Assembly: GCA_964017185.1 (NCBI GenBank)
Contig: OZ024882.1
Coordinates: 36,938,488 to 37,002,487, forward strand
From: Rugalucina vietnamica
Taxonomy: Eukaryota > Mollusca > Bivalvia > Lucinida > Lucinidae
DNA: 64,000 nt
Direction: 5' to 3'
Shown here: positions 1-64,000 of the stretch, in pieces
Layout of the letters: each line of letters starts with the position of its first letter
Numbering within the stretch: the first letter of the stretch is position 1
Notes under the pieces: generated by a model
The model's database searches: none
Seen by the model: only the letters and a program-made list of their open reading frames with translations
Told to the model about the DNA's origin: nothing
Program-made: the position numbers and the translations under genes

Positions 1-914
1 CCTTCTTCAAGGCATGTTTGTCTTGTCACTTAAATTTAGCAGCTTTCATAAACAACTTGAGTGAAGGCGTGTGATTTTAATATACTGTCTAGGTCTAATA
101 TCATCAGGGGTATCAGTACCACAGCCTTCGTAGACTTTCAGTCTGGTTTCCATTTCGCTAAATGTAGTTCTAGCTGTGGGCTAATCATCACACAGCTCAA
201 GAGAGACTTGTTTCTCAGGAAGCGACAAATAAATGAACAACTTCTACGTTTTGTTTTGTCCATTCACATTGTCGGTTGGTTCTGGAGAGAAAGAATACTA
301 CCAAACATTGTCGGTCGGTTCTGGAGAGAAAGGTCACTACGAATCATCACTAAAACTCTGAACATAGTATGATGTTGGAAGAAAGTACATAGCTTACAAA
401 CTGAAGAGAGCGGCAAGCAGGTCGATGACTATTACAAACAGGTTTTAGTCAGTTGTCGGAACCTGTCTTAGTAAAGATGAAATCCTATGATAATAAAGAT
501 GACGATAAATTGTACTTTAATTGCACAGTTACCTGTCCTCTGAGGTGTTATCAGATTCACATGGATCAAATGATCGCAGCAACAAGGGTAAGAAAGAGGC
601 CTGAAATTTTGATGATTAAATATAGACATTATTGCTTCAGATATAGATATGCACTATCCTGGAGATAGGAACACGACTATGTTAACTCTAGACTGTACAG
701 TTGGAAGGATATAGTTTCATTTGATGGGGCACGCTGGCCTACTGGCCTACATAACCATAGAAATAGAAACAACTTTTTTGAATATTTAACTGCAGTATAA
801 CACCAATTAAAAGTGTGAGATGCATCATTAGTATTCAAAACGTCAACAAAACTTTATATGATGGAAAGCAATAAATCAAAATTACCATGCTCAAGTCATG
901 AATGGAAGTATAAT

Positions 915-1150
915 TGAGCCGCCTCATGGGAAAACCAACAATCTGCCTAGGCGAAAACAAAGGCGCAGATCAGCTTCGCGGTAACCGCGAAGCTGATCAG
1001 CGCCTTTGTTTTCGCTACTCGGATAGTACAATTCCTCCTCTACTTAACTCCAAAATTTCAAGCTTCTAGCTCTTTTCTGTGACTGTACAGGCTGGTTTGT
1101 GTCGGACCTGTTCGGAAACAACATTGTTGGTTTTTCCACGAGGTGGCCCA
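915..1150 (+). mobile_element. MITE family A, full copy with hairpin core
   Basis: Terminal inverted repeats GAGCCGCCTCATGGGAAAAC (left) and the complement of GTTTTTCCACGAGGTGGCCC (right) bound about 235 bp, flanked by a likely 4-bp target duplication AATT. Inside, a near-perfect 64-bp palindrome (951-1014) centres on CGCGGTAACCGCG, with arms containing AAAGGCGCAGATCAGC. No coding capacity. Other copies: 19493-19706, 29297-29528, 30413-30688, 47916-52838 (split), 55182-55381 and, inverted, 62090-62237. Confidence 0.85.
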
Positions 1151-2550
1151 ATTATAAAGTAAAAGGAACACATTGTTACAATTCCGAGGAAATAACACAG
1201 GTACACGAACATCCCATGACTGACATAAAGAGAGTTCACGGTAAGCCGAGTAAGCAGCTATTTCCATAGAGGTGACCATTCAGTTATCTGAATTTACTAT
1301 ATGTATGGTATTAATACGCACAAAAAGGGCCTTCTTGGAACGGTCAGTTATAAAATTACTGTAGTATTGATTTTCGTCATATGAAGGCAAGCGTCGCCAG
1401 AATGATCACGTGGAGGAAAAACGGCAGAAAATAATTGTTCTATTTTTCTTGAAAGAGCTCTAGTTGTAGCGTCTATGCTAAATCCAGTAGTAAGTATTAA
1501 AATGTCTGTCAAATTTGAAATGTAAATTAAGAAATTATGCACGGATATATTATACGTGTTACTGATAAATAAGATACATCCGACATTGATTTATGTAACA
1601 GTAGTTTGTGACTTATTTTGCGAAAACCTGTCTTTTGAGAAATGATATGAGAAATTTAAAGATCCGGTGGAGTTAAAGTTGACGAATTAAATGTCGAATG
1701 CACTGTAGAAACTGGATTTAGGTAAGCTTTTACAGGAACAAAGGTCCTTTGGTTTAAAGGTAAGCGCGGTCACGTGTCCATCAACACCTAAAACAGCGTT
1801 GTATGGAACAATCTGATAATTATGCTTCTTTATTAAAGACACATTAGACATTTGCATGAAGCAATGTACATGTATCATGAAATCAGTAAAACCTGTTTTC
1901 GTGCGGGCGGATGAGACCCGTGAACTCATCTAGGAGTTCACTAGAGATCTTTATACAAAACCTAGGCTCAATAGTCTTGGCTGACTAGAATATACCTGGT
2001 AAGGCTGGATGAAGCTCTTTAGCTTTCGCTAGCAATCCATCTAGGAGAAGCTGACAGCTTCACTCCAAACTAAAACCTGTGTCTAGATATGCATATATTA
2101 GTTCAGATATGCAAAGACTGTTCCGGTAGATGGAGAGCAAGAAATCTTCCTTACGTCCAACAATTCAGTAACCGATACAGCGACATCTTGTCCTTAACCA
2201 TTGCATGTCTGGTTAGTCGCAATCCGAGCGGGGATTCCTCCTACCGGTCAAAATCAAACGAAAAAGACAAAGGCAATTCCATTGATGATTGGCTCATTGA
2301 ATCTACGAAGTAGAACCACAAGGTAGGACGGCCCTTGTTGACAAACAGCTTGGAAGATACGGTATACAGAAAGCTGCTCTGAGTAAAACTCTGTTCGCAG
2401 AGCTCGGAGGAAATCTTAGGAGTTGGTGCTAGGTATACCTTTCTCTGGAGTGGACGCAAAAGTGAGGAGAGACAGGCGTGAGGCGGGAGTAGGCTTTGCC
2501 ATTAAAATAATATTTGTTTGTAAGAGCCAAGATTGCCGAAAAGATTGTTA
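1151..2550. other. No gene recognised
   Basis: Several short ORFs on both strands show no domain, splice context or codon pattern worth annotating. The stretch 1-914 is similar, with a 2x tandem of GTTCTGGAGAGAAAG near 280-330. Confidence 0.4.
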
Positions 2551-2554
2551 TGGC

Positions 2555-3755
2555 TCATGAAATATTTTGGGGCAACTGGCCAATTTGATTTTTCTCCTCC
2601 TTTGCAATAAAACTATTGATATCTGCGAAATTAAGCGACTGGCTGCCCAGTTTGTCATATTGGGGTATGTAAATATTTATGAGAAAAATCGCTACCTATA
2701 AAAATTTTGTGAAGCACCTGTATGTTTATTGTCCCTCTGTCATTCCTGAACCCTGACTTTCAGGATTAAAAAATTGAACAATATAATTATATAAAACAAA
2801 CGACAAGTTCTGCATTCAAAGTCTTGTCCCGTGACAGGGTATCGAGTATTCCTTTTAAAATGCAAATGCTCATGTTGTCCTGGGACCCTTCTCTTGGTTT
2901 CATGCAGTATCTGGAACATCTTAAGTTTCTGGAATATCTCCTGGGGGTTGAACATGAAGGGGGTAGGAATGGAGATGGTAGAAGATCAATTTTTGATGTT
3001 ATCTAAAGTATAAAAAATAAATGTGTGAATTAATGAAATCAAGTTCTAATGCACACTGGGGTATGAAAATATTTATGAGAAAAATCGCTTCCTATAAAAA
3101 TTTTGTGAAGCACCTGTATGTTTATTGTCCCTCTGTCATTCCTGAACCCTGACTTTCGGGATCTCGTCTGATCAAGATGAACACTCAACAGATTTTTGCT
3201 AGTTTCTTTCCAGCAAGGAGAGATAGATGCCTCTGTGATTGTCAGACTGCATCTGTGACTGTCACAGAGTTGATGATTTCCTTGATGCGTGTATATGGAT
3301 TATGGATGCAGCTTTAAATTCTTGCTTGTCTCCTTCCTCCACATATAGTGAAACAGTCAGTTTGTCTGCCAATTTGTCTTCCCAGCCTTATAGTCCTCGA
3401 CAGGAATTGCAACTGCACCTGGAGCTTCGCCAGATGACTGCTGTTGATTTTTGTTGTTGTTTTTGTTGGTTGTTTCCTTTGTGGTAGGAAACGCATATAG
3501 CAGAACATTGCACTCTGTCTGTGGTAGTCTGTCAACAGCATTATCATTGATACTTTATGGTTCAGGAAATATTCTGGGGCAACTGGCCAATTTGATTTTT
3601 CTCCTCCGTTTAAGTATGGTGATCGTTTAAACATACCATGCATTAAAACTATTGATATCTGCGAAATTAAGCGAATGGCTGTCCAGTTTGTCACATTGGG
3701 GTATGTAAATATGAGAAAAATCGCTACCTATAAAAATTTTGTGAAGCATCTATAG
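2555..3755 (+). repeat. Direct local duplications, about 100-200 bp
   Basis: GGGGCAACTGGCCAATTTGA occurs at about 2570 and 3578 and continues with matching sequence. GTAAATATTTATGAGAAAAA with its following ~100 bp recurs at 2668-2765 and (near-identical) 3063-3165, and a shortened copy lies at 3703-3755. No inverted ends found; origin unknown. Confidence 0.7.
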
Positions 3756-3769
3756 TTTTAAAGCAAGAC

Positions 3770-4250
3770 AACTTCCGGAGAAATGTCAAGAAGGTAGATC
3801 TTAGACGGGATATTCTCATCGGTGTTTCGTTATACCTCTATGTATGACGTTTTTGACCTAACAAAAGCTTTTGACACAGTAAGTTGTGATTGACTGGGAA
3901 AGCATGGCCAAGTTTGGCTTTCCATCCAGATTCATGGTAACGGTGTCGTTTTCTTGAAGGCATGCAGGCGCGTGCTCAAAATGATGGAAACTTCCCTAAA
4001 CCTTTTCAGGTGGTGAATGCCATTATTTGGTTATACAGGACTGTGTTAAGGCACCAACACTGCTCAGCATGCAGTGTTCTGTCATTCTCATGAATGCTGG
4101 CTTTCCAATCAAGTACCGCTTTGATTGGGAAGTATTCAACCTAAGTAGAACGCAAACCACTTAAGTACAGGCAGATGTGCTAGATGATCTCCTCTGTTAA
4201 GATGCCATGGATCCAGCTCGGAGGCAATGGGTGTTCTGTTCCAAAATCTT
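3770..4250 (+). pseudogene. Degraded non-LTR retrotransposon reverse transcriptase fragment
   Basis: With several frameshifts and stops the plus strand still reads DLTKAFDTV (from 3855), then a GMQARAQNDG-like segment near 3960, a FNLSRTQT-like segment near 4137 and VQADVLDDLL near 4170. These match the order of conserved blocks in a common animal LINE reverse transcriptase. The (Y)ADD catalytic box is destroyed. It is dead; the clade is not assigned. Confidence 0.7.
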
Positions 4251-4469
4251 GCGATTAGTTCTACACAAATATTTTAGTAGTCTCCATTGTGTAGTTGCAA
4301 CACTGATCAACTTGTAAACAATGTATTTTGGATCATAGGTGTGTGATATTCAAGATACTTACATGTCTTCAGACCATGAGCAACTCTTTGATTTTGGCAT
4401 ATCTGAAAACAATGGAACGGCTCATTTGTGTAGTACCATACATTGTACATCTGGTCTATCATAGCGCAC

Positions 4470-7400
4470 CGTTCGAGGTCCCTTGTTGTTCTTTTTGTAT
4501 ATGAATGACATATATGTTGGCACTGACTCTCAAATCAGGCTTTTGGCTGATGACTGTGTTTGCTACCGTGAGTTAAAATGGTAGAAGATACAGTGAAACT
4601 TCAGAAAGACATTGACCTTTTAGGGAGCTAGGCCAGAAAATTGGGTATGAGATTTCAACCTGTAAAGTGGAACATGATGCAGCTGACAAATAAACGGATT
4701 AATAAAATTGAGGCCTTTTACACCCTTTAAGGTACAGTAATGTAAAACGTTGATAACATTAAATACCTAGGTATAACACTTACAAATGACTTGAAGTGGA
4801 ATACCCAGGTACTAAGGCCAACGGAACACTTTAGTTAAGACAGGAATTGAGAAAAGTTAACAAGTACAGGCATTTTGTGAGGAAAAGGGTTTGACACTTG
4901 AACTAGGGGTAATTTGGTGTGCTGAATCCAAAAACCAATGTTGGCAAGTTGAGAAATGACGTTTTCATGTCCTAATTTGCATATTTTCAAAATGGCCGCC
5001 AAAATATCTAGAATCTGTTATATTGATGAAACGTTTCATTTGCTTGTCATGATCTGAGCCTAAAATCACTTAAAATATATTGTTAGATGACTGCTTGACT
5101 AAATTACATAAATCTAAATGCAAAGAATTTTATCCCGCAAAGATAAACTCAATTACACTATGAAAATAACGCATGGTTTCCATGGCAACTATTAATGTGT
5201 TTCTTGAGGAGGGGTGTAGCTACAAAATTGATCACATCGCCACTGTTGTTCGTCCTATGCCGCTGAGACTGGTCTCGTTGTTAAGCTTAGACATAGCCCT
5301 TTTCTCCTGTGGTAAGTAATGCAATTTATCTAATTTTCATATTCATGAATTGTAATGAAAACATAAAAAATGGTTTAAAATCCATAAATAAACAATTTTC
5401 AGGCCCAAACCATCATTATGACACTGTTATTGCACAAGTAATATATCATGTGACAAATATATTGATGTCATGGACCCATTCGAAAATTTTATCTCATTTG
5501 CATATTCATGAATATTAATTATAATGTTGCAAACTGGGGCCAACTGAAAACCAGGGGAAAACTATTGTCATTAAAGGTTTTGGTGGGTTATAAGATCTTT
5601 CTTGCATTTTAGGACAAATTTTCATGGCTGCCAGTTTGGTCAGAGGGACCACTTAAATGCCTTAAAAAATATTGTCCTCAACAATGAACATATTTGCATG
5701 ATGTAAAAATATTGTTTCCATGCACATCCATTGTGTGATTCTATAGAATGGGGTGCACTTACAAAAATACCCATATCCTACAAATAGCATGCTCTATAAT
5801 ACTATGATTGACCTGATAGTAGTGCTTGGACATAAAGATTTAATGGTAATCCTGATATTCAAATCATTGAATTTGCATATTCATGAATATTAATGAAAAC
5901 CGTACGAAATGGAAAGTCATGGAAAAATGTGGGGTGTACATACAAAATCACTTGTACCTGGGCTGTAAATAAACATAGGACGTTGAAAATGGTATCAAAT
6001 AAATGATAACGTATCGTATTATCTCGTTGAAGTGTGATATAAGAAAAAATGATTTTCAATTTCATGTATATCAATGAACTCTTATGAAATTGAGAGAAAA
6101 AACTGGAAAAAGATTTAACAGATACACCTTCAAATACACTTGTATCTTAGCAACCAAAAGCCCCAATGTGCTAAAAATGGAATCAAATGGTTGCTAGGGC
6201 AATATTATACCATCCATACTGTGATAGATAAGTTATTTGAGTTTCATTTTCATGAATATTAATAAAATCTTTAGGAATTGGGGTAAAATGCAGAAAAATT
6301 AGGAGGTATACATTTAAACACATGTGCGTATCTAAGCTACTTAAGGACCTAAAGAGTCGAAGTTGAAATCAAATGACAGCTATGACAATGTTCTATAACC
6401 GTATGATCTGATATATAAGACATCTAGATATTTTTTCTTGTATGGATATTAATGAGATCTTTTAAATTAGAGAAATATCACCGAAAAGTAAAGGCGGTAT
6501 ACCAACAAAGTTGCTTATATCTCCACCGCTAATACCCTTAGAGGGATGAAAATGATACCCATAGAATGTTAGGACAATGTAGTCTGATAGATAAACAGCA
6601 TCTGATTAAAACCATGTAGTTGTGATAGATAAACCATAGCTTATCAAAAGCCATGAATACTATGAAAAATTGTAAAAAATACACACATAAAGTTGAAGGT
6701 TGTGCTCAAACAAAACCGCTTGTATCTTGGTTGCTAACAAATACATGTATGCTTTATAAGTCTGAACATATGGCAATAATAAATTGTACGTGTACTAGCA
6801 ATAATTTGATGCCACTTTGAACTCTCTAAGTCTATTTGCATTCCAGATATAAGCAACCCCCATCATTTTCTGGTCATTTTTCTAATATTTATAAAGATTT
6901 TATTAACATTCATACACAAATATTTCAGATAAAGCAAATAGCAGATCATACGGTTATAGAACAATGTTAAAGCAATTGTTTGATACCAATTTCAGCTCTC
7001 TAGGTCTATCGGTAAGCATGATATGCTCGTTTTTACGTGTATACCGCCTTATGCTTTCAGCATTTTTACCCCAATTCCTAAAGATGTTATTAATATTTGT
7101 GAAAATAAAAATCAAATGACTTATAAATTGTAATATAGGATGGCATAATACATATTGCCTTTACAACCATTTGATCATCATTCAGCACTTTAGGGCTTTG
7201 GGTTGCCAAGATACAAGCCATTTCTTACCTTTACCCCTTTAATTTTTCCATTTTTTTTTTCTGTCATGTTTTTAAAGATTTCATTAATATACATGAAATT
7301 ACAAATCCGATTATTCTTATATCATATTTCAGAGTTATAGTACATTGCCACAGCATTCATTTGATATTTCTTTCGGCATCCTAGGTTCATTAACAGCTTG

Positions 7401-9010
7401 GGTACAGATGTTTTGTATGTATACCCCCTGTCTTTTTCCACGATTTTTCTCCCATTATGATTTTTATTAATATTCATGAATATATGTAAATTCAATGATT
7501 TCAATATTAGTTATGAAGGTCAAATTGCTATGTCAATGCAATACTACCAGACCAATCATAGTATTCTAAAGTATGCTTTTGGTGGGACATGGGTATTTTT
7601 GTAAGTTCATCCCATTATATAGAATCACACTAGGGGTGGTTGTGGAAACAATATGATGTTTACATCATGCGAATGTGTTCATTGTTGAAGACAACTTTTT
7701 ATGCCATTAAATTGGCCCATCTGACCAAACTGGCAGCCATGAAAATTTGTCCTAAAATGCAAGAACGATCATATAACGCACCAAAAACTTTTCAATGGCA
7801 ATTGTTTTTCCCTGGTTTTTGTCCCTATGTTTTGACATTTCAATTACATGTAATATTCATGAATATGCTAATGAGATGAGTTTCATATTGACCATTGGCA
7901 TCAATATCTTTGTCATATATGGTATTACTGGTGCAATAACAAGTTGTCATAATGATAGCTTTTTTCTGCCTTAAAATTGTTTACTTATGGATTTTAAAGC
8001 CGTTTTTAATATTTTCATTAAAATTCATGAATATGCAAATTCGATAATTTGCATTCCTTACCAAATGATCAAAAGGCTATATCTATGCTTTACAGTGAGA
8101 CCAGGTGCAGTGATCTAGGACTTGTTACAGTGGAACTATGATCACTTTTGTAGGTACAAGTACAAAAAACCCACACCCCTGCCCCCTCCGCACCCCCACC
8201 TCAGCCTTTTAACTTTTGAGATTTTTTTTCATTCATTGAAGACCTTCTAATCATTATAAAATGCTATTTTTATTATTTTGTAGCAGTTTGGAATCCTAAA
8301 CATATACTAATTTGCAGCAATTGATGTTTTTCTTAATTTTGGCGGCCATCTTGGATATATGCAAATTAGATGGTGAAGGAGCCATTTCTCAGCTTGCCAA
8401 CATTGATTTTTGGATTCAGCATACCCGAATACCCCTAAAAATGATCTCAAACCCTTTTCCTCACAAATGCCTGTACCTTCATAACGAAGCGTCTTTTCTC
8501 ATTTTCTGTCTTAACTACTTGGATCACGTATTGAGGGGAAACTTATTTGCTCGATCACAAGATATTAAAGAAGCAGCCTATAAAGGACTGGTGCGCCGAG
8601 TCCTGGAATATAGAAGTTCACTTTGGGACCCTCATATTAAAGGCCTTCAGGAGGAATTGGAGAAGGTACAGAATCGTGCCGCTAGATTTGTAACTAGGAA
8701 TTATACTTTCGAGGAAGGACTAAAAGCATGACTAGCATTCTTGAACAACTCAAGTGGGAATCTCTCAAGAGAAGGAGGACGGATAATCGACTTATATCGC
8801 TAGGATAAAGCCAGAATACCTACAGATGTGACCTTATCCCCAAGTCTAGGCGTTGTAGAAATAATCACTCCATGGCATTTCAGATATCATCTGCAAGTAT
8901 AGAGGACTATCAGCGACTGGAATGACCTCCCTGACGCTCTGTGTCCCACCGCTGAAATGTCATATGATTTTGTTCAAGTTTGCTTCGCTTGTGTGTTCTA
9001 GGGACTAATT
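4470..9010 (+). pseudogene. Second non-LTR retrotransposon remnant, split by a 3.7-kb insertion
   Basis: The left part (about 4470-4831) reads VYMNDIY, LLADDC (catalytic ADD at 4546-4554) and further frameshifted blocks. The right part (8521-9010) reads SQDIKEAAYKGLV, RRVLEYRSSLWDPHIKGLQ, EELEKVQNRAARFVTRNYTF and RDWNDLPD across frameshifts. These are the palm and C-terminal end of one LINE reverse transcriptase family. The two parts are contiguous in the protein except for the element 4832-8517. Confidence 0.8.
4832..8517. mobile_element. 3.7-kb giant inverted-repeat element inserted in the LINE
   Basis: Ends TAGTTAAGAC and GTCTTAACTA are inverted and flanked by CTT (4829-4831 and 8518-8520); the LINE frame resumes after CTT. 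The two arms match inversely along nearly their full length, e.g. 5610-5720 with 7640-7780 and 6395-6470 with 6885-6970, giving a centre near 6680. Each arm is built of degenerate units of about 200-400 bp, several carrying ATTCATGAATATTAAT. No transposase is seen. Confidence 0.8.
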
Positions 9011-9059
9011 TCTCCCCCATCCAAACCCTCTAGTAAAGATCAGTAAAATATTGGCGATT

Positions 9060-10590
9060 TGATTTGTGATTTTGCTTTGCTATAGATTGCTACACAGTAC
9101 ATTTCCTTTACTTTAAACACTGATGTTAAAACCTCCAGACACCTGTGGTTTGATGTGAACTGGAGGTAAGCCATAGAGACAAGGTATCTAATAAGTAGGA
9201 GATACAAGCAGGTTGCAAAACAATACATGTAATAGCACTTGTAGCTAAGATAAATGCAATCACTACGGACTATGTATGTACAGCCACTGGAATAACATCC
9301 AAATGACTCTGTGCAGATATTATTTTCGAACATGTAGGGCTTACGGAAACTTCTCCATATTACTTGGGAATTTCTTTTAATTTAATATTAAATGTCTATT
9401 TATTAACTAAATTTTAATTTTACAAATATTTACCTTGCCTATCATAAAATAATGGGTTATTATATTATCATAAAATAATGGGTTATTATATTGATTTTTG
9501 TTAGAATTTAATATTTTTTACTATTACATAATTTCATCAATTATTGATTTTTCTCTTGACCCCGTCAAAACCTGAGCAATGTTACTATATTAGTAAAGGT
9601 TTGAAGGGGTTAAATTCCACACGGAGATGTTTCCATGAGTAAATCAATATCAATATTATTGTTTTTTTAAATGGACTCATCTAAGTAGATACTAATAACC
9701 CCATAATCAATTAGATGAACCTCAACGCGACAGAATGTACCTTCGGACATTCCGACTTTACTGGTAGAAAGCAGCAAAAAGTGGAAAAAATGATGTAAAA
9801 TACGTTTTAGAAATAACATTGTATTTGTAATCTTCGAGCACTGGGCTACCAAATGAATGAGTTTAAAAACATATTTATTTTCAATATTTTGAGTTATCTG
9901 CCCTTGTTTTAGCCCATAATTTACACAACTGTTCTATTTATCGTTAAAACCACATCATCATAAATGTAGACAAAATAGTTTCAACAGATGATATGCTTCT
10001 ATCTAAACAATAGGTTCTGTCCAGTGTTCAAACAGTTTTAAGCAAATGCATCGAGTTTTGTAAGCTCTACTAACATGCAGAAATGCATTACGCAACTTTG
10101 ACGTCATTTTTCAGGACAATGACGTAAATTGGTCATATGTCACAAAATAACTTGAATAATCTAGTCTAATAAAGAATAACAGATTTTAAAACATCATACA
10201 TTCAAAGTCACATTGTTTTTTGTTTATTGGGGATGATCGTGACAGAACACTTTGGCTATGTCCCTGTAAGGAAAGGATTATGAGAGAAAAGAAAATCAAA
10301 TTCAGTATTATTCAACATTGTATTTCCACAAAATGAAAGACAAAAGCCATAAAACACAGGAAAGCAAGAAAAAAAACCAAAATATTCTAATTATAAACCA
10401 TCAAAAATGATGTGATTGCTGTAAGCATTTCAGCTAAATACTTTGAGACTTCACATGCTTTTCAAAAGTCATGTAAAACAAAAATTATTTTATGAATAAA
10501 AACTTCTTTATAGCAAGACCAAGACAAAGCTCTATGCTTGTTGCTTCTGTGCTTGACTTCTTCAATAGCATGAAATTCAGGATAGCCCGG
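9060..10590. other. No gene recognised
   Basis: AT-rich intergenic DNA. A 25-bp direct duplication (ATAAAATAATGGGTTATTAT twice) lies at about 9446-9492. Short ORFs here have no recognisable domain or splice context. Confidence 0.5.
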
Positions 10591-10593
10591 TAT

Positions 10594-10990
10594 ACTTCCA
10601 CGAGGACCGAAGAACTAACTAAATGTTATGAACCACTGCAGAAGCTGAGGGTGAGGTTACGGCCGTGTAAAATCAATTTAAACCCGCCAGTAACTTTGTG
10701 TTACTGATCGTTCCAAGTCGATACTTCTGTGGTGGTTCTTTTTGTTTTATGTCTTGGTGTTTAAAATATTTTTGTGCTGTTGGCGCCTTATGTATGTTTA
10801 CATATTTTTAGTTAAGTTAAGGTAACTGAGTGGCCACCTATTGGGAAAATAGCTGCTCATTCGGCTTACGAAGTGTTTTCATGGTATAAGTGCCCGATTG
10901 TTAGTTTGGTTTTTTCCCACCTTGGTTTTTGGAGTGGGAGTCTTTTTCTGATTGCGCCTTTTCCTGATCTTTGCCTACTTGTACTTTTTT
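10594..10990 (+). repeat. Dispersed repeat family R, copy 1
   Basis: Shares GCAGAAGCTGAGGGTGAGGT, TTAA.CCCGCCAGTAACTTTG and CTTCTGTGGTGGTTCTTTTT with copies at 42410-42560 and 60790-61505; the distal half (TAGCTGCTCATTCGGCTTAC onward) is shared with the latter and with 11525-11780. Conserved length up to ~700 bp, non-coding, class unknown. Confidence 0.7.
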
Positions 10991-11027
10991 TCTACAATAG
11001 TGGCATTATGAAAACTTGCCCATGTAA

Positions 11028-11290
11028 TAAACAGAGATTGTTTGAGCTTAAAAGATGAAAATTTTCAGCTGAAAAATTTTGATATTTTTCTTATTTTTGC
11101 TCAAAACATAGATTGTGGGTGCTCGGCGAGGCGGTTCTAACGAGTACCCACAATCTATGTTTTGGAGCAAAAATAAGAAAAATAGGTATACCCCTGTATA
11201 CTCCAGTTTTGCTATATAAAAGTGGGGTTTAAGGGGGTATTCATAGCATGGACATGTTTTTCTTGATGAATAGTGCAAAAGAAGGCTTGG
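11028..11290 (+). mobile_element. Hairpin element family H, uninterrupted copy
   Basis: Contains an inverted pair around AACATAGATTGTGGGT and ACCCACAATCTATGTT (11103-11165), preceded by TTTCAGCTGAAAAATTTTGA and followed by TATATAAAAGTGGGGTTTAA. The same sequence at 22075-24345 is interrupted by an HP element, so this copy gives its empty site. Confidence 0.7.
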
Positions 11291-11524
11291 AACTGATTTA
11301 TCATAACACAATTTTTATTGTCTAAAACAACTGAAAACTGGCAAAAACTTACAAAAAATCCAGTTTTGTTTGGATTTAAGGTTCCTCTTCTGCTCTGGTT
11401 ATAACTTTATAAAACTTTTTTCTAAATTATATCGCAGACACTATGAATTGATTTCCAAATTTAATGTTGGGTTAAAGGCGCTTTTAATAGAATTGTTTGA
11501 TGACTTGGTTTACAAATTCAAGAA

Positions 11525-11780
11525 ACTTTAATGTTATGGTGATGAGTTTTTGTGCTGTTACAGCGTTTGTACATTTAATTTGTTTAGTTAGGTTTGGGTA
11601 ACTGAGTGGTCACCTTTTGCGAAATAGCTGCTCACTCAGCTTACCATATGTTTTCTAATTATAAGTACCTAAATTGTCCATTTATTTTTTCCCACCTTGA
11701 TCTTTGGAGTGCGAATTTCTTTCTGATTGCACCATTTCATGATCATCGCCTACTTTTATCTTTTCATTACCCACCCTCTA
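11525..11780 (+). repeat. Dispersed repeat family R, distal half
   Basis: Matches the second half of the 10594-10990 and 60790-61505 copies from GTAACTGAGTGG through TCTTTCTGATTGC to GCCTACTTTTA, with about 15-20% divergence by eye. Confidence 0.65.
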
Positions 11781-11789
11781 GTAAGAGCT

Positions 11790-13228
11790 GGATGCTTAAT
11801 GTAAGATTCAATCATTTTTCTGTCATATTGGACCGGAGCGAAAAAGAAGCTTGGTTGAAAATCCCATGACATGGGCGCCAGTTTTCTCAGCCATCAGACA
11901 AGCATATTCTTTGTGTGCATGTCAAAGATTTTTCTATCTCAGTACAAGTATGTACTTTTAGCTGTCTCAAAGAGTTATTCATTTCTGCATTTAGAAAATA
12001 GAAATGTACACCTCATGTTTACTTCCATATAAGGAAATGACAAGCTGGGTGTCAAATGTCAGAGACAAAAACATGTTTTTACAGGAAGTTATCAAAAGTA
12101 ATTGTAGTCTACTGCTTTGATAAAAATCTCAAAACTTGGATTTCCTGGGAATTTATGCACAAAACTAAATACATGTACTGTTTTAACATTTTTGTAAATT
12201 GAGTGCAAACACAAATTATTATTAGTTTTTCACTGGTTTTGCATATTGATTTGTGTGCAAACAAAATGGTTACCTGAAGTCTATTCAGAGTCCAAGTGTT
12301 TTAAGAGACAGGTTAAAAAATAATCAATGATGGTGTTAAGACCTAAACAAGGAAATCTCAGGCTCTTTTTCATATTTCTGTCCTGACAAGACTGAAAAAT
12401 TGTTGACTGGGACATTAAGCCTCAATACAAACAAACAATCTTTTTCATATTGTTCCAGTCTCATTCTCTCAGCAGATGAGACTTAAATAATCTGAAAACT
12501 TGCCTGAGATTTCCTTGTGTTGGCCTCAACCCAATCTTAGATTCTCTACTCTTGCATTAGTTTCTGCTAAGGGCTGAAGTCTATAAGAGGCTTTTTTGGC
12601 CTCAAATTTTCTGAAAATATGAAGATCTATTTCATGTAGATTCGTCACTCATTTTAAAGGCGATATGCCATTGTAACAAAATGTATGCTCAAACATCTGT
12701 TTACATGTCATCTGTTGCCATGGAGACACTGGCAAAAGTGATAAAATGCTATTTTTCAAGACTTTAAACAATTTTTCTGTTCGTTTTGGAGCTTTGAATA
12801 AAAACTACAATATCACACCACTCGAGAACAACACCATACATCAGTGTTAAGTAAATCTAGTATGTAAAATCTTGATATAAGCAAAGTTCTGTGTTGGTTC
12901 TCAGGTGGTGCTATATCTAAATATACATTCAAAATTTGGAAAAGAACAGAAAAATGATGAAAATCGCCTTTTCACCTGATTTTGTCAGGTTACCATGGCA
13001 ACACTGGGTGCCTGATGGGAATTTCAAACATGTTTCCATGGACTGTAGCATAATATCTTTCAGTTGTAGAAACTTATGTAGTGAGAATTTGGAATTTTTC
13101 TTAAGATGTGAGGCCAAAAATGGGCCTCATCAAACCTAGTCCTTCAGTAAATCTCTGTATGAATAAGACAATAAGTCATTTATATGTATATAACGTGTAT
13201 AAAAACATTTATTTGAGATTCTGAATGG
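11790..13228. other. No gene recognised; one small inverted repeat
   Basis: A pair around AACAAGGAAATCTCAGGCTC (about 12345) and GCCTGAGATTTCCTTGTGTT (12502) forms a ~200-bp fold-back. The rest is AT-rich, with no supported exon. Confidence 0.45.
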
Positions 13229-16200
13229 CCCCAAAGTTATAAAACTTTTTTCAAGCTAAACTCAGCTGAGACTGAAATTTCCCGCACCTCAAATCTCCGC
13301 ATCAACCATGCGGAACTCCGCACAACATCTGCGGAATTCCGCATCAACTATGCGGAATTCCGCAAAAACATGCGGAATATCAGCATTTTTTGTGCGGAAT
13401 TCCGCATGAACATGCGGAACTCCGCAGAGGTTACACAATATGCGGAATTTCTTCCGCATCTCTCATCGGAAACTTTTCCGCACCAGCAGCGGAAAAATCA
13501 GACTTAATACTTTTTTAGTGCGGAAACAATGCGGAAAATGTAGACTCAGACAATTTTTGAAGCGGAAAATATCTTAGATTATTTTGCATGCGGAAAATAA
13601 CTTAGAAAAATTTTACTTGGACAATTTTTGTATATGGGACTTTTCTTAGTGTCAGTGTCCCACTGTATCTTAGGAAAATTATAGTGCAGAAATTTTGACT
13701 TTTTACAAACAAAAAAATTCATAAAAAAAATACCAAATTATTGCTGCCATGTATTTCTGGAGTCAAACTGTCAAATGTTAGAGACCATGCGCAAAGGATA
13801 TCTTTATCGGGAGATTTGAAATTATATCCGGGAATAGTCTGGGAAATGTCAGGTAATATCGCTTCCGCCCGAGAGTGGGAACCCTTTCTTGGAGGTCCAT
13901 TCAAATACTCCATAGACTCTACTCTTTTAGCTATTTAATCTGACAAAGATGAATGATAAATATGCAGACGATTTCATGGAAACAATTTACATGTAGTTTA
14001 TTGAAATTTTATTACTTATGCAATTCGTTTTGGCAAACTTTATAATGTTAGGAATTATGTATGTGTACCAGAAGATGGCTCAAAAGTTAGCATGTTCGAT
14101 TCCACACATGAAAATATTTCTAATCCCATTTTTGCTTCCACTGATTCAAGAGCACTTGTTAGTTTCAACTGACAAAAGAAATGTGCCCTAAGTACTAGTA
14201 ATCTGCCCCAAACATGCTTGTCTAGGAATAGTGTGGTTCGGATAGCTGACTGTCCAGATATGACCATAGCTGTTGACTACATGTGGACATAAAGCAATGA
14301 AACAAACAAACACAACCATATTGAGATAATGTAATAATATACATTTCTTTTGTCTCTCTTGACTTTAAACCAGCACCTCAAACCCCTGTATCGCATTGAG
14401 CGGAGCTCCGCATCACATGCGGAATTTTTTCCGCACCACATGCGGAATTCTGCATCAGACCATTTTGAATATATTATTGCTGACCAATAGGAAATCAGAA
14501 TTTCAAGTACTGACTCACTTCCTGTTTTCAAATATTAGAGGGAGCATTGTTTGAAAAGAAGTGTTCTAACATGTGCCATTTTTAAAATTGTGTTATAATG
14601 AAAATTATAGTTAAGGAGTTTAGTTCTTTAGCATTGTAAGTAGCCAGTATTTATATGAATTGTCTTTTTATGTTGCTCTATGCCTTCTCTGTATTGAAAT
14701 TTGCTACTGCAGATTGCTTCAATAAATTTTGTCTCAGTCCATGAATTTAGTTTAACAAAACAATGATTCAGGACATTAGAATCTCTAGAGTGGGATGTTA
14801 AACCACAATACAAAATTACAGGTCTTCATATACAATAGTTATTTCTCAAAGCAATTCAGACATAACTTTCTCCAGATTAAAATGTGTTTCCTTTGCATTC
14901 TCTGAAACAGCTTGACCTTTAGCCTTGTTCTTACTGTCCCGGTTCTACCCCGGTGAAGGCAAGCCAGTATACTGTGATAAACCGAGTAACTGTTTCTACC
15001 AAAGTTGATCGTGTTCTCAGTCAGGGTGTTACCGTGTAGCCCCAGTCTTGTTCCTAGTTCTACCATGGTGTTGTCCTGGTGCAGGCCGGTGTGCCTCGGT
15101 TTTACTACGGTAAAGCCCGGTATCGTCCTGGTTCACCCCACCTGTCACCTGTGTAAACCGGGAAGGCACCGAGGCAAACCGGGGTACACCATGGCCAAAA
15201 TATTAAAGCCGGTTTGCCCCTGTGGCATCTTGGTTCACCCTGGTAGAGTCCCGGTGAAGCCCTGGTTTGTGCCGGAATAGCCCTATGTTGTCCCTGTTAC
15301 CCACGGTTTGCACCGGATCGTCTTGGTTTATCAGGGTTGAGTCCCATGCCATCAAGGTTTGTCACTGTGTCGCTCCGGTTTTTGACATATCTCACAGTTC
15401 ACCCGGGTTTACCCCGGTTGTATTAAACATTTTTATACAACCATGAAGGCTCCCCGGTTTATTTTGGTTCTTCCCAGTTTGCAACGGTAGCACTAAGGTT
15501 CTATCACGGTTCGTCCTGGTTTACCCTGGTTTGATTTACCCCGGGCGAACTGGGGGGCTAAACCGGGACAGGGAGAACATAGCTTAAGTAAGAATGGAGA
15601 TTGAACAATCAAATTCAAAATCCCACACCGGATACCAGGCGAGTGATTAAGTACAGCACAATACAACATGAAAATGTTACAACACCCATGAAGAGCAAAA
15701 TGATTACTTCTGTCTCAACAAAGATAGCCATCTGGCTTACATCAACCAAATATAAAAGTGACAAGTACAACAGAAAAGCAGACAGAATAAACAGAAAACA
15801 TAAAGAAAAATCACATCAAAACCGCCTTGGAACTGTCAGTGAAGAAATTACTGGAGGGCTTGAATAAATTTTATGTGGCCACAATCCTCACCATTCAACC
15901 TTTAAAAGCCAAATAAAAGTCATATGAAGCCTAGGGAATGCTGAGTCAAACATTTGTATAAAGCAGAAAATGGTTCAGGTCACATGACCAAGGTGGTCAC
16001 CACACCCATATATGGTAAAAACTTTCTGGAACAGAAAATCCAATATAGAATTCAGCAGGATATAGAATTCAGCATCATGCGGAATATGTTCCGCATCATG
16101 CGGAATATGTTCCGCATCGTGCGGAATATGTTCCGCATCATGCGGAATATATTCCATATCAATCTGCCTTGCGGAATTCCGCATCATGCGGAGAAAATTC

Positions 16201-16690
16201 CCTGTTACTTTTCCGCAAGATGCGGAAATTATGTTCCAATACTCCGCATCAGTGCGGAATTCCGCATTCAAATTCCGCTTGATGCGGAGTATTGGAACAA
16301 ATTTTCCGCATCATGCGGAGAAGTCTCCACTGCTTATCCGCAAGCTGCGGAGAATTCTCCGCATGATGCAGAAAAATAAGCGGAACATTCTCCGCATGCA
16401 ACATCCTTCTTCTTTTTCATTTTTTACAGTTTGATTTCCGCACGATGCGGAAATATTGTTCCAATACTCCGCATGAGAATTTCCGCATAAAATATGCGGT
16501 AAATGGAGTTTCGTGCGGAGAATCTAGGTACGGGTTAACCTGCCAATAATGTTAAAATGCCAACAATTGCCAAATACAGGATAAATGACTGGCTTCTGTG
16601 GCCTGTACATCTAATTCAAGTGAGTTTGGCTATTTCAATTTTTAAGAGCAATTGAAGTTTCATGCTCAGCTGAGTTTTATAACTTTGGGG
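13229..16690. mobile_element. 3.46-kb element with TGCGGAA subterminal arrays
   Basis: Terminal inverted repeats CCCCAAAGTTATAAAACT, each followed closely by ACTCAGCTGAG, bound the element. Inside, dozens of TGCGGAA/TTCCGCA motifs, often as TGCGGAATTCCGCA or ATGCGGAATATGTTCCGCAT, cluster at 13300-13600, 14400-14455 and 16075-16530, mostly near the two ends. No transposase. Apparent ORFs with MRNMFRI repeats are just translated motif arrays. No clear target duplication was seen. Confidence 0.75.
14900..15590. repeat. Degenerate CCGGTT array bounded by inverted repeats
   Basis: About 640 bp of short degenerate units (CCCGGTTTACC, CCTGGTTCACCC, CCCCGGTTGTA and similar) dominate from ~14935 to 15570. 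The ends are inverted: CTTACTGTCCCGGTT at the left, and AAACCGGGACAGGGAGAAC at the right. Local GC is much higher than around it. It sits inside the TGCGGAA element and is probably a separate nested insertion. The 91-residue plus-strand ORF across it is a by-product. Confidence 0.65.
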
Positions 16691-16830
16691 ACTTGGCAGA
16701 AAAAGTAAGTTCTGAGGGAGAAACAATACAGCGACATTTCAGTTAAGAAAGATCAACCTAACTTGATCTTGATATTATTAAGAAGCACCAAGCATGTATA
16801 GACGAACAAGATTCAAATTTCTATCACATT

Positions 16831-17111
16831 ATGCAACAGTAACCACTGCACCCCCACCTACGGGTAAGGGTGGGGGATAGCCGGGCTAAAGAGCGGGGCA
16901 ATTACTTTTCAAATGTGCAGCGGAAATGACAGGGTTTTGACATTAGGATCCTTACCCCAGGAAGATTTTCTATTGCGAAGGGCGGGGCAAAGAGCAAAAT
17001 CTGACCTTCAGTTTGCCCCCTGGGGGTAGGAGTCATAGTAGGGCACTGAAAGCTGAAAGCCATAATCCCCGCCCTTCCCTGTAGGTGGGGGAGCAGTAAT
17101 GACTGGTGCAT
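16831..17111. mobile_element. 281-bp MITE with ATGCA ends
   Basis: Inverted ends ATGCAACAGT and the complement ACTGGTGCAT are followed on both sides by a CCCCCACCTAC-GGGAAGGG-like block, so the inverted repeat runs about 45 bp. Interior GC-rich with AGCGGGGCAA/GGGCGGGGCAAAGAGC repeated. Non-coding. Confidence 0.65.
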
Positions 17112-17584
17112 TCTGCTTTTAAAGTATGTTTCTACATGACAGCTTATTTGTGGATTCAGACATCATGTAGACACCAACAATAAACGTACAAACAGCAACT
17201 TATCTCATCATGAGAAAACATGTTTTCTACATTTGTTACAAAAACGATGCAGATCAGCGATAGGTATCAGGGTGCAGCTGCTTCTCAGTGTCATTGTTCT
17301 CCCCAAAATACATGTACTATCAACTTACTTTCTGTATACAAAATGTATACCAAATTGTAAGCTTCATACCACTGACCTTGGCTGTACTGCCTGCTTGATT
17401 GGAATCTGTTTAGAATTATACGGGGTCAAATGAGAAGACATATTCACTCATGACCTTGTTTCAATTGTAACTTATAGCTGGCACTGAAAACTATAACTGA
17501 TATTAGATTTAATTGTAGAAAACAAAATATACAGAACACACACCAGCTTAACATGGAATTAAAACAATGTTTTCTGAGGAAAAC

Positions 17585-19434
17585 TATGTCCCCCCAACCG
17601 TTTAGTAATTGAAGTGTAGTTACCTTGTGATATGAAGTTTTTCTAGGGAAGACACCATGTAAGGTGTGATAGTTTAAACTTGTTTTGGACCCTGTCTAAA
17701 ATTGGGTCACAATCACCAAATTCTTATAAACTCTGAACCTCCTCACAACAATGCTTCTGAGCAAGTTTGGTCAAAATCCATCAATTAGTTTACAAGATAT
17801 CGTATCGGAAAAACTAATTTCAACAGTTTTTATGGACCCGTGACCTTGGAAATTAGGTCAAGGTCATCAAAATCTAATCAACTTTGAGCCTCCTCCAAAC
17901 AATGCTTCTGTGCAAGTTTGGTCAAAATCCATCAACTGGTTTACAAGATATTGCAGTGAAAAGACTAATTTCAACATTTTTTATGGACTCGTGACCATGA
18001 AAATTAGGTCAAGGTCACCGAAATCTAATCAACTCTGAGCCTTCTCGCAACAATGCTTCTGTGCAAGTTTGGTCAAAATCCATCAATTGGTTTACAAGTT
18101 ATCGAGTTGGAAAGATTAATTTCAACATTTTTTATGGACTCGTGACCTTGAAAATTAGGTCAAGATCACCAAAATCTAATCAACTCTGAGCCTCCTCCCA
18201 ACAATGCTTCTGTGCAAGTTTGGTCAAAATCCGTCAATTGATTTACAAGATACTGCGTTGGAAAGACTAATTTCAACATTTTTTATGGACTTGTGACCTT
18301 GAAAATTAGGTCAAGGTCACCAAAATCTAGCCGACTCTGCGCCTTCTCGCAACAATGCTTCTGTACAAGTTTGGTCAAAATCCATCCATTCGTTTACAAG
18401 TTATCGCGTTGGAAAGACTAATTTTAACATTTTTTATGGACTTGTGACCTTGATTATTAGGTCAAGGTCACCAAAATATAATCAACTCTGAGCCTCCTCC
18501 CAACAATGCTTCTGTGCAAGTTTGGTCAAAATCCATTGATTGGTTTACAAGATACTGCATTGGAAAGACTAATTTCAACATTTTTTATGGACTCGTGACC
18601 TTGAAAATTAGATCAAGGTCACCAAAATCTAATCAACTCTGAGCCTTCTTGCAACAATGCTTCTGTGCAAGTTTGGTCAAAATCCATCTATTGGTTTACA
18701 AGTTATCGCGTTGGAAAGACTAATTTCAACATTTTTTATGGACTCGTGACCTTGAAAATTCGGTCAAGGTCACCAAAATCTAATCAACTCTGAGCCTCCT
18801 CCCAACAATGCTTCTGTGCAAGTTTGGTCAAAATCCATCAATAGGTTTACAAGATATTGCATTGGAAAGACTAATTTCAACAGTTTTTATGGACTCGTGA
18901 CCTTGAAAATTAGGTCAAGGTCACCGAAATCTAATCAACTCTGAGCCTCCTCCCAACAATGCCCTTGTGCAAGTTTAGTCAAAATCCATTCATTTGTTCA
19001 GAAGATATCGCGTCGGAAAACCTAATTTGATCAGTTTTCATAGGCTGGTGACCTTGAAAATTAGGTCAAGGTCACCAAAATCTAATCAACTCTGAGCCTC
19101 CTCCCAACAATGCTCTTGTGCAAGTTTGCTCAAAATCCATTCATTTGTTCAGAAGATATCGCGTCAGAAAACCTAATTTGATCAGTTTTCATGGGCTGGT
19201 GACCTTGAAAATGAGGTCAAGGTCACCAAAATCTAATCAACTCTTTCCCCCCTCCCAACCATGTATCTATGCAAGTTTGGTCAAAATCCATCCACTGGTT
19301 CAAAAGATATCGCGTAAGAAAGAAGCTACGCGGACGCGGACGCCGACGCGGACGCCGACGCTGACGCCGACGCCGACGCCGACGGGAACCGCACCAAAAA
19401 CAATATGTCCCCCACCTTCGGTTGGGGGGACATA
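17585..19434 (+). mobile_element. HP element, family 1: ~11 units of ~151 bp
   Basis: Starts TATGTCCCCCCAACCG. The core is about eleven units, marked by AACAATGCTTCTGTGCAAGT at ~151-bp spacing, each holding GTGACCTTGAAAATTAGG followed by TCAAGGTCACC. A (GACGCC)n-like tail at 19328-19384 precedes a terminal hairpin (ATGTCCCCCACC TTCG GTTGGGGGGACAT). The 3' CGGTTGGGGGGACATA is the exact complement of the 5' end. This matches the general plan of molluscan pearl/Helentron-like elements. Non-coding; ORFs over the tail are artefacts. Confidence 0.85.
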
Positions 19435-19492
19435 ATTTTGTATTTGGATTTCCCCAAATGCATATCAACTTGCCACAAAGAATGATCAACAT

Positions 19493-19706
19493 GAGTCGCG
19501 TCATGAGAAAACCAACATTTTGCTGCTTTTGCATATGCCAAAACAAAGGTGCAGATCAGTGCCTTTATTTTTACTACTAGGAAGTACAATGCCTCTTCTT
19601 TCTGAATCCAAATTTTCCAGCCTCTAGTCATATTCTGTGCTTGCACAGCTCAGTTTGTATTGGACCTGTTCAAAAACCACATTTGTTTTCTCATAATTTG
19701 TCTCAG
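19493..19706 (+). mobile_element. MITE family A, diverged copy
   Basis: Begins GAGTCGCGTCATGAGAAAAC and retains AAAACAAAGGTGCAGATCAG, but one arm of the central palindrome is lost and the right terminal repeat is badly worn. Confidence 0.65.
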
Positions 19707-20057
19707 CCTGTTTTCTCACTGTTGACAAACCATAGAGAATAGTTTCTTGGCAAAAATGCAAAAATAAATAGGAATTTTATTCTAAATATTGAAGCAAAAC
19801 CTCTGACTTAAAATATGTCTTTACTTAAATATCTAAGGTTAGAATAGTATTAGGGTCTGTTGTATAGTACAGTGCAAATGAATGAGATTGTCACAAAAAA
19901 TATGAGAAAATATGAGTTCACATACAGAAGATGAACTAATATACATATGTGGGGAGATAGCAAGATTGACAAAATGGTATATACATCTGATTTAAACAAA
20001 CAAATAATATAAACATGTATCTAAACCAAACCAAGCACTTTAAAGTGGAAAGTAAAA

Positions 20058-22038
20058 CCAGAGGACCAATGGTCCTGTAAACGCTCACCTGAGATCTGCT
20101 GCATATACCAATAAACATGTTTGAATATTATAATATTTAATCCCAGTGCAGGGGCAGATGAAGCCCTTGGACCGTTTTCTTTTTTCAGAATAATCAATAT
20201 TCTGTCCATTTGCCAATTTCTTGCTGGCTTTTCCCTTCAAATGACATTTTAACAGTTTTTCCCATTCAAATGCATGTGCAACCCATGTTGACCTTGCCAT
20301 AAACTTGGTCAAGGTCATCACAGGGTTATGATTTATATATACATTGTAGTACTTTAGCCATGGATGCTTCACGCTAAGTTTCATTGAAATCAATCAATTG
20401 GTTTCAGAGAAGGGTTTTTAACATATATGGGCATGGTGGCCATCTTGGTCATGTGACCTAGATTATTAATATACACATTGGTTCCCCCATCCTATAGATG
20501 CCTCACATAAAATTTGGCTTCAATTGGCCAAGTGGTTTCAGAGGAGAAGATGTTTGAATATTATGGTAATATACATGTATATTGCCCCGGGGTGTGGGCA
20601 TATGAGCCCTTAGGTCCATTTTTTTTTCAGAATCATTAATATTTAGTCCTACTACCCATTTCCTGCAAGATTTTCACCTCAAATGACTTTTTAAAAGTTT
20701 TCCCCATTCCAATGCATTGGCGACCTATGTTGACCTTGTCATAAAATAGGTCAAGGTCACCACAGGGTCATGATTTATATACACATTGTAGTACTTCAGC
20801 CATTGGTGCTTCATGCTAAGTTTCTTTAAAATCGGTCCACCAGATTCGGAGAAGATTTTTGAAGGGTTTTTACCATATATGGGCATGGCAGCCATCTTGG
20901 TCATGTGAACTAGATAATTTATACATGTATATACTTTAATTCCCCCATTCCAAAGATGCTTCACATAAAATTTGGCTATGATTCGCCAAGCGCTTTCAGA
21001 GGAGAAGATGTTTGAATATTATGGTAATATACATGTATATTGCCCCGGGGTGGGGGCAGATGAGCCCCTGGGGTCCAATTTTTTTCAGACTCATTAATAT
21101 TCAGTCCTACTGCCCATTTCCTGCAAGACTTTCACTTTAAATGACATTTTAAAAGTTTTCCCTATTCAAATGCATTGGCGACCTATGTTGACCTTGCCAT
21201 AAAAAAGTCAAGGTCATCACAGGGTCATGATTTATATACACATTGTAGTACTTGAGCCATCGATGCTTCATGCCAAGTTTCTTTGAAATCAATCCATTGG
21301 TTCTGGAGAAGAAGATTTTTGAAGGGTTTTTACCATATATGGGCATTGCCGCCATCTTGGTCATGTGACCTGAATTATTTATTTACTTATCGATTACCCC
21401 TTCCTATTGATGCTTCAGATAAAATTTGGCTTTGATTGGCTAAGCGGTTTCAGAGGAGATGATGTTTGAATATTATGGTAATATACATGTATATTGCCCC
21501 GGGGTGGGGGCATATGAGCCCCTGGGGTCCAATTTTTATCAGAATCATCAATATTCAGTCCTACTGCCCATTTCCTACAAGACTTTCACTTTAAATGACT
21601 TTAAATGACATTTTAAAAGTTTTCTCCATTCAAATGCATTAGCGACCTATGTTGACCTTGCTGCATAAAAAAGTCAAGGTCATCAAAGGGTCATGATTTA
21701 TATACACATTGTAGTGCTTGAGCCATGGATGCTTCATGCCAAGTTTCGTTGAAATCAGCCTACCGGTTCTTGAGAAGAAGATTTTTGAAGGGTTTTTAGC
21801 ATATATGGGCTTGGCGGCCATCTTGGTCATGTGACCTGGATTTCTTATATACACATTGGTTCCCCCTTTCTATAGATGCTTCATATAAAATTTGGCTTTG
21901 GTTGGCCAAGCAGTATCAGAGAAGAAGATCTTTGAAATTGTGGACGGACAGACGGACGACGGACGGACGGACCGACGGACGCCGGATCATGGCCATCCTA
22001 TAAGCTCACCTTGTGAGCCTAACGGCTCAGGTGAGCTA
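20058..22038 (+). mobile_element. HP element, family 2, copy a (four ~455-bp units)
   Basis: 5' end: hairpin AGGACCAATGGTCCT then CGCTCACCTGAG. Four core units, marked by TGTTGACCTTG at about 20287, 20728, 21187 and 21650, each with TTTTACCATATATGGGCATG, GCGGCCATCTTGGTCATGTG and TAAAATTTGGCTTTGATTGG. A (GACGGAC)n tail at 21945-21985 precedes the terminal hairpin (CTCACCTTGTGAGCC TAAC GGCTCAGGTGAG). Ends GAGCTAA. Non-coding. Confidence 0.85.
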
Positions 22039-22074
22039 ATAAAGATAAAAAATTTAAAAAAAAAAATGAGTTTT

Positions 22075-24345
22075 GTCATAGCATTACAATACACAGAGAT
22101 TTTTTGAGCTTTAAAAATTGAAAAATTTCAGCTGAAAAATATTTCAGCTGAAAAATTTTGATATTTTTCCTCAAAACATAGATTGTGGGTACCTGTTAGA
22201 ACCGCCTCGCCGAGGCGGTTCTAACGAGTACCCACAATCTATGTTTTGGAGCAAAAATAAGACCAGAGGACCAATGGTCCTGTAAACGCTCACCTGAGAT
22301 CTGCTGCATAATATTATACCAATAAACATGTTTGAATATTTTGGTATTTAATCCCAGTGCAGGGGCAGATGAAGCCCTTGGGCCATTTTCTTTTTACAGA
22401 ATAATCAATATTTTGTCCATTTGCCAATTTCCTGCTGGTTCTTTCCTTCAAATGACATTTTAACAGTTATTCCCATTCAAATGCATTGGCAACCCATGTT
22501 GACCTTGCCATAAACTGGGTCAAGGTCATCACAGGGTCATGATTTATATATACATTGTAGTACTTGAGCCATCGATGCTTCAAGCCAAGTTTCCTTGAAA
22601 TCAGTCCACTGGTTCCGGAGAAGAAGATTTTTGAGAGATTTTTACCATATATGGGCCTGGCGGCCATGTAACCTGGATTATTTATATACACATTGATTAT
22701 CCCATCTTATAGATGCTTCACATAAAATTTGGCTTTGATTGGCCAAGTGGTTTCAGAGGAGCAGATGTTTGAATATTATGGAGATATACATGTATATTGC
22801 CCCGGGGTGGGGGCATATGAGCCCATGTGGTCCATTTTTTGTCAGAATCATTAATAGTCAGTCCTAATGCCCATTTCCTGCAAGACTTTCACTTTAAATG
22901 ACATTTTAAAAGTTTTCCCCATTCAAATGCATTGGCGACCTATGTTGACCTTGCCATAAAATAGGTCAAGGTCATCACAGGGTCATGATATATATATACA
23001 TTGTAGTGCTTTAGCCATCGATGTTTCATGCCAAGTTTCATTGAAATTGGTCCACCGGTTCCAGAGAAAAAAATTTTTGAAGGGTTTTTACCATATATGG
23101 GCATGGCGGCCATCTTGGTCATGTGACCTGGATTATTTATAATCACATTGGTTATCCCTTCCTATTGATGCTTTACATAAAATTTGGCTTTGATTGGTCA
23201 AGCGGTTTCAGAGGTACAGACGTTTGAATATAGTGAAGATATACATGTATATTGCCCCGGGGTGGGGGCACATGAGCCCCTGGGGTCCAATTTTTTTTTC
23301 AAAATCATTAATATTCAGTCCTTCTGCCCATTTCCTGCAAGACTTTCACTTTCAATGACATTTTAAAAGTTTTCCCCATTCAAATGCATTGGCGACCTAT
23401 GTTGACCTTGCCGTAAAATAGGTCAAGGTCATCACAGGGTCATGATTTATAGTAAACATTGTAGTGCTTTAACCATCGATGCTTCATGCCAAGTTTCATT
23501 GAAATTGGTCTACCGGTTCCAGGGAAAAAGATTTTTGAAGGGTTTTTACCATATATGGGCATGGCGGCCATGTTGGTCATGTGACCTGGATTATTTATAT
23601 ATATACATTGGTTATCCCTTCCTATTGATGCTTTACATAAAATTTGGCTTCGATTGGTCAAGCTGTTTCAGAGGAGAAGACGTTTGAGTATAGTGAAGAT
23701 ATACATGTATATTGCCCCGGGGTGGGGGCACATGAGCCCCTGGGGTCCAATTTTTTTCATAATCATTAATATTCAGTCCTACTGCCCATTTCCTGCAAGA
23801 ATTTCACTTTAAATGACATTTTAAAAGTTTTCCCCATTCAAATGCATTGGTGACCTATGTTGACCTTGCTGTAAAATAGGTCAAGGTCATCACAGGGTCA
23901 TAATTTATATATACATTGTAGTGCTTGAGCCATTGATGCTTCATGCCAAGTTTCATTGAAATCGGTCCACTGGTTCGGGAGAAGAAGATTTTTGAAGGGT
24001 TTTTACCATATATGGGCATGGCGGCCATCTTGGTCATGTGACCTGGATTTCTTATATACACATTGGTTCCCCCTTCCTATAGATGCTTCATATAAAATTT
24101 GGCTTTGATTGGCCAAGCGGTTTCAGAGGAGAAGATCTTTGAAATTGTGGACGGACGACGGACGGACGACGGACGGACGCCGGATCATGGCCATCCTATA
24201 AGCTCACCTTGTGAGCCTAACGGCTCAGGTGAGCTAAAAAATAGGCATACCCCTGCATACCCAGTTTTTCTATATAAAAGTGGGGTTCAAGGGGGTATAT
24301 TTTCCACGGACATGTTTTCCTGATGGAAATTATAATAACTAATTT
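22075..24345 (+). mobile_element. Hairpin element family H, copy split by an HP element
   Basis: The left part (22075-22261) holds a near-perfect 76-bp palindrome (22173-22248) with arms AAAACATAGATTGTGGGTAC and GTTAGAACCGCCTCG, ending GCAAAAATAAGA. The right part (24237-24345) resumes with AAAAATAGGCATACCC, in line with the uninterrupted copy at 11028-11290. Confidence 0.8.
22262..24236 (+). mobile_element. HP element, family 2, copy b (four units)
   Basis: Same ends and units as copy a, with TGTTGACCTTG at about 22497, 22943, 23400 and 23855, a (GACGGACGAC)n tail at 24150-24180 and the same 3' hairpin. Comparison with the empty site at 11028-11290 shows insertion into AAG|AAAAA with at most a base or two gained, and no longer target duplication. 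Confidence 0.88.
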
Positions 24346-24414
24346 GAATGTGCAAATGCAAAGAATAAGCAGGTCAACAAGACAAGTCCAGGCACTTCAA
24401 ATGACACTTGAAAA

Positions 24415-26576
24415 CCAGAGGACCATTGGTCCTGAGAACGCTCACCTGAAGCCTGATCCTGGAGTATTAAGTCATCATGAAATGACCTTGACCTTGAATA
24501 CTCACACACCTTTATTGAATTCATAAGTTGTCTGCATCTGCAAAGTTTCAGGTCTCAGGCTACAATAGTTTCAAAACCCAGTGATTTATGAGAAAACCAT
24601 AATTTTAATTTTGATATTTAAATGACTTTGGGTCAAGGTCAAGAAATGACCTTGGCCTTCATTAATTACTTACCTCAATTGACTCCATTGGTTGTCTGCA
24701 TCTAGCAACTTCCAGGTCTCAGACTGCAACAGTTTCCAAAATATCCATTGTTTTCGCCTTTTCCCGTGTAAAAGCCTATGTTTCCAAAATTGACCTTGCC
24801 GTAAAATAGGTCAAGGTCATCCTATGGTCATCATTTGATCAAACTATGATGGGCTGTAGTCCCAAATGCTACATACCAAGTTTCGCGAAAATTGGCCTGC
24901 CGGTTCTGGAGAAGAAAATTTTTGAGTGGTTTTTACCATATATGGGCGTGGCGGCCATCTTGGTAACGTGACTTGGATTTCGCGATCAAACTTTCGTCTC
25001 CCCTACCCATGGATGCTCCACATAAAATTTCACTTTGATTGGCCCATCAGTTTCAGAGAAGAAGATCTTTGAACAGTGTGTATGGACGACAAACTGGCCA
25101 AGGTCAAGAGATGACCTTGACCTAAATTAATCACATACCTTCATCTACTCCATTAGTTGTTTGCATCTACCACTTTTCAAGCATCAGGCTGCAATAGTTT
25201 TCAAAAAATCCATAGTTTTCACTTTTTTCCATGTAAAAGCCTATGTTCCCAAAATTGACATTGCCGTAAAATATGTCAAGGTCATCCTAGGGTCATCATT
25301 TTATCAAACTATGATTGGCTGGAGTCCCAGATGCTACATACTAAGTTTCATGAAAATCGGCCTGCCGGTTCTGGAGAAGAAGATTTTTGAGTGGTTTTTA
25401 CCATATATGGGCGTGGCAGCCATCTTGGTCATGTGACCTGGATTTTGCGATCAAACTTTCGTCTCCCCTACCCATGGATGCTCCACATAAAATTTCACTT
25501 TGATTGGCCCAGCAGTTTCAGAGAAGAAGACCTTTGAAAAGTGTGTATGGACGACAGACTGGCCAAGGTCAAGAGATGACCTTGACCTACATTAATCACA
25601 TACCTTCATCTACTCCGTTAGTTGTTTGCATCTACCACTTTTCAGGCATCAGGCTGCAATAGTTTTCAAAAAATCCATAGTTCTCACTTTTTCCCATGTA
25701 AAAGCCTATGTTTCCGAAATTGACATTGCCGTAAATTAGGTCAAGGTCATCCTAGGGTCATCATTTTATCAAACTATGATGGGCTAAAGCCCCAAATGCT
25801 ACATACCAAGTTTCATGAAAATCGGCCTGCCGGTTCTGGAGAAGAAGATTTTTGAGTGGTTTTTACCATATATGGGCGTATCAGCCATCTTGGTCATGTG
25901 ACCTGGATTTCGCGATCAAACTTGCATCTCCTCTACCCATGGATGCTCCACATAAAATTTCACTTTGATTGGCCCAGCAGTTTCAGAGAAGAAGATCTTT
26001 GAAAAGTGTGAATGGACGACAGACTGGCCAAGGTCAAGAGATGACCTTGACCTAAATTAATCACATACCTTCATCTACTCCATTAGTTGTTTGCATCTAC
26101 CACTTTTCAGGCCTCAGGCTGCAATAGTTTTCAAAAAATCCATAGTTTTCACTTTTTACCATGTAAAAGCCTATGTTTCCAAATTTGACCTTGCCGTAAA
26201 ATAGGTCAAGGTCATCCAAGGGTCATCATTTTATCAAACTATGATGGGCTGAAGTCCCCGATGCTACATACCAAGTTTCGTGGAATTCAGCCCACCGGTT
26301 CTGGAGAAGAAGATTTTTGAAGGGTTTTTACCATATATGGGCGTGGCGGCCATCTTGGTCATGTGACCTGGATTTCGCGATCAAACTTGAAATGCCACTA
26401 CCCAAGGAGGCTCCACATAAAATTTCAACTAGATTGGCCAAGCGGTTTCAGAGAAGAAGATCTTTGAAATTGTGGACGACGACGACGACGACGGACGGAC
26501 GACGGACGACGGACGGACGCCGGATCATGGCCATCCTATAAGCTCACCTTGTGAGCCTTCGGCTCAGGTGAGCTAA
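24415..26576 (+). mobile_element. HP element, family 2, copy c (variant; four ~467-bp units)
   Basis: Starts CCAGAGGACCATTGGTCCTG and ends with the same hairpin plus GAGCTAA. Four units are marked by AAAATTGACMTTGCCGTAAA at about 24787, 25253, 25720 and 26187. They differ clearly from copies a and b (CAAGGTCAAGAGATGACCTT spacer) but keep ATATATGGGCGTGGC and the same tail. A (GACGAC/GACGG)n stretch lies at 26472-26520. Confidence 0.85.
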
Positions 26577-26872
26577 AAACTATTAAGCAAGCAAATACCT
26601 CACAATTATAAACCATTATCATGTGAAGTCAAGCTATTTACACAATACTCGTGGTGTTTGTTATCTACAGCTCAATAAATATGGCATTTACACACATACA
26701 TGACATACATGTAGAACATGTAAAAACTACATTGTATCAGAGTATTTCTGTTTAATATTTATAACACAAAATATACAAAATTAATATACTCATCATAATC
26801 TTACATTTTCATACATTCAAAATATTAAATTGAATTATCGTTTCAAAAACAAAAAAAAAATACATACAACAA

Positions 26873-28247
26873 GTAGCCCAGGGGCAACGATCGCTCACCT
26901 GAGAGTCAACAAGTACAGTCACTGGACAAAGTAATTGGGGGTTTTACCATATATGGGTATGGTGGCCATCTTGGTCATGTGACCTTGAAACCCTACTTAC
27001 ATCAGCAGAAGAGCTCTTGTCTGGATTGTGTATCCTCTTTTCTGCCATTTTGGGTTCACGTGAAAAAATCGTCTAACAAGGTCAGGGTCCTATAATGACC
27101 CCTGGAGCGGGGCCATATTTGACGCCAGGGGCAAAATTGGCAGGATTTATGTAGAGCTCTACATGACAATGTTGTATATCAAATATACAAGCTTTGTGTC
27201 ATGCTCAGAAAAGATTTTTTCATATATTTCCATTATAAGTCTATGGTAGATAATGACATGCCTGGGGCGTGGCCTGTATGGACCCCAGGGGCACCGTTGG
27301 CAGCATTTATAAAGGAGAGGATTATTCATTGGTCAACACAACATATGAAAGATCTGGGCCATATGGTTTCGGAGAAGATTTTTTTTATGTTTTTCCCATG
27401 ACGCCCCCGGGGCGGAGCCCGTATGGACCCCAGGGGCACATTTGGCAGGATTTATAAAGAGGAACACTATACATTGCTAAAAACATAATATGAAAGCTTT
27501 GGGCCTTGTGGTTTTGGAGAAGAAGGATTTTTAAAGTTTTTCCCATGACGCCCCCGGGGCGGGGCCTGTATGAACCCCAGGGGCACGGTTGGCAGGATTT
27601 ATAAAGAGGACCACTATACATTGCTACTGACAAAATATGAAAGCTCTGGGCCTTGTGGTTTCGGAGAAGAAGATTTTTTTATGTTTTTCCCATTGTAAGT
27701 CTACCCCTGGGGCGGGGCCATTTTTGACCCCAGGGGCATGATTGGCAGGATTTATAAACAGGACCACTACACATTGCTACATACAAAATATGAAGGCTCT
27801 GGGCCATGTGGTTTCGGAGAAGAAGATTTTTTTATGTTTTGCCCCATCACGCCCCCGAGGCGGGGCCTGTATGGTCCCCAGGGGCACGGTTGGCAGGATT
27901 TATAAAGAGGACCACTATACATTGCTACACACAAAATATGAAAGGTCTGGGACTTGTGGTTTCGGAGAAGAAGATTTTTTTATGTTTTTCCCATTGTAAG
28001 TCTATGGGAGCTTATAATCTCTTGCCATGGAAACCAGAGTTCCAATCCGACCTGGCCCAAAACCTAATGCAACCTTTCCCCCTCCTCAATGATGCTTTAG
28101 ATAAAATTTGATCACTTTCGGCCTTATTGTCTTAGAGATATTTGAGTTTGAAAATGTGGACGCACGGACGCACAGACGCACGGACGGAAGCCGGCTCGAC
28201 TACTGTACTATAAGCTCACCTTGTGAGCCTTCGGCTCAGGTGAGCTA
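26873..28247 (+). mobile_element. HP element, family 3 (~150-bp units)
   Basis: The 5' end has CGCTCACCTGAGAG. The core has about six units of ~150 bp carrying GGCAGGATTTATAAAGAGGA, a CCCCAGGGGCA block and GTGGTTTCGGAGAAGAAGAT. The tail (GGACGCACGGACGCAC, 28158-28190) and 3' hairpin (CTCACCTTGTGAGCC TTC GGCTCAGGTGAG) are shared with family 2, so ends are conserved while the core differs. Confidence 0.8.
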
Positions 28248-29296
28248 AAAAGTGAAGCCAACCACATTTATTCATTCCAACAAGAAGTGCACCAAAGCCT
28301 TTTAGCATAAAAACTCCTATCTTTAAACAGAGATGGTCTTTGAGCAACATGATGAGATTTTTTTTTCCCAATGAAAACCACTGATCAGCATGTTTGTTTT
28401 CAATTAGAGTACCAACGTTTTACTTTCTCCTTTAAAATTCTGGTAGGAAATTTCAGTCTCAAAACAATGGATCATTAGGAAAATAAATAGGAAAGTTCAA
28501 TTCCAGAACTTTGGATTGTACATTTATTACTTTTTTACACTGAATATTTTCATTGCTTGAGGCCAATCTTAGAAATATTTTTGTTTCACCTTACCCGACC
28601 CTGTTTCTCAGGTGTGGGTCGGTCGGTCGGCATATTATTTTATTTTTATTTTCTCAGGTTTTATATTGATTGAAATTTGTTTTTAGTTGTTCTAATATAG
28701 CTAAAACTTGATTGCAGAAATAATACTTACCTAGAAGGCTATCATTGAAAGCATTATCAGACAATGTATCCTTCTAAAAGATGAAATTTTTGCCTCTCTG
28801 TAATTAACAATAATGAAAAAAATAATCTTGTATGAAAAATTGCAATAAAATTTTTTGGGTAGGGGCAATTTTTTAGGATCAGTCAGGTAAGGGGAAACAA
28901 ATATAATTTTAATTTTGGCCTGAGAGTTTTTTTGTTGTTTTTTTTTTTTTGGGAGGGGGGGGGGGTTGGTTGTTGTTGTTGTTTTTTTATTATTTTTGTT
29001 TGTTTAATTTGTGTGCAAACCAAAGGTTTCTCATGACAACAGTTAGTGGCCTGCCTAAAAACCTACCTTCAACTGTCAGAACCCAATCTTAAGAACATTT
29101 GCATTGATCATAGCAATCACAGATCAACTGAGAAATTTCCAAATTCGAAACGTCTAACCATGCCCTACGGCTGTACAGTCAGGTTTATGTCTAACTTGGT
29201 CAGAGACACTGTCAACAATTTTTCTCACAACTATTCCACCCACACAACATTGATGACCCAATTCAAAACTGCTTCACATTCTCCATTGATTTCATA
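28248..29296. other. No gene recognised; low-complexity tract
   Basis: Includes a T-run followed by an imperfect G-run and (GTT)n at 28928-28992. A 92-residue ORF at 29046-29324 runs into the MITE at its 3' end and shows no domain. Confidence 0.45.
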
Positions 29297-29528
29297 TGAG
29301 CCGCGACGCAAGAAAACCGGATAATGCGAAAACAAAGGCGCAGATCAGCTTCGCAGTGACTGCGAAGCTGATCAGCGCCTTTGTTTTCGCTACATGGATA
29401 GTACAATCCCTCTTCTTCTTAAAACCAGAATTTCAATGTTCTAGCCTGCTTCTGTGACTGTACAGGCCGGTTTGTGTTGAACCTGGTCGGAAACCCCGAA
29501 GACTGGTTTTCTCGCGTTGCTGCTCATA
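29297..29528 (+). mobile_element. MITE family A copy
   Basis: Same inverted ends (GAGCCGCG ... GCTGCTC) and the same central hairpin with arms around CAGCTTCGCAGTGACTGCG. Flanked by a 4-bp duplication ATAT. Confidence 0.8.
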
Positions 29529-29763
29529 TGATCCAGTTCTTGGACAAATTTCTATAAAATGAATATATACATATGAAAAAAACTGTTTTCACATGGGTCA
29601 TAGTAGAAGATGAAAATCAATATGAGACACTGTTTTAGTGCATTTAGATTTAAATATCTATCAGATTACATATCTAACTAATGATTAAAACAAACATAGG
29701 AGTCTCTGCGAGTAAACCCCAGTTACATTGTTTACTTTGCTAATCCTATAGCACATATCTGGA

Positions 29764-30194
29764 TTTATTATATACCTACAAAAAATAACCACTGATACTA
29801 CCCATTTTCGGACACAAAAATGCAGCATCTTGTATCACCATACTAACCGGATACGATTCCATATCACCATCCTCCATCTTTTACCCAACAATATAAAATC
29901 CAGCACCTAAAGCCGGAATCTAAATCTGAATGACAACCAGGGTCATATTTGTTTTATTTTCATTTTGTAAAACAGCAACTGTTTCAGAAGTGTCAGAAGT
30001 TCGCTTGTCATCAAAGAAACCAAATTAACAAAATTTAACAACTTTTCTAGCTCTGACGTAAAAATTGGCACAATATTACGTCATCAAAATTTGGTGCAAC
30101 GTTGTACGGTACTCCGTCAAAACGTTGCAAATTTACAACTTTTATTGAATTCTTACGGCGCCATTGCTGATTATTTTTGTAGGTATATAATAAA
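29764..30194. mobile_element. 431-bp MITE-like element
   Basis: Inverted ends TTTATTATATACCTAC...AATAA and its complement (TTATTTTTGTAGGTATATAA...) about 24 bp long. Non-coding interior; no clear target duplication. Confidence 0.6.
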
Positions 30195-30198
30195 CGCG

Positions 30199-30336
30199 TT
30201 ATTACTTCAGTAACTTGATCTGATGGGTGGGATCACCTTGAGTAGCTGCGCCAGGAAAGACTCACATGATCTGATCTTTCCTGGCGCAGCTACTCGACGT
30301 GATCTGACCCATCAGATCAAATTACTGAAGTAATAA
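30199..30336. repeat. 138-bp long palindrome
   Basis: Arms TTATTACTTCAGTAA ... TTACTGAAGTAATAA continue inward through GATCTGATGGGT and GAGTAGCTGCGCCAGGAAAG, leaving a loop of about 15 bp. Five bases from the preceding element. Confidence 0.8.
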
Positions 30337-30412
30337 TGTGTATGTATTGCACAAAACTCTATCCAGCCTATAAGAGATAATTTTATTTCATTTTCTTTTG
30401 AAAATTGCCAGT

Positions 30413-30688
30413 TCTCATAATAATTTGAAGGAAAACCAACAACATGCACAGGTAAAAACAAAGTAACTGCACAACTGATCTGCTTTTGTTATAATTCCTC
30501 ATCTTTTTAAAGGCCTAGGTAGACTATAAAAGGCAAAATAAAGGTAATAATCTCTTGCCACCCAGCAGCTGACTTAGGCCTTTTAATCTGAAATTTCAAG
30601 CTTTTAGCCTACTTCTGTGACTGCACTGATCGGCTTGTGTCCGACCTGTTGGGAAGCTATGATTGTTAGTTTTCTCATACGAAAGCTC
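30413..30688 (+). mobile_element. MITE family A, degraded copy
   Basis: Keeps GAAAACCAACAACATGCACA at the left and TGTGTCCGACCTGTTGGGAA near the right end; the hairpin core is mostly lost. Ends are approximate. Confidence 0.55.
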
Positions 30689-30719
30689 AAATATGTTTTG
30701 CTATAGAGAAAAAAAGATG

Positions 30720-31300
30720 TTTTTTTTTTGTTTTTTTTTTTTTTTGGGGGGGGGGGGGGGTTGATTTGATCCTGCATGTCTAAGTCAACAAATTTTGAGT
30801 CATATCAGGACAGAGCTTGGGCACTGAACACTCAACCTGTAAAGGAGTAAATACTATGTTCAAGGATACACCCTGTCTATGACCCTTTGGCCTCAGCAGA
30901 TCAAAGTCTCACATTTTACCACTAGGACACTACCTACTCCTCACTATAAATTATACAATATAGAACAGTTGGATTTGGCCGCAAATAGTCAAAGGAACTG
31001 GTTTAAATTGCATTTCCTGTCTATCTCACCAACAACAAAACTTTTTGTCAAACTTTGAAATGGTAAATGGACTTGTGCAAAATATACAAAACTTTGACAC
31101 TAACAAAGTGTTTATCTTCTACATACATGTATCTTACATCAGTGTATCACAGCAAAATATACAATAGAAATGGTTGTAATTCTTATTGCTATTCAATTCA
31201 TCAGACCTTCACTTCAATTTTGAGTATTATGGATTTGTATGCACCAGAAGACTGTTGGTCAGAGCATTGTAAGCCTAAAAAGGTCATATAATCATCAATC
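30720..31300. other. No gene recognised apart from low complexity
   Basis: Long T-run followed by a G-run at about 30718-30761. A 74-residue ORF at 31067-31291 is on the opposite strand to the adjacent 3' UTR and has no recognisable features. Confidence 0.4.
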
Positions 31301-31304
31301 TGTT

Positions 31305-31310
31305 TTTATT
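31305..31310 (-). promoter_or_regulatory. Probable polyadenylation signal of the membrane protein gene
   Basis: AATAAA on the minus strand, about 175 bp after the TAA stop. The intervening 3' UTR is AT-rich and holds no recognised repeat. Confidence 0.5.
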
Positions 31311-31485
31311 TTTTTTTAATAAATATATGTCATCAACATTATTTAATCACTCTTGTTATTGTTGAAAAATGTTAAACTGTTTTATACTTCAACAGACAGT
31401 ATTTGTGTAATGAAAATTGATTACTTGATATTAACAGAACCATTACTTTGGACTTTGTGAAGTTGACAAGACTATCCTGTTATGT

Positions 31486-31649
31486 TTAAATAACCATATT
31501 GACATCATCATCATCATCAGTTGTCAACAACTGGTGTCTGTCCCTGTATATGGCCGATCTCTTCCGTCTACCGATGTAGATTATAACACTGACAACAACA
31601 ACAATCAGCAACAGACCTCCAACAACACCTATCACTACCATAGCAACAG
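31486..31649 (-). CDS. Last coding exon of a type I membrane protein: transmembrane helix and cytoplasmic tail
   Basis: On the minus strand a pyrimidine-rich acceptor ending in TTTCAG precedes an open frame of 53 residues plus a TAA stop. It starts with a hydrophobic run (VAMVVIGVVGGLLLIVVVV, continuing SVIIYI), followed by a basic stop-transfer cluster (GRRKR) and a ~25-residue tail. The tail holds DRHQLL, which fits the [DE]xxxL[LI] endocytic/lysosomal sorting motif, then five consecutive Asp and the C-terminus NMVI. The exon takes up the split codon left by the exon at 45817-45894 (phase 1). Basic residues follow the helix, so the orientation is N-out/C-in. An AATAAA lies about 175 bp past the stop. 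I do not recognise the gene. The hydrophobic helix, correct splice sites and phase make a real exon likely; the sorting role is inferred. Confidence 0.8.
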
Positions 31650-31900
31650 CTGAAATATACAAAGAAAAACTATGATAGTTCTATGTTGCTTGTCCAATTG
31701 TATATCAAAACACATTTAGCTCACTTAAGCCTTAGCAGAAGGCTCATAGGTGAGCTTATAGGATGGGCATGCTCTGGTATCGTCATTGTCGTTGTTGTCA
31801 TTCACATTCTTTAAACATCTTCTCTGGAACAGCTTGGCTAGTCAAAGCCAAACTTCATCTGGAGCATCCTTAGGATGGGGGAACAAAAAGTTATATAAAC

Positions 31901-32257
31901 TAGAAAAAGTGCCTTGAGAGGCACGTATACCCCCGGCTGGTAGCCACCAAGCCCCCTTCCCTACCCCGGTTGGTAGCCAGCCCCCTTCCCTACCCCCTAC
32001 CTAAACAACCCGGCACATGCTCACCCCTGACATTGAACCTCACATTACCAATAAAAGACAGTACCCTTATCGAGTACATTTTAGAAATAAGCAGCGTAAA
32101 GTACTTTGCTTACAAACATGGGGAAGTGTAGTTTTAGAATGACATATCTATTTTAGAGCGGTATACAGAGCTGACGTGTATACCCAATCTAGGACATAAT
32201 CACGGACATTGTGGGTCAGGTCCTCAGTCCTAAATTGAAATGAAAGTAGAATGTCAT

Positions 32258-32295
<38 letters not shown>

Positions 32296-33100
32296 TAGAT
32301 CTTGACCTCAGGTCCCACCCCCACCCCCACCTCCATGCATGGACCCTTGGGTCTAGCCCTTATGTGGTACCTATGTTGTGTTGTAAGCACGAACATTTTC
32401 TGACTCATGGTTGTCAAGATATAGACATACAGAATATTAATCTTGGTAACTATTCTATCTTATAAATGTGTCCTAGATTTTGACCTCTAGCCCCACCCCT
32501 GGAGTTTGGTGCCATGGAATTTAATTCAACCCTAAAGGGTATCTGTGATCCAAACAGGAATACATTCCTATAAGTATTTGTTAAGATATGAACTTAGAGA
32601 TGAAAAAACACTATGTAAATAGCACATTTTCAAGGTGACCTAGATTTTGACCTCTAGCCCCACCCCCGGGCATGGACCCAGGGTCCGAACTGACAGAAAC
32701 AAAGCAAACCATATATGGTACCTATGGTTAAAATATGAATGGTTTCTGATCATTGGTTCATGAGATATACACCACCAGAGAAACTTAAACCAAAACTTTG
32801 ACCCAAATAAAAGGTGACCTAGATTTTGACCTCTAGCCCCACCCCCGGGCATGGACCCAGGGTCCGAACACACAGAAACAAAGCAAACCCTATAGGGTAC
32901 CTATGGTTAAAATATGAATGGTTTTTGATCATTGGTTCACGAGATATACACCACCAGAGAAACTTTAACAAAAACTTTGACATAAATTCCACGAACGTTC
33001 CGGAATAACGAACGAACTAACGAACGAACAAACGAACATACGAACGGACGAACGGAAAAGCGAAAACTATATACCCGTCGGCATAAATGCCGGGGGTATA
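31901..33100 (+). mobile_element. HP element, family 4
   Basis: 5' hairpin GTGCCTTGAGAGGCAC then GTATACCCCCGGC. The core has units with GTGACCTAGATTTTGACCTC and CCCCACCCCCGGGCATGGAC; a 30-bp A-run lies at 32262-32291. A (GAAC)n-rich tail (33000-33055) precedes a hairpin (CGGCATAAATGCCG) and GGGGGTATA, the complement of the 5' TATACCCCC. Confidence 0.75.
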
Positions 33101-33235
33101 ATGATCCAGGTCAAAGGACCAAGATGGGCTACCAGGGCTATAAATATCCAAACCTTTAAAAATATTCTTCTCCAGAACCAAAAGGCTTAGGATCTTGAAA
33201 TATGGCTTGTAGCATCAGGGCCTCAAGCTATATAA

Positions 33236-34022
33236 AAGTTCAAATTGTAAAAAAAGTGACAAAAATTAATCTGAGGAAAATATCCCAACCACATGCATAT
33301 CTTCAAAGCATGGTCACAATGTCTGCAAAGTTTCAAAAGTATCGGTATTAAATTGTAGGAGGAGTTGCGCACACAAGGTACCCTCTATCCATTCACTAAA
33401 ATGCCCGAAAAAATGACTAAGTTCAACATGTAAAAAAAAAATGACAAAAAATAATCCAAGGATTATATCCAAACCACATGCATATCTTCAGACCATGCCC
33501 ATAACATAAATAAAATTCTAAATAAATTGGCATGAAACTGTAGGAGGAGTTGCGCACACAAGGTACCCACTGCCCATTCACTTTCATTGTGAAAATGCCC
33601 GAAAAATGGCTAAGTTCAAATTGCGAAAAAAGTGACAAAAATTAATCTGAGGATTATATCCAAACCACATGCATATCTTCAAAGCATGGTCACAACATCT
33701 GTAAAGTTTCAAGAGAATCGGAATAAAACTGTAGGAGGAGTTGCGCACACAAGGTAGCCACTATCTATTCACTTTATCAAGAATTAAAAAGGGAAATAAC
33801 TCTCACAGAATGGGCCCCTAGCCCCTTGAATTTACCTGAAAGAAAAAATACTGGTAATCTTAATTTTCATATACAAACTACACACCAAATTTCAAGATCC
33901 TAGCTCTAACGGTTCCTGACCGAGTGCTAAGCGTTACTCATGCATCACAGACTGACTGACTGACTGCACGGACAGACCCAAACCAATATGCCCCTTCAAC
34001 TTCTTCGAAGTTGGGGGCATAA
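33236..34022 (+). mobile_element. HP element, family 5 (5' end uncertain)
   Basis: Three to four ~190-bp units with AGGAGGAGTTGCGCACACAA and ACCACATGCATATCTTC. A (GACT)n tail at 33948-33965 precedes the terminal hairpin (TGCCCC...AACTTCTTCGAAGTT...GGGGGCAT). No matching 5' end is seen, so it may be 5'-truncated. Confidence 0.65.
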
Positions 34023-34409
34023 TCATGACCCTGGGATTACCTTGACCTATTTTATGGCAAGATCAATTTAGGTTGGAAAATTGGTAAAATAGTGTTAAAT
34101 GGGGGGGGGGGGGGGGGGGGGACTTGTTGTGAATAGGAAAATGGACAGAACTTTTAGGTTTGTGAAAATAATTTGGCCCCAAGGGGTAGTCTGCCCCATT
34201 CCATGGGTAAAATCCATGTATAGGGTCATCTGTACTTTAAACATCTCTGAAACAACTTGGCCAATCAAAACCAAATTTTATAGTAGCCTTCTTGCAGGGG
34301 AGAATGAATATTTATATAAATGATGCAGGTCACATGACCAAGGTGGCCACCTGGGCTATATACTTAAAAAGTCTTCTTCTCCAATGCCAGATGGCCTATA
34401 AATTTGAAC

Positions 34410-34740
34410 TTCTTTCTTTGTTTGTTTGAATTGATGCTTAACATCCCATTAAACAGCCGTGGTCATATCCGGACATTCTATGGGACTTTTACCCGAAACG
34501 AGGATGTAATGACATCCAACAAGTGCTTCGAATTTAACTATCCAACTAAGCCAAAAAAGGCTTATATGTGTGGATTGTTTGACCACTTTTCCTGGGCAGA
34601 CTCCCTGGGCAGACTCAGACCAGAGCAGTTAACCAGTAATCAGATGATCAGACAGTAGTGTATAAGCCTTGGTAGGAACCAATAGGAAATCTATTTCTTT
34701 AGGCCCCAATGGGCAGGGGCCCATATTCCCTCCCACCCTT
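34410..34740 (+). repeat. Dispersed repeat family S, copy 1
   Basis: Shares TGGTCATATCCGGACATTCT, ATGGGACTTTTACCCGAAA, a GGTTAACCAGTAAT-like block and GGGCCCATATTCCCTCCCAC with the inverted copy at 56686-57118. About 330-430 bp, non-coding. Confidence 0.7.
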
Positions 34741-35045
34741 AAATTTGGCACAAAGCATCAACGAATGAAGCTTTACAAGTTTTTTTTATAAATCATGACC
34801 TTGGGATGACCTTTACCTTTTATGCATTTGAATTGGGGGGGGGGGGAAATGACAAAATTCCATTTCATAGAGAAACATTTCAGAAGTGGGCAAATGGACA
34901 GATGTTTCTTTGTAAGTTGTTTTAATACCAAAGGCTGACTTGGGCTATGCACAAGCATTACAGATTAAAAAGTTTTAGATAGAAGAACAGAATCTTGCAT
35001 CCATGAAAGTAACACCACCATTAGTTGAAGTCTAAATTGTTTCAA

Positions 35046-35385
35046 TTAAAAATAGAAATTTTTCAAGTAAATTTCAGTTTACTGAGCATACTTACCATAT
35101 TTTCTATTATTTGCCTTTTCCCTATTACCCGACCAAAAGCTCAGAGATCGACCCTGAAGGACGAAACGTCCATGGAATGAAAAGACTCGGTACATAGTCG
35201 TACCGGAACCACCGATGTGCGCGCATGCGCAAGGCGCGAAATCAGATTTCCTTTGCAATATATATATTTCCTTAATATATATAGAGAAGGATGAGGGGTG
35301 GTTTGAGGAGGGAACTTAGCATAGAAAATATGGTAAGTATGCTCGGTAAACTGAAATTTACTTGAAAAATTTCTATTTTACTGTG
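35046..35385. mobile_element. 340-bp inverted-repeat element
   Basis: Arms AATAGAAATTTTTCAAGTAA ... and the complement, each ~58 bp (35050-35107 and 35330-35385), with TAAATTTCAGTTTACTGAGC/GCTCGGTAAACTGAAATTTA. The left arm runs into the 161-bp inverted copy also found at 45556-45716. Confidence 0.7.
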
Positions 35386-35419
35386 TCGCACACTATACCA
35401 TATTTTCTATTATTTGCCA

Positions 35420-38305
35420 GAATCACTCATTTGGTGGGAGGATCCCTCGTAAACAGGGTCGACTCTGAAGTAAATTTCCAGAGAAATTCCAAAAGGTTAA
35501 GTAGATCATGATAAATGATCTCGATAAAAAGAACCTGGTAGAAATAAAAATAATGTGTTGATAGATTAATTCATAATCTTTACACATTCATTAAAACCTC
35601 TCTGGAAATCACCATATAACACCCAATAACCTTCAATGATTCAGCATAGGCTAATAGATGTTCTGTCCAGATAAGTTCCCATAATGAGGTGGAGCCAGAA
35701 TCATGCCCCCCCCCCCTCTCTTTTGAACCATGAAAAGTAGGTTCAAAATTGAAATATTATTAACTCTAGTCAATTATTGGAAATAAAGAGAGAGTAAACG
35801 AATGGAACCAATGGACCAAAATGTTGACATTTATAAATACCATGAGTAAAATAAATGTTTTCAAAGTATTTTCAAAGGCAAATCAAGGTCACAACTTAAT
35901 TGCCTTACGAATGTATATCTTTGTCAACAGACTGATGATGAATGATAACCAAATTTGAGATATTTGTTTTCGGAAATGTCCTTATCTCCTTGTGGTTATA
36001 AATATTAAATTCAGAAAGTTAGTACAGAACTTTCTTACTGAGCATTAAACTTTTCAAATGAAGAGGAAGCTTGACAGAAAATCAAGCTGAATTCTCAAGT
36101 AAAATAGCCATAAACAAAATTAATTGCAAATGGTGTTGTTTATAGTCTTTAAGAATATAATTATCACAAAATTGGATGTAACCATTGTGATAAATAAACA
36201 GAAATTCATGTAAAATGATACCACATAGTTTCTTTTGTTTAAGTTCAAAAATGAAAACATACAAAAACTTATATAAATTGTAAATGAGAGTTATAGGTCT
36301 GATAACCAAATTTTCCTCAAATACATGTATATGAAATTCAGTAATCCTAGAAAACTGAACTCTGAATTTAGAAACAGAAAGTTAGATAAACTGGATCTCT
36401 TATCTGTTCCATTGTCACATAATTAAGGTCTTGATTCACATTTCTATATAAAATAAATGAAGAAAACCCTATTTTATGAAATTTCTGTATAGTATTGTAA
36501 ACATGTATAAATAATCTCTAAATACTGATTGAACATGTTCTTAAGTTTAGAGATGATCTGTAATATTGTTTCAAGATAAATCCCCAGTAATTTACTGATT
36601 TCCCATGACAATACTGGATATTATACTTGGGAAATTAATAAAAGAATGACAAACATTTGATAAGTAAATGTTTAGAATCTATACTATAGAAGGTATCTAT
36701 ATAAATGGACAGTTTCTAATTTTATCCACTTATATTCAAACAAACTCTTTTTATGTGAGTCAGTGAAACTGTGTTTGGGAAAACGAATTCCACTTTACAG
36801 GTACATGGACATATGCAACATGTGACATTATAGTAAAAAATATACATGAAGTGTCCTATTGATAAACCATCAGGACGACAGCAGAAATTTCTGAAAGATC
36901 AGATTTTTAATCAAAAGAGAATCTGTCTAAAGAAAGTAATTTTATAGTAGATAGGTGTTTTATGACAAGCTTATTTGTATTACACACCAAAAATAAAATA
37001 TGTTCCAATAAAAGATACTAAGAAATGTAAGTTACTCTGTTACTTAGTATCACATACGTATCACTATAACATGTATATACACCTTGTTTATTAGTGATAA
37101 CATTATTGATGAATACTAATAACTATAAAATTGATAGATGTGCCTCATTTCTAACTATTGTTTAGGCCATCACTTGAAATAAATTTGGAACTGTACTGAG
37201 AGACATTGAGAAAAGTTCCTAAAAGAAATAGCCAATCTCAATGTACATGAGAAGGCTATTATTATAACCTTGTTCAAAAGGTTACTAAGAAACAAAGAAT
37301 TTCATGTACTTAGAAGGTAATATTTTTCCAAAAAGATAACCTTCTATATGATGGAATTGTATGGTATTTCACCAAAGAAAACGTTTGAATGGTGTTAAAA
37401 GAAATATTGCGATTCAAATGACAATGTCCCGGTAAGCAGTTAAGTAGGGACAATCAGAATAAATAGAAGAAAATAGAATAAATAGAAGAAAATATGAACA
37501 TTTTCATCCAAAAAGACATTTGCAATGTTTCAAACTGTAAGCAGTTAAGTAACATTACAAAGACCACTGATGACTCACTAATCCTTGACACCAAAGTCAG
37601 GCTATGCAGCGCCTCTGTAGGCGCATTCTTATAGTAGTCTCTTGGTTTTGGTTCAGGACTGAAGTACCAAGGACTAAACCTGTACGGGTGGTCTTTTTAA
37701 AAGCACATAAATTTAGCCATAGTGTCTCAGTTAGTGAACAATGTATCAAAGAACACTATTTTGAGCTATCAGAAAAAGTAGAGAAAGAAGATTGCAGATA
37801 ATTCAGAGTAACAGAATAGTCTCCTGAATATCTACAGTAATTGTTTCCCATTGGATTCATTCATGTGAATGCAATAGTAGAATTTCAAAGTCTTCGATTC
37901 AAAACGAAAACAAGAAAATTCCACCCTTACCGATGACAAGGGAGGAGATGATTTCTCTTTGTTGACTAACCAATTGAAAACAAAGAGACTGATAAATGAA
38001 AAAAATGATCTCTAGGGTCCTATTAATGTATGTAGATATTTCAATCGATAGTTGGTCATTATCTACAAAAACTGCAGTCACGAAAACTGATCATGTCGTT
38101 GACGTTCATTGAGTCTAAAGACTGTTCGATCCTGCATAGAAATGATGTTTAAAGCACTGCAAAACTAAACTGCCTGACGTTGAGCAGCAAAAACGACTTT
38201 TGGATAAACGAGATAAATGTTTTCATGACTCCAAATTGAAACATTCTCTCGGTTCTACCAATCGCGGACCAGATATAATAACGTTTTGCGGCTGTCGCAA
38301 AAGGT
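35420..38305. other. AT-rich interior without genes
   Basis: No supported exon on either strand. Recurrent short motifs such as GTAAGCAGTTAAGTA (37433 and 37540) suggest an internal array of degenerate repeats. Confidence 0.45.
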
Positions 38306-38774
38306 GGACAGAGACCAGTAAATGTAACGTTGCCTGTGATTGGCCCGAAGTGTGGGCAGATCTACCGCGGCAAATTTAAGATGTAACGCTACCTACCATT
38401 GGTCATAAATGCGTATCTATCAAATGTCTTTTGTCACATGATAGTATAGTCGTTCTTGAATATTTTGCTATACATTTCTATTTAATCGGCTGCTGTTTTG
38501 CCATGCTATGGCCAAATTGCGGATGTAGTTATTTTTGAATAATTATTTTTTCATTGTTGAGCAATTTTGGGGTGTCCCTAAACAGCGAAAAGTACCGTCC
38601 TTGAATGCTGGCTAACCCCCTATTTTTTTGCTGCTCTTGTACACGGCCTGGGGCGATCTCTCGTCTGATGAATGTGTCGGGGCCCACTATAAGCTGTGAA
38701 GCCTAAGAATGAGTCTTGTTTTGGGGCAAATTACAATGGGAGTCTATGGGAACGATAATTAGAGGTCTCTGCCC
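38306..38774 (+). mobile_element. 469-bp inverted-end element, twin copy 1
   Basis: Ends GGACAGAGACC and GGTCTCTGCCC. Identical in length and, by eye, in all but one base to 39675-40143 (CAATTTTGG versus CGATTTTGG). Flanks of the twins differ, so these are two insertions rather than one larger duplication. Non-coding; no clear TSD. Confidence 0.85.
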
Positions 38775-39674
38775 TAAAGAGAATATCACCTTCAGGCGTG
38801 CTCCCTGTTTCGACACTGAAATGAAACTGTGTTTTCAGGAACCAATACCCCCTTTGTATCTCTTCATGATTTCACATCTGAAGCCCAAGGCGGAACAGAC
38901 AGAAACTGGCCATCCTCGAATTTTAAAATAGAAAAATTCACATAAAAATGTACATACAAACAGATCAATAAACAGACAACATAAAGATTTTTCACAAGAG
39001 AACAGCACTGGAACTGTTATTTAAGAAATGACTTGGGTGCTTTAACGAAATTTACTGGACCAAACCTCACCCATTGCATCAGTAGTGGTTCCAAACACCT
39101 CTGGGAAGTCAACAAGGTGCAGTTATGACCCCTATAATGTATAATGTAATCATTAATGATTTTCAAGTTTTTCACGTTCTCTGGTGTAATAAGGTTAAAC
39201 TCACCATGATAGTGCATCATAATGTTAAAATGAAAAGAACAATATACAAAACAGACAAATTGAAGGTCAAGGTCACAGCTTTTACCCGTTATTTTGTGAA
39301 GAATAGCTAATTTTGGTGCAAAAATACAATTTTAAGTGTAGAATTGTGACTATCATAAAGGTCAAGGGTCAAAGGTCAAGGTCACTGAATTGCCTTATCT
39401 AACCTTTCTGTCATAGTCCTTAACAAAACGATACCAGAATTGGCGAAGCGCCAATGCTTTGAATTAATTCAGTGGCTGTATCTTTACCATGTAGAGAGGC
39501 AAATTTGTCTTATTTTGGACTTATTGAAGTAGGGGGTCGGTTGACTTTTTGAATAGCTCCAAGACTATGATACGTTTAACCAAGCATCAAACAGCATCGT
39601 TGTTGTTGTAAGAGCTCCCTTCATTGTATAATTGCAATATCTCGTCAAAATAAACGAAATAATGGGTGTCTTTA
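38775..39674. other. No gene recognised
   Basis: Between the twin elements. Contains AAGGTCAAGGTCAC and GGTCAAGGGTCAAAGGTCAA (39262-39385), resembling one worn HP unit. Confidence 0.4.
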
Positions 39675-40143
39675 GGACAGAGACCAGTAAATGTAACGTT
39701 GCCTGTGATTGGCCCGAAGTGTGGGCAGATCTACCGCGGCAAATTTAAGATGTAACGCTACCTACCATTGGTCATAAATGCGTATCTATCAAATGTCTTT
39801 TGTCACATGATAGTATAGTCGTTCTTGAATATTTTGCTATACATTTCTATTTAATCGGCTGCTGTTTTGCCATGCTATGGCCAAATTGCGGATGTAGTTA
39901 TTTTTGAATAATTATTTTTTCATTGTTGAGCGATTTTGGGGTGTCCCTAAACAGCGAAAAGTACCGTCCTTGAATGCTGGCTAACCCCCTATTTTTTTGC
40001 TGCTCTTGTACACGGCCTGGGGCGATCTCTCGTCTGATGAATGTGTCGGGGCCCACTATAAGCTGTGAAGCCTAAGAATGAGTCTTGTTTTGGGGCAAAT
40101 TACAATGGGAGTCTATGGGAACGATAATTAGAGGTCTCTGCCC
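39675..40143 (+). mobile_element. 469-bp inverted-end element, twin copy 2
   Basis: Same orientation as copy 1, starting 1369 bp further on. The match begins and stops exactly at the GGACAGAGACC / GGTCTCTGCCC ends. Confidence 0.85.
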
Positions 40144-41313
40144 AGGTCATTAACACTATTTGTATAATTACCGTGTTTGATACTGCTGGTCCGTCTCATC
40201 ACCCCGATGCAGTACATGAGAAAAACACGGTTTAGTAATCTTGCGAATTTCGGTTAATAAAGACAGACATGTATCGCTTAGTGATAAAAATTCTGTCACT
40301 GCAGTTAAGTATTAACATGTTGAACGAATGCATTATACTTAATAAAAACAATTTTCTGAATATAGGAATAACACAAAATCTCAGATTATATAGCGATTGG
40401 CTAAAAGTTCTTTTCAGAGAAATTTGTTTAAGTAAAGACACTCTTGTTGGCTACACGTGAAAGTCACAAGAGGAATTAAAACAAAATACAATATCTAGAA
40501 CTATCATAATTACATCTCATGTTTTTCACAAATCGCAAGTGAAAAGAGAGAATTCAGTTTTACACGAAGTGTGAGACTGAACAAAATAGCGTTTCATTGT
40601 TTGTCAGTCTGACAATAGTAGGTGTAAATTATTATCCTAAACTTTGCCAAAACAGATTAAAAGGATAATTATTATCACAATCAAACAAAACCTCGTATTC
40701 ATTGATTTTGTGTAATAGATGTAGCAATGAAAAACAATAGTTTCGTCTGACTCAACTTGGTTTTTTATTGTAAAAAATCATTTGGATTTTAGACCATTAA
40801 AAATATTCGTTTTTAAATTCATAATCCTGGAGAATAGTTATCCAACTATAACAAGGATGTAAAGTATTAAAACTGCCACGCATCAATACTATGTCAGTTA
40901 AAATAAGATAATACTTTATAAACTAACGATAGTTTAGAGAGTATATATTGAGATAACATGTAGAAGACAAAAGCCTAAGTATATGCGTACGTCTTCTTTA
41001 AAAATTAAAGCAAATCAAATCGGAGGGACTGTCCTACAGAGATCTGACCTCCGTTTAAAAACTCGACGTTAGGAAGTAGATAAGAAAGAAGAGAATCATG
41101 ACTATTATCTCTGAATAAATAATGATTCTTTCCGTCTTGGTAAAGGAGAAACAAAATTCGTTATTGTTTATCATTTTTAATTTAAATAATCCGACTATCT
41201 GAAAGAATCCTGATGTTAATTCTACTGAAAAATCAGGCTATCAGATTTGCAAAGACTGAAAATCAGTCAAGCAAAGGTTTAATCAGATAGTGAAATTGAA
41301 TACATTTCACTAA
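40144..41313. other. No gene recognised
   Basis: AT-rich; the overlapping opposite-strand ORFs at 40232-40460 look like chance frames. Confidence 0.4.
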
Positions 41314-41961
41314 GGGCTATTCCAGGAAAAATTACATGGGGGGGGGCGGAACTGAACTTTTTTTTAGGGGGACCACCCATCTAACTTTAATTTTTTTATG
41401 GGTACCACCACTAAAATTGAAATTCCAATAAACCCCCCACCCAGAAATTTTTAAATTTAACCCCCCCCACCCAGAAATTTTTAATACTTGTTCGACGGAA
41501 AATTTCTCCATCACATTTTTATCAGCGGAAACGGAAGTACAACGTTGAACTTGATTTTGCGATCAGAGGAAATCAGAGTCGTTTCGGCCGGAAGATGGTC
41601 AAAACGGCCCAAAAATAAAACGGCTCATGTTCTATCTAGCTGCCAGTACTTCTTAACCTCCGAACTTTCAGAAGTGACAGAGGCGGATGCAGGATTTCTC
41701 AAGAGGGGGTTCAAATGTAGAAAAGGGGGTTCATTTGCCTAATTTCACACAAAATCCATTGAAATTCCCCATGAACATGAAATAATTTGGGTCAAGAGGG
41801 GGGTTCGAGCGAACCCCTTGAACCCCTCTAAATCCGCCACTGAGTGACTACAGTATACCAAGTACTGAAGGGGGTTAGTTGAAGTAAAAGAAAAGAGTTT
41901 ATACAGTGCGAGTAGAGGTGTTAGTACAGTATAGTTAAAAGATAAAAACAGATGCTTGAGA

Positions 41962-42413
41962 TTAGGGGGAAAGCATCACTGAACTGTGCCACGGTGGGTA
42001 ACATGACTGTTTGGCGAGGTAGGGCATTCCAATGTGTGACAGTTCGTGGAAAAAAGGAAAATTTGTAGTAGTTTTTGAAGTGGTAATCAAGCTGTATGCC
42101 AAAGGATGGTTATGTCTGGAGTCTCTTCTGATATGTGGGACAAGATAATCACTTACTGGTATGGCAACAAGGTCATAAGTGACCTTGTATAGCATTATGA
42201 GACGACTATCAATGCGTCTTTGAGCCAATGGATGCCATTGAAGGTCTTTGAGCATAGCAGTGACACTCGGGTAGCCCACCTAGTAGCTCTACGCTGCACG
42301 GATTCTAACTTATTGATGGAGGTTGCTGTATGAGGTGTCCACACAATGGAGGCGTATTCCAGCTGTGGTCTCAGGAGTGTTTTATAGGCTGTAGACTTAA
42401 TGTTGTGAACCAC
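41962..42413 (-). pseudogene. Third non-LTR retrotransposon reverse transcriptase fragment
   Basis: Minus strand, two frames joined by a frameshift near 42200-42280: STAYKTLLRPQLEYASIVW, then KLESVQRRATRWATR, then a segment with QRRIDSRLIMLYKV. This is the C-terminal reverse transcriptase tail of a LINE, different in sequence from the 8521-9010 fragment. The remainder of the element is missing. Confidence 0.8.
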
Positions 42414-42560
42414 TGCAGAAGCTGAGGGTGAGGTTAGAGCTCTGTAAAACTAGTTTAAGCCCGCCAGTAATTTTATATTACTGATCGTTCCAAGGCGATA
42501 CTTCTGTGGTGGTTCTTATTGTTTTATGTATTGGTGTTTTCCATGCTATAATGGAAACTG
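42410..42560 (+). repeat. Dispersed repeat family R, short copy
   Basis: AACCACTGCAGAAGCTGAGG through TTCTGTGGTGGTTCTTATTG, corresponding to the first half of 10594-10990. It abuts the LINE fragment. Confidence 0.7.
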
Positions 42561-43540
42561 ACCATCAAATTTCTCATCTCGGAAGGACCGTACAACAGGG
42601 AGATGTTCTATACTCAATACTTTATTCAATAAATTTCAACGATTTTGAAGCAAACATTTTCCGATCTCGGCGATAACGGCGAAACGACATGGATTCCATG
42701 GATAGAAATTAGTTGTTACAAAATCCTGTAAGCAACAGTATAAACACATAAACACGGTTCACCTTTGTATCCGTTTATGGGGTTGCAGTATTCAAATAAA
42801 CTAAGACAATGGTTTCCAGGAAAATGGGATTGGTCCTCAATTGTCCTGGAAGAACCCTTGTCTGTTTCATCAAAATACCAAGAGGATGCTGGTCTGCAAA
42901 TGCCTGAACCATACTATGACCATAGAGCATTTGCGAATGGCGGAGGCGCAAGCACCCCTATCTACCATCCTGACCAACATCATATTCTCCAGACACAAAT
43001 ACTGGGATTTCGGCAAACTCGAGGACTTCTGGTGATAACAGATACACACTTAATAGTGAATAAAGTGAACACTTAACAGTGAATAAAGTGACATTTCATT
43101 CCCCGGTGTAGCTGCTCTGTTGCCTCTGTTTTAACCTAGATCCATGTCGTATTTGTAAAAACGGAATGCATGCTTTTTGATACCAAGATAGAAAAATATT
43201 GTTTTCAAAATTCCGTTATTGTCACTATTTGACAGAAAGTTATCAAAAGTTAAGCATGTGATCTATTTCGCAAAGGACTAAATCAACCAACTGAGCAACG
43301 TTTGCAGTCATTTAAAATCAGGGGTGATAAAATGGTTCTGAGACTCAGAGACCAATAAAGCAACTTTTTTTTGTTTTTCCTTTTTTTGTTCTTCTTGATT
43401 GGCACTGTGTCTTAGAAAGGCTTCCACTTTAATTAACAGGTGTGAGTATACACACATGTAATTAATTATCAAAACAAGCTGTGGTCTTTGAAGTGCACAA
43501 TCAATTATTGGCTAATTAATTGAATCATGCGTTTGCAAGC

Positions 43541-43580
43541 CACCCATCCAGCCATCCATCCACCATCCATCCATCCAGCG
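43541..43580. repeat. (CATC)n microsatellite
   Basis: CCATCCATCCACCATCCATC and neighbouring units, about 40 bp. Confidence 0.8.
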
Positions 43581-43985
43581 ACTTACCTTCTAAGGGCAAA
43601 ACGACCCACCCCTAAAACAAGGGGGAAACGACCCGGGGAGAAACGACTGGGATTCCAAAAAAATCGGTAAACCGTAACGCCGTTCGGCGCGGAACAAACA
43701 AACAAACAAACACTCCACATTGTTTACCTTTAATACAAAATACAAACAAAGTCGTTTTCGGGAATAAAAACCTGTGATTTAACGTGAAAATTGAGTTTAT
43801 TTGTGGCTTAACTGACCCACCAGAAATAAATCCATCTCGGAATTAACCCTACCACCCAGGAAATTGAAATATCAACGACCCCGACGACCAAGGAAACTGA
43901 AACTGTCTGAACACCGACCACCACGATGAAAAAAATTCGGTTCAGTTCCGTGTCTCCCAGGTAAATTTTCCTGGAAAAGCCCTAA

Positions 43986-45555
43986 GCCCATAAGACTCTG
44001 TTGGTAATACGAATATGCAAAAATCGCAAACCAGAGTCGAAAACTGACAGTAAGTTATACTTATTTTTTTTTATTTTTTTTAAATAGTGAAAACTACTTC
44101 CGAAAAATCGTGACTTCAGAAAGAAGTTGCAAAATGTTGAATAACATCAACCAGAGAAAGAAGTAATATATAAAAGTAAAGAGAGAAGCTGATAGACCAG
44201 TGCTGAAACAGTTCTTCTTTACAATCCCGGAAAATAATATCTTGACAATGTATCGAGCGGTTAAGCGTTAAGTCTTAACAAAACTGATACTAAGTAATGG
44301 TTCTGAGAATAAGTACATAGTCTTGTCCTTAAAAATAAAACCAGTACTAAACAACTTAACAGTTTTAAGTAACCGACAGTACTGCAGAAAGTGTTGCCGG
44401 TACTACACGTAATTACAGATACCGGGAAATAATATATACTGTATTATGTATCGACAGTCCTGTATGATCTTAAACTAGGATTGTTGATATCTGTTAAAGA
44501 GACTTCTAATGTCGAACTCTCAATGGACTGTGTGGAAAATTTAACTTGAACTGCAAACAGATCTGAATTATCTGCAGAACAATTAGAGGGTACATGAATA
44601 AGTACCAAGCATTCACTTTGCGTTGATTTATACCTTCCAGAACTCCAATATGGAGTCCGGGAATTAGTCAAACTAGTGTTTATTTACAAAGCAAGACCGC
44701 GTAAGATAGACACTAGTTAATTGGATCCGGTATTCAGAAATACCGGTCCTGCACTTGATCACAGTCCCGGGAAATAGTATCCGACTGTCTTGAAGTGAAC
44801 CTCGTTTCTATTTCCCAATGGTAAATTGTCAGTAACCAGTGTACCTGTGAGAGGCAGTTGTACCGGTACCGACATTACGCACAATCCCGGGAATTGGTGT
44901 CGGTTCGTCCTAGCTTGCCAGTTTAACATTAGAGAATGTTCTGGTCTGCCAGTTTGACGATCCGGAATATCCAACTCAGAGCCGGATCCCTATTTCCCGG
45001 GATTCACATTTTCATCTCCGAACCCTGATCCTGGCCGTAGTCGTAGCGCAAGGTTGTTACGAGACTTTCCCCGATTCTGGTCAATTGGGGTCGAGGACTA
45101 GGTCACTACCAGTTTACTGCGGCGCCTTAGCCCGAGCGTCACTGATAGTAACACGCCAAAAGGCTCTAGTCCCCGAATTACACATCATTGTGTTCACCGT
45201 TCTTCGCCACAGACCAATCCAGGGACATCTTCCTTCGCCATAGACCAATCTTGGTAAGAGAGAGTAATCGTTCACAGGTAATGACATATGAATACAAACA
45301 CCTGGAACGAAAAGAAAATAAGTAAATTCAGATGAAAAATTTCGTACACAAACGGCCTAAAATGCCAAGTACGAAAAGCACAAACAATTCGATATTTTAG
45401 AAATAAATTCTACAAACCATCTTCATATATTGAAAATACATTTGATCGGGTATAAAACGGTCGCGAGTAAAAGTAATTTAAAGACGCAAAACGATGGAAA
45501 AATAAAGAATATTTTTCCTCAAGTCAAATTTCAGCGTCCATGTTGCTCGCGACCA
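43986..45555. other. No gene recognised; recurring CCCGGGAA blocks
   Basis: Segments such as CAATCCCGGGAATTGGTGTC, CAGTCCCGGGAAATAGTATC and CTATTTCCCGGGATT recur about every 60-120 bp, suggesting degenerate internal repeats of the surrounding 10-kb element. Confidence 0.45.
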
Positions 45556-45816
45556 AAAGGAAATCTGATTTCGCGCCTTGCGCATGCGCGCACGTCGGTG
45601 GTTCCGGTACGACTATGTACCGAGTCTTTTCATTCCATGGACGTTTCGTCCTTCAGGGTCGATCTCTGAGCTTTTGGTCGGGTAATAGGGAAAAGGCAAA
45701 TAATAGAAAATATGGTATAGTATGCGACACAGTAAAATGAATGGAAAATTTTGGTATACACAAAAAAGAGGGTTTATGAAAATGACTGTACAATGTAAAG
45801 GTATATAAATACTTAC

Positions 45817-45894
45817 TGCTAAGTCCCCCTTTCTTATCCCCCTTGCTGGCCTCTGTGACTGATGGGATAGCTCCTGTCTTAGTAGCTGGTGGTC
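45817..45894 (-). CDS. Stalk exon of the type I membrane protein gene
   Basis: This 78-nt exon (26 codons, phase 1-1) has acceptor ATACAG and donor GTAAGT on the minus strand. It encodes a hydrophilic Pro/Thr/Ser/Lys-rich segment (GPPATKTGAIPSVTEASKGD, then KKGGLS) without cysteine, as expected of a juxtamembrane stalk that may be O-glycosylated. The first codon is completed by the G at the end of the 52849-53022 exon, and the last base combines with the first two bases of the 31486-31649 exon to give Thr. The donor is 78 bp from the outer edge of a 10.35-kb inverted-repeat element, which makes up most of the next intron (14.2 kb). Because it is symmetric, skipping it would keep the frame. 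Confidence 0.75.
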
Positions 45895-46189
45895 CTGTAT
45901 AACAAATATGAATCAATACAAATATTATAAAGAGAATTTCGCTTTTCACAAGAATCTTAAATCACTGAAAATTATAGGATTGCAGCACTACTTGTAATGC
46001 CATGGAGGTAGTTTAGCAGTACTGATTTTTATGAATAGCTGACAATTACTCTTCTTCTATCAGCAGGAAGGGTAGGTAGAACAGAGGACTATATTCTACC
46101 AAACACAGTACAATATATGAACGAGAGTTGACCAGACACTTTTATGGCAGAGTTTATTGTCTTCCTACAATAAAGGTGAAAGCAGTTAA

Positions 46190-46648
46190 GATATGAACTA
46201 TGTAAAAAGCACATTTTCAAGGTGACCTAGATTTTGAACTCTACCCCCACCCTCCGGTAAATTTATGGAAACAAAGCAAACCTTATAGGCTATGTTGTAA
46301 AGCCCAAATATGACTTTCTGAAAATTGGCTCATGAGATATACACCACCAGAGAAATTTTAACCAAAACTTTGACCAAAAATTAAAGGTGATCCAGATTTT
46401 GACCTCTAGCCCCACACCCAGGCATGGACTCAGGGTCCGAACTCATGGAAACAAAGCAAACCCTATAGGGTACCTATGGTTGAAATATGAATAATTTCTG
46501 ATCATTGGTTCATGAGATGTACACCATCAGAGAAACTTTAACAAAAACTTTGACATAAATTACACAAACGTTCCGGAATTATGAACTAACATACGAACGG
46601 AAAAGCGGAAACTATATACCCGTCAACATAAATGCGTGGGGTATAATA
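46190..46648 (+). mobile_element. HP family 4, 5'-truncated copy
   Basis: Two core units with AGGTGACCTAGATTTTGA, the ATATACCCGTC end and a hairpin remnant CATAAATGCGTGGGGTATA, as in 31901-33100. Confidence 0.7.
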
Positions 46649-46843
46649 AAACCATTATGGTGAGTTTGGTGGTTCAGGAAATTCTATTGTAGCATGTGTG
46701 CTGCATTGAAGCATCAAGAATATGTGCTTAGGGACATATAAAATGGTGTATAGGAAGGACTAAAACAGCCCAAAAATGTATTTGGGGAACAACATGATGT
46801 TTAGCAGGAAAAGAAGCAATGAAATTAAAGTCTGTTTGCTACC

Positions 46844-47374
46844 CTCTGATAATGGTTTTTCGCAGATAGTTTGCAACTGCTTACATCTAGATGAAATATT
46901 TTCATGGCACAATGGAGCAATTAGTTTGTCGCAAAATGTGCAGAAAAAATTTTGAAAATCGGTTAACAAATAAAAATGTTCTGGTCAAAAACATTTTTGA
47001 ATAGGGATTGTCTGTACAAAAATCTCATGAAAGGGAGGTAAATATTTTCCTGCAAAAATTTGAAATTCTTGGTATTTCATTATGATTGCGCAAAATCATT
47101 ATGGAATGACACAATTGACTTACCAGAGACAACATCTTCATGACCGAGTAATTTTTTTCGAAAAATACCCATTTTCATGATCATGGATTATCTCCCTTGC
47201 CAATGCAAAATCCCTATTCAAAATTCATTTTGGCCATTAGAACTTTATCTGTTAACCGATTTTCAAAATTTTTGCAGGTCCTATTAGGACAAACTAAGAT
47301 CAAGCTTTTGACATGAAAATAACTTTCTTATCGTCAACCCCACAAAATGTTTCTGCGAAAAACCATTATCAGAG
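46844..47374. mobile_element. 531-bp fold-back element
   Basis: Outer arms CTCTGATAATGGTTTTTCGC and its complement (47352-47374), inner arms around AAAATCGGTTAACA (46940-47010) matching 47209-47279 inversely. No TSD established. Confidence 0.7.
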
Positions 47375-47652
47375 GCAAGTTTTTAGACAGTAAATCAGAA
47401 TTAAATGCAAGGTTAAAATATAAAGTACTTACAACATCAGACAAAAATATCACTCACTCGGTATGTTGTATTAATTTTGAATATTGTAGAAATTGCAAAA
47501 AAGGTTCAAGGATAAATGTCAACCGCCTAGGCACACTAGACAAAGACGGAATTGATGCAATTAGATTTCAAGTCCGGCTGGAAAGAGAGGATATTGCAAA
47601 TCAGTACAAGACTCTTTCCCAACAAGGTAGCATCACCAACTGCAAAATCTAG
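47347..47652 (+). other. 101-residue ORF, unrecognised
   Basis: Starts inside the right arm of the fold-back element (MFLRKTIIRG) and continues into unique sequence with CCINFEYCRNCKK. It is on the opposite strand to the host gene and inside one of its introns. No domain or splice evidence; probably a chance frame. Confidence 0.15.
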
Positions 47653-48007
47653 CAGAGCAAAAATATTGTCCCTATATTGTCTTCCATCTAACCTGATAAG
47701 TTGTGTGCTGATTGGGAGTCAGTGAAGACTGACTGCCAAACAGTTTGAACTTAACAATAAAGTAAGAATAGAGGGACCAGGAATCGATGCAATTCAATTT
47801 AAAGTAGTCACATTGCAAAATATGGTTACCTGCCAATGGTTTATTATTGAGAGGATATTATAACTGTTCTTGTACTCCTACAACTTTTATATTTTCAACA
47901 GACAAAACATCATTTGAGCCGCCACTTGGGAAAACCAACAATCTGCATTGGCGAAAACAAAGACGCAGATCAGCTTCGCGGTAACCGCGAAGCTGATCAG
48001 CGCCTTT

Positions 48008-51000
48008 TAGTCCAGTAGCCATCAGCATAACCTGGAAGATGGTGCCGCATGAAATTTTATTGTGGTTTCCAGTTCACTGGGCCATGCTAGTTCAGAAACT
48101 GCATGATGCCACCCTGGCATCATGAGCGTTTTGGAAAAATCAAGATGGCGTCCAAAATGGTCGCCTTAAACAAGAAAACAGCACCCCAGGGTTTAATATA
48201 CTCATTTCTCTGCGAAAAAAATGCTGTAAACAATATTAAAAAGATGATTCTGTGTTTTGATCCCTATGTTATTATTATGAGGCAAGATGGCGGACAAGAT
48301 GGCTGCCACAATCATACTAAAAGCAATATTTCGAAATAAAACGGCATCGAAGTGCTGCATAAAACAGTGTATTGTGCTTGAAAGTCCATTTGTGTTGTAC
48401 ACATTATACTTAAGTGTTTCGTTTTCAATTATGACCCCCAACATAACAACGAAAAAAGATAGTGACCAAAATGGCCACCATAATTAAAATTTAAAAGATT
48501 GTGTTCTCTGATTAAAACACCATTCCTGCGCTGTATAAACTAAATGTAATGCGTTTGAAATGCTCCTATAATGTTGTGAGCAGCATGGTTTATTTTTTAT
48601 TCCCACATTATAAAAATGAGCCAAGACGGTGGCCAAGATGGCCGCCATAATCATAATATATGAGTACATAATTTTTGATTGTGCTGCATTTGCTCAATGT
48701 TTTGTAATTCAAAAGCTCAATTAATGTTGACTAATGAAGTGTTTCTGTATTATATTTGACCAAACATGATAACAATAAAACAAGATAGTGACCAAGAGGA
48801 CCACAATATTCATACTTTAATGTTCTCTGGCTGCAGCAGCATTCCATTGCTGCAAATACTGAATGACTTGTATTTGAAATGACAATTTTATGCTGTAAAC
48901 ATCGCAATTTAATGTTCGTGTTTTATTTTACACCGCAAAATGATACTGGGGCGTATGTGTCCTACGAAATTATATTACGACTAAGATCTTCTATACTGAC
49001 CAAAACATCAGTTTAATTGATTTAGCAGAATAAAAGGAGGGAAGCAAATCAATCTACACCACTAAATGGAAGTATTCGTAACATTTACATCTTAAATATA
49101 TAAAGAAGAAAAGGGGACTGTATTTTTTCTTAAGGACAATTTAGTGAATCCTTCAATAACGCTACAAAACGCTAGACGCTTGGTCTGTAGCATATTTGGA
49201 AAGGATGTAACAGACTACAAACGCAGATAAAGCTGGTTCACAAAGAAGAAAGGAAGAGTCGAACTGACGCTAATGCTAAGAACAGAAAAGTTTAAAACGT
49301 GCATAGAAACTCTGAATATTGGGATATACAACATCACAACTTTATATACAATATTGTTGTTTTCTTATTTCAAATAAATACATGCGTAAACCTTGGCCCA
49401 TCCCCTTTCTCATTAATGTGTTCCCTGCTCTTATAGGATCTCAGTTTTATTTTTATTTCTTAGCGCATGGATTTAACTTGATGGATGAATTTGAAAAAGT
49501 TGGCTGGAAAGTTTCCAAACAATGATCGCTTGATCATTTCTATGGCTATTACAATGGCGGTACGCAAAACTCATTTAAGTAAAAGCCACAAACATTTGAA
49601 GCAAAAATTATTTATTCAAAACACTTCCAGGTAGATTTACCTTGCCATGGTATACCCTCAGAGTTGGCTCCCAGCATTCTTCAATGTTGGGGAGCAGCGG
49701 GGACAAGAGGATTACGAACACACAATATGTTTGGAAATGTACTAGTTGAGAAATGGACATACACTGCGCAGGCCTGATACAGTCGTCACCGATTGGATGT
49801 GCTATTCTGTGGACGACCCATTGTTACTTTGACTGTAGCATGAAAACATAACCAAAACTTCTCTTGCAAGACAAAAGGTTTGAAAAAAAAAACACTAGCA
49901 TTCTCTCAACACTATTCGATCTTCTCAGCAGATGACAGATTTAAAACCACTGTTGAAAAGATACAATGATTTAGGTATGTGTTTCATGATTGTGCATGCA
50001 ACTTTGACCATCTCACATTGAAGAAGGGCTTGTTATATCACAGACTGGTTAAAAGTATACTCGCTGATCAAGTTCGGACCTAACGCTAACGATGTTCAGA
50101 TGAGACATAGTGTAACAGTGGAAAGAAGTGAGATGATTGCGAACCATTGAGGACAATGTGTAAGCGTTATACACGAACGTCAATGTATTGCTCAAGATTA
50201 AATATCTACAATCAATGTAAACCGAAAAGAATAAAAAGTAAAACCAAGTCCCTTTAAGAGCAGAGAAAGCATTTATGCGAAAGGGGATGGAAAAGGGACA
50301 TTTGAAGGACGCTAAATATTGGGTTAAGTGGTAAAACATCAGACCGTAGTCTGCTTCCTTCTTGCTGTCCAGTTTGAAATCAATGTCAAAGGGTTTCATA
50401 CCTGTCAAGCTTTAACTGAGTAAGCCTTTACCAGATTATATCAGGGGAATCATCGCATTTGGATGATGTTATCGCAGCAACGTAGAATTATTTCTGTAAA
50501 ATATATGGTTGAATGTAAAACTGGTAAGCAAAGCTAACAAACGCTCCCAAGCTTAATGCATATAATCACCATATACACATTCGTTTACCAAAACAATGTG
50601 AAACCAACACAAGTCCAGACATCCATTTGATAATCCACGCTTGGTCAAGGGTAAGTGGTCTAATATCCAACTTAAGCCAGGTGGTCGAAATAATATTGAA
50701 GGGTTCTGAGCGCTTGCACCAATTACAACAGCCGACAGTGTGGCTCCAGCAACAGATAGTATACTTCAAGTAGAATGATTTGCTGTGGGTATGCTTCTGA
50801 ACAACAATGCACATCATCAAAATACAGGCGCTTCATAAATCAAGTAGTCTAGCGTTTTGCAAATGCAATTGAATTAAAGAATCAATTGTTGCAATAGTTG
50901 AACAATATAGCTGATGATTTTGCTAATTATTACAATGGTAATGACACAAGCGAATATCTATTCTCAGTTTTAGAATAAAATGCCTATTCTATATTTCATT

Positions 51001-52718
51001 AAATGGTGTTGATTTGCACCCCTCTGTTTATTCTGCTTACTTAAAACTTAACAAATAAACATTTAGATAAGCTTTTTGAATCAGAGACCATTTTCCCTTA
51101 TACTAAGATTAAGACGGTAATTTGACCACGATCTTGCATCATTGTTATGATGTTGGGTCAGAACTAAACTCGAACTTGAACTGCTATCAAAATAAAGTAA
51201 ATTCAAAAACAAGACAGTTAAGGCAGTTTATTAAACATCAAGTTCTCTTTATCATTATTTCGGCGGCCATCTTGGAAATCATCTTGCCTTTTTGTTATGA
51301 CTGGAGCATAAAAGACATAAGAGCTGTCGCAGGACAGCGTAGCTCGCCTGACTTGTGCTTTGCCACTAAATCTATTAAATCTATGACCAAAGACATTGAC
51401 TTCAATGTCACTCAGGTGGGTCGTGATGCATGGTACAGCATAAAACTTCAGACCAATATCTACCAACATGCTATTTTCAACTTGATCCATCTAGATATTT
51501 GATATAGACTTATAACCTAAAATCTAAGTCTGTGACCTTGACCACAGGTGAGTCAAGATGCTACAGCATAATAAAAGAATAATATCTAACAGCAAAGTAT
51601 CAACTAGATCCATCCATCTGTTCCAGCAATATACAGTTCAAAACACTTTAAGCAAAAGCTTTAACATAAAATTTCAAAGTCTGTGACCTTGAACTCAAGG
51701 TCACCCAGGTGGGTCATGATGGTACAGCATAAAACTTCAGACCAATATCTACCAACATGCACAGTATCAACTTGATCCATCTACATATCCAAGAGATATA
51801 GACTTATAAAAACTTTAACCAAAAACTCTAACAGAAAATTTCTAAGTCCGTAACCTTGACCTCAAGGTCACTCAGGTGGGTCATGATGGTACAGAATAAA
51901 ACGTCAGACCAATATCTACCAACATGCAAAGTATCAACCTGATCCATCAACAACTTCAAGAGATATAGACTTATAAAAACTTTAACCAAAAACTTTAACA
52001 AAAAATTTCTAAGTCCGTGACCTTGACCTCAAGGTCACCCAGGTGGGTCATGATGGTACAGCATAAAACTTCAGACCAATATCTACCAACATGCAAAGTA
52101 TCAACTTGATCCATCCACAACTTCAAGAGATATAGACTCATAAAAACTTTAACCAAAAACTTTAACATTTTGAGCAACGCCGACGCCGACGCCGACGCTA
52201 ACGCCAACGCCGACGCCGACGCCGGGGTGACTGCAATAGCTCTTCCTGTACTTTCGTACAGGCGAGCTAATAAACAAAACTAAATTATGGTGTTTTTGTT
52301 AATAATAACACAAAATGAGCATTTTAAACACAAAACATTGAATATGTGCAACTCTGGGACGCTTTTTTCTTGTTTATGCCAACCATCTTGGACGCCATCT
52401 TGATTTTTGATTTTTTCAAACAATTCATGATGCCGTTTTTGAACTGGCATGGTCTGATGAACCAGAAGAAGACAGTATGGACATTAAGAGAAGTGAGCTT
52501 TTTGCTTCACATACATGTATTATGTTGATTTTTGCACTATTTTCCGCCATTTGACGGCCATTTTGAATTTTTGAATATTTCAAAATGCTCAATGATGCCA
52601 AGGTGGCATCACTCGGATTCTTCATCTGAAAGGTATCAAGAAGTAAAATCCATAAAAAAATTTTATGCGGCACACATTTCCAGGTCACAGGCCAAATCCA
52701 TGTTTGGCAACTGGACTA
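48008..52718. mobile_element. 4.7-kb inverted-repeat element inserted in the MITE
   Basis: Ends TAGTCCAGTAGCCA and the complement TGGCAACTGGACTA are inverted and flanked by TTT on both sides; deletion with one TTT restores the MITE. The arms continue with a degraded inverted match (both carry GATGCCACC or its relative, then ATGGCG/CGGCCATTTTG motifs). The left arm contains repeated AAGATGGCGG/ATGGCCGCC units about 170-300 bp apart. No transposase frame is seen. An HP element (51320-52269) sits inside the right arm. Confidence 0.75.
51320..52269 (+). mobile_element. HP element, family 6 (tandem core, GACGCC tail, 3' hairpin)
   Basis: The 5' part holds a small hairpin (CTGTCGCAGGACAG) followed by TAGCTCGCCTG. 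The core has about five units of ~165 bp, each with a TGACCTYAAGGTCAC-like segment and GGTGGGTCATGATGGTACAG. A (GACGCC)n stretch follows at about 52178-52225. The 3' end is a hairpin CTGTACTTTCGTACAG then GCGAGCTA, whose CAGGCGAGCTA is the complement of the 5' TAGCTCGCCTG. Non-coding. Confidence 0.75.
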
Positions 52719-52848
52719 TTTGTTTTCGCTACTCGGATAGTACAATTCCTCTTCTACTTAAATACGAAATTTCAAGCTTCTAGCTTTTTTCTGGACCTGT
52801 TCAGAAACCACATTGTTGGTTTTCCCACGAGGCGGCTCATTTAATTAC

Positions 52849-53022
52849 CTATTGTAGAAGTTGGATTCAGTGGTAGCTCACAGTATCCAGTTTTAGGACT
52901 GATGAAAGCCATTGGTAAGCACACACAGATACCATTTCTTGAATATTCTGAACCGATACGCTTACAAACTTCATTTCTATCACACAGTGATGCCCCAACT
53001 TCACATGATTTATTGAATGTAG
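52849..53022 (-). CDS. EGF-like exon of the type I membrane protein gene
   Basis: This 174-nt exon (58 codons, phase 1-1) has acceptor TTTTACAG and donor GTAATT. It encodes six cysteines spaced C-x6-C-x5-C-x12-C-x-C-x12-C, the EGF-like pattern, with C4-x-C5 seen as CVC. One N-glycosylation sequon (NKS) lies just before the first cysteine. After the module comes a short Pro/Thr/Ser linker (LPLNPTSTIG) running into the stalk exon. A competing 63-residue frame overlaps it but lacks the cysteine pattern and the phase match. A MITE target duplication abuts donor position +6, and a tandem-repeat element begins 18 bp upstream of the acceptor, so almost no native intron is left on either side. Exact domain family (EGF versus EB-like) is uncertain. 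Confidence 0.82.
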
Positions 53023-55181
53023 CTGTAAAACAGGATTAATACTAGAAATTGGCTGCAAGCAAGGCTTTCAGTATACCCCCCGCAAAATTATCTGGAGCTG
53101 GCCAATAACTTCCTAAGTCAAACATGCAGAAAATTTGTCAAAGATATCTTTTCAGCATTATAATTCTTCATGTAAATCCTCAGTATGCCAGTCACATCTA
53201 TAAGATATTAAAAGAATATATTGAAAGCTTGAGGTTGATTTCATTATTGTATATAAGCAATGGTCAAGAAATGGCTATGTTGAAAAATGATGTAAATTTG
53301 TCAAAAATCACTTTTTCAGTATTATAATCATTCATGCACATCTTCAATATGTGTGGAACATGTCTGCAAAGTATTGAAAAGAAATACTGAAAGTCCTATG
53401 AGGAGTTGATTTCACAAACTATGCATTACCAACCATTTTTGTATATACTATATACACAATGGTAAAAAAATGGCTATGTTAAAAATGCTGTAAATTTGTC
53501 AGAAATTAATTTTTCAGTATTATAATTCTTCATGCACATCTTCAATATGAGTGGAACATGTCTGCAAAGTATTGAAAAGAAATAGTGAAAGCCCTTGGAG
53601 GAGTTGATTTCACAAAGTAAGCACTACCAACCATTATTGCATATAAGCAATGGTCAAACATGACTATGTTGAAAATGCTGTAAATTTGTCAAAACTTTTT
53701 TTTTCATCATTATAATTCTTCATGCACATCTTCAATATGAGTGAAACATGTCTGCAAAGTATTGAAAAGAAATACTGAAAGCCCTAGGAGAAGTTATTTC
53801 ACAAAACATGCACTACCAACCATTATTGTATAAGCAATGGTAAAAAAAATGGCTATGTTAAAAATTGCAGTAAATTTGTCAAAAATTATTTTTTCAGCAT
53901 TATAATTCTTCATGCACATCTTCATTATGTGTGGAACATATCTGCAAAGTATTGAAAAGAAATACTGAAAGCCCTAGGAGGAGTTGATTTCACAAACTAT
54001 GCACTACCAATCATTATTGTATATAAGCAATGGTCAAAAATGGCTATGTTGAAAAATGTAAATTTGTCAAAAATTATTTTTTCATCATATCAATTCTTAA
54101 TGCACTTCTTCAATATGTGTGGAACATGTCTGCAAAGTATTGAAAAGAAATACTGAAAGCCCTAGGAGGAGTTGATTTCATAAACTATGCACCACCAACC
54201 ATTGTTGAATATGGCAATTATTGAAAATTGGCTAAGTTCAAAATGCTGTAAATTTGTCAAAATTCATTTCTTCTGCATAATACTTCTTCATGCATATCTT
54301 CAATATCTCTGGCACATATCTGCAAAGTATCAAAAGAGAATATTGAAAGCTGTAGGAGGAATTGATTTCACAAAGTATGCACTATTAGCACTATGGCAAA
54401 CATTCTATGTATAGGTTTAATAGGTGAGACGCTAGATTCTGTATCTACCGTATTTAATGAAATCGCACAACACCCTCCACATACTTTGTTTGCAGTATGC
54501 AATTGGTCCATTGGTCATCCTAGATGAGTTCTAGGCACGTTGTCGCCCCGGCAAGTGGTGCACAATATTTCTGGAGCTCGTTACATAAGTTACATGTTCA
54601 AAATATATTTGTACCAACAAAATAGCGAAACCTACTATGCTCCACCCACATTAATCATGCAACAACACTAATTATATCACGTACTACAACAATTTAACGA
54701 ACATGCTTTATGATCTTTAAAAGTTGAAATTAGACATTATATTGTGTTACAAACGTTACTTCTATATCTATGGCGTGAAAATAGGGGTTTGGGTTCAAAA
54801 ACGTTTTTCTTTTGGCATTTCTTTCTTCATATTCCAAAAACGATAGGTCCTTTCTTACTGACCAAGAGTTCAACTTGGCTATTACACAAAATCATATATT
54901 TATATTAAATATTTAATTTATTTTATCTAAATAATTTAACATTTCCTAAAGGTACCGCCGTATGCTGTAACATTTGAAAAGTAGGCGTTTCAACAAAATG
55001 AATAACTGTTATATGTTTCTGTAAATTATTTAGTTCTATTTACACACCCTATGATAAATACATGTTTAGTGTGCTAAAATATACAACCTGTGACTTGCAA
55101 GTATGCTCATGGTAACGTATGTAACACCTTAATGTTCAAACATGGGTAGATTTCATTTTGGTGATTATAAATGTATATACA

Positions 55182-55381
55182 GTGAGCCGCTTCATGCGAA
55201 AACCAGATTCTTCCTATATGAAACAAAGATGCAGTTACTGCACAGCTGATCAGCACACTTGTTTACTCTACACAGATAATTCAAACTTCTTCTTAAATCC
55301 GAAACTTCAAGCGTCTAAATTCTGTGACTGTGTAGAAGGAATATTGACGGAAGAGGGGTTTTCGCGCGCTGCGGCTCACAT
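55182..55381 (+). mobile_element. MITE family A, diverged copy
   Basis: Ends GAGCCGCTTCATGCGAAAAC and GCGCTGCGGCTC, with the partial core GCACAGCTGATCAGCAC. It lies inside the 4.3-kb inverted-repeat element at 54464-58783, so it inserted later. Confidence 0.65.
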
Positions 55382-55540
55382 GAAAATGGTCTCACATAAT
55401 TATCTGCAAAGGTTTTCGCATAGAACACAGTAAGGTGTTTGAAATATGTTGACCCACTGGTGACTTGTCAGTATGCTCATGGTAACGTATGTAACACCAT
55501 TTTCATATAGGGCACTGTAAGTTATATATTATGAGTAAGT

Positions 55541-55740
55541 GACCCATCGTTAAAGCGTCCGCTCCTGATTGCGAGTTTGTGTTGTTCGACCTCTTCGGTG
55601 CCATGTTGTGTCCTTGAACAAGATCCACGATCCACGATGAATCTTTCACATGTGCGAACTTAATGACTTAGGAAGACAAAGACTTCGCAAATATCACACT
55701 GACAGCTGCATCCAACTAGATGCGGATATTATCCTCAAAC
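55541..55740 (+). repeat. tRNA-derived SINE (probable)
   Basis: The head AAGTGACCCATCGTTAAAGC plus GTCCGCTCCTGATTGCGAG resembles a tRNA-like A-box region, and GTTGTTCGACCTC is a usable B box (consensus GWTCRANNC). The following GTGTCCTTGAACAAGATCC resembles conserved SINE bodies. The A box is worn, so it is likely inactive. Confidence 0.55.
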
Positions 55741-56685
55741 TCCTGGACCCATTTATTTTATGATATATGTATATATATACAGCTTGTGTGCGCCTTTTGA
55801 AACTATTGATTTGATGTAGTGATTGATATATACCTGTAGAGTAAATCCATCAGAGCGGATGAACAAGAAAGAAGGACATTATCTAGCCCTGCGACACCAG
55901 TTCCCCGGGAGTGGCAAAATCCAATGTAAAGCAGTAATAACAAAAATGTGAATTTCTTGAGGGCCCTCGGTGTGAAATCCGAACATAGAACAGGATGTGC
56001 AAACAACGTGTATACGTTTTACACGAAAATGATTTCTTGCCAGGGATGATGTAACTGCACTTTAGACAATGAAGACACAGATACGCGAATTTTCATAAAA
56101 TCACGATGCCTCTGACGGTACAATCATCTGAATCAGATGTCTTGGTTTTATGCTGCTGTCTATTCTAGCCAAATGATTGCAATACATTATTGTTCCACGC
56201 TGGAAATCCTGAAAAAGTACGATACTAGCAGTCTGTCGTTTTGAGCAAGCCTTGATGTCCTGTCAGACACTCTCGAACATTTTATATCTTTAAGAAAATA
56301 GAAGTTATGACTACACAATAAGGTAGTTTAGGTGAGACTCCACACAATGGCATTGGTAAAACGAAAGCTTGGAATGTTGCTGAGAAAAACGATCAATCAC
56401 AAACTACCTTGTGCAAACAGACGATAACACTCCCCACAGCACATAAGAAGGTGTACGAAAAACATTTTGCCGATTCTGTTCATCTGCTGGGCAATCTGGT
56501 TCAATCGTAAATAGTGTCCGTCACTTGTTATGTTGCCATTAGCGCTACACAAATGAAAATGTACCACCAAAGCATGGTCGTTTGATGACACATTTATAAC
56601 GTGAAAACTTCAAAAACATGTTTTCAGCCTCAGCAGAAACGCTCAACCGTATCAGCCTAAGCAGAATCCCTCAGAAGGTTGGTCG

Positions 56686-57118
56686 GGTGGGAATATGGGC
56701 CCCGCTAATCGGGTCCTTAAGAAATAGATGGGCTTCTTTTGCCTCCAGGCATAGCTTATACGTTACTTAGTGACCATCTTATTACTGGTTAACCGCTCAG
56801 GTCCGAGCCTGACCAGGAAAAGTGTTTTAAAATCAAACCATCCTATGTATTTAGTATAAGCCGTGGTGGCTTACTTGGGTGGTTATATTTAAAGCATTGT
56901 TTGTATGTCATGGCATCCGATTTTCGGGCAAAAGTCCCATAAAATGGAGTCAACGTCTCAATATCACAATAGCTGTTGACTAGGCTGCTAAGCATTAACT
57001 CAAAATCAAACAAAACAACCGCATCAGGCAATGTCTGAAACATCAATGGTACTTGTATTGAAGCAGTGCTCATGGCCAAGAACTGAACAGTTTTTGTTCC
57101 GTTTAACGTCCCTTTCAA
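56686..57118 (-). repeat. Dispersed repeat family S, copy 2
   Basis: Inverse orientation relative to 34410-34740: GGTGGGAATATGGGCCCCGC at the left, GGGCAAAAGTCCCATAAAAT toward the right. Lies inside the 54464-58783 element. Confidence 0.7.
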
Positions 57119-59198
57119 TATTATTTCAGCTCATATGAGATGGGCCAACCGGAAGGTGGGGCAAAAACGGGAGGAATAACCACCTGGCACACGCGCAAGC
57201 AGAACTTGGCTTGTCTCACATGTGCCCCGAACCCAGACAAAATGAATTAGCATGCGCAGAGTTGTGCTTTTGTATGGCCGGCGAGTCATTTCAATATCCG
57301 GAAATCGGAAAACAATCTTAAGGTGACGATTATTATATCTTATTACTATTTGTTTTCCTTAGGTTTTTACACCTAAAATTTTAAGTGAAAAATGAAATGT
57401 GTTACATACGTTACCATTAAATCGCCCGTCACCCGCATTGATATATGCTTACTAATATTGGCAAGCTTTGTGAAAGGTAACTTATGAAATAGTGACGGAC
57501 GGTGTTGATAATGTCATTTCATAACACTGGATACTAATAATGGTGTAAAACATGCTTCGGGATTTTGTGGTTTGGGTGTGCGCGCTTTAAGTTCACTGAC
57601 AACCGGATTACACTCTTGAATATTTGCTTTATCTTATATGATTTCTAAATTAGTGCTAAATCATAATTACATACAGCGATGAGCATTCTATCGGCATTAA
57701 AATCATTAAAACTGATTTTTGATATTCAATAATTATGTGTTACATGCGTTACCATATTTGCCAATCAAAAGTACACATTTCTGGCAAAGCAGTGAGCATT
57801 CAACTTAAAGAAGGCATATATGTTATTGATCTACCACAAGATGACTGTATATATTTTTCTTCTTTTCTTCAAACTTTACTGTACATAGTTGACTTTAAAC
57901 ACATTATTCTTTCATAATCTGAAGTGAGTTACTGTGGATTATATGCAATAACTTTCGACAAGGAATGACATGATGATTAGTTTTTTTTTTTGTTTTTTTT
58001 TCAGGTTTGTAAAAGAAAAGGAATACGTGTCTTTTAGACAGGTGTATCTAAAGTATAAATGTGCAAAGAAAAGTATATTAAAATAGCTTACTGTTCTGTT
58101 ATTAAAGTCTGAACAGTCTGTTTTGAAAATGTAACATACGTAACACCATCGATGAATATATTATGTGACTAAAAGTATCAACACATGTGCCAGTAACACT
58201 CTTTCATCAGATGACATTAATATATTTAGGTTTGGAATTTATTTTAGAGATTAATAGTGCATTTTTTAAACTTAGAGTATATTTCTGTTTTGAATGGGTA
58301 ACATACGACGTGCGTAACGGCTTCTGGAGGGCAAATGCCCCGTACCATTGGGCGACAACGTGCATAGAAAATCTTTATATTGATCAACGAATCCACCCGT
58401 AGTGTATTAAAAGTGAAATTCGTAAAGAGAAGTATATTAAAATAGCTTACTGTTCTGTAATTAACATTTACATAGGCTGGTTTGAAAATGTAACATACGT
58501 AACACCATCGATGCATGAAAATGATAAAGTATATCAATATATGTGCCCCTAACATTCTTTCATCAGATGATATTGATACATTTAGGTTTGGAATTTAGAT
58601 TAGAGATTCATAGTGTATTTTACAAACTTAGAGCACATTTCTGGTTTGAATGGGTAACATACGTAACGGCTTCTGGAGGACAAATGCACCATATCACAGG
58701 GCGACAACGTGCCTAGAAGCTCTTTATATTGATCAAAGAAGCCACCCATAGTATCAAACCTAGTATGTGGAGGGTGTTGTGCGAAACGAAAAATTTCCCT
58801 ACCCACCGTCTCCTCTATAAAAAGTCCCATAACTCTTGCAAAACTGACCCTTTGGCCCCTAAATTCATATCACACGTGTTGTCTAATGGTGAAGGTGTGT
58901 TGAAAATTTGAAGAACATCGGGCAAATACTACTTAAGTTATTTAGCAAAGATGTCAAAATGTTGACGGAATGACTGAATCACAGAATCACGGAATGACGG
59001 ACAGGCTGAAAACAGTATACCCCCCTAAAACTTCGTTTTGCGGGGGGTATAATTATAATGTTACCAGTATACAATTAAATATTAAATTACTAGACAATTT
59101 CCTCAAAACTGTGCATAAAGAACTGTGCTATAATTTGGAGTAAACTTTATTTCGTCCATATAAAATAAATCTAAAGACTTTTGGAGTATATCACGGAC

Positions 59199-59321
59199 CT
59201 GTGCAGTAACATGGCACTTTGACACAAGTTTCATGGTGGTACCGTGGTACACATTCACATGCAACTTCATTATTTATGATAATTCTTGATTGGATGCTTG
59301 TCTTCATGCCATGGTTAACAT
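59199..59321 (-). CDS. Cys-rich exon of the type I membrane protein gene (probable)
   Basis: This 123-nt open segment (41 codons, phase 1-1) has donor ACAG|GTCCGT and acceptor CATGTAG on the minus strand. It encodes a region with five cysteines near its end (pattern C-x-C-x8-C-x4-C-x-C, including VACECVPRYHHETC), like the second half of an EGF-like module. A second acceptor 13 bp upstream (TTGTAAAG) has a better pyrimidine tract but would break the frame, so the inner acceptor was chosen on phase. The intron separating it from the next upstream exon is only 152 bp. The preceding exon could also splice directly to the EGF-like exon in frame, so this one could be alternative. Confidence 0.6.
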
Positions 59322-59473
59322 CTACATGACACATCTTTACAAGAAATCATGGCTGGTAAACAGCACTTATTTGCGTCAGATTATGGTTTATGGATATGAA
59401 GCAAATACCTTTAGTAAATGTTAACTTTTCACATTGAAGTACGATCACAAATGAAACTTTTGCACAAACTAAC

Positions 59474-59696
59474 CTGACTTAATATTTGCTGGCTTTGTAG
59501 ATGGTGTTGTCCACTGTGGATATTTGGAATAGTTTGACGGCAAACCACACTGTTGTAGTGGTACAAATGGAGGATCTGGTTTATTTCTATTGGAGGCATT
59601 GCAGGGTAGTATATCTATCAAGGTTGGTGGGAATACATCAATCTTGGGGTCAAATATCGGAGTACCCAACATCTCAGCACGAACTTCTCCCTGGAT
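59474..59696 (-). CDS. Upstream extracellular exon of the type I membrane protein gene (5'-most in window)
   Basis: The acceptor TTATTCCAG opens a frame of 74 codons plus one base, ending at donor CAG|GTTAGT. The product starts IQGEVRAEMLGTPIFDPKID and is rich in Pro with two cysteines (LPCN, QQCG) and two N-glycosylation sequons (NAS, NYS), fitting an extracellular linker region. An internal Met is not taken as the start, because the open frame continues upstream to the acceptor in phase 0. Everything further right is repeats, so the 5' part of the gene lies outside the window. I do not recognise the domain. The five exons together total 762 nt (253 residues plus stop) over 28 kb. Confidence 0.75.
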
Positions 59697-60789
59697 CTGG
59701 AATAAGTATCATTACTAACAATTTCTTTATTCTAGGAGGATCATACTAAATAATACAAGCTCTCCATGATATATTAGACCAGTATTATTTGAAAGTCAAT
59801 GGTATAGTCTGTTGGTTGATTTGCAGCCTTGGATAAACCAAAGAACCTATTTAACAGTACATATGTGGCTAAAACTAGAAATTGGCTGCAAGCAAGGCTT
59901 TCAGTATACCCCCGCAAAATTATCTGAAGCTGGCCAATAACTTCCTAAGTCAAATATGCAGAAAATTTGTCAAAGATATCTTTTCAGCATTATAAACCTT
60001 CATGTACACTCCCGGTAAAAAAATAACAACATATTTCGCGTTTCTCCGCAACCATGGCAAACGCGAAATTTTTATTTCTCGGAGAAACACCGCGAAATAA
60101 GCCAGGTACACGAAATAGGCTGCGCGAAATTTCGCGGTGTTTCTTGGTGAAATTTCTCGGTGTTTCTCCGAGAAAGGTAATTACCTGGATTTATCGATCA
60201 AACTCTTTTTCTCGGAGTTTCTCGGAGGAATTTAAAAGACAAGTACATGTCTATAATTTTTGAATAAATATAAAACAATTAATTAAAAAAATAAGCATTT
60301 GCAAGTATGCAACTTGTAGATGTTACGTATTTGTTTAAATGGCATATAATCCACATTATATTCTTCAAAATATACATCTACATGTTTGTTATACCTTGTC
60401 TAGAATTGCGGTTGTGTGGAACATTGTAAATGTACATGTACGAGTATATACAGTCAAGAAATTTATTTGTCTTAAATTTTTATTTCGCTCTTTCTTTAAA
60501 TCTGATTGATATCATTAGACAAAAAATGCATTATGTGCAACAAATACTTTTGTATAGGAAAAACTGTTTGGATATGTCGCACACTGCATCAAATTAAGTG
60601 GCTGAAATATACTAACTTTATACTAATATACTAAATTTAAGTAACTTAAAGGAATTAATGATTTTTCTTTTCAGTTCAGAAAAATCATAACACGTTACAG
60701 ACGTATAGGTTATAACTTGAATGTTATGCGACAGTCTGCATGCTTAGTTTTTAACCCAATCATGGTTGATAACTATGCTGCCTTCTTTA

Positions 60790-61505
60790 ATTGCACGCCG
60801 GTGGGTCGGGCGTCAGACTCTATGATGGCCCCGACATAAAGCTATTCATTTTAGTTGGTTGGGGCCGGAGCTTCTTGTCTGTTGCTTGGCCCACCGGGGT
60901 CCAACTGGTGTTTTTTTGTTTTGCTCCGGAGTTAGTAGGTTGTTCGGCGCCCAGGGATCTCCATCGTCGGGCAGCTTACTCAGTCTGTGAGTCCTGGTTT
61001 TTGATTCATCAGGATGTTTATCATGATTTATTTGTTTGTTCTTGATGATTCATTGACTAGTTAGAGATTCACGACGAGGACCGAATAACTAACTAAATGT
61101 TATAAACCACCGCAGAAGCTGAGGGTGAGGTTATGGCCATGTAAAACCGGTTTAAGCCCGCCAGTAACTTTGTGTTACTGATTGTTCCAAGTCGATGCTT
61201 CTGTGGTGGTTCTTTTTGTTTTGTGTCTTGGTGTTTAAAAAAGTTTTTTTGCGCTGTTGGCGCCTTATGTGTGTTTTCATATTTTTGGTTTAGTTAAGGT
61301 AACTGAGTGGCCACCTACTGGGAAAATAGCTGCTCATTCGGCTTACGATATGTTTCATGGTATAAGTACCTGATTGTTAGTTTGGTTTTTTCCCACCTCG
61401 GTTTTTGGAGTGGGAATCTTTTTCTGATTGCGCCTTTTCCTGATCTTTGCCTACTTGTACCTTTTCTTTACATGTACATGAATTGGGGGCAATGTCGGTT
61501 ATGAT
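60790..61505 (+). repeat. Dispersed repeat family R, longest copy
   Basis: The distal ~430 bp (from GAGGACCGAATAACTAACTA) match 10594-10990 throughout. The 84-residue ORF at 60791-61045 (with VGWGRSFLSVAWPTG) lies in the upstream part, but there is no recognised domain. Confidence 0.65.
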
Positions 61506-62089
61506 AGTATTTTTATTTTAATTTTCTTTTACGCGTTAGGAAACAACATCGAGATATGAATGTGGATGCATCAAACATACATACTCAAGTCTCTGCAGTT
61601 TATAGCGTGTCGGATGCTGTTTCGGTAGTTTTTGTAACTGACGGGTTTACAAATACGAATGTTGTGTAGAACGTCAGGACATCCCAAGCTTGTACGGTAC
61701 CACAAATCGGCGGAAACGTAACGACATAACCGTGGCTGAGGACGTTAGTAACAGCAATATTGCACCCCGATTTTTCTATTCATGCACATGCATAGTTTCT
61801 ATACTTAGACGGTCCCGGTAATTTTTAAAACTGACACCAAAATATAAGGTCATGCATTTGTTTTCGTGTACAATGAGTGTATTCGTTCCTGCCTTTTACG
61901 AAAACATTAATAATGGTTAAGTTTTAATGCGATTTAACGTGTAAATAAGATGTAAGATATCCATACGCCAGTTGAGCTGTGTTCTGGTCGAGCTGCACAT
62001 GTTTTTCGGAAACGATCAGGATGTGCGATTTTTGGAACATGTGCACTTATTAGATCGAATACGGTGAAAAAAAAATCATATCTATACAT

Positions 62090-62237
62090 CTTGATCAGTC
62101 ACAGAAACAGGCTAGAGGCTTGAAATTTTGGCTAGAAATGAAAGATGACTTGTTCTATCCGAGTAGTGAAAACAAAGGTGTTGGTCAGATGTCCAGTTAC
62201 CGCACAGCTGATCTGCGCCTTTGTTTTCGCCTAAGAA
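62090..62237 (-). mobile_element. MITE family A, truncated inverted copy
   Basis: The complement matches family A from the hairpin arm (CGCCTTTGTTTTCGCC at its right side) through the CTCTAGCC segment; the terminal repeats are not visible. It lies inside the 60009-63036 element. Confidence 0.6.
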
Positions 62238-63700
62238 TTTTGGTAGTATGCAGTGGATCATTTAGTAATTATTTAAAATCCTTATCTGCAGGTTGATCGG
62301 GTCAATAAACTTTTTACAAAAATAGCATGTTCCATAAGTTGACGTCACAATGTGATAAAATTATGCCATTTCATTCTACATGCACGTTTCCATAGCTCGA
62401 CACTACAGCCCGGGCCAGAAAACATTTATTTCATTACAATATGAATTCAAGAATGCGCAAAATGGTCACCTATTATACTCATACATGTTAATGGCCTATT
62501 GCTTTTATGTTTCCTAACTCAAACAAATGAAACTGTAACACGTCATTTACTTGGAGAAAGGCATAATTGAGATAAAACAAAGTACTACTTAATTTGTTTG
62601 TCAAATGCGAGTCAAGTCATGCCTGACCAACCGTAACGGAAACCAGTGAAGAAGATTGTGGAATGTTTGCTCAGTAATTAATGTAACTTATTAAAACGTG
62701 TCAAACTGTTAGAGGTGTCATATACAAAAACACTTATACTGATTATTTAAATGTTTAAAACTTCTTTAATTAGTAAAAATAAGGTAAAATCGATTTTCAT
62801 AATCGGACACAATATTTCTCCGAGAAACTCCGCGAACAGGTAAATCTGGACTTACCTGTGTTCACCGGTAAATACCTGCGGTCGCGGTGAAATTTCTTGG
62901 TGTTTTTCCGAGAAATCGAAATGAACGAAACGCGAAATACCTAAATGAAAAGAGAAATTTAGCGTTGTTTCTCCGAGAAAAATAGCTTAGGGTCCTCCGA
63001 GAAAAGAGAAATGTGTTGTTGATTTTTTACCGGGACTGTACATCCCCAGTATGCCAGTCACATCTATAAGATATTAAAAGAATATATTGAAAGCTTGAGG
63101 TTGATTTCACTGTATGCACTTTGATCATTGTTTATCATGAGAAATGGTAAAAATTGGCTAAGTTAAATAAAAGCTGTAAATTTGTCAAAAATTAAATTTT
63201 CAGCATGAAAATTATTCATGCACATCTAAAATATATCTGGAACAAATCTACAAAGAATTTAAAAGAAACACTGAAAGCCCTAGGAGGAGTTGATTTCACA
63301 AAGTATGCAATACCAACCATTATTGTATAAAAGCAATGGTCAAAAAATGGCTATGTTGAAAAATGATGTAAATTTGCCAAATATCACTTTTTCAGTATTA
63401 TAATTATTCATGCACATCTTCAATATGTGTGGAACATGTCTGCAAAGTATTGAAAAGAAATACTAAAAGCCCTAGGAGAAGTTGATTTCACAAACCATTA
63501 TTGTATATAAGCAATGGTCAAAAAATGGCTATGTTAAAAAATGCTGTAAATTTGTCAAAAATTATTTTTTCAGTATTATAATTCTTCATGCACATCTTCA
63601 ATATGTGAGGAACATGTCTGCAAAGTATTGAAAAGAAATACTGAAAGCCCTTGGAGGAGTTGATTTCACAAAGTATGCACTACCAACCATTACTGTATAT

Positions 63701-64000
63701 AAAAACGAAACAAAATGACTGTAATACTCGAGTCTGATCCCCATTGTGCAGCTAAACAATATCAGTATGTCATGAAAATGCTTCCGTGGTGGAACGGTCC
63801 TTAATTCCGTCAGAGCTAGGAGCAACAATTCCTGACTAGTTTCGTCAGATTATTCTGACTCTTCAGAGGTAATTTCCTAATTGAATATATAACGTTGCGA
63901 TGCTTCTTTTATACCCTTGAGCGCCGTTTATGTGAGCGGTGCTGTTGCTATAGAGACGGCGCCATTTTAGCGGCGCCGTTGCTACACTAGTAAAATATTT
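63701..64000. other. No gene recognised; GC-rich end
   Basis: Contains CGGCGCCATTTTAGCGGCGCCG, a short inverted repeat near 63957-63978, otherwise unremarkable. Confidence 0.4.

Follow-up and report, generated by a model that had tools for sequence, protein, structure and literature searches.

The tandem-repeat elements in a 64,000-nucleotide stretch of Rugalucina vietnamica DNA (the window) are, by their sequence plan, HINEs, or non-autonomous Helentrons, when read on the minus strand, and for one of the families, H, the genome holds a gene-bearing element of matching build. New here, on our reading of the sequence, is a bivalve Helentron with an open frame of 2,821 aa that shares its ends, its microsatellite, and its satellite array with a HINE. 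In bivalves and flies, satellite-like DNA is spread by HINEs with tandem repeats, but the bivalve engine was missing; with the H Helentron, the origin of the arrays and the role of the conserved GTC tract can be tested directly.

HINEs of the window share one plan

Ten elements, A, B1, B2, C, D, E, F, G, H1, and H2, were found between 17552 and 63703 (positions are window coordinates; elements are read on the minus strand unless stated). On the plus strand, the tandem core of nine of the ten is followed by a short GAC-rich tract and then by a bulged hairpin; the exception, H2, lacks its hairpin end. The first-pass annotation had described this common order but missed the palindrome at the other end. 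Read on the minus strand, the order is a 5′ subterminal repeat (subTIR) folding as a bulged hairpin, a spacer, a (GTC...)n microsatellite, the tandem array, a 3′ subterminal repeat, and a palindrome. This is the HINE plan, and the so-called tail and terminal hairpin are therefore the 5′ end; what the annotation had taken for the 5′ end is the 3′ end. Since the tract and hairpin mark the end at which replication would start, not finish, the idea of a tail generated as rolling-circle replication ends does not fit.

HINE A (17552..19435) has its 5′ hairpin at 19404-19434, a GTCGGC microsatellite at 19328-19384, a 151-bp array at 17698-19323, and its 3′ subTIR and palindrome at about 17569-17600. 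A first look genome-wide gave 954 candidates for this family, and all 40 that were scored, the window copy among them, were 97-100% identical. HINE B1 (20058..22038) runs from a hairpin at 22001-22038 through (GTCC/GTCG)n and a 466-bp array (20180-21943) to a 3′ end at 20058, and B2, of the same family (22263..24236; hairpin 24199-24236; array 22362-24143), lies inside a foldback element. HINE C (24415..26575; hairpin 26539-26575) has B-type ends and a B-related array of 465-bp units, and HINE D (26870..28247; hairpin 28211-28247) has a B-type 5′ end, a 147-bp array, and a divergent 3′ palindrome; one 5′ end type is common to B, C, and D. A fragment with a B-type 3′ end on the plus strand (1720..1755) is oriented opposite to the minus-strand elements.

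An old B-like HINE on the plus strand (31716..34400, right limit approximate), whose hairpin-bearing 5′ end lies at 31716, is host to both E and F. HINE E (31900..33101) comprises a hairpin at 33070-33100, (GTTC)n, a 179-bp array at 32632-32981, and a 3′ palindrome with a CTAG end at 31900; a second E copy, a minus-strand fragment at 46200..46649 (left limit approximate), carries the 5′ hairpin end. HINE F (33230..34021, start approximate) has a hairpin at 33987-34021, (GTCA)n, and a 191-bp array at 33236-33775, without a 3′ end. Elsewhere, an F-type copy related to it (locus L082) has both ends present. HINE G (51301..52270) shows a hairpin at 52237-52269, a GTCGGC microsatellite at 52177-52224, a 167-bp array at 51588-52167, and the 3′ palindrome GCTGTC-loop-GACAGC. 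HINE H1 (53042..59052), with a hairpin at 59016-59051, a GTCATTCC-type microsatellite, a 190-bp array at 53242-54384, and a CTAG 3′ end at 53042, is split by a TIR element at 54420-58818. HINE H2 (59875..63703, right limit approximate) has its 3′ end at 59875 and an array reaching about 63699, lacks its 5′ end, and is likewise split by a TIR element (about 60008-63037). The whole window yields 12 stop-to-stop frames, of 110-144 aa; two overlap A, one G, and one the insert in H1. Judged by frame length, then, the elements appear to have no coding capacity, as expected of HINEs.

Eight elements are complete (A, B1, B2, C, D, E, G, and H1). The annotation's claim that the hairpin arm complements the opposite end holds in all eight, over 10-16 nt (P ≤ 0.005, 1000 shuffles each); F was left out of this test because its copy has no end opposite the hairpin. 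The first 42 nt at the 5′ end fold 4.5 to 6.6 s.d. below 300 shuffles in 8/8, and each of the seven hairpin sequences folded gave a two-part hairpin with a bulge. The loop of the hairpin in A, C/D, F, G, and H is either C(GAA)G or C(GAAA)G. The 3′ palindrome reached P < 0.05 in six of the eight (0.009-0.037 for B1, B2, C, E, G, and H1) and was near chance in A (P = 0.056) and D (P = 0.104). With rough limits for several of the elements and a wider region the palindromes were weaker, 33 to 340 of 500 shuffles being equally good, and a single-stem measure with rough limits left the hairpins of E and H1 unremarkable (121 and 180 of 500 shuffles).

All nine window elements with a hairpin end carry a GTC-type microsatellite, with GTC on the top strand (mainly GTTC in E), in units that vary between elements: GTCC, GTCGGC, GTCA, GTCATTCC, and GTTC. 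Adjacency of tract and hairpin, which the annotation had offered as a check, proved true of the order, which is constant, but not of contact: a spacer of 9-25 nt, measured by eye in G and H and by script in the others, always lies between. This spacer is near-constant within a family; among 20 B-type pairings, the offset from the hairpin start is 56 in 16 and 53, 58, and 63 in three, with one unmatched.

A gene-bearing Helentron that matches family H

In one copy of the H class, the open frame of 2,821 aa contains Rep, helicase, and endonuclease domains; this copy starts with the H 5′ hairpin, followed by the H microsatellite and a 191-bp array. Pfam analysis of the 2,435 aa of this frame that lie within locus L059 returned Helitron_like_N (7e-29), PIF1 (6e-26), and Exo_endo_phos (4e-10), placing Rep, PIF1 helicase, and a C-terminal endonuclease in one frame. 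The Rep motif of the class, IEFQQRGSPHLH, carries the S that marks Helentrons; in Rep motif 2 it stands between G and P (RGSPHLH), the signature given in the accessible text of PMC4067079. By its domains and this motif, the H partner classes as a predicted Helentron.

An H-type 3′ end lies downstream of the ORF in all four class copies among the loci fetched (L059, L075, L078, and L079), whose flanks diverge past CTAG. Copy C2 matches window H1 at 90% over the 5′ 237 bp and at 92% over the 3′ 49 bp; the palindrome at its 3′ end carries substitutions and scored P = 0.9 in a slice extending 2 nt past the end. Three further H-class copies were checked for the H 5′ end, which was seen only in C3, where the stretch begins about 19 nt inside it; the stretches read of C1 and C10 showed no similarity to it. 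C2 has 6.8-7.8 copies of the 191-bp array unit and C3 at least 4.8; of the 8-bp microsatellite unit they have 4.9 and 7.9 copies, respectively. When 150 scored Rep matches were set against the listed copies of A, B, and H (39 each), two H pairs fell within 25 kb, one of them the C2 locus, with about 0.27 pairs expected per family.

Could this arrangement be a chance nest, with an H HINE at each end of a Helentron that has other termini of its own? H is abundant (1245 first-look candidates in the genome) and nesting is common, and there is a precedent in an F-type HINE upstream of a Helentron of another class, L036. Even so, we think such a coincidence improbable. The H 3′ end follows the ORF in every one of the four copies although their flanks differ; the Helentron with the 2,821-aa frame splits an H HINE as a unit, interrupting its host at hairpin and CTAG; no H 3′ end was found between array and ORF; and in C3 the microsatellite, array, and unique 5′ region are contiguous and collinear. 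Because the Helentron matches H in its ends, short-repeat tract, and array, it is likely the engine of family H. Because the second copy, C3, also has microsatellite and array, the H array belongs to the autonomous element, and H-type HINEs most likely arose, to judge from this sequence, by gene loss rather than by array capture.

Insertion into T runs

Three sites with an empty counterpart show insertion into T runs without target duplication. At the first, a foldback element without B (locus L077; CCTATTTTT^CTTATTTTTGC) was compared with filled sites; at the second, the F-type copy in L082 with L083, which lacks the copy and has diverged flanks; at the third, the H Helentron splits the array of an H HINE (alignment read by eye). 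In all 20 B-type pairings (19 distinct 3′ ends), the 3′ end is followed by T and the hairpin is preceded by TTA. The insertion site of window E is ambiguous within 3 bp. A repeat scan at B ends gave 7-nt matches in four foldback copies, which the empty foldback site accounts for, and 0-4 nt elsewhere.

These sites bear on whether the families could be cut-and-paste elements, MITEs with terminal inverted repeats, the label once given to pearl and DINE-1. The element ends are partly inverted-complementary, work from 2008 read a 2-bp TT duplication for DINE-1 (PMC2374699, accessible text), and in T runs such a duplication is indistinguishable from element-borne Ts. However, no duplication beyond these ambiguous Ts was found at the three sites, where the annotation had named clear duplications as evidence against its reading; the inverted repeats are subterminal and asymmetric, with a hairpin at one end and a palindrome at the other; and the matching autonomous element has Rep, helicase, and endonuclease domains. 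A cut-and-paste origin thus seems highly unlikely. Just as hard to sustain is an assignment to canonical Helitrons or Helitron2, which several 3′ termini might suggest (CTGG in B and C, CTAG in E and H), CTRR being how canonical Helitrons end according to the accessible part of PMC4067079, as the 5′ ends read TTA/TAG, a T(T)A plus subTIR hairpin and not TC, insertion falls in T runs and not at A^T, and the H partner has both the S signature and a C-terminal endonuclease domain (Exo_endo_phos, 4e-10), which Helitron2 is described as lacking.

It therefore seems very probable, on the sequence evidence, that the families are gene-less Helentron relatives moved in trans by a Helentron Rep/helicase/endonuclease via rolling-circle (peel-and-paste) transposition. 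We imagine that Rep would recognize the 5′ end, that is, T(T)A and the subTIR as a bulged hairpin with the GTC microsatellite nearby, and would nick it, starting replication. The strand would be displaced through the tandem array until termination at the 3′ end, formed by the subTIR partner and palindrome and often CTRR, and the single strand would go in between Ts without target duplication.

Tandem cores and partners of the other families

The core sequences had been called unrelated. Same-strand local alignment of unit consensuses (45 pairs, 60 shuffles each, z over 3.5 reported) shows that not all of them are: z was 94-104 for B-C, 14 for C-D, 7-14 for B-D, 7-8 for F-H, 6 for E-G, 5.8 for A-B1, 5.0 for B1-G, 4.2 for A-E, and 3.8 for A-B2. 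A gapless motif across all cores beat shuffles but consisted mostly of AGGTCA-like words and was set aside.

The annotation proposed a single Helentron-like machinery and a search for a Rep/helicase element with matching ends. Such an element was found for H; no autonomous partner was found for A, B, C, D, E, F, or G. HINE structure, T-run insertion, and the H Helentron all favor a Helentron-like machinery, but Helitron/Helentron proteins of several classes occur in the genome, with 25-59% identity to the H class in the comparisons made, and only family H is tied to one. Among 14 Helitron/Helentron 3′-side stretches, only L075, of the H class, terminates in a window-family 3′ end, and most others have no located terminus. 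L074 has a B-type 3′ end, but an internal one. In L039, a relative at 59% identity, the 0.8 kb that were read (L080) contained no H end.

The L036-class Helentron was considered as a partner of F, since it seemed to begin with a 5′ end followed by a microsatellite and an F array. This is a separate HINE, since it is missing from the corresponding position upstream of the second L036-class copy and has its own 3′ end. The same class was rejected as a partner of B, the B-type 3′ end being internal in both copies, which are identical at 702/705 positions through that end up to another end. Between these copies, identity is 99% over Rep and the 3′ side but only 68-88%, in patches, upstream.

A possible role for the GTC tract

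In parvoviruses and circoviruses, short tandem Rep-binding repeats lie next to the hairpin of the origin. By analogy, one can tentatively envision the GTC tract not as debris but as a functional iteron-like array, a Rep-binding repeat of a rolling-circle origin, although we hold this to be rather unlikely. In each window family, as in the H Helentron, the GTC-core units keep to one strand at a short, near-fixed distance from the hairpin, whereas the sequences of hairpin and core vary freely, and a GTCY tract has been reported from flies, moths, and oysters. Were the tract to act in this way, unit variants would match Rep lineages, and the C(GAA)G or C(GAAA)G loop would mark the strand going single-stranded.

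Relation to known systems

A literature search with five element sequences found no match in papers, and likeness to published elements is one of plan. The plan of the window families matches that of DINE-1 of flies and Cg_HINE of oysters. As far as the accessible text of PMC2374699 and PMC4067079 goes, DINE-1 of Drosophila shares subTIRs with a partial inverted repeat by the 5′ one, a GTCY-rich microsatellite in the 5′ block, variable central repeats, a 3′ hairpin, and TT insertion, and Helentron partners were found for three. The window elements differ in belonging to another phylum, in their arrays of 147-466 bp units, and in their varying microsatellite units. Pearl and CvA, CvE, and CvG of bivalves (PMC7492417 and PMC11136912, available portions) share end modules around tandem cores, a likeness by description; pearl was later refiled as a non-autonomous Helentron.

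Also from a bivalve is Cg_HINE of the Pacific oyster, likened here by the description in the accessible part of PMC7492417. It shares the 5′ subTIR with a complementary inverted repeat, the 3′ subTIR and palindrome, a satellite-like array, a GTCY/GTCC/GTCK microsatellite in several, and oligo-T insertion sites without target site duplication, and it likewise forms families with related ends and different arrays. That part of the paper lists ten autonomous elements from Repbase with a Helentron-type motif, none relatable to its HINEs, and in the available text of PMC7992393 no autonomous Helitron was seen in oyster and the elements were judged likely inactive. Unlike Cg_HINE as described there, family H can be linked to a gene-bearing element, and this element itself carries the array.

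A probable autonomous partner for family H

The best account of the window's tandem-repeat families is that they are HINEs (non-autonomous Helentrons) that Helentrons mobilise. On this account, the array of H, the one family where this is visible, descends from that of the autonomous element. Across the 1.09-Gb genome (47 contigs), PF14214 gave 409 first-look candidates; 150 of these were scored and all lay above the cut-off, many in frames longer than 2,000 aa. The H 3′ module gave 1245 candidates, of which 40 were scored, and one copy lay 6 kb from a PF14214 frame. At the locus of the H Helentron (C2, stretches L059-L061), read in HINE orientation, the array of an H HINE is broken, in this order, by TTATACCCCCCGCAAAACGAAGTTTTAGGGGGGTATACTG, the GTCATTCC tract, about seven copies of a 191-bp array unit, a stop-to-stop frame of 2,821 aa, a nested B HINE and GCGGGGGGTATTCTGTAAGCCTTGCTGGCAGCCAATTTCTAG; beyond these the host array continues. 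The portion of the frame that lies in L059 (2,435 aa) contains Helitron_like_N, PIF1 and Exo_endo_phos domains. Aligned with H1 of the window, this Helentron matches at 90% across the 5′ 237 bp and at 92% across the 3′ 49 bp.

Further copies of the H-class protein, in stretches L041, L042 and L043, are 94-97% identical over the parts compared; on the 3′ side all three terminate in the H 3′ end, with different flanks after CTAG. One of the three, on C3, for which the sequence starts some 19 nt into the element, also has a 5′ microsatellite, array and unique 5′ region collinear with those of the C2 Helentron (85% identity across 521 bp, array excluded). In the upstream stretches read for C1 and C10, there was nothing similar to the C2 5′ part. 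Among the matches listed in our literature search, to which subscription journals and Repbase are external, no title or abstract opening links a mollusc tandem-repeat HINE to an autonomous Helentron. The two oyster studies report that they did not find an autonomous partner (PMC7492417, PMC7992393).

For the other families, a window-family 3′ end formed the terminus only in L075 (H class) among 14 Helitron/Helentron 3′-side stretches, for most of which the terminus was not located; the H end was not found in the 0.8 kb (L080) read from a 59% relative of the H class. The L036 class, another protein class, was rejected as partner both of B, since its B-type 3′ end is internal in both copies, and of F, since its upstream F-type 5′ module is a separate insertion. 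Therefore, A to G are without a proven partner. The Helentron-like machinery proposed in the first-pass annotation is supported in kind, though not as a single machine, and a gene-bearing Helentron with matching ends is present for H.

In one Helitron/Helentron class (L074, 421-467; L076), a B-type 3′ end lies upstream of the real 3′ end, which has an A-like layout and CTAG; this looks like a bypass of termination by which the element acquired a new end. In a different class, the region downstream of the Rep frame contains, in both copies, a degenerate B-type 5′ hairpin end (L062 at about 2150-2192, and the corresponding part of L063). Long Helitron/Helentron-type frames, of up to 3,542 aa, fall into several diverged classes in this genome, and the 40 family A copies scored are 97-100% identical, which together suggests recent activity.

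Shared anatomy and orientation

Once read on the minus strand, the window elements fit the HINE plan given in PMC7492417: 5′ subTIR, complementary IR, microsatellite, array, 3′ subTIR, palindrome. The common architecture described earlier on the plus strand is present, with arrays where they had been placed, then a GAC-rich tract and hairpin, in 9 of 10 elements (H2 is without that end); array units are 147-466 bp. Its direction is reversed, however: the hairpin is the 5′ subTIR plus IR, the GAC-rich tract is the 5′ microsatellite, and the supposed 5′ end is the 3′ subTIR. This bears on mechanism, as the GTC tract stands at the element start beside the hairpin and not at the terminus, in contrast to the tail that the first-pass annotation saw as possibly generated or required in rolling-circle replication.

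In the eight complete elements (A, B1, B2, C, D, E, G and H1), the hairpin arm is complementary to the opposite end over 10-16 nt, a match that no more than 5 of 1000 shuffles equalled. The folding energy of the 5′ 42 nt lies 4.5 to 6.6 s.d. below that of shuffled sequence. With rough limits and different measures, a first run agreed on the subTIRs (0 to 6 of 500 shuffles), but its palindromes were weaker, as were the hairpins of E and H1. Seven hairpins, when folded, took one common form: outer stem, asymmetric bulge or internal loop, inner stem and a loop of 3-4 nt. For A, C/D, F, G and H, the top strand of this loop reads C(GAA)G or C(GAAA)G. The tract does follow the expected order but is not directly adjacent to the hairpin; the spacer is 9-25 nt (G and H by eye) and near constant among 20 B-type pairings. 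These came from 18 of 20 loci fetched (L017 and L027, with a single end each, were dropped), and the two L018 pairings have one 3′ end in common.

The microsatellite is (GTCC/GTCG)n in B-D, GTCGGC in A and G, GTCA in F, GTCATTCC in H and GTTC in E. A palindrome absent from the earlier description follows the 3′ subTIR, for example AGGACCATTGGTCCT in B and GTGCCTCTCAAGGCAC in E; these are short, with p < 0.05 in six of eight elements (A, 0.056; D, 0.104). The 3′ terminal letters are CTGG in B and C and CTAG in E and H.

The cores are not seven unrelated sequences, as had been thought: the relationship is clear for B, C and D, weak for F-H and marginal for A-E and E-G, in each case on the same strand with respect to the element ends. 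Array units of A, B, C and G contain TCAAGGTCA (17, 4+4, 7 and 5 matches; 44 in the whole window), which we take to resemble a monomeric nuclear-receptor site; HINEs could scatter such sites.

Insertion sites and other repeats

In all 20 B-type pairings, the base after the 3′ end is T, and TTA stands before the hairpin. The same spot of one foldback element is occupied in nine of these by exact string and 11 by eye; therefore, those copies are most likely from one insertion event, and part of the B copy number probably arose when the host element, rather than B, was amplified. The foldback element carrying B is seen at 22164-22256 and 24240-24300 of the window and in L009, L010, L012, L013, L019 and L021-L026. 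Stretch L077 contains it without B; the ATTTTT flanking the filled site on both sides is already present in the empty site, placing the insertion at T^T. In L082, an F-type copy stands in a T run; the corresponding site in L083, which has diverged somewhat, is empty. The H Helentron interrupts an H array within a T run. At these three sites, there was no target duplication beyond ambiguous Ts. On the reverse strand of L015 (about 970-3993), two B-type HINEs stand head to tail, the CTCTGG 3′ end joined directly to TTTAGCTCACC, as in a rolling-circle tandem or insertion into a terminal T run.

By eye, H1 is interrupted by a 4.4-kb element (54420-58818) whose inverted ends, ATAG..GAGACG, are short and which probably duplicated TA; H2 is interrupted by a 3-kb element (60008-63037) that ends in ACTCCCGGT/ACCGGGACT and probably duplicated 4 bp, GTAC. 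Palindromic TTCCGCATCATGCGGAA repeats are dense at 13290-13430 and 14400-16510, some of them in tandem with periods of 21 and 42.

The GTC tract in known systems

The word "iteron" was absent from the papers listed in the literature search (20 of 400 matches). A title cited in PMC4067079 and PMC9659126 indicates the presence of a GTCY tract in moth elements, though not its position in the element. Given that such tracts recur in DINE-1, moths and oysters, it is a fair hypothesis that the GTC tract may act in origin recognition. A GTCY tract is reported to occupy the corresponding place in DINE-1 (PMC2374699) and in oyster elements (PMC7492417); in having a GTC tract in the 5′ module, the window HINEs are like DINE-1 and the oyster HINEs.
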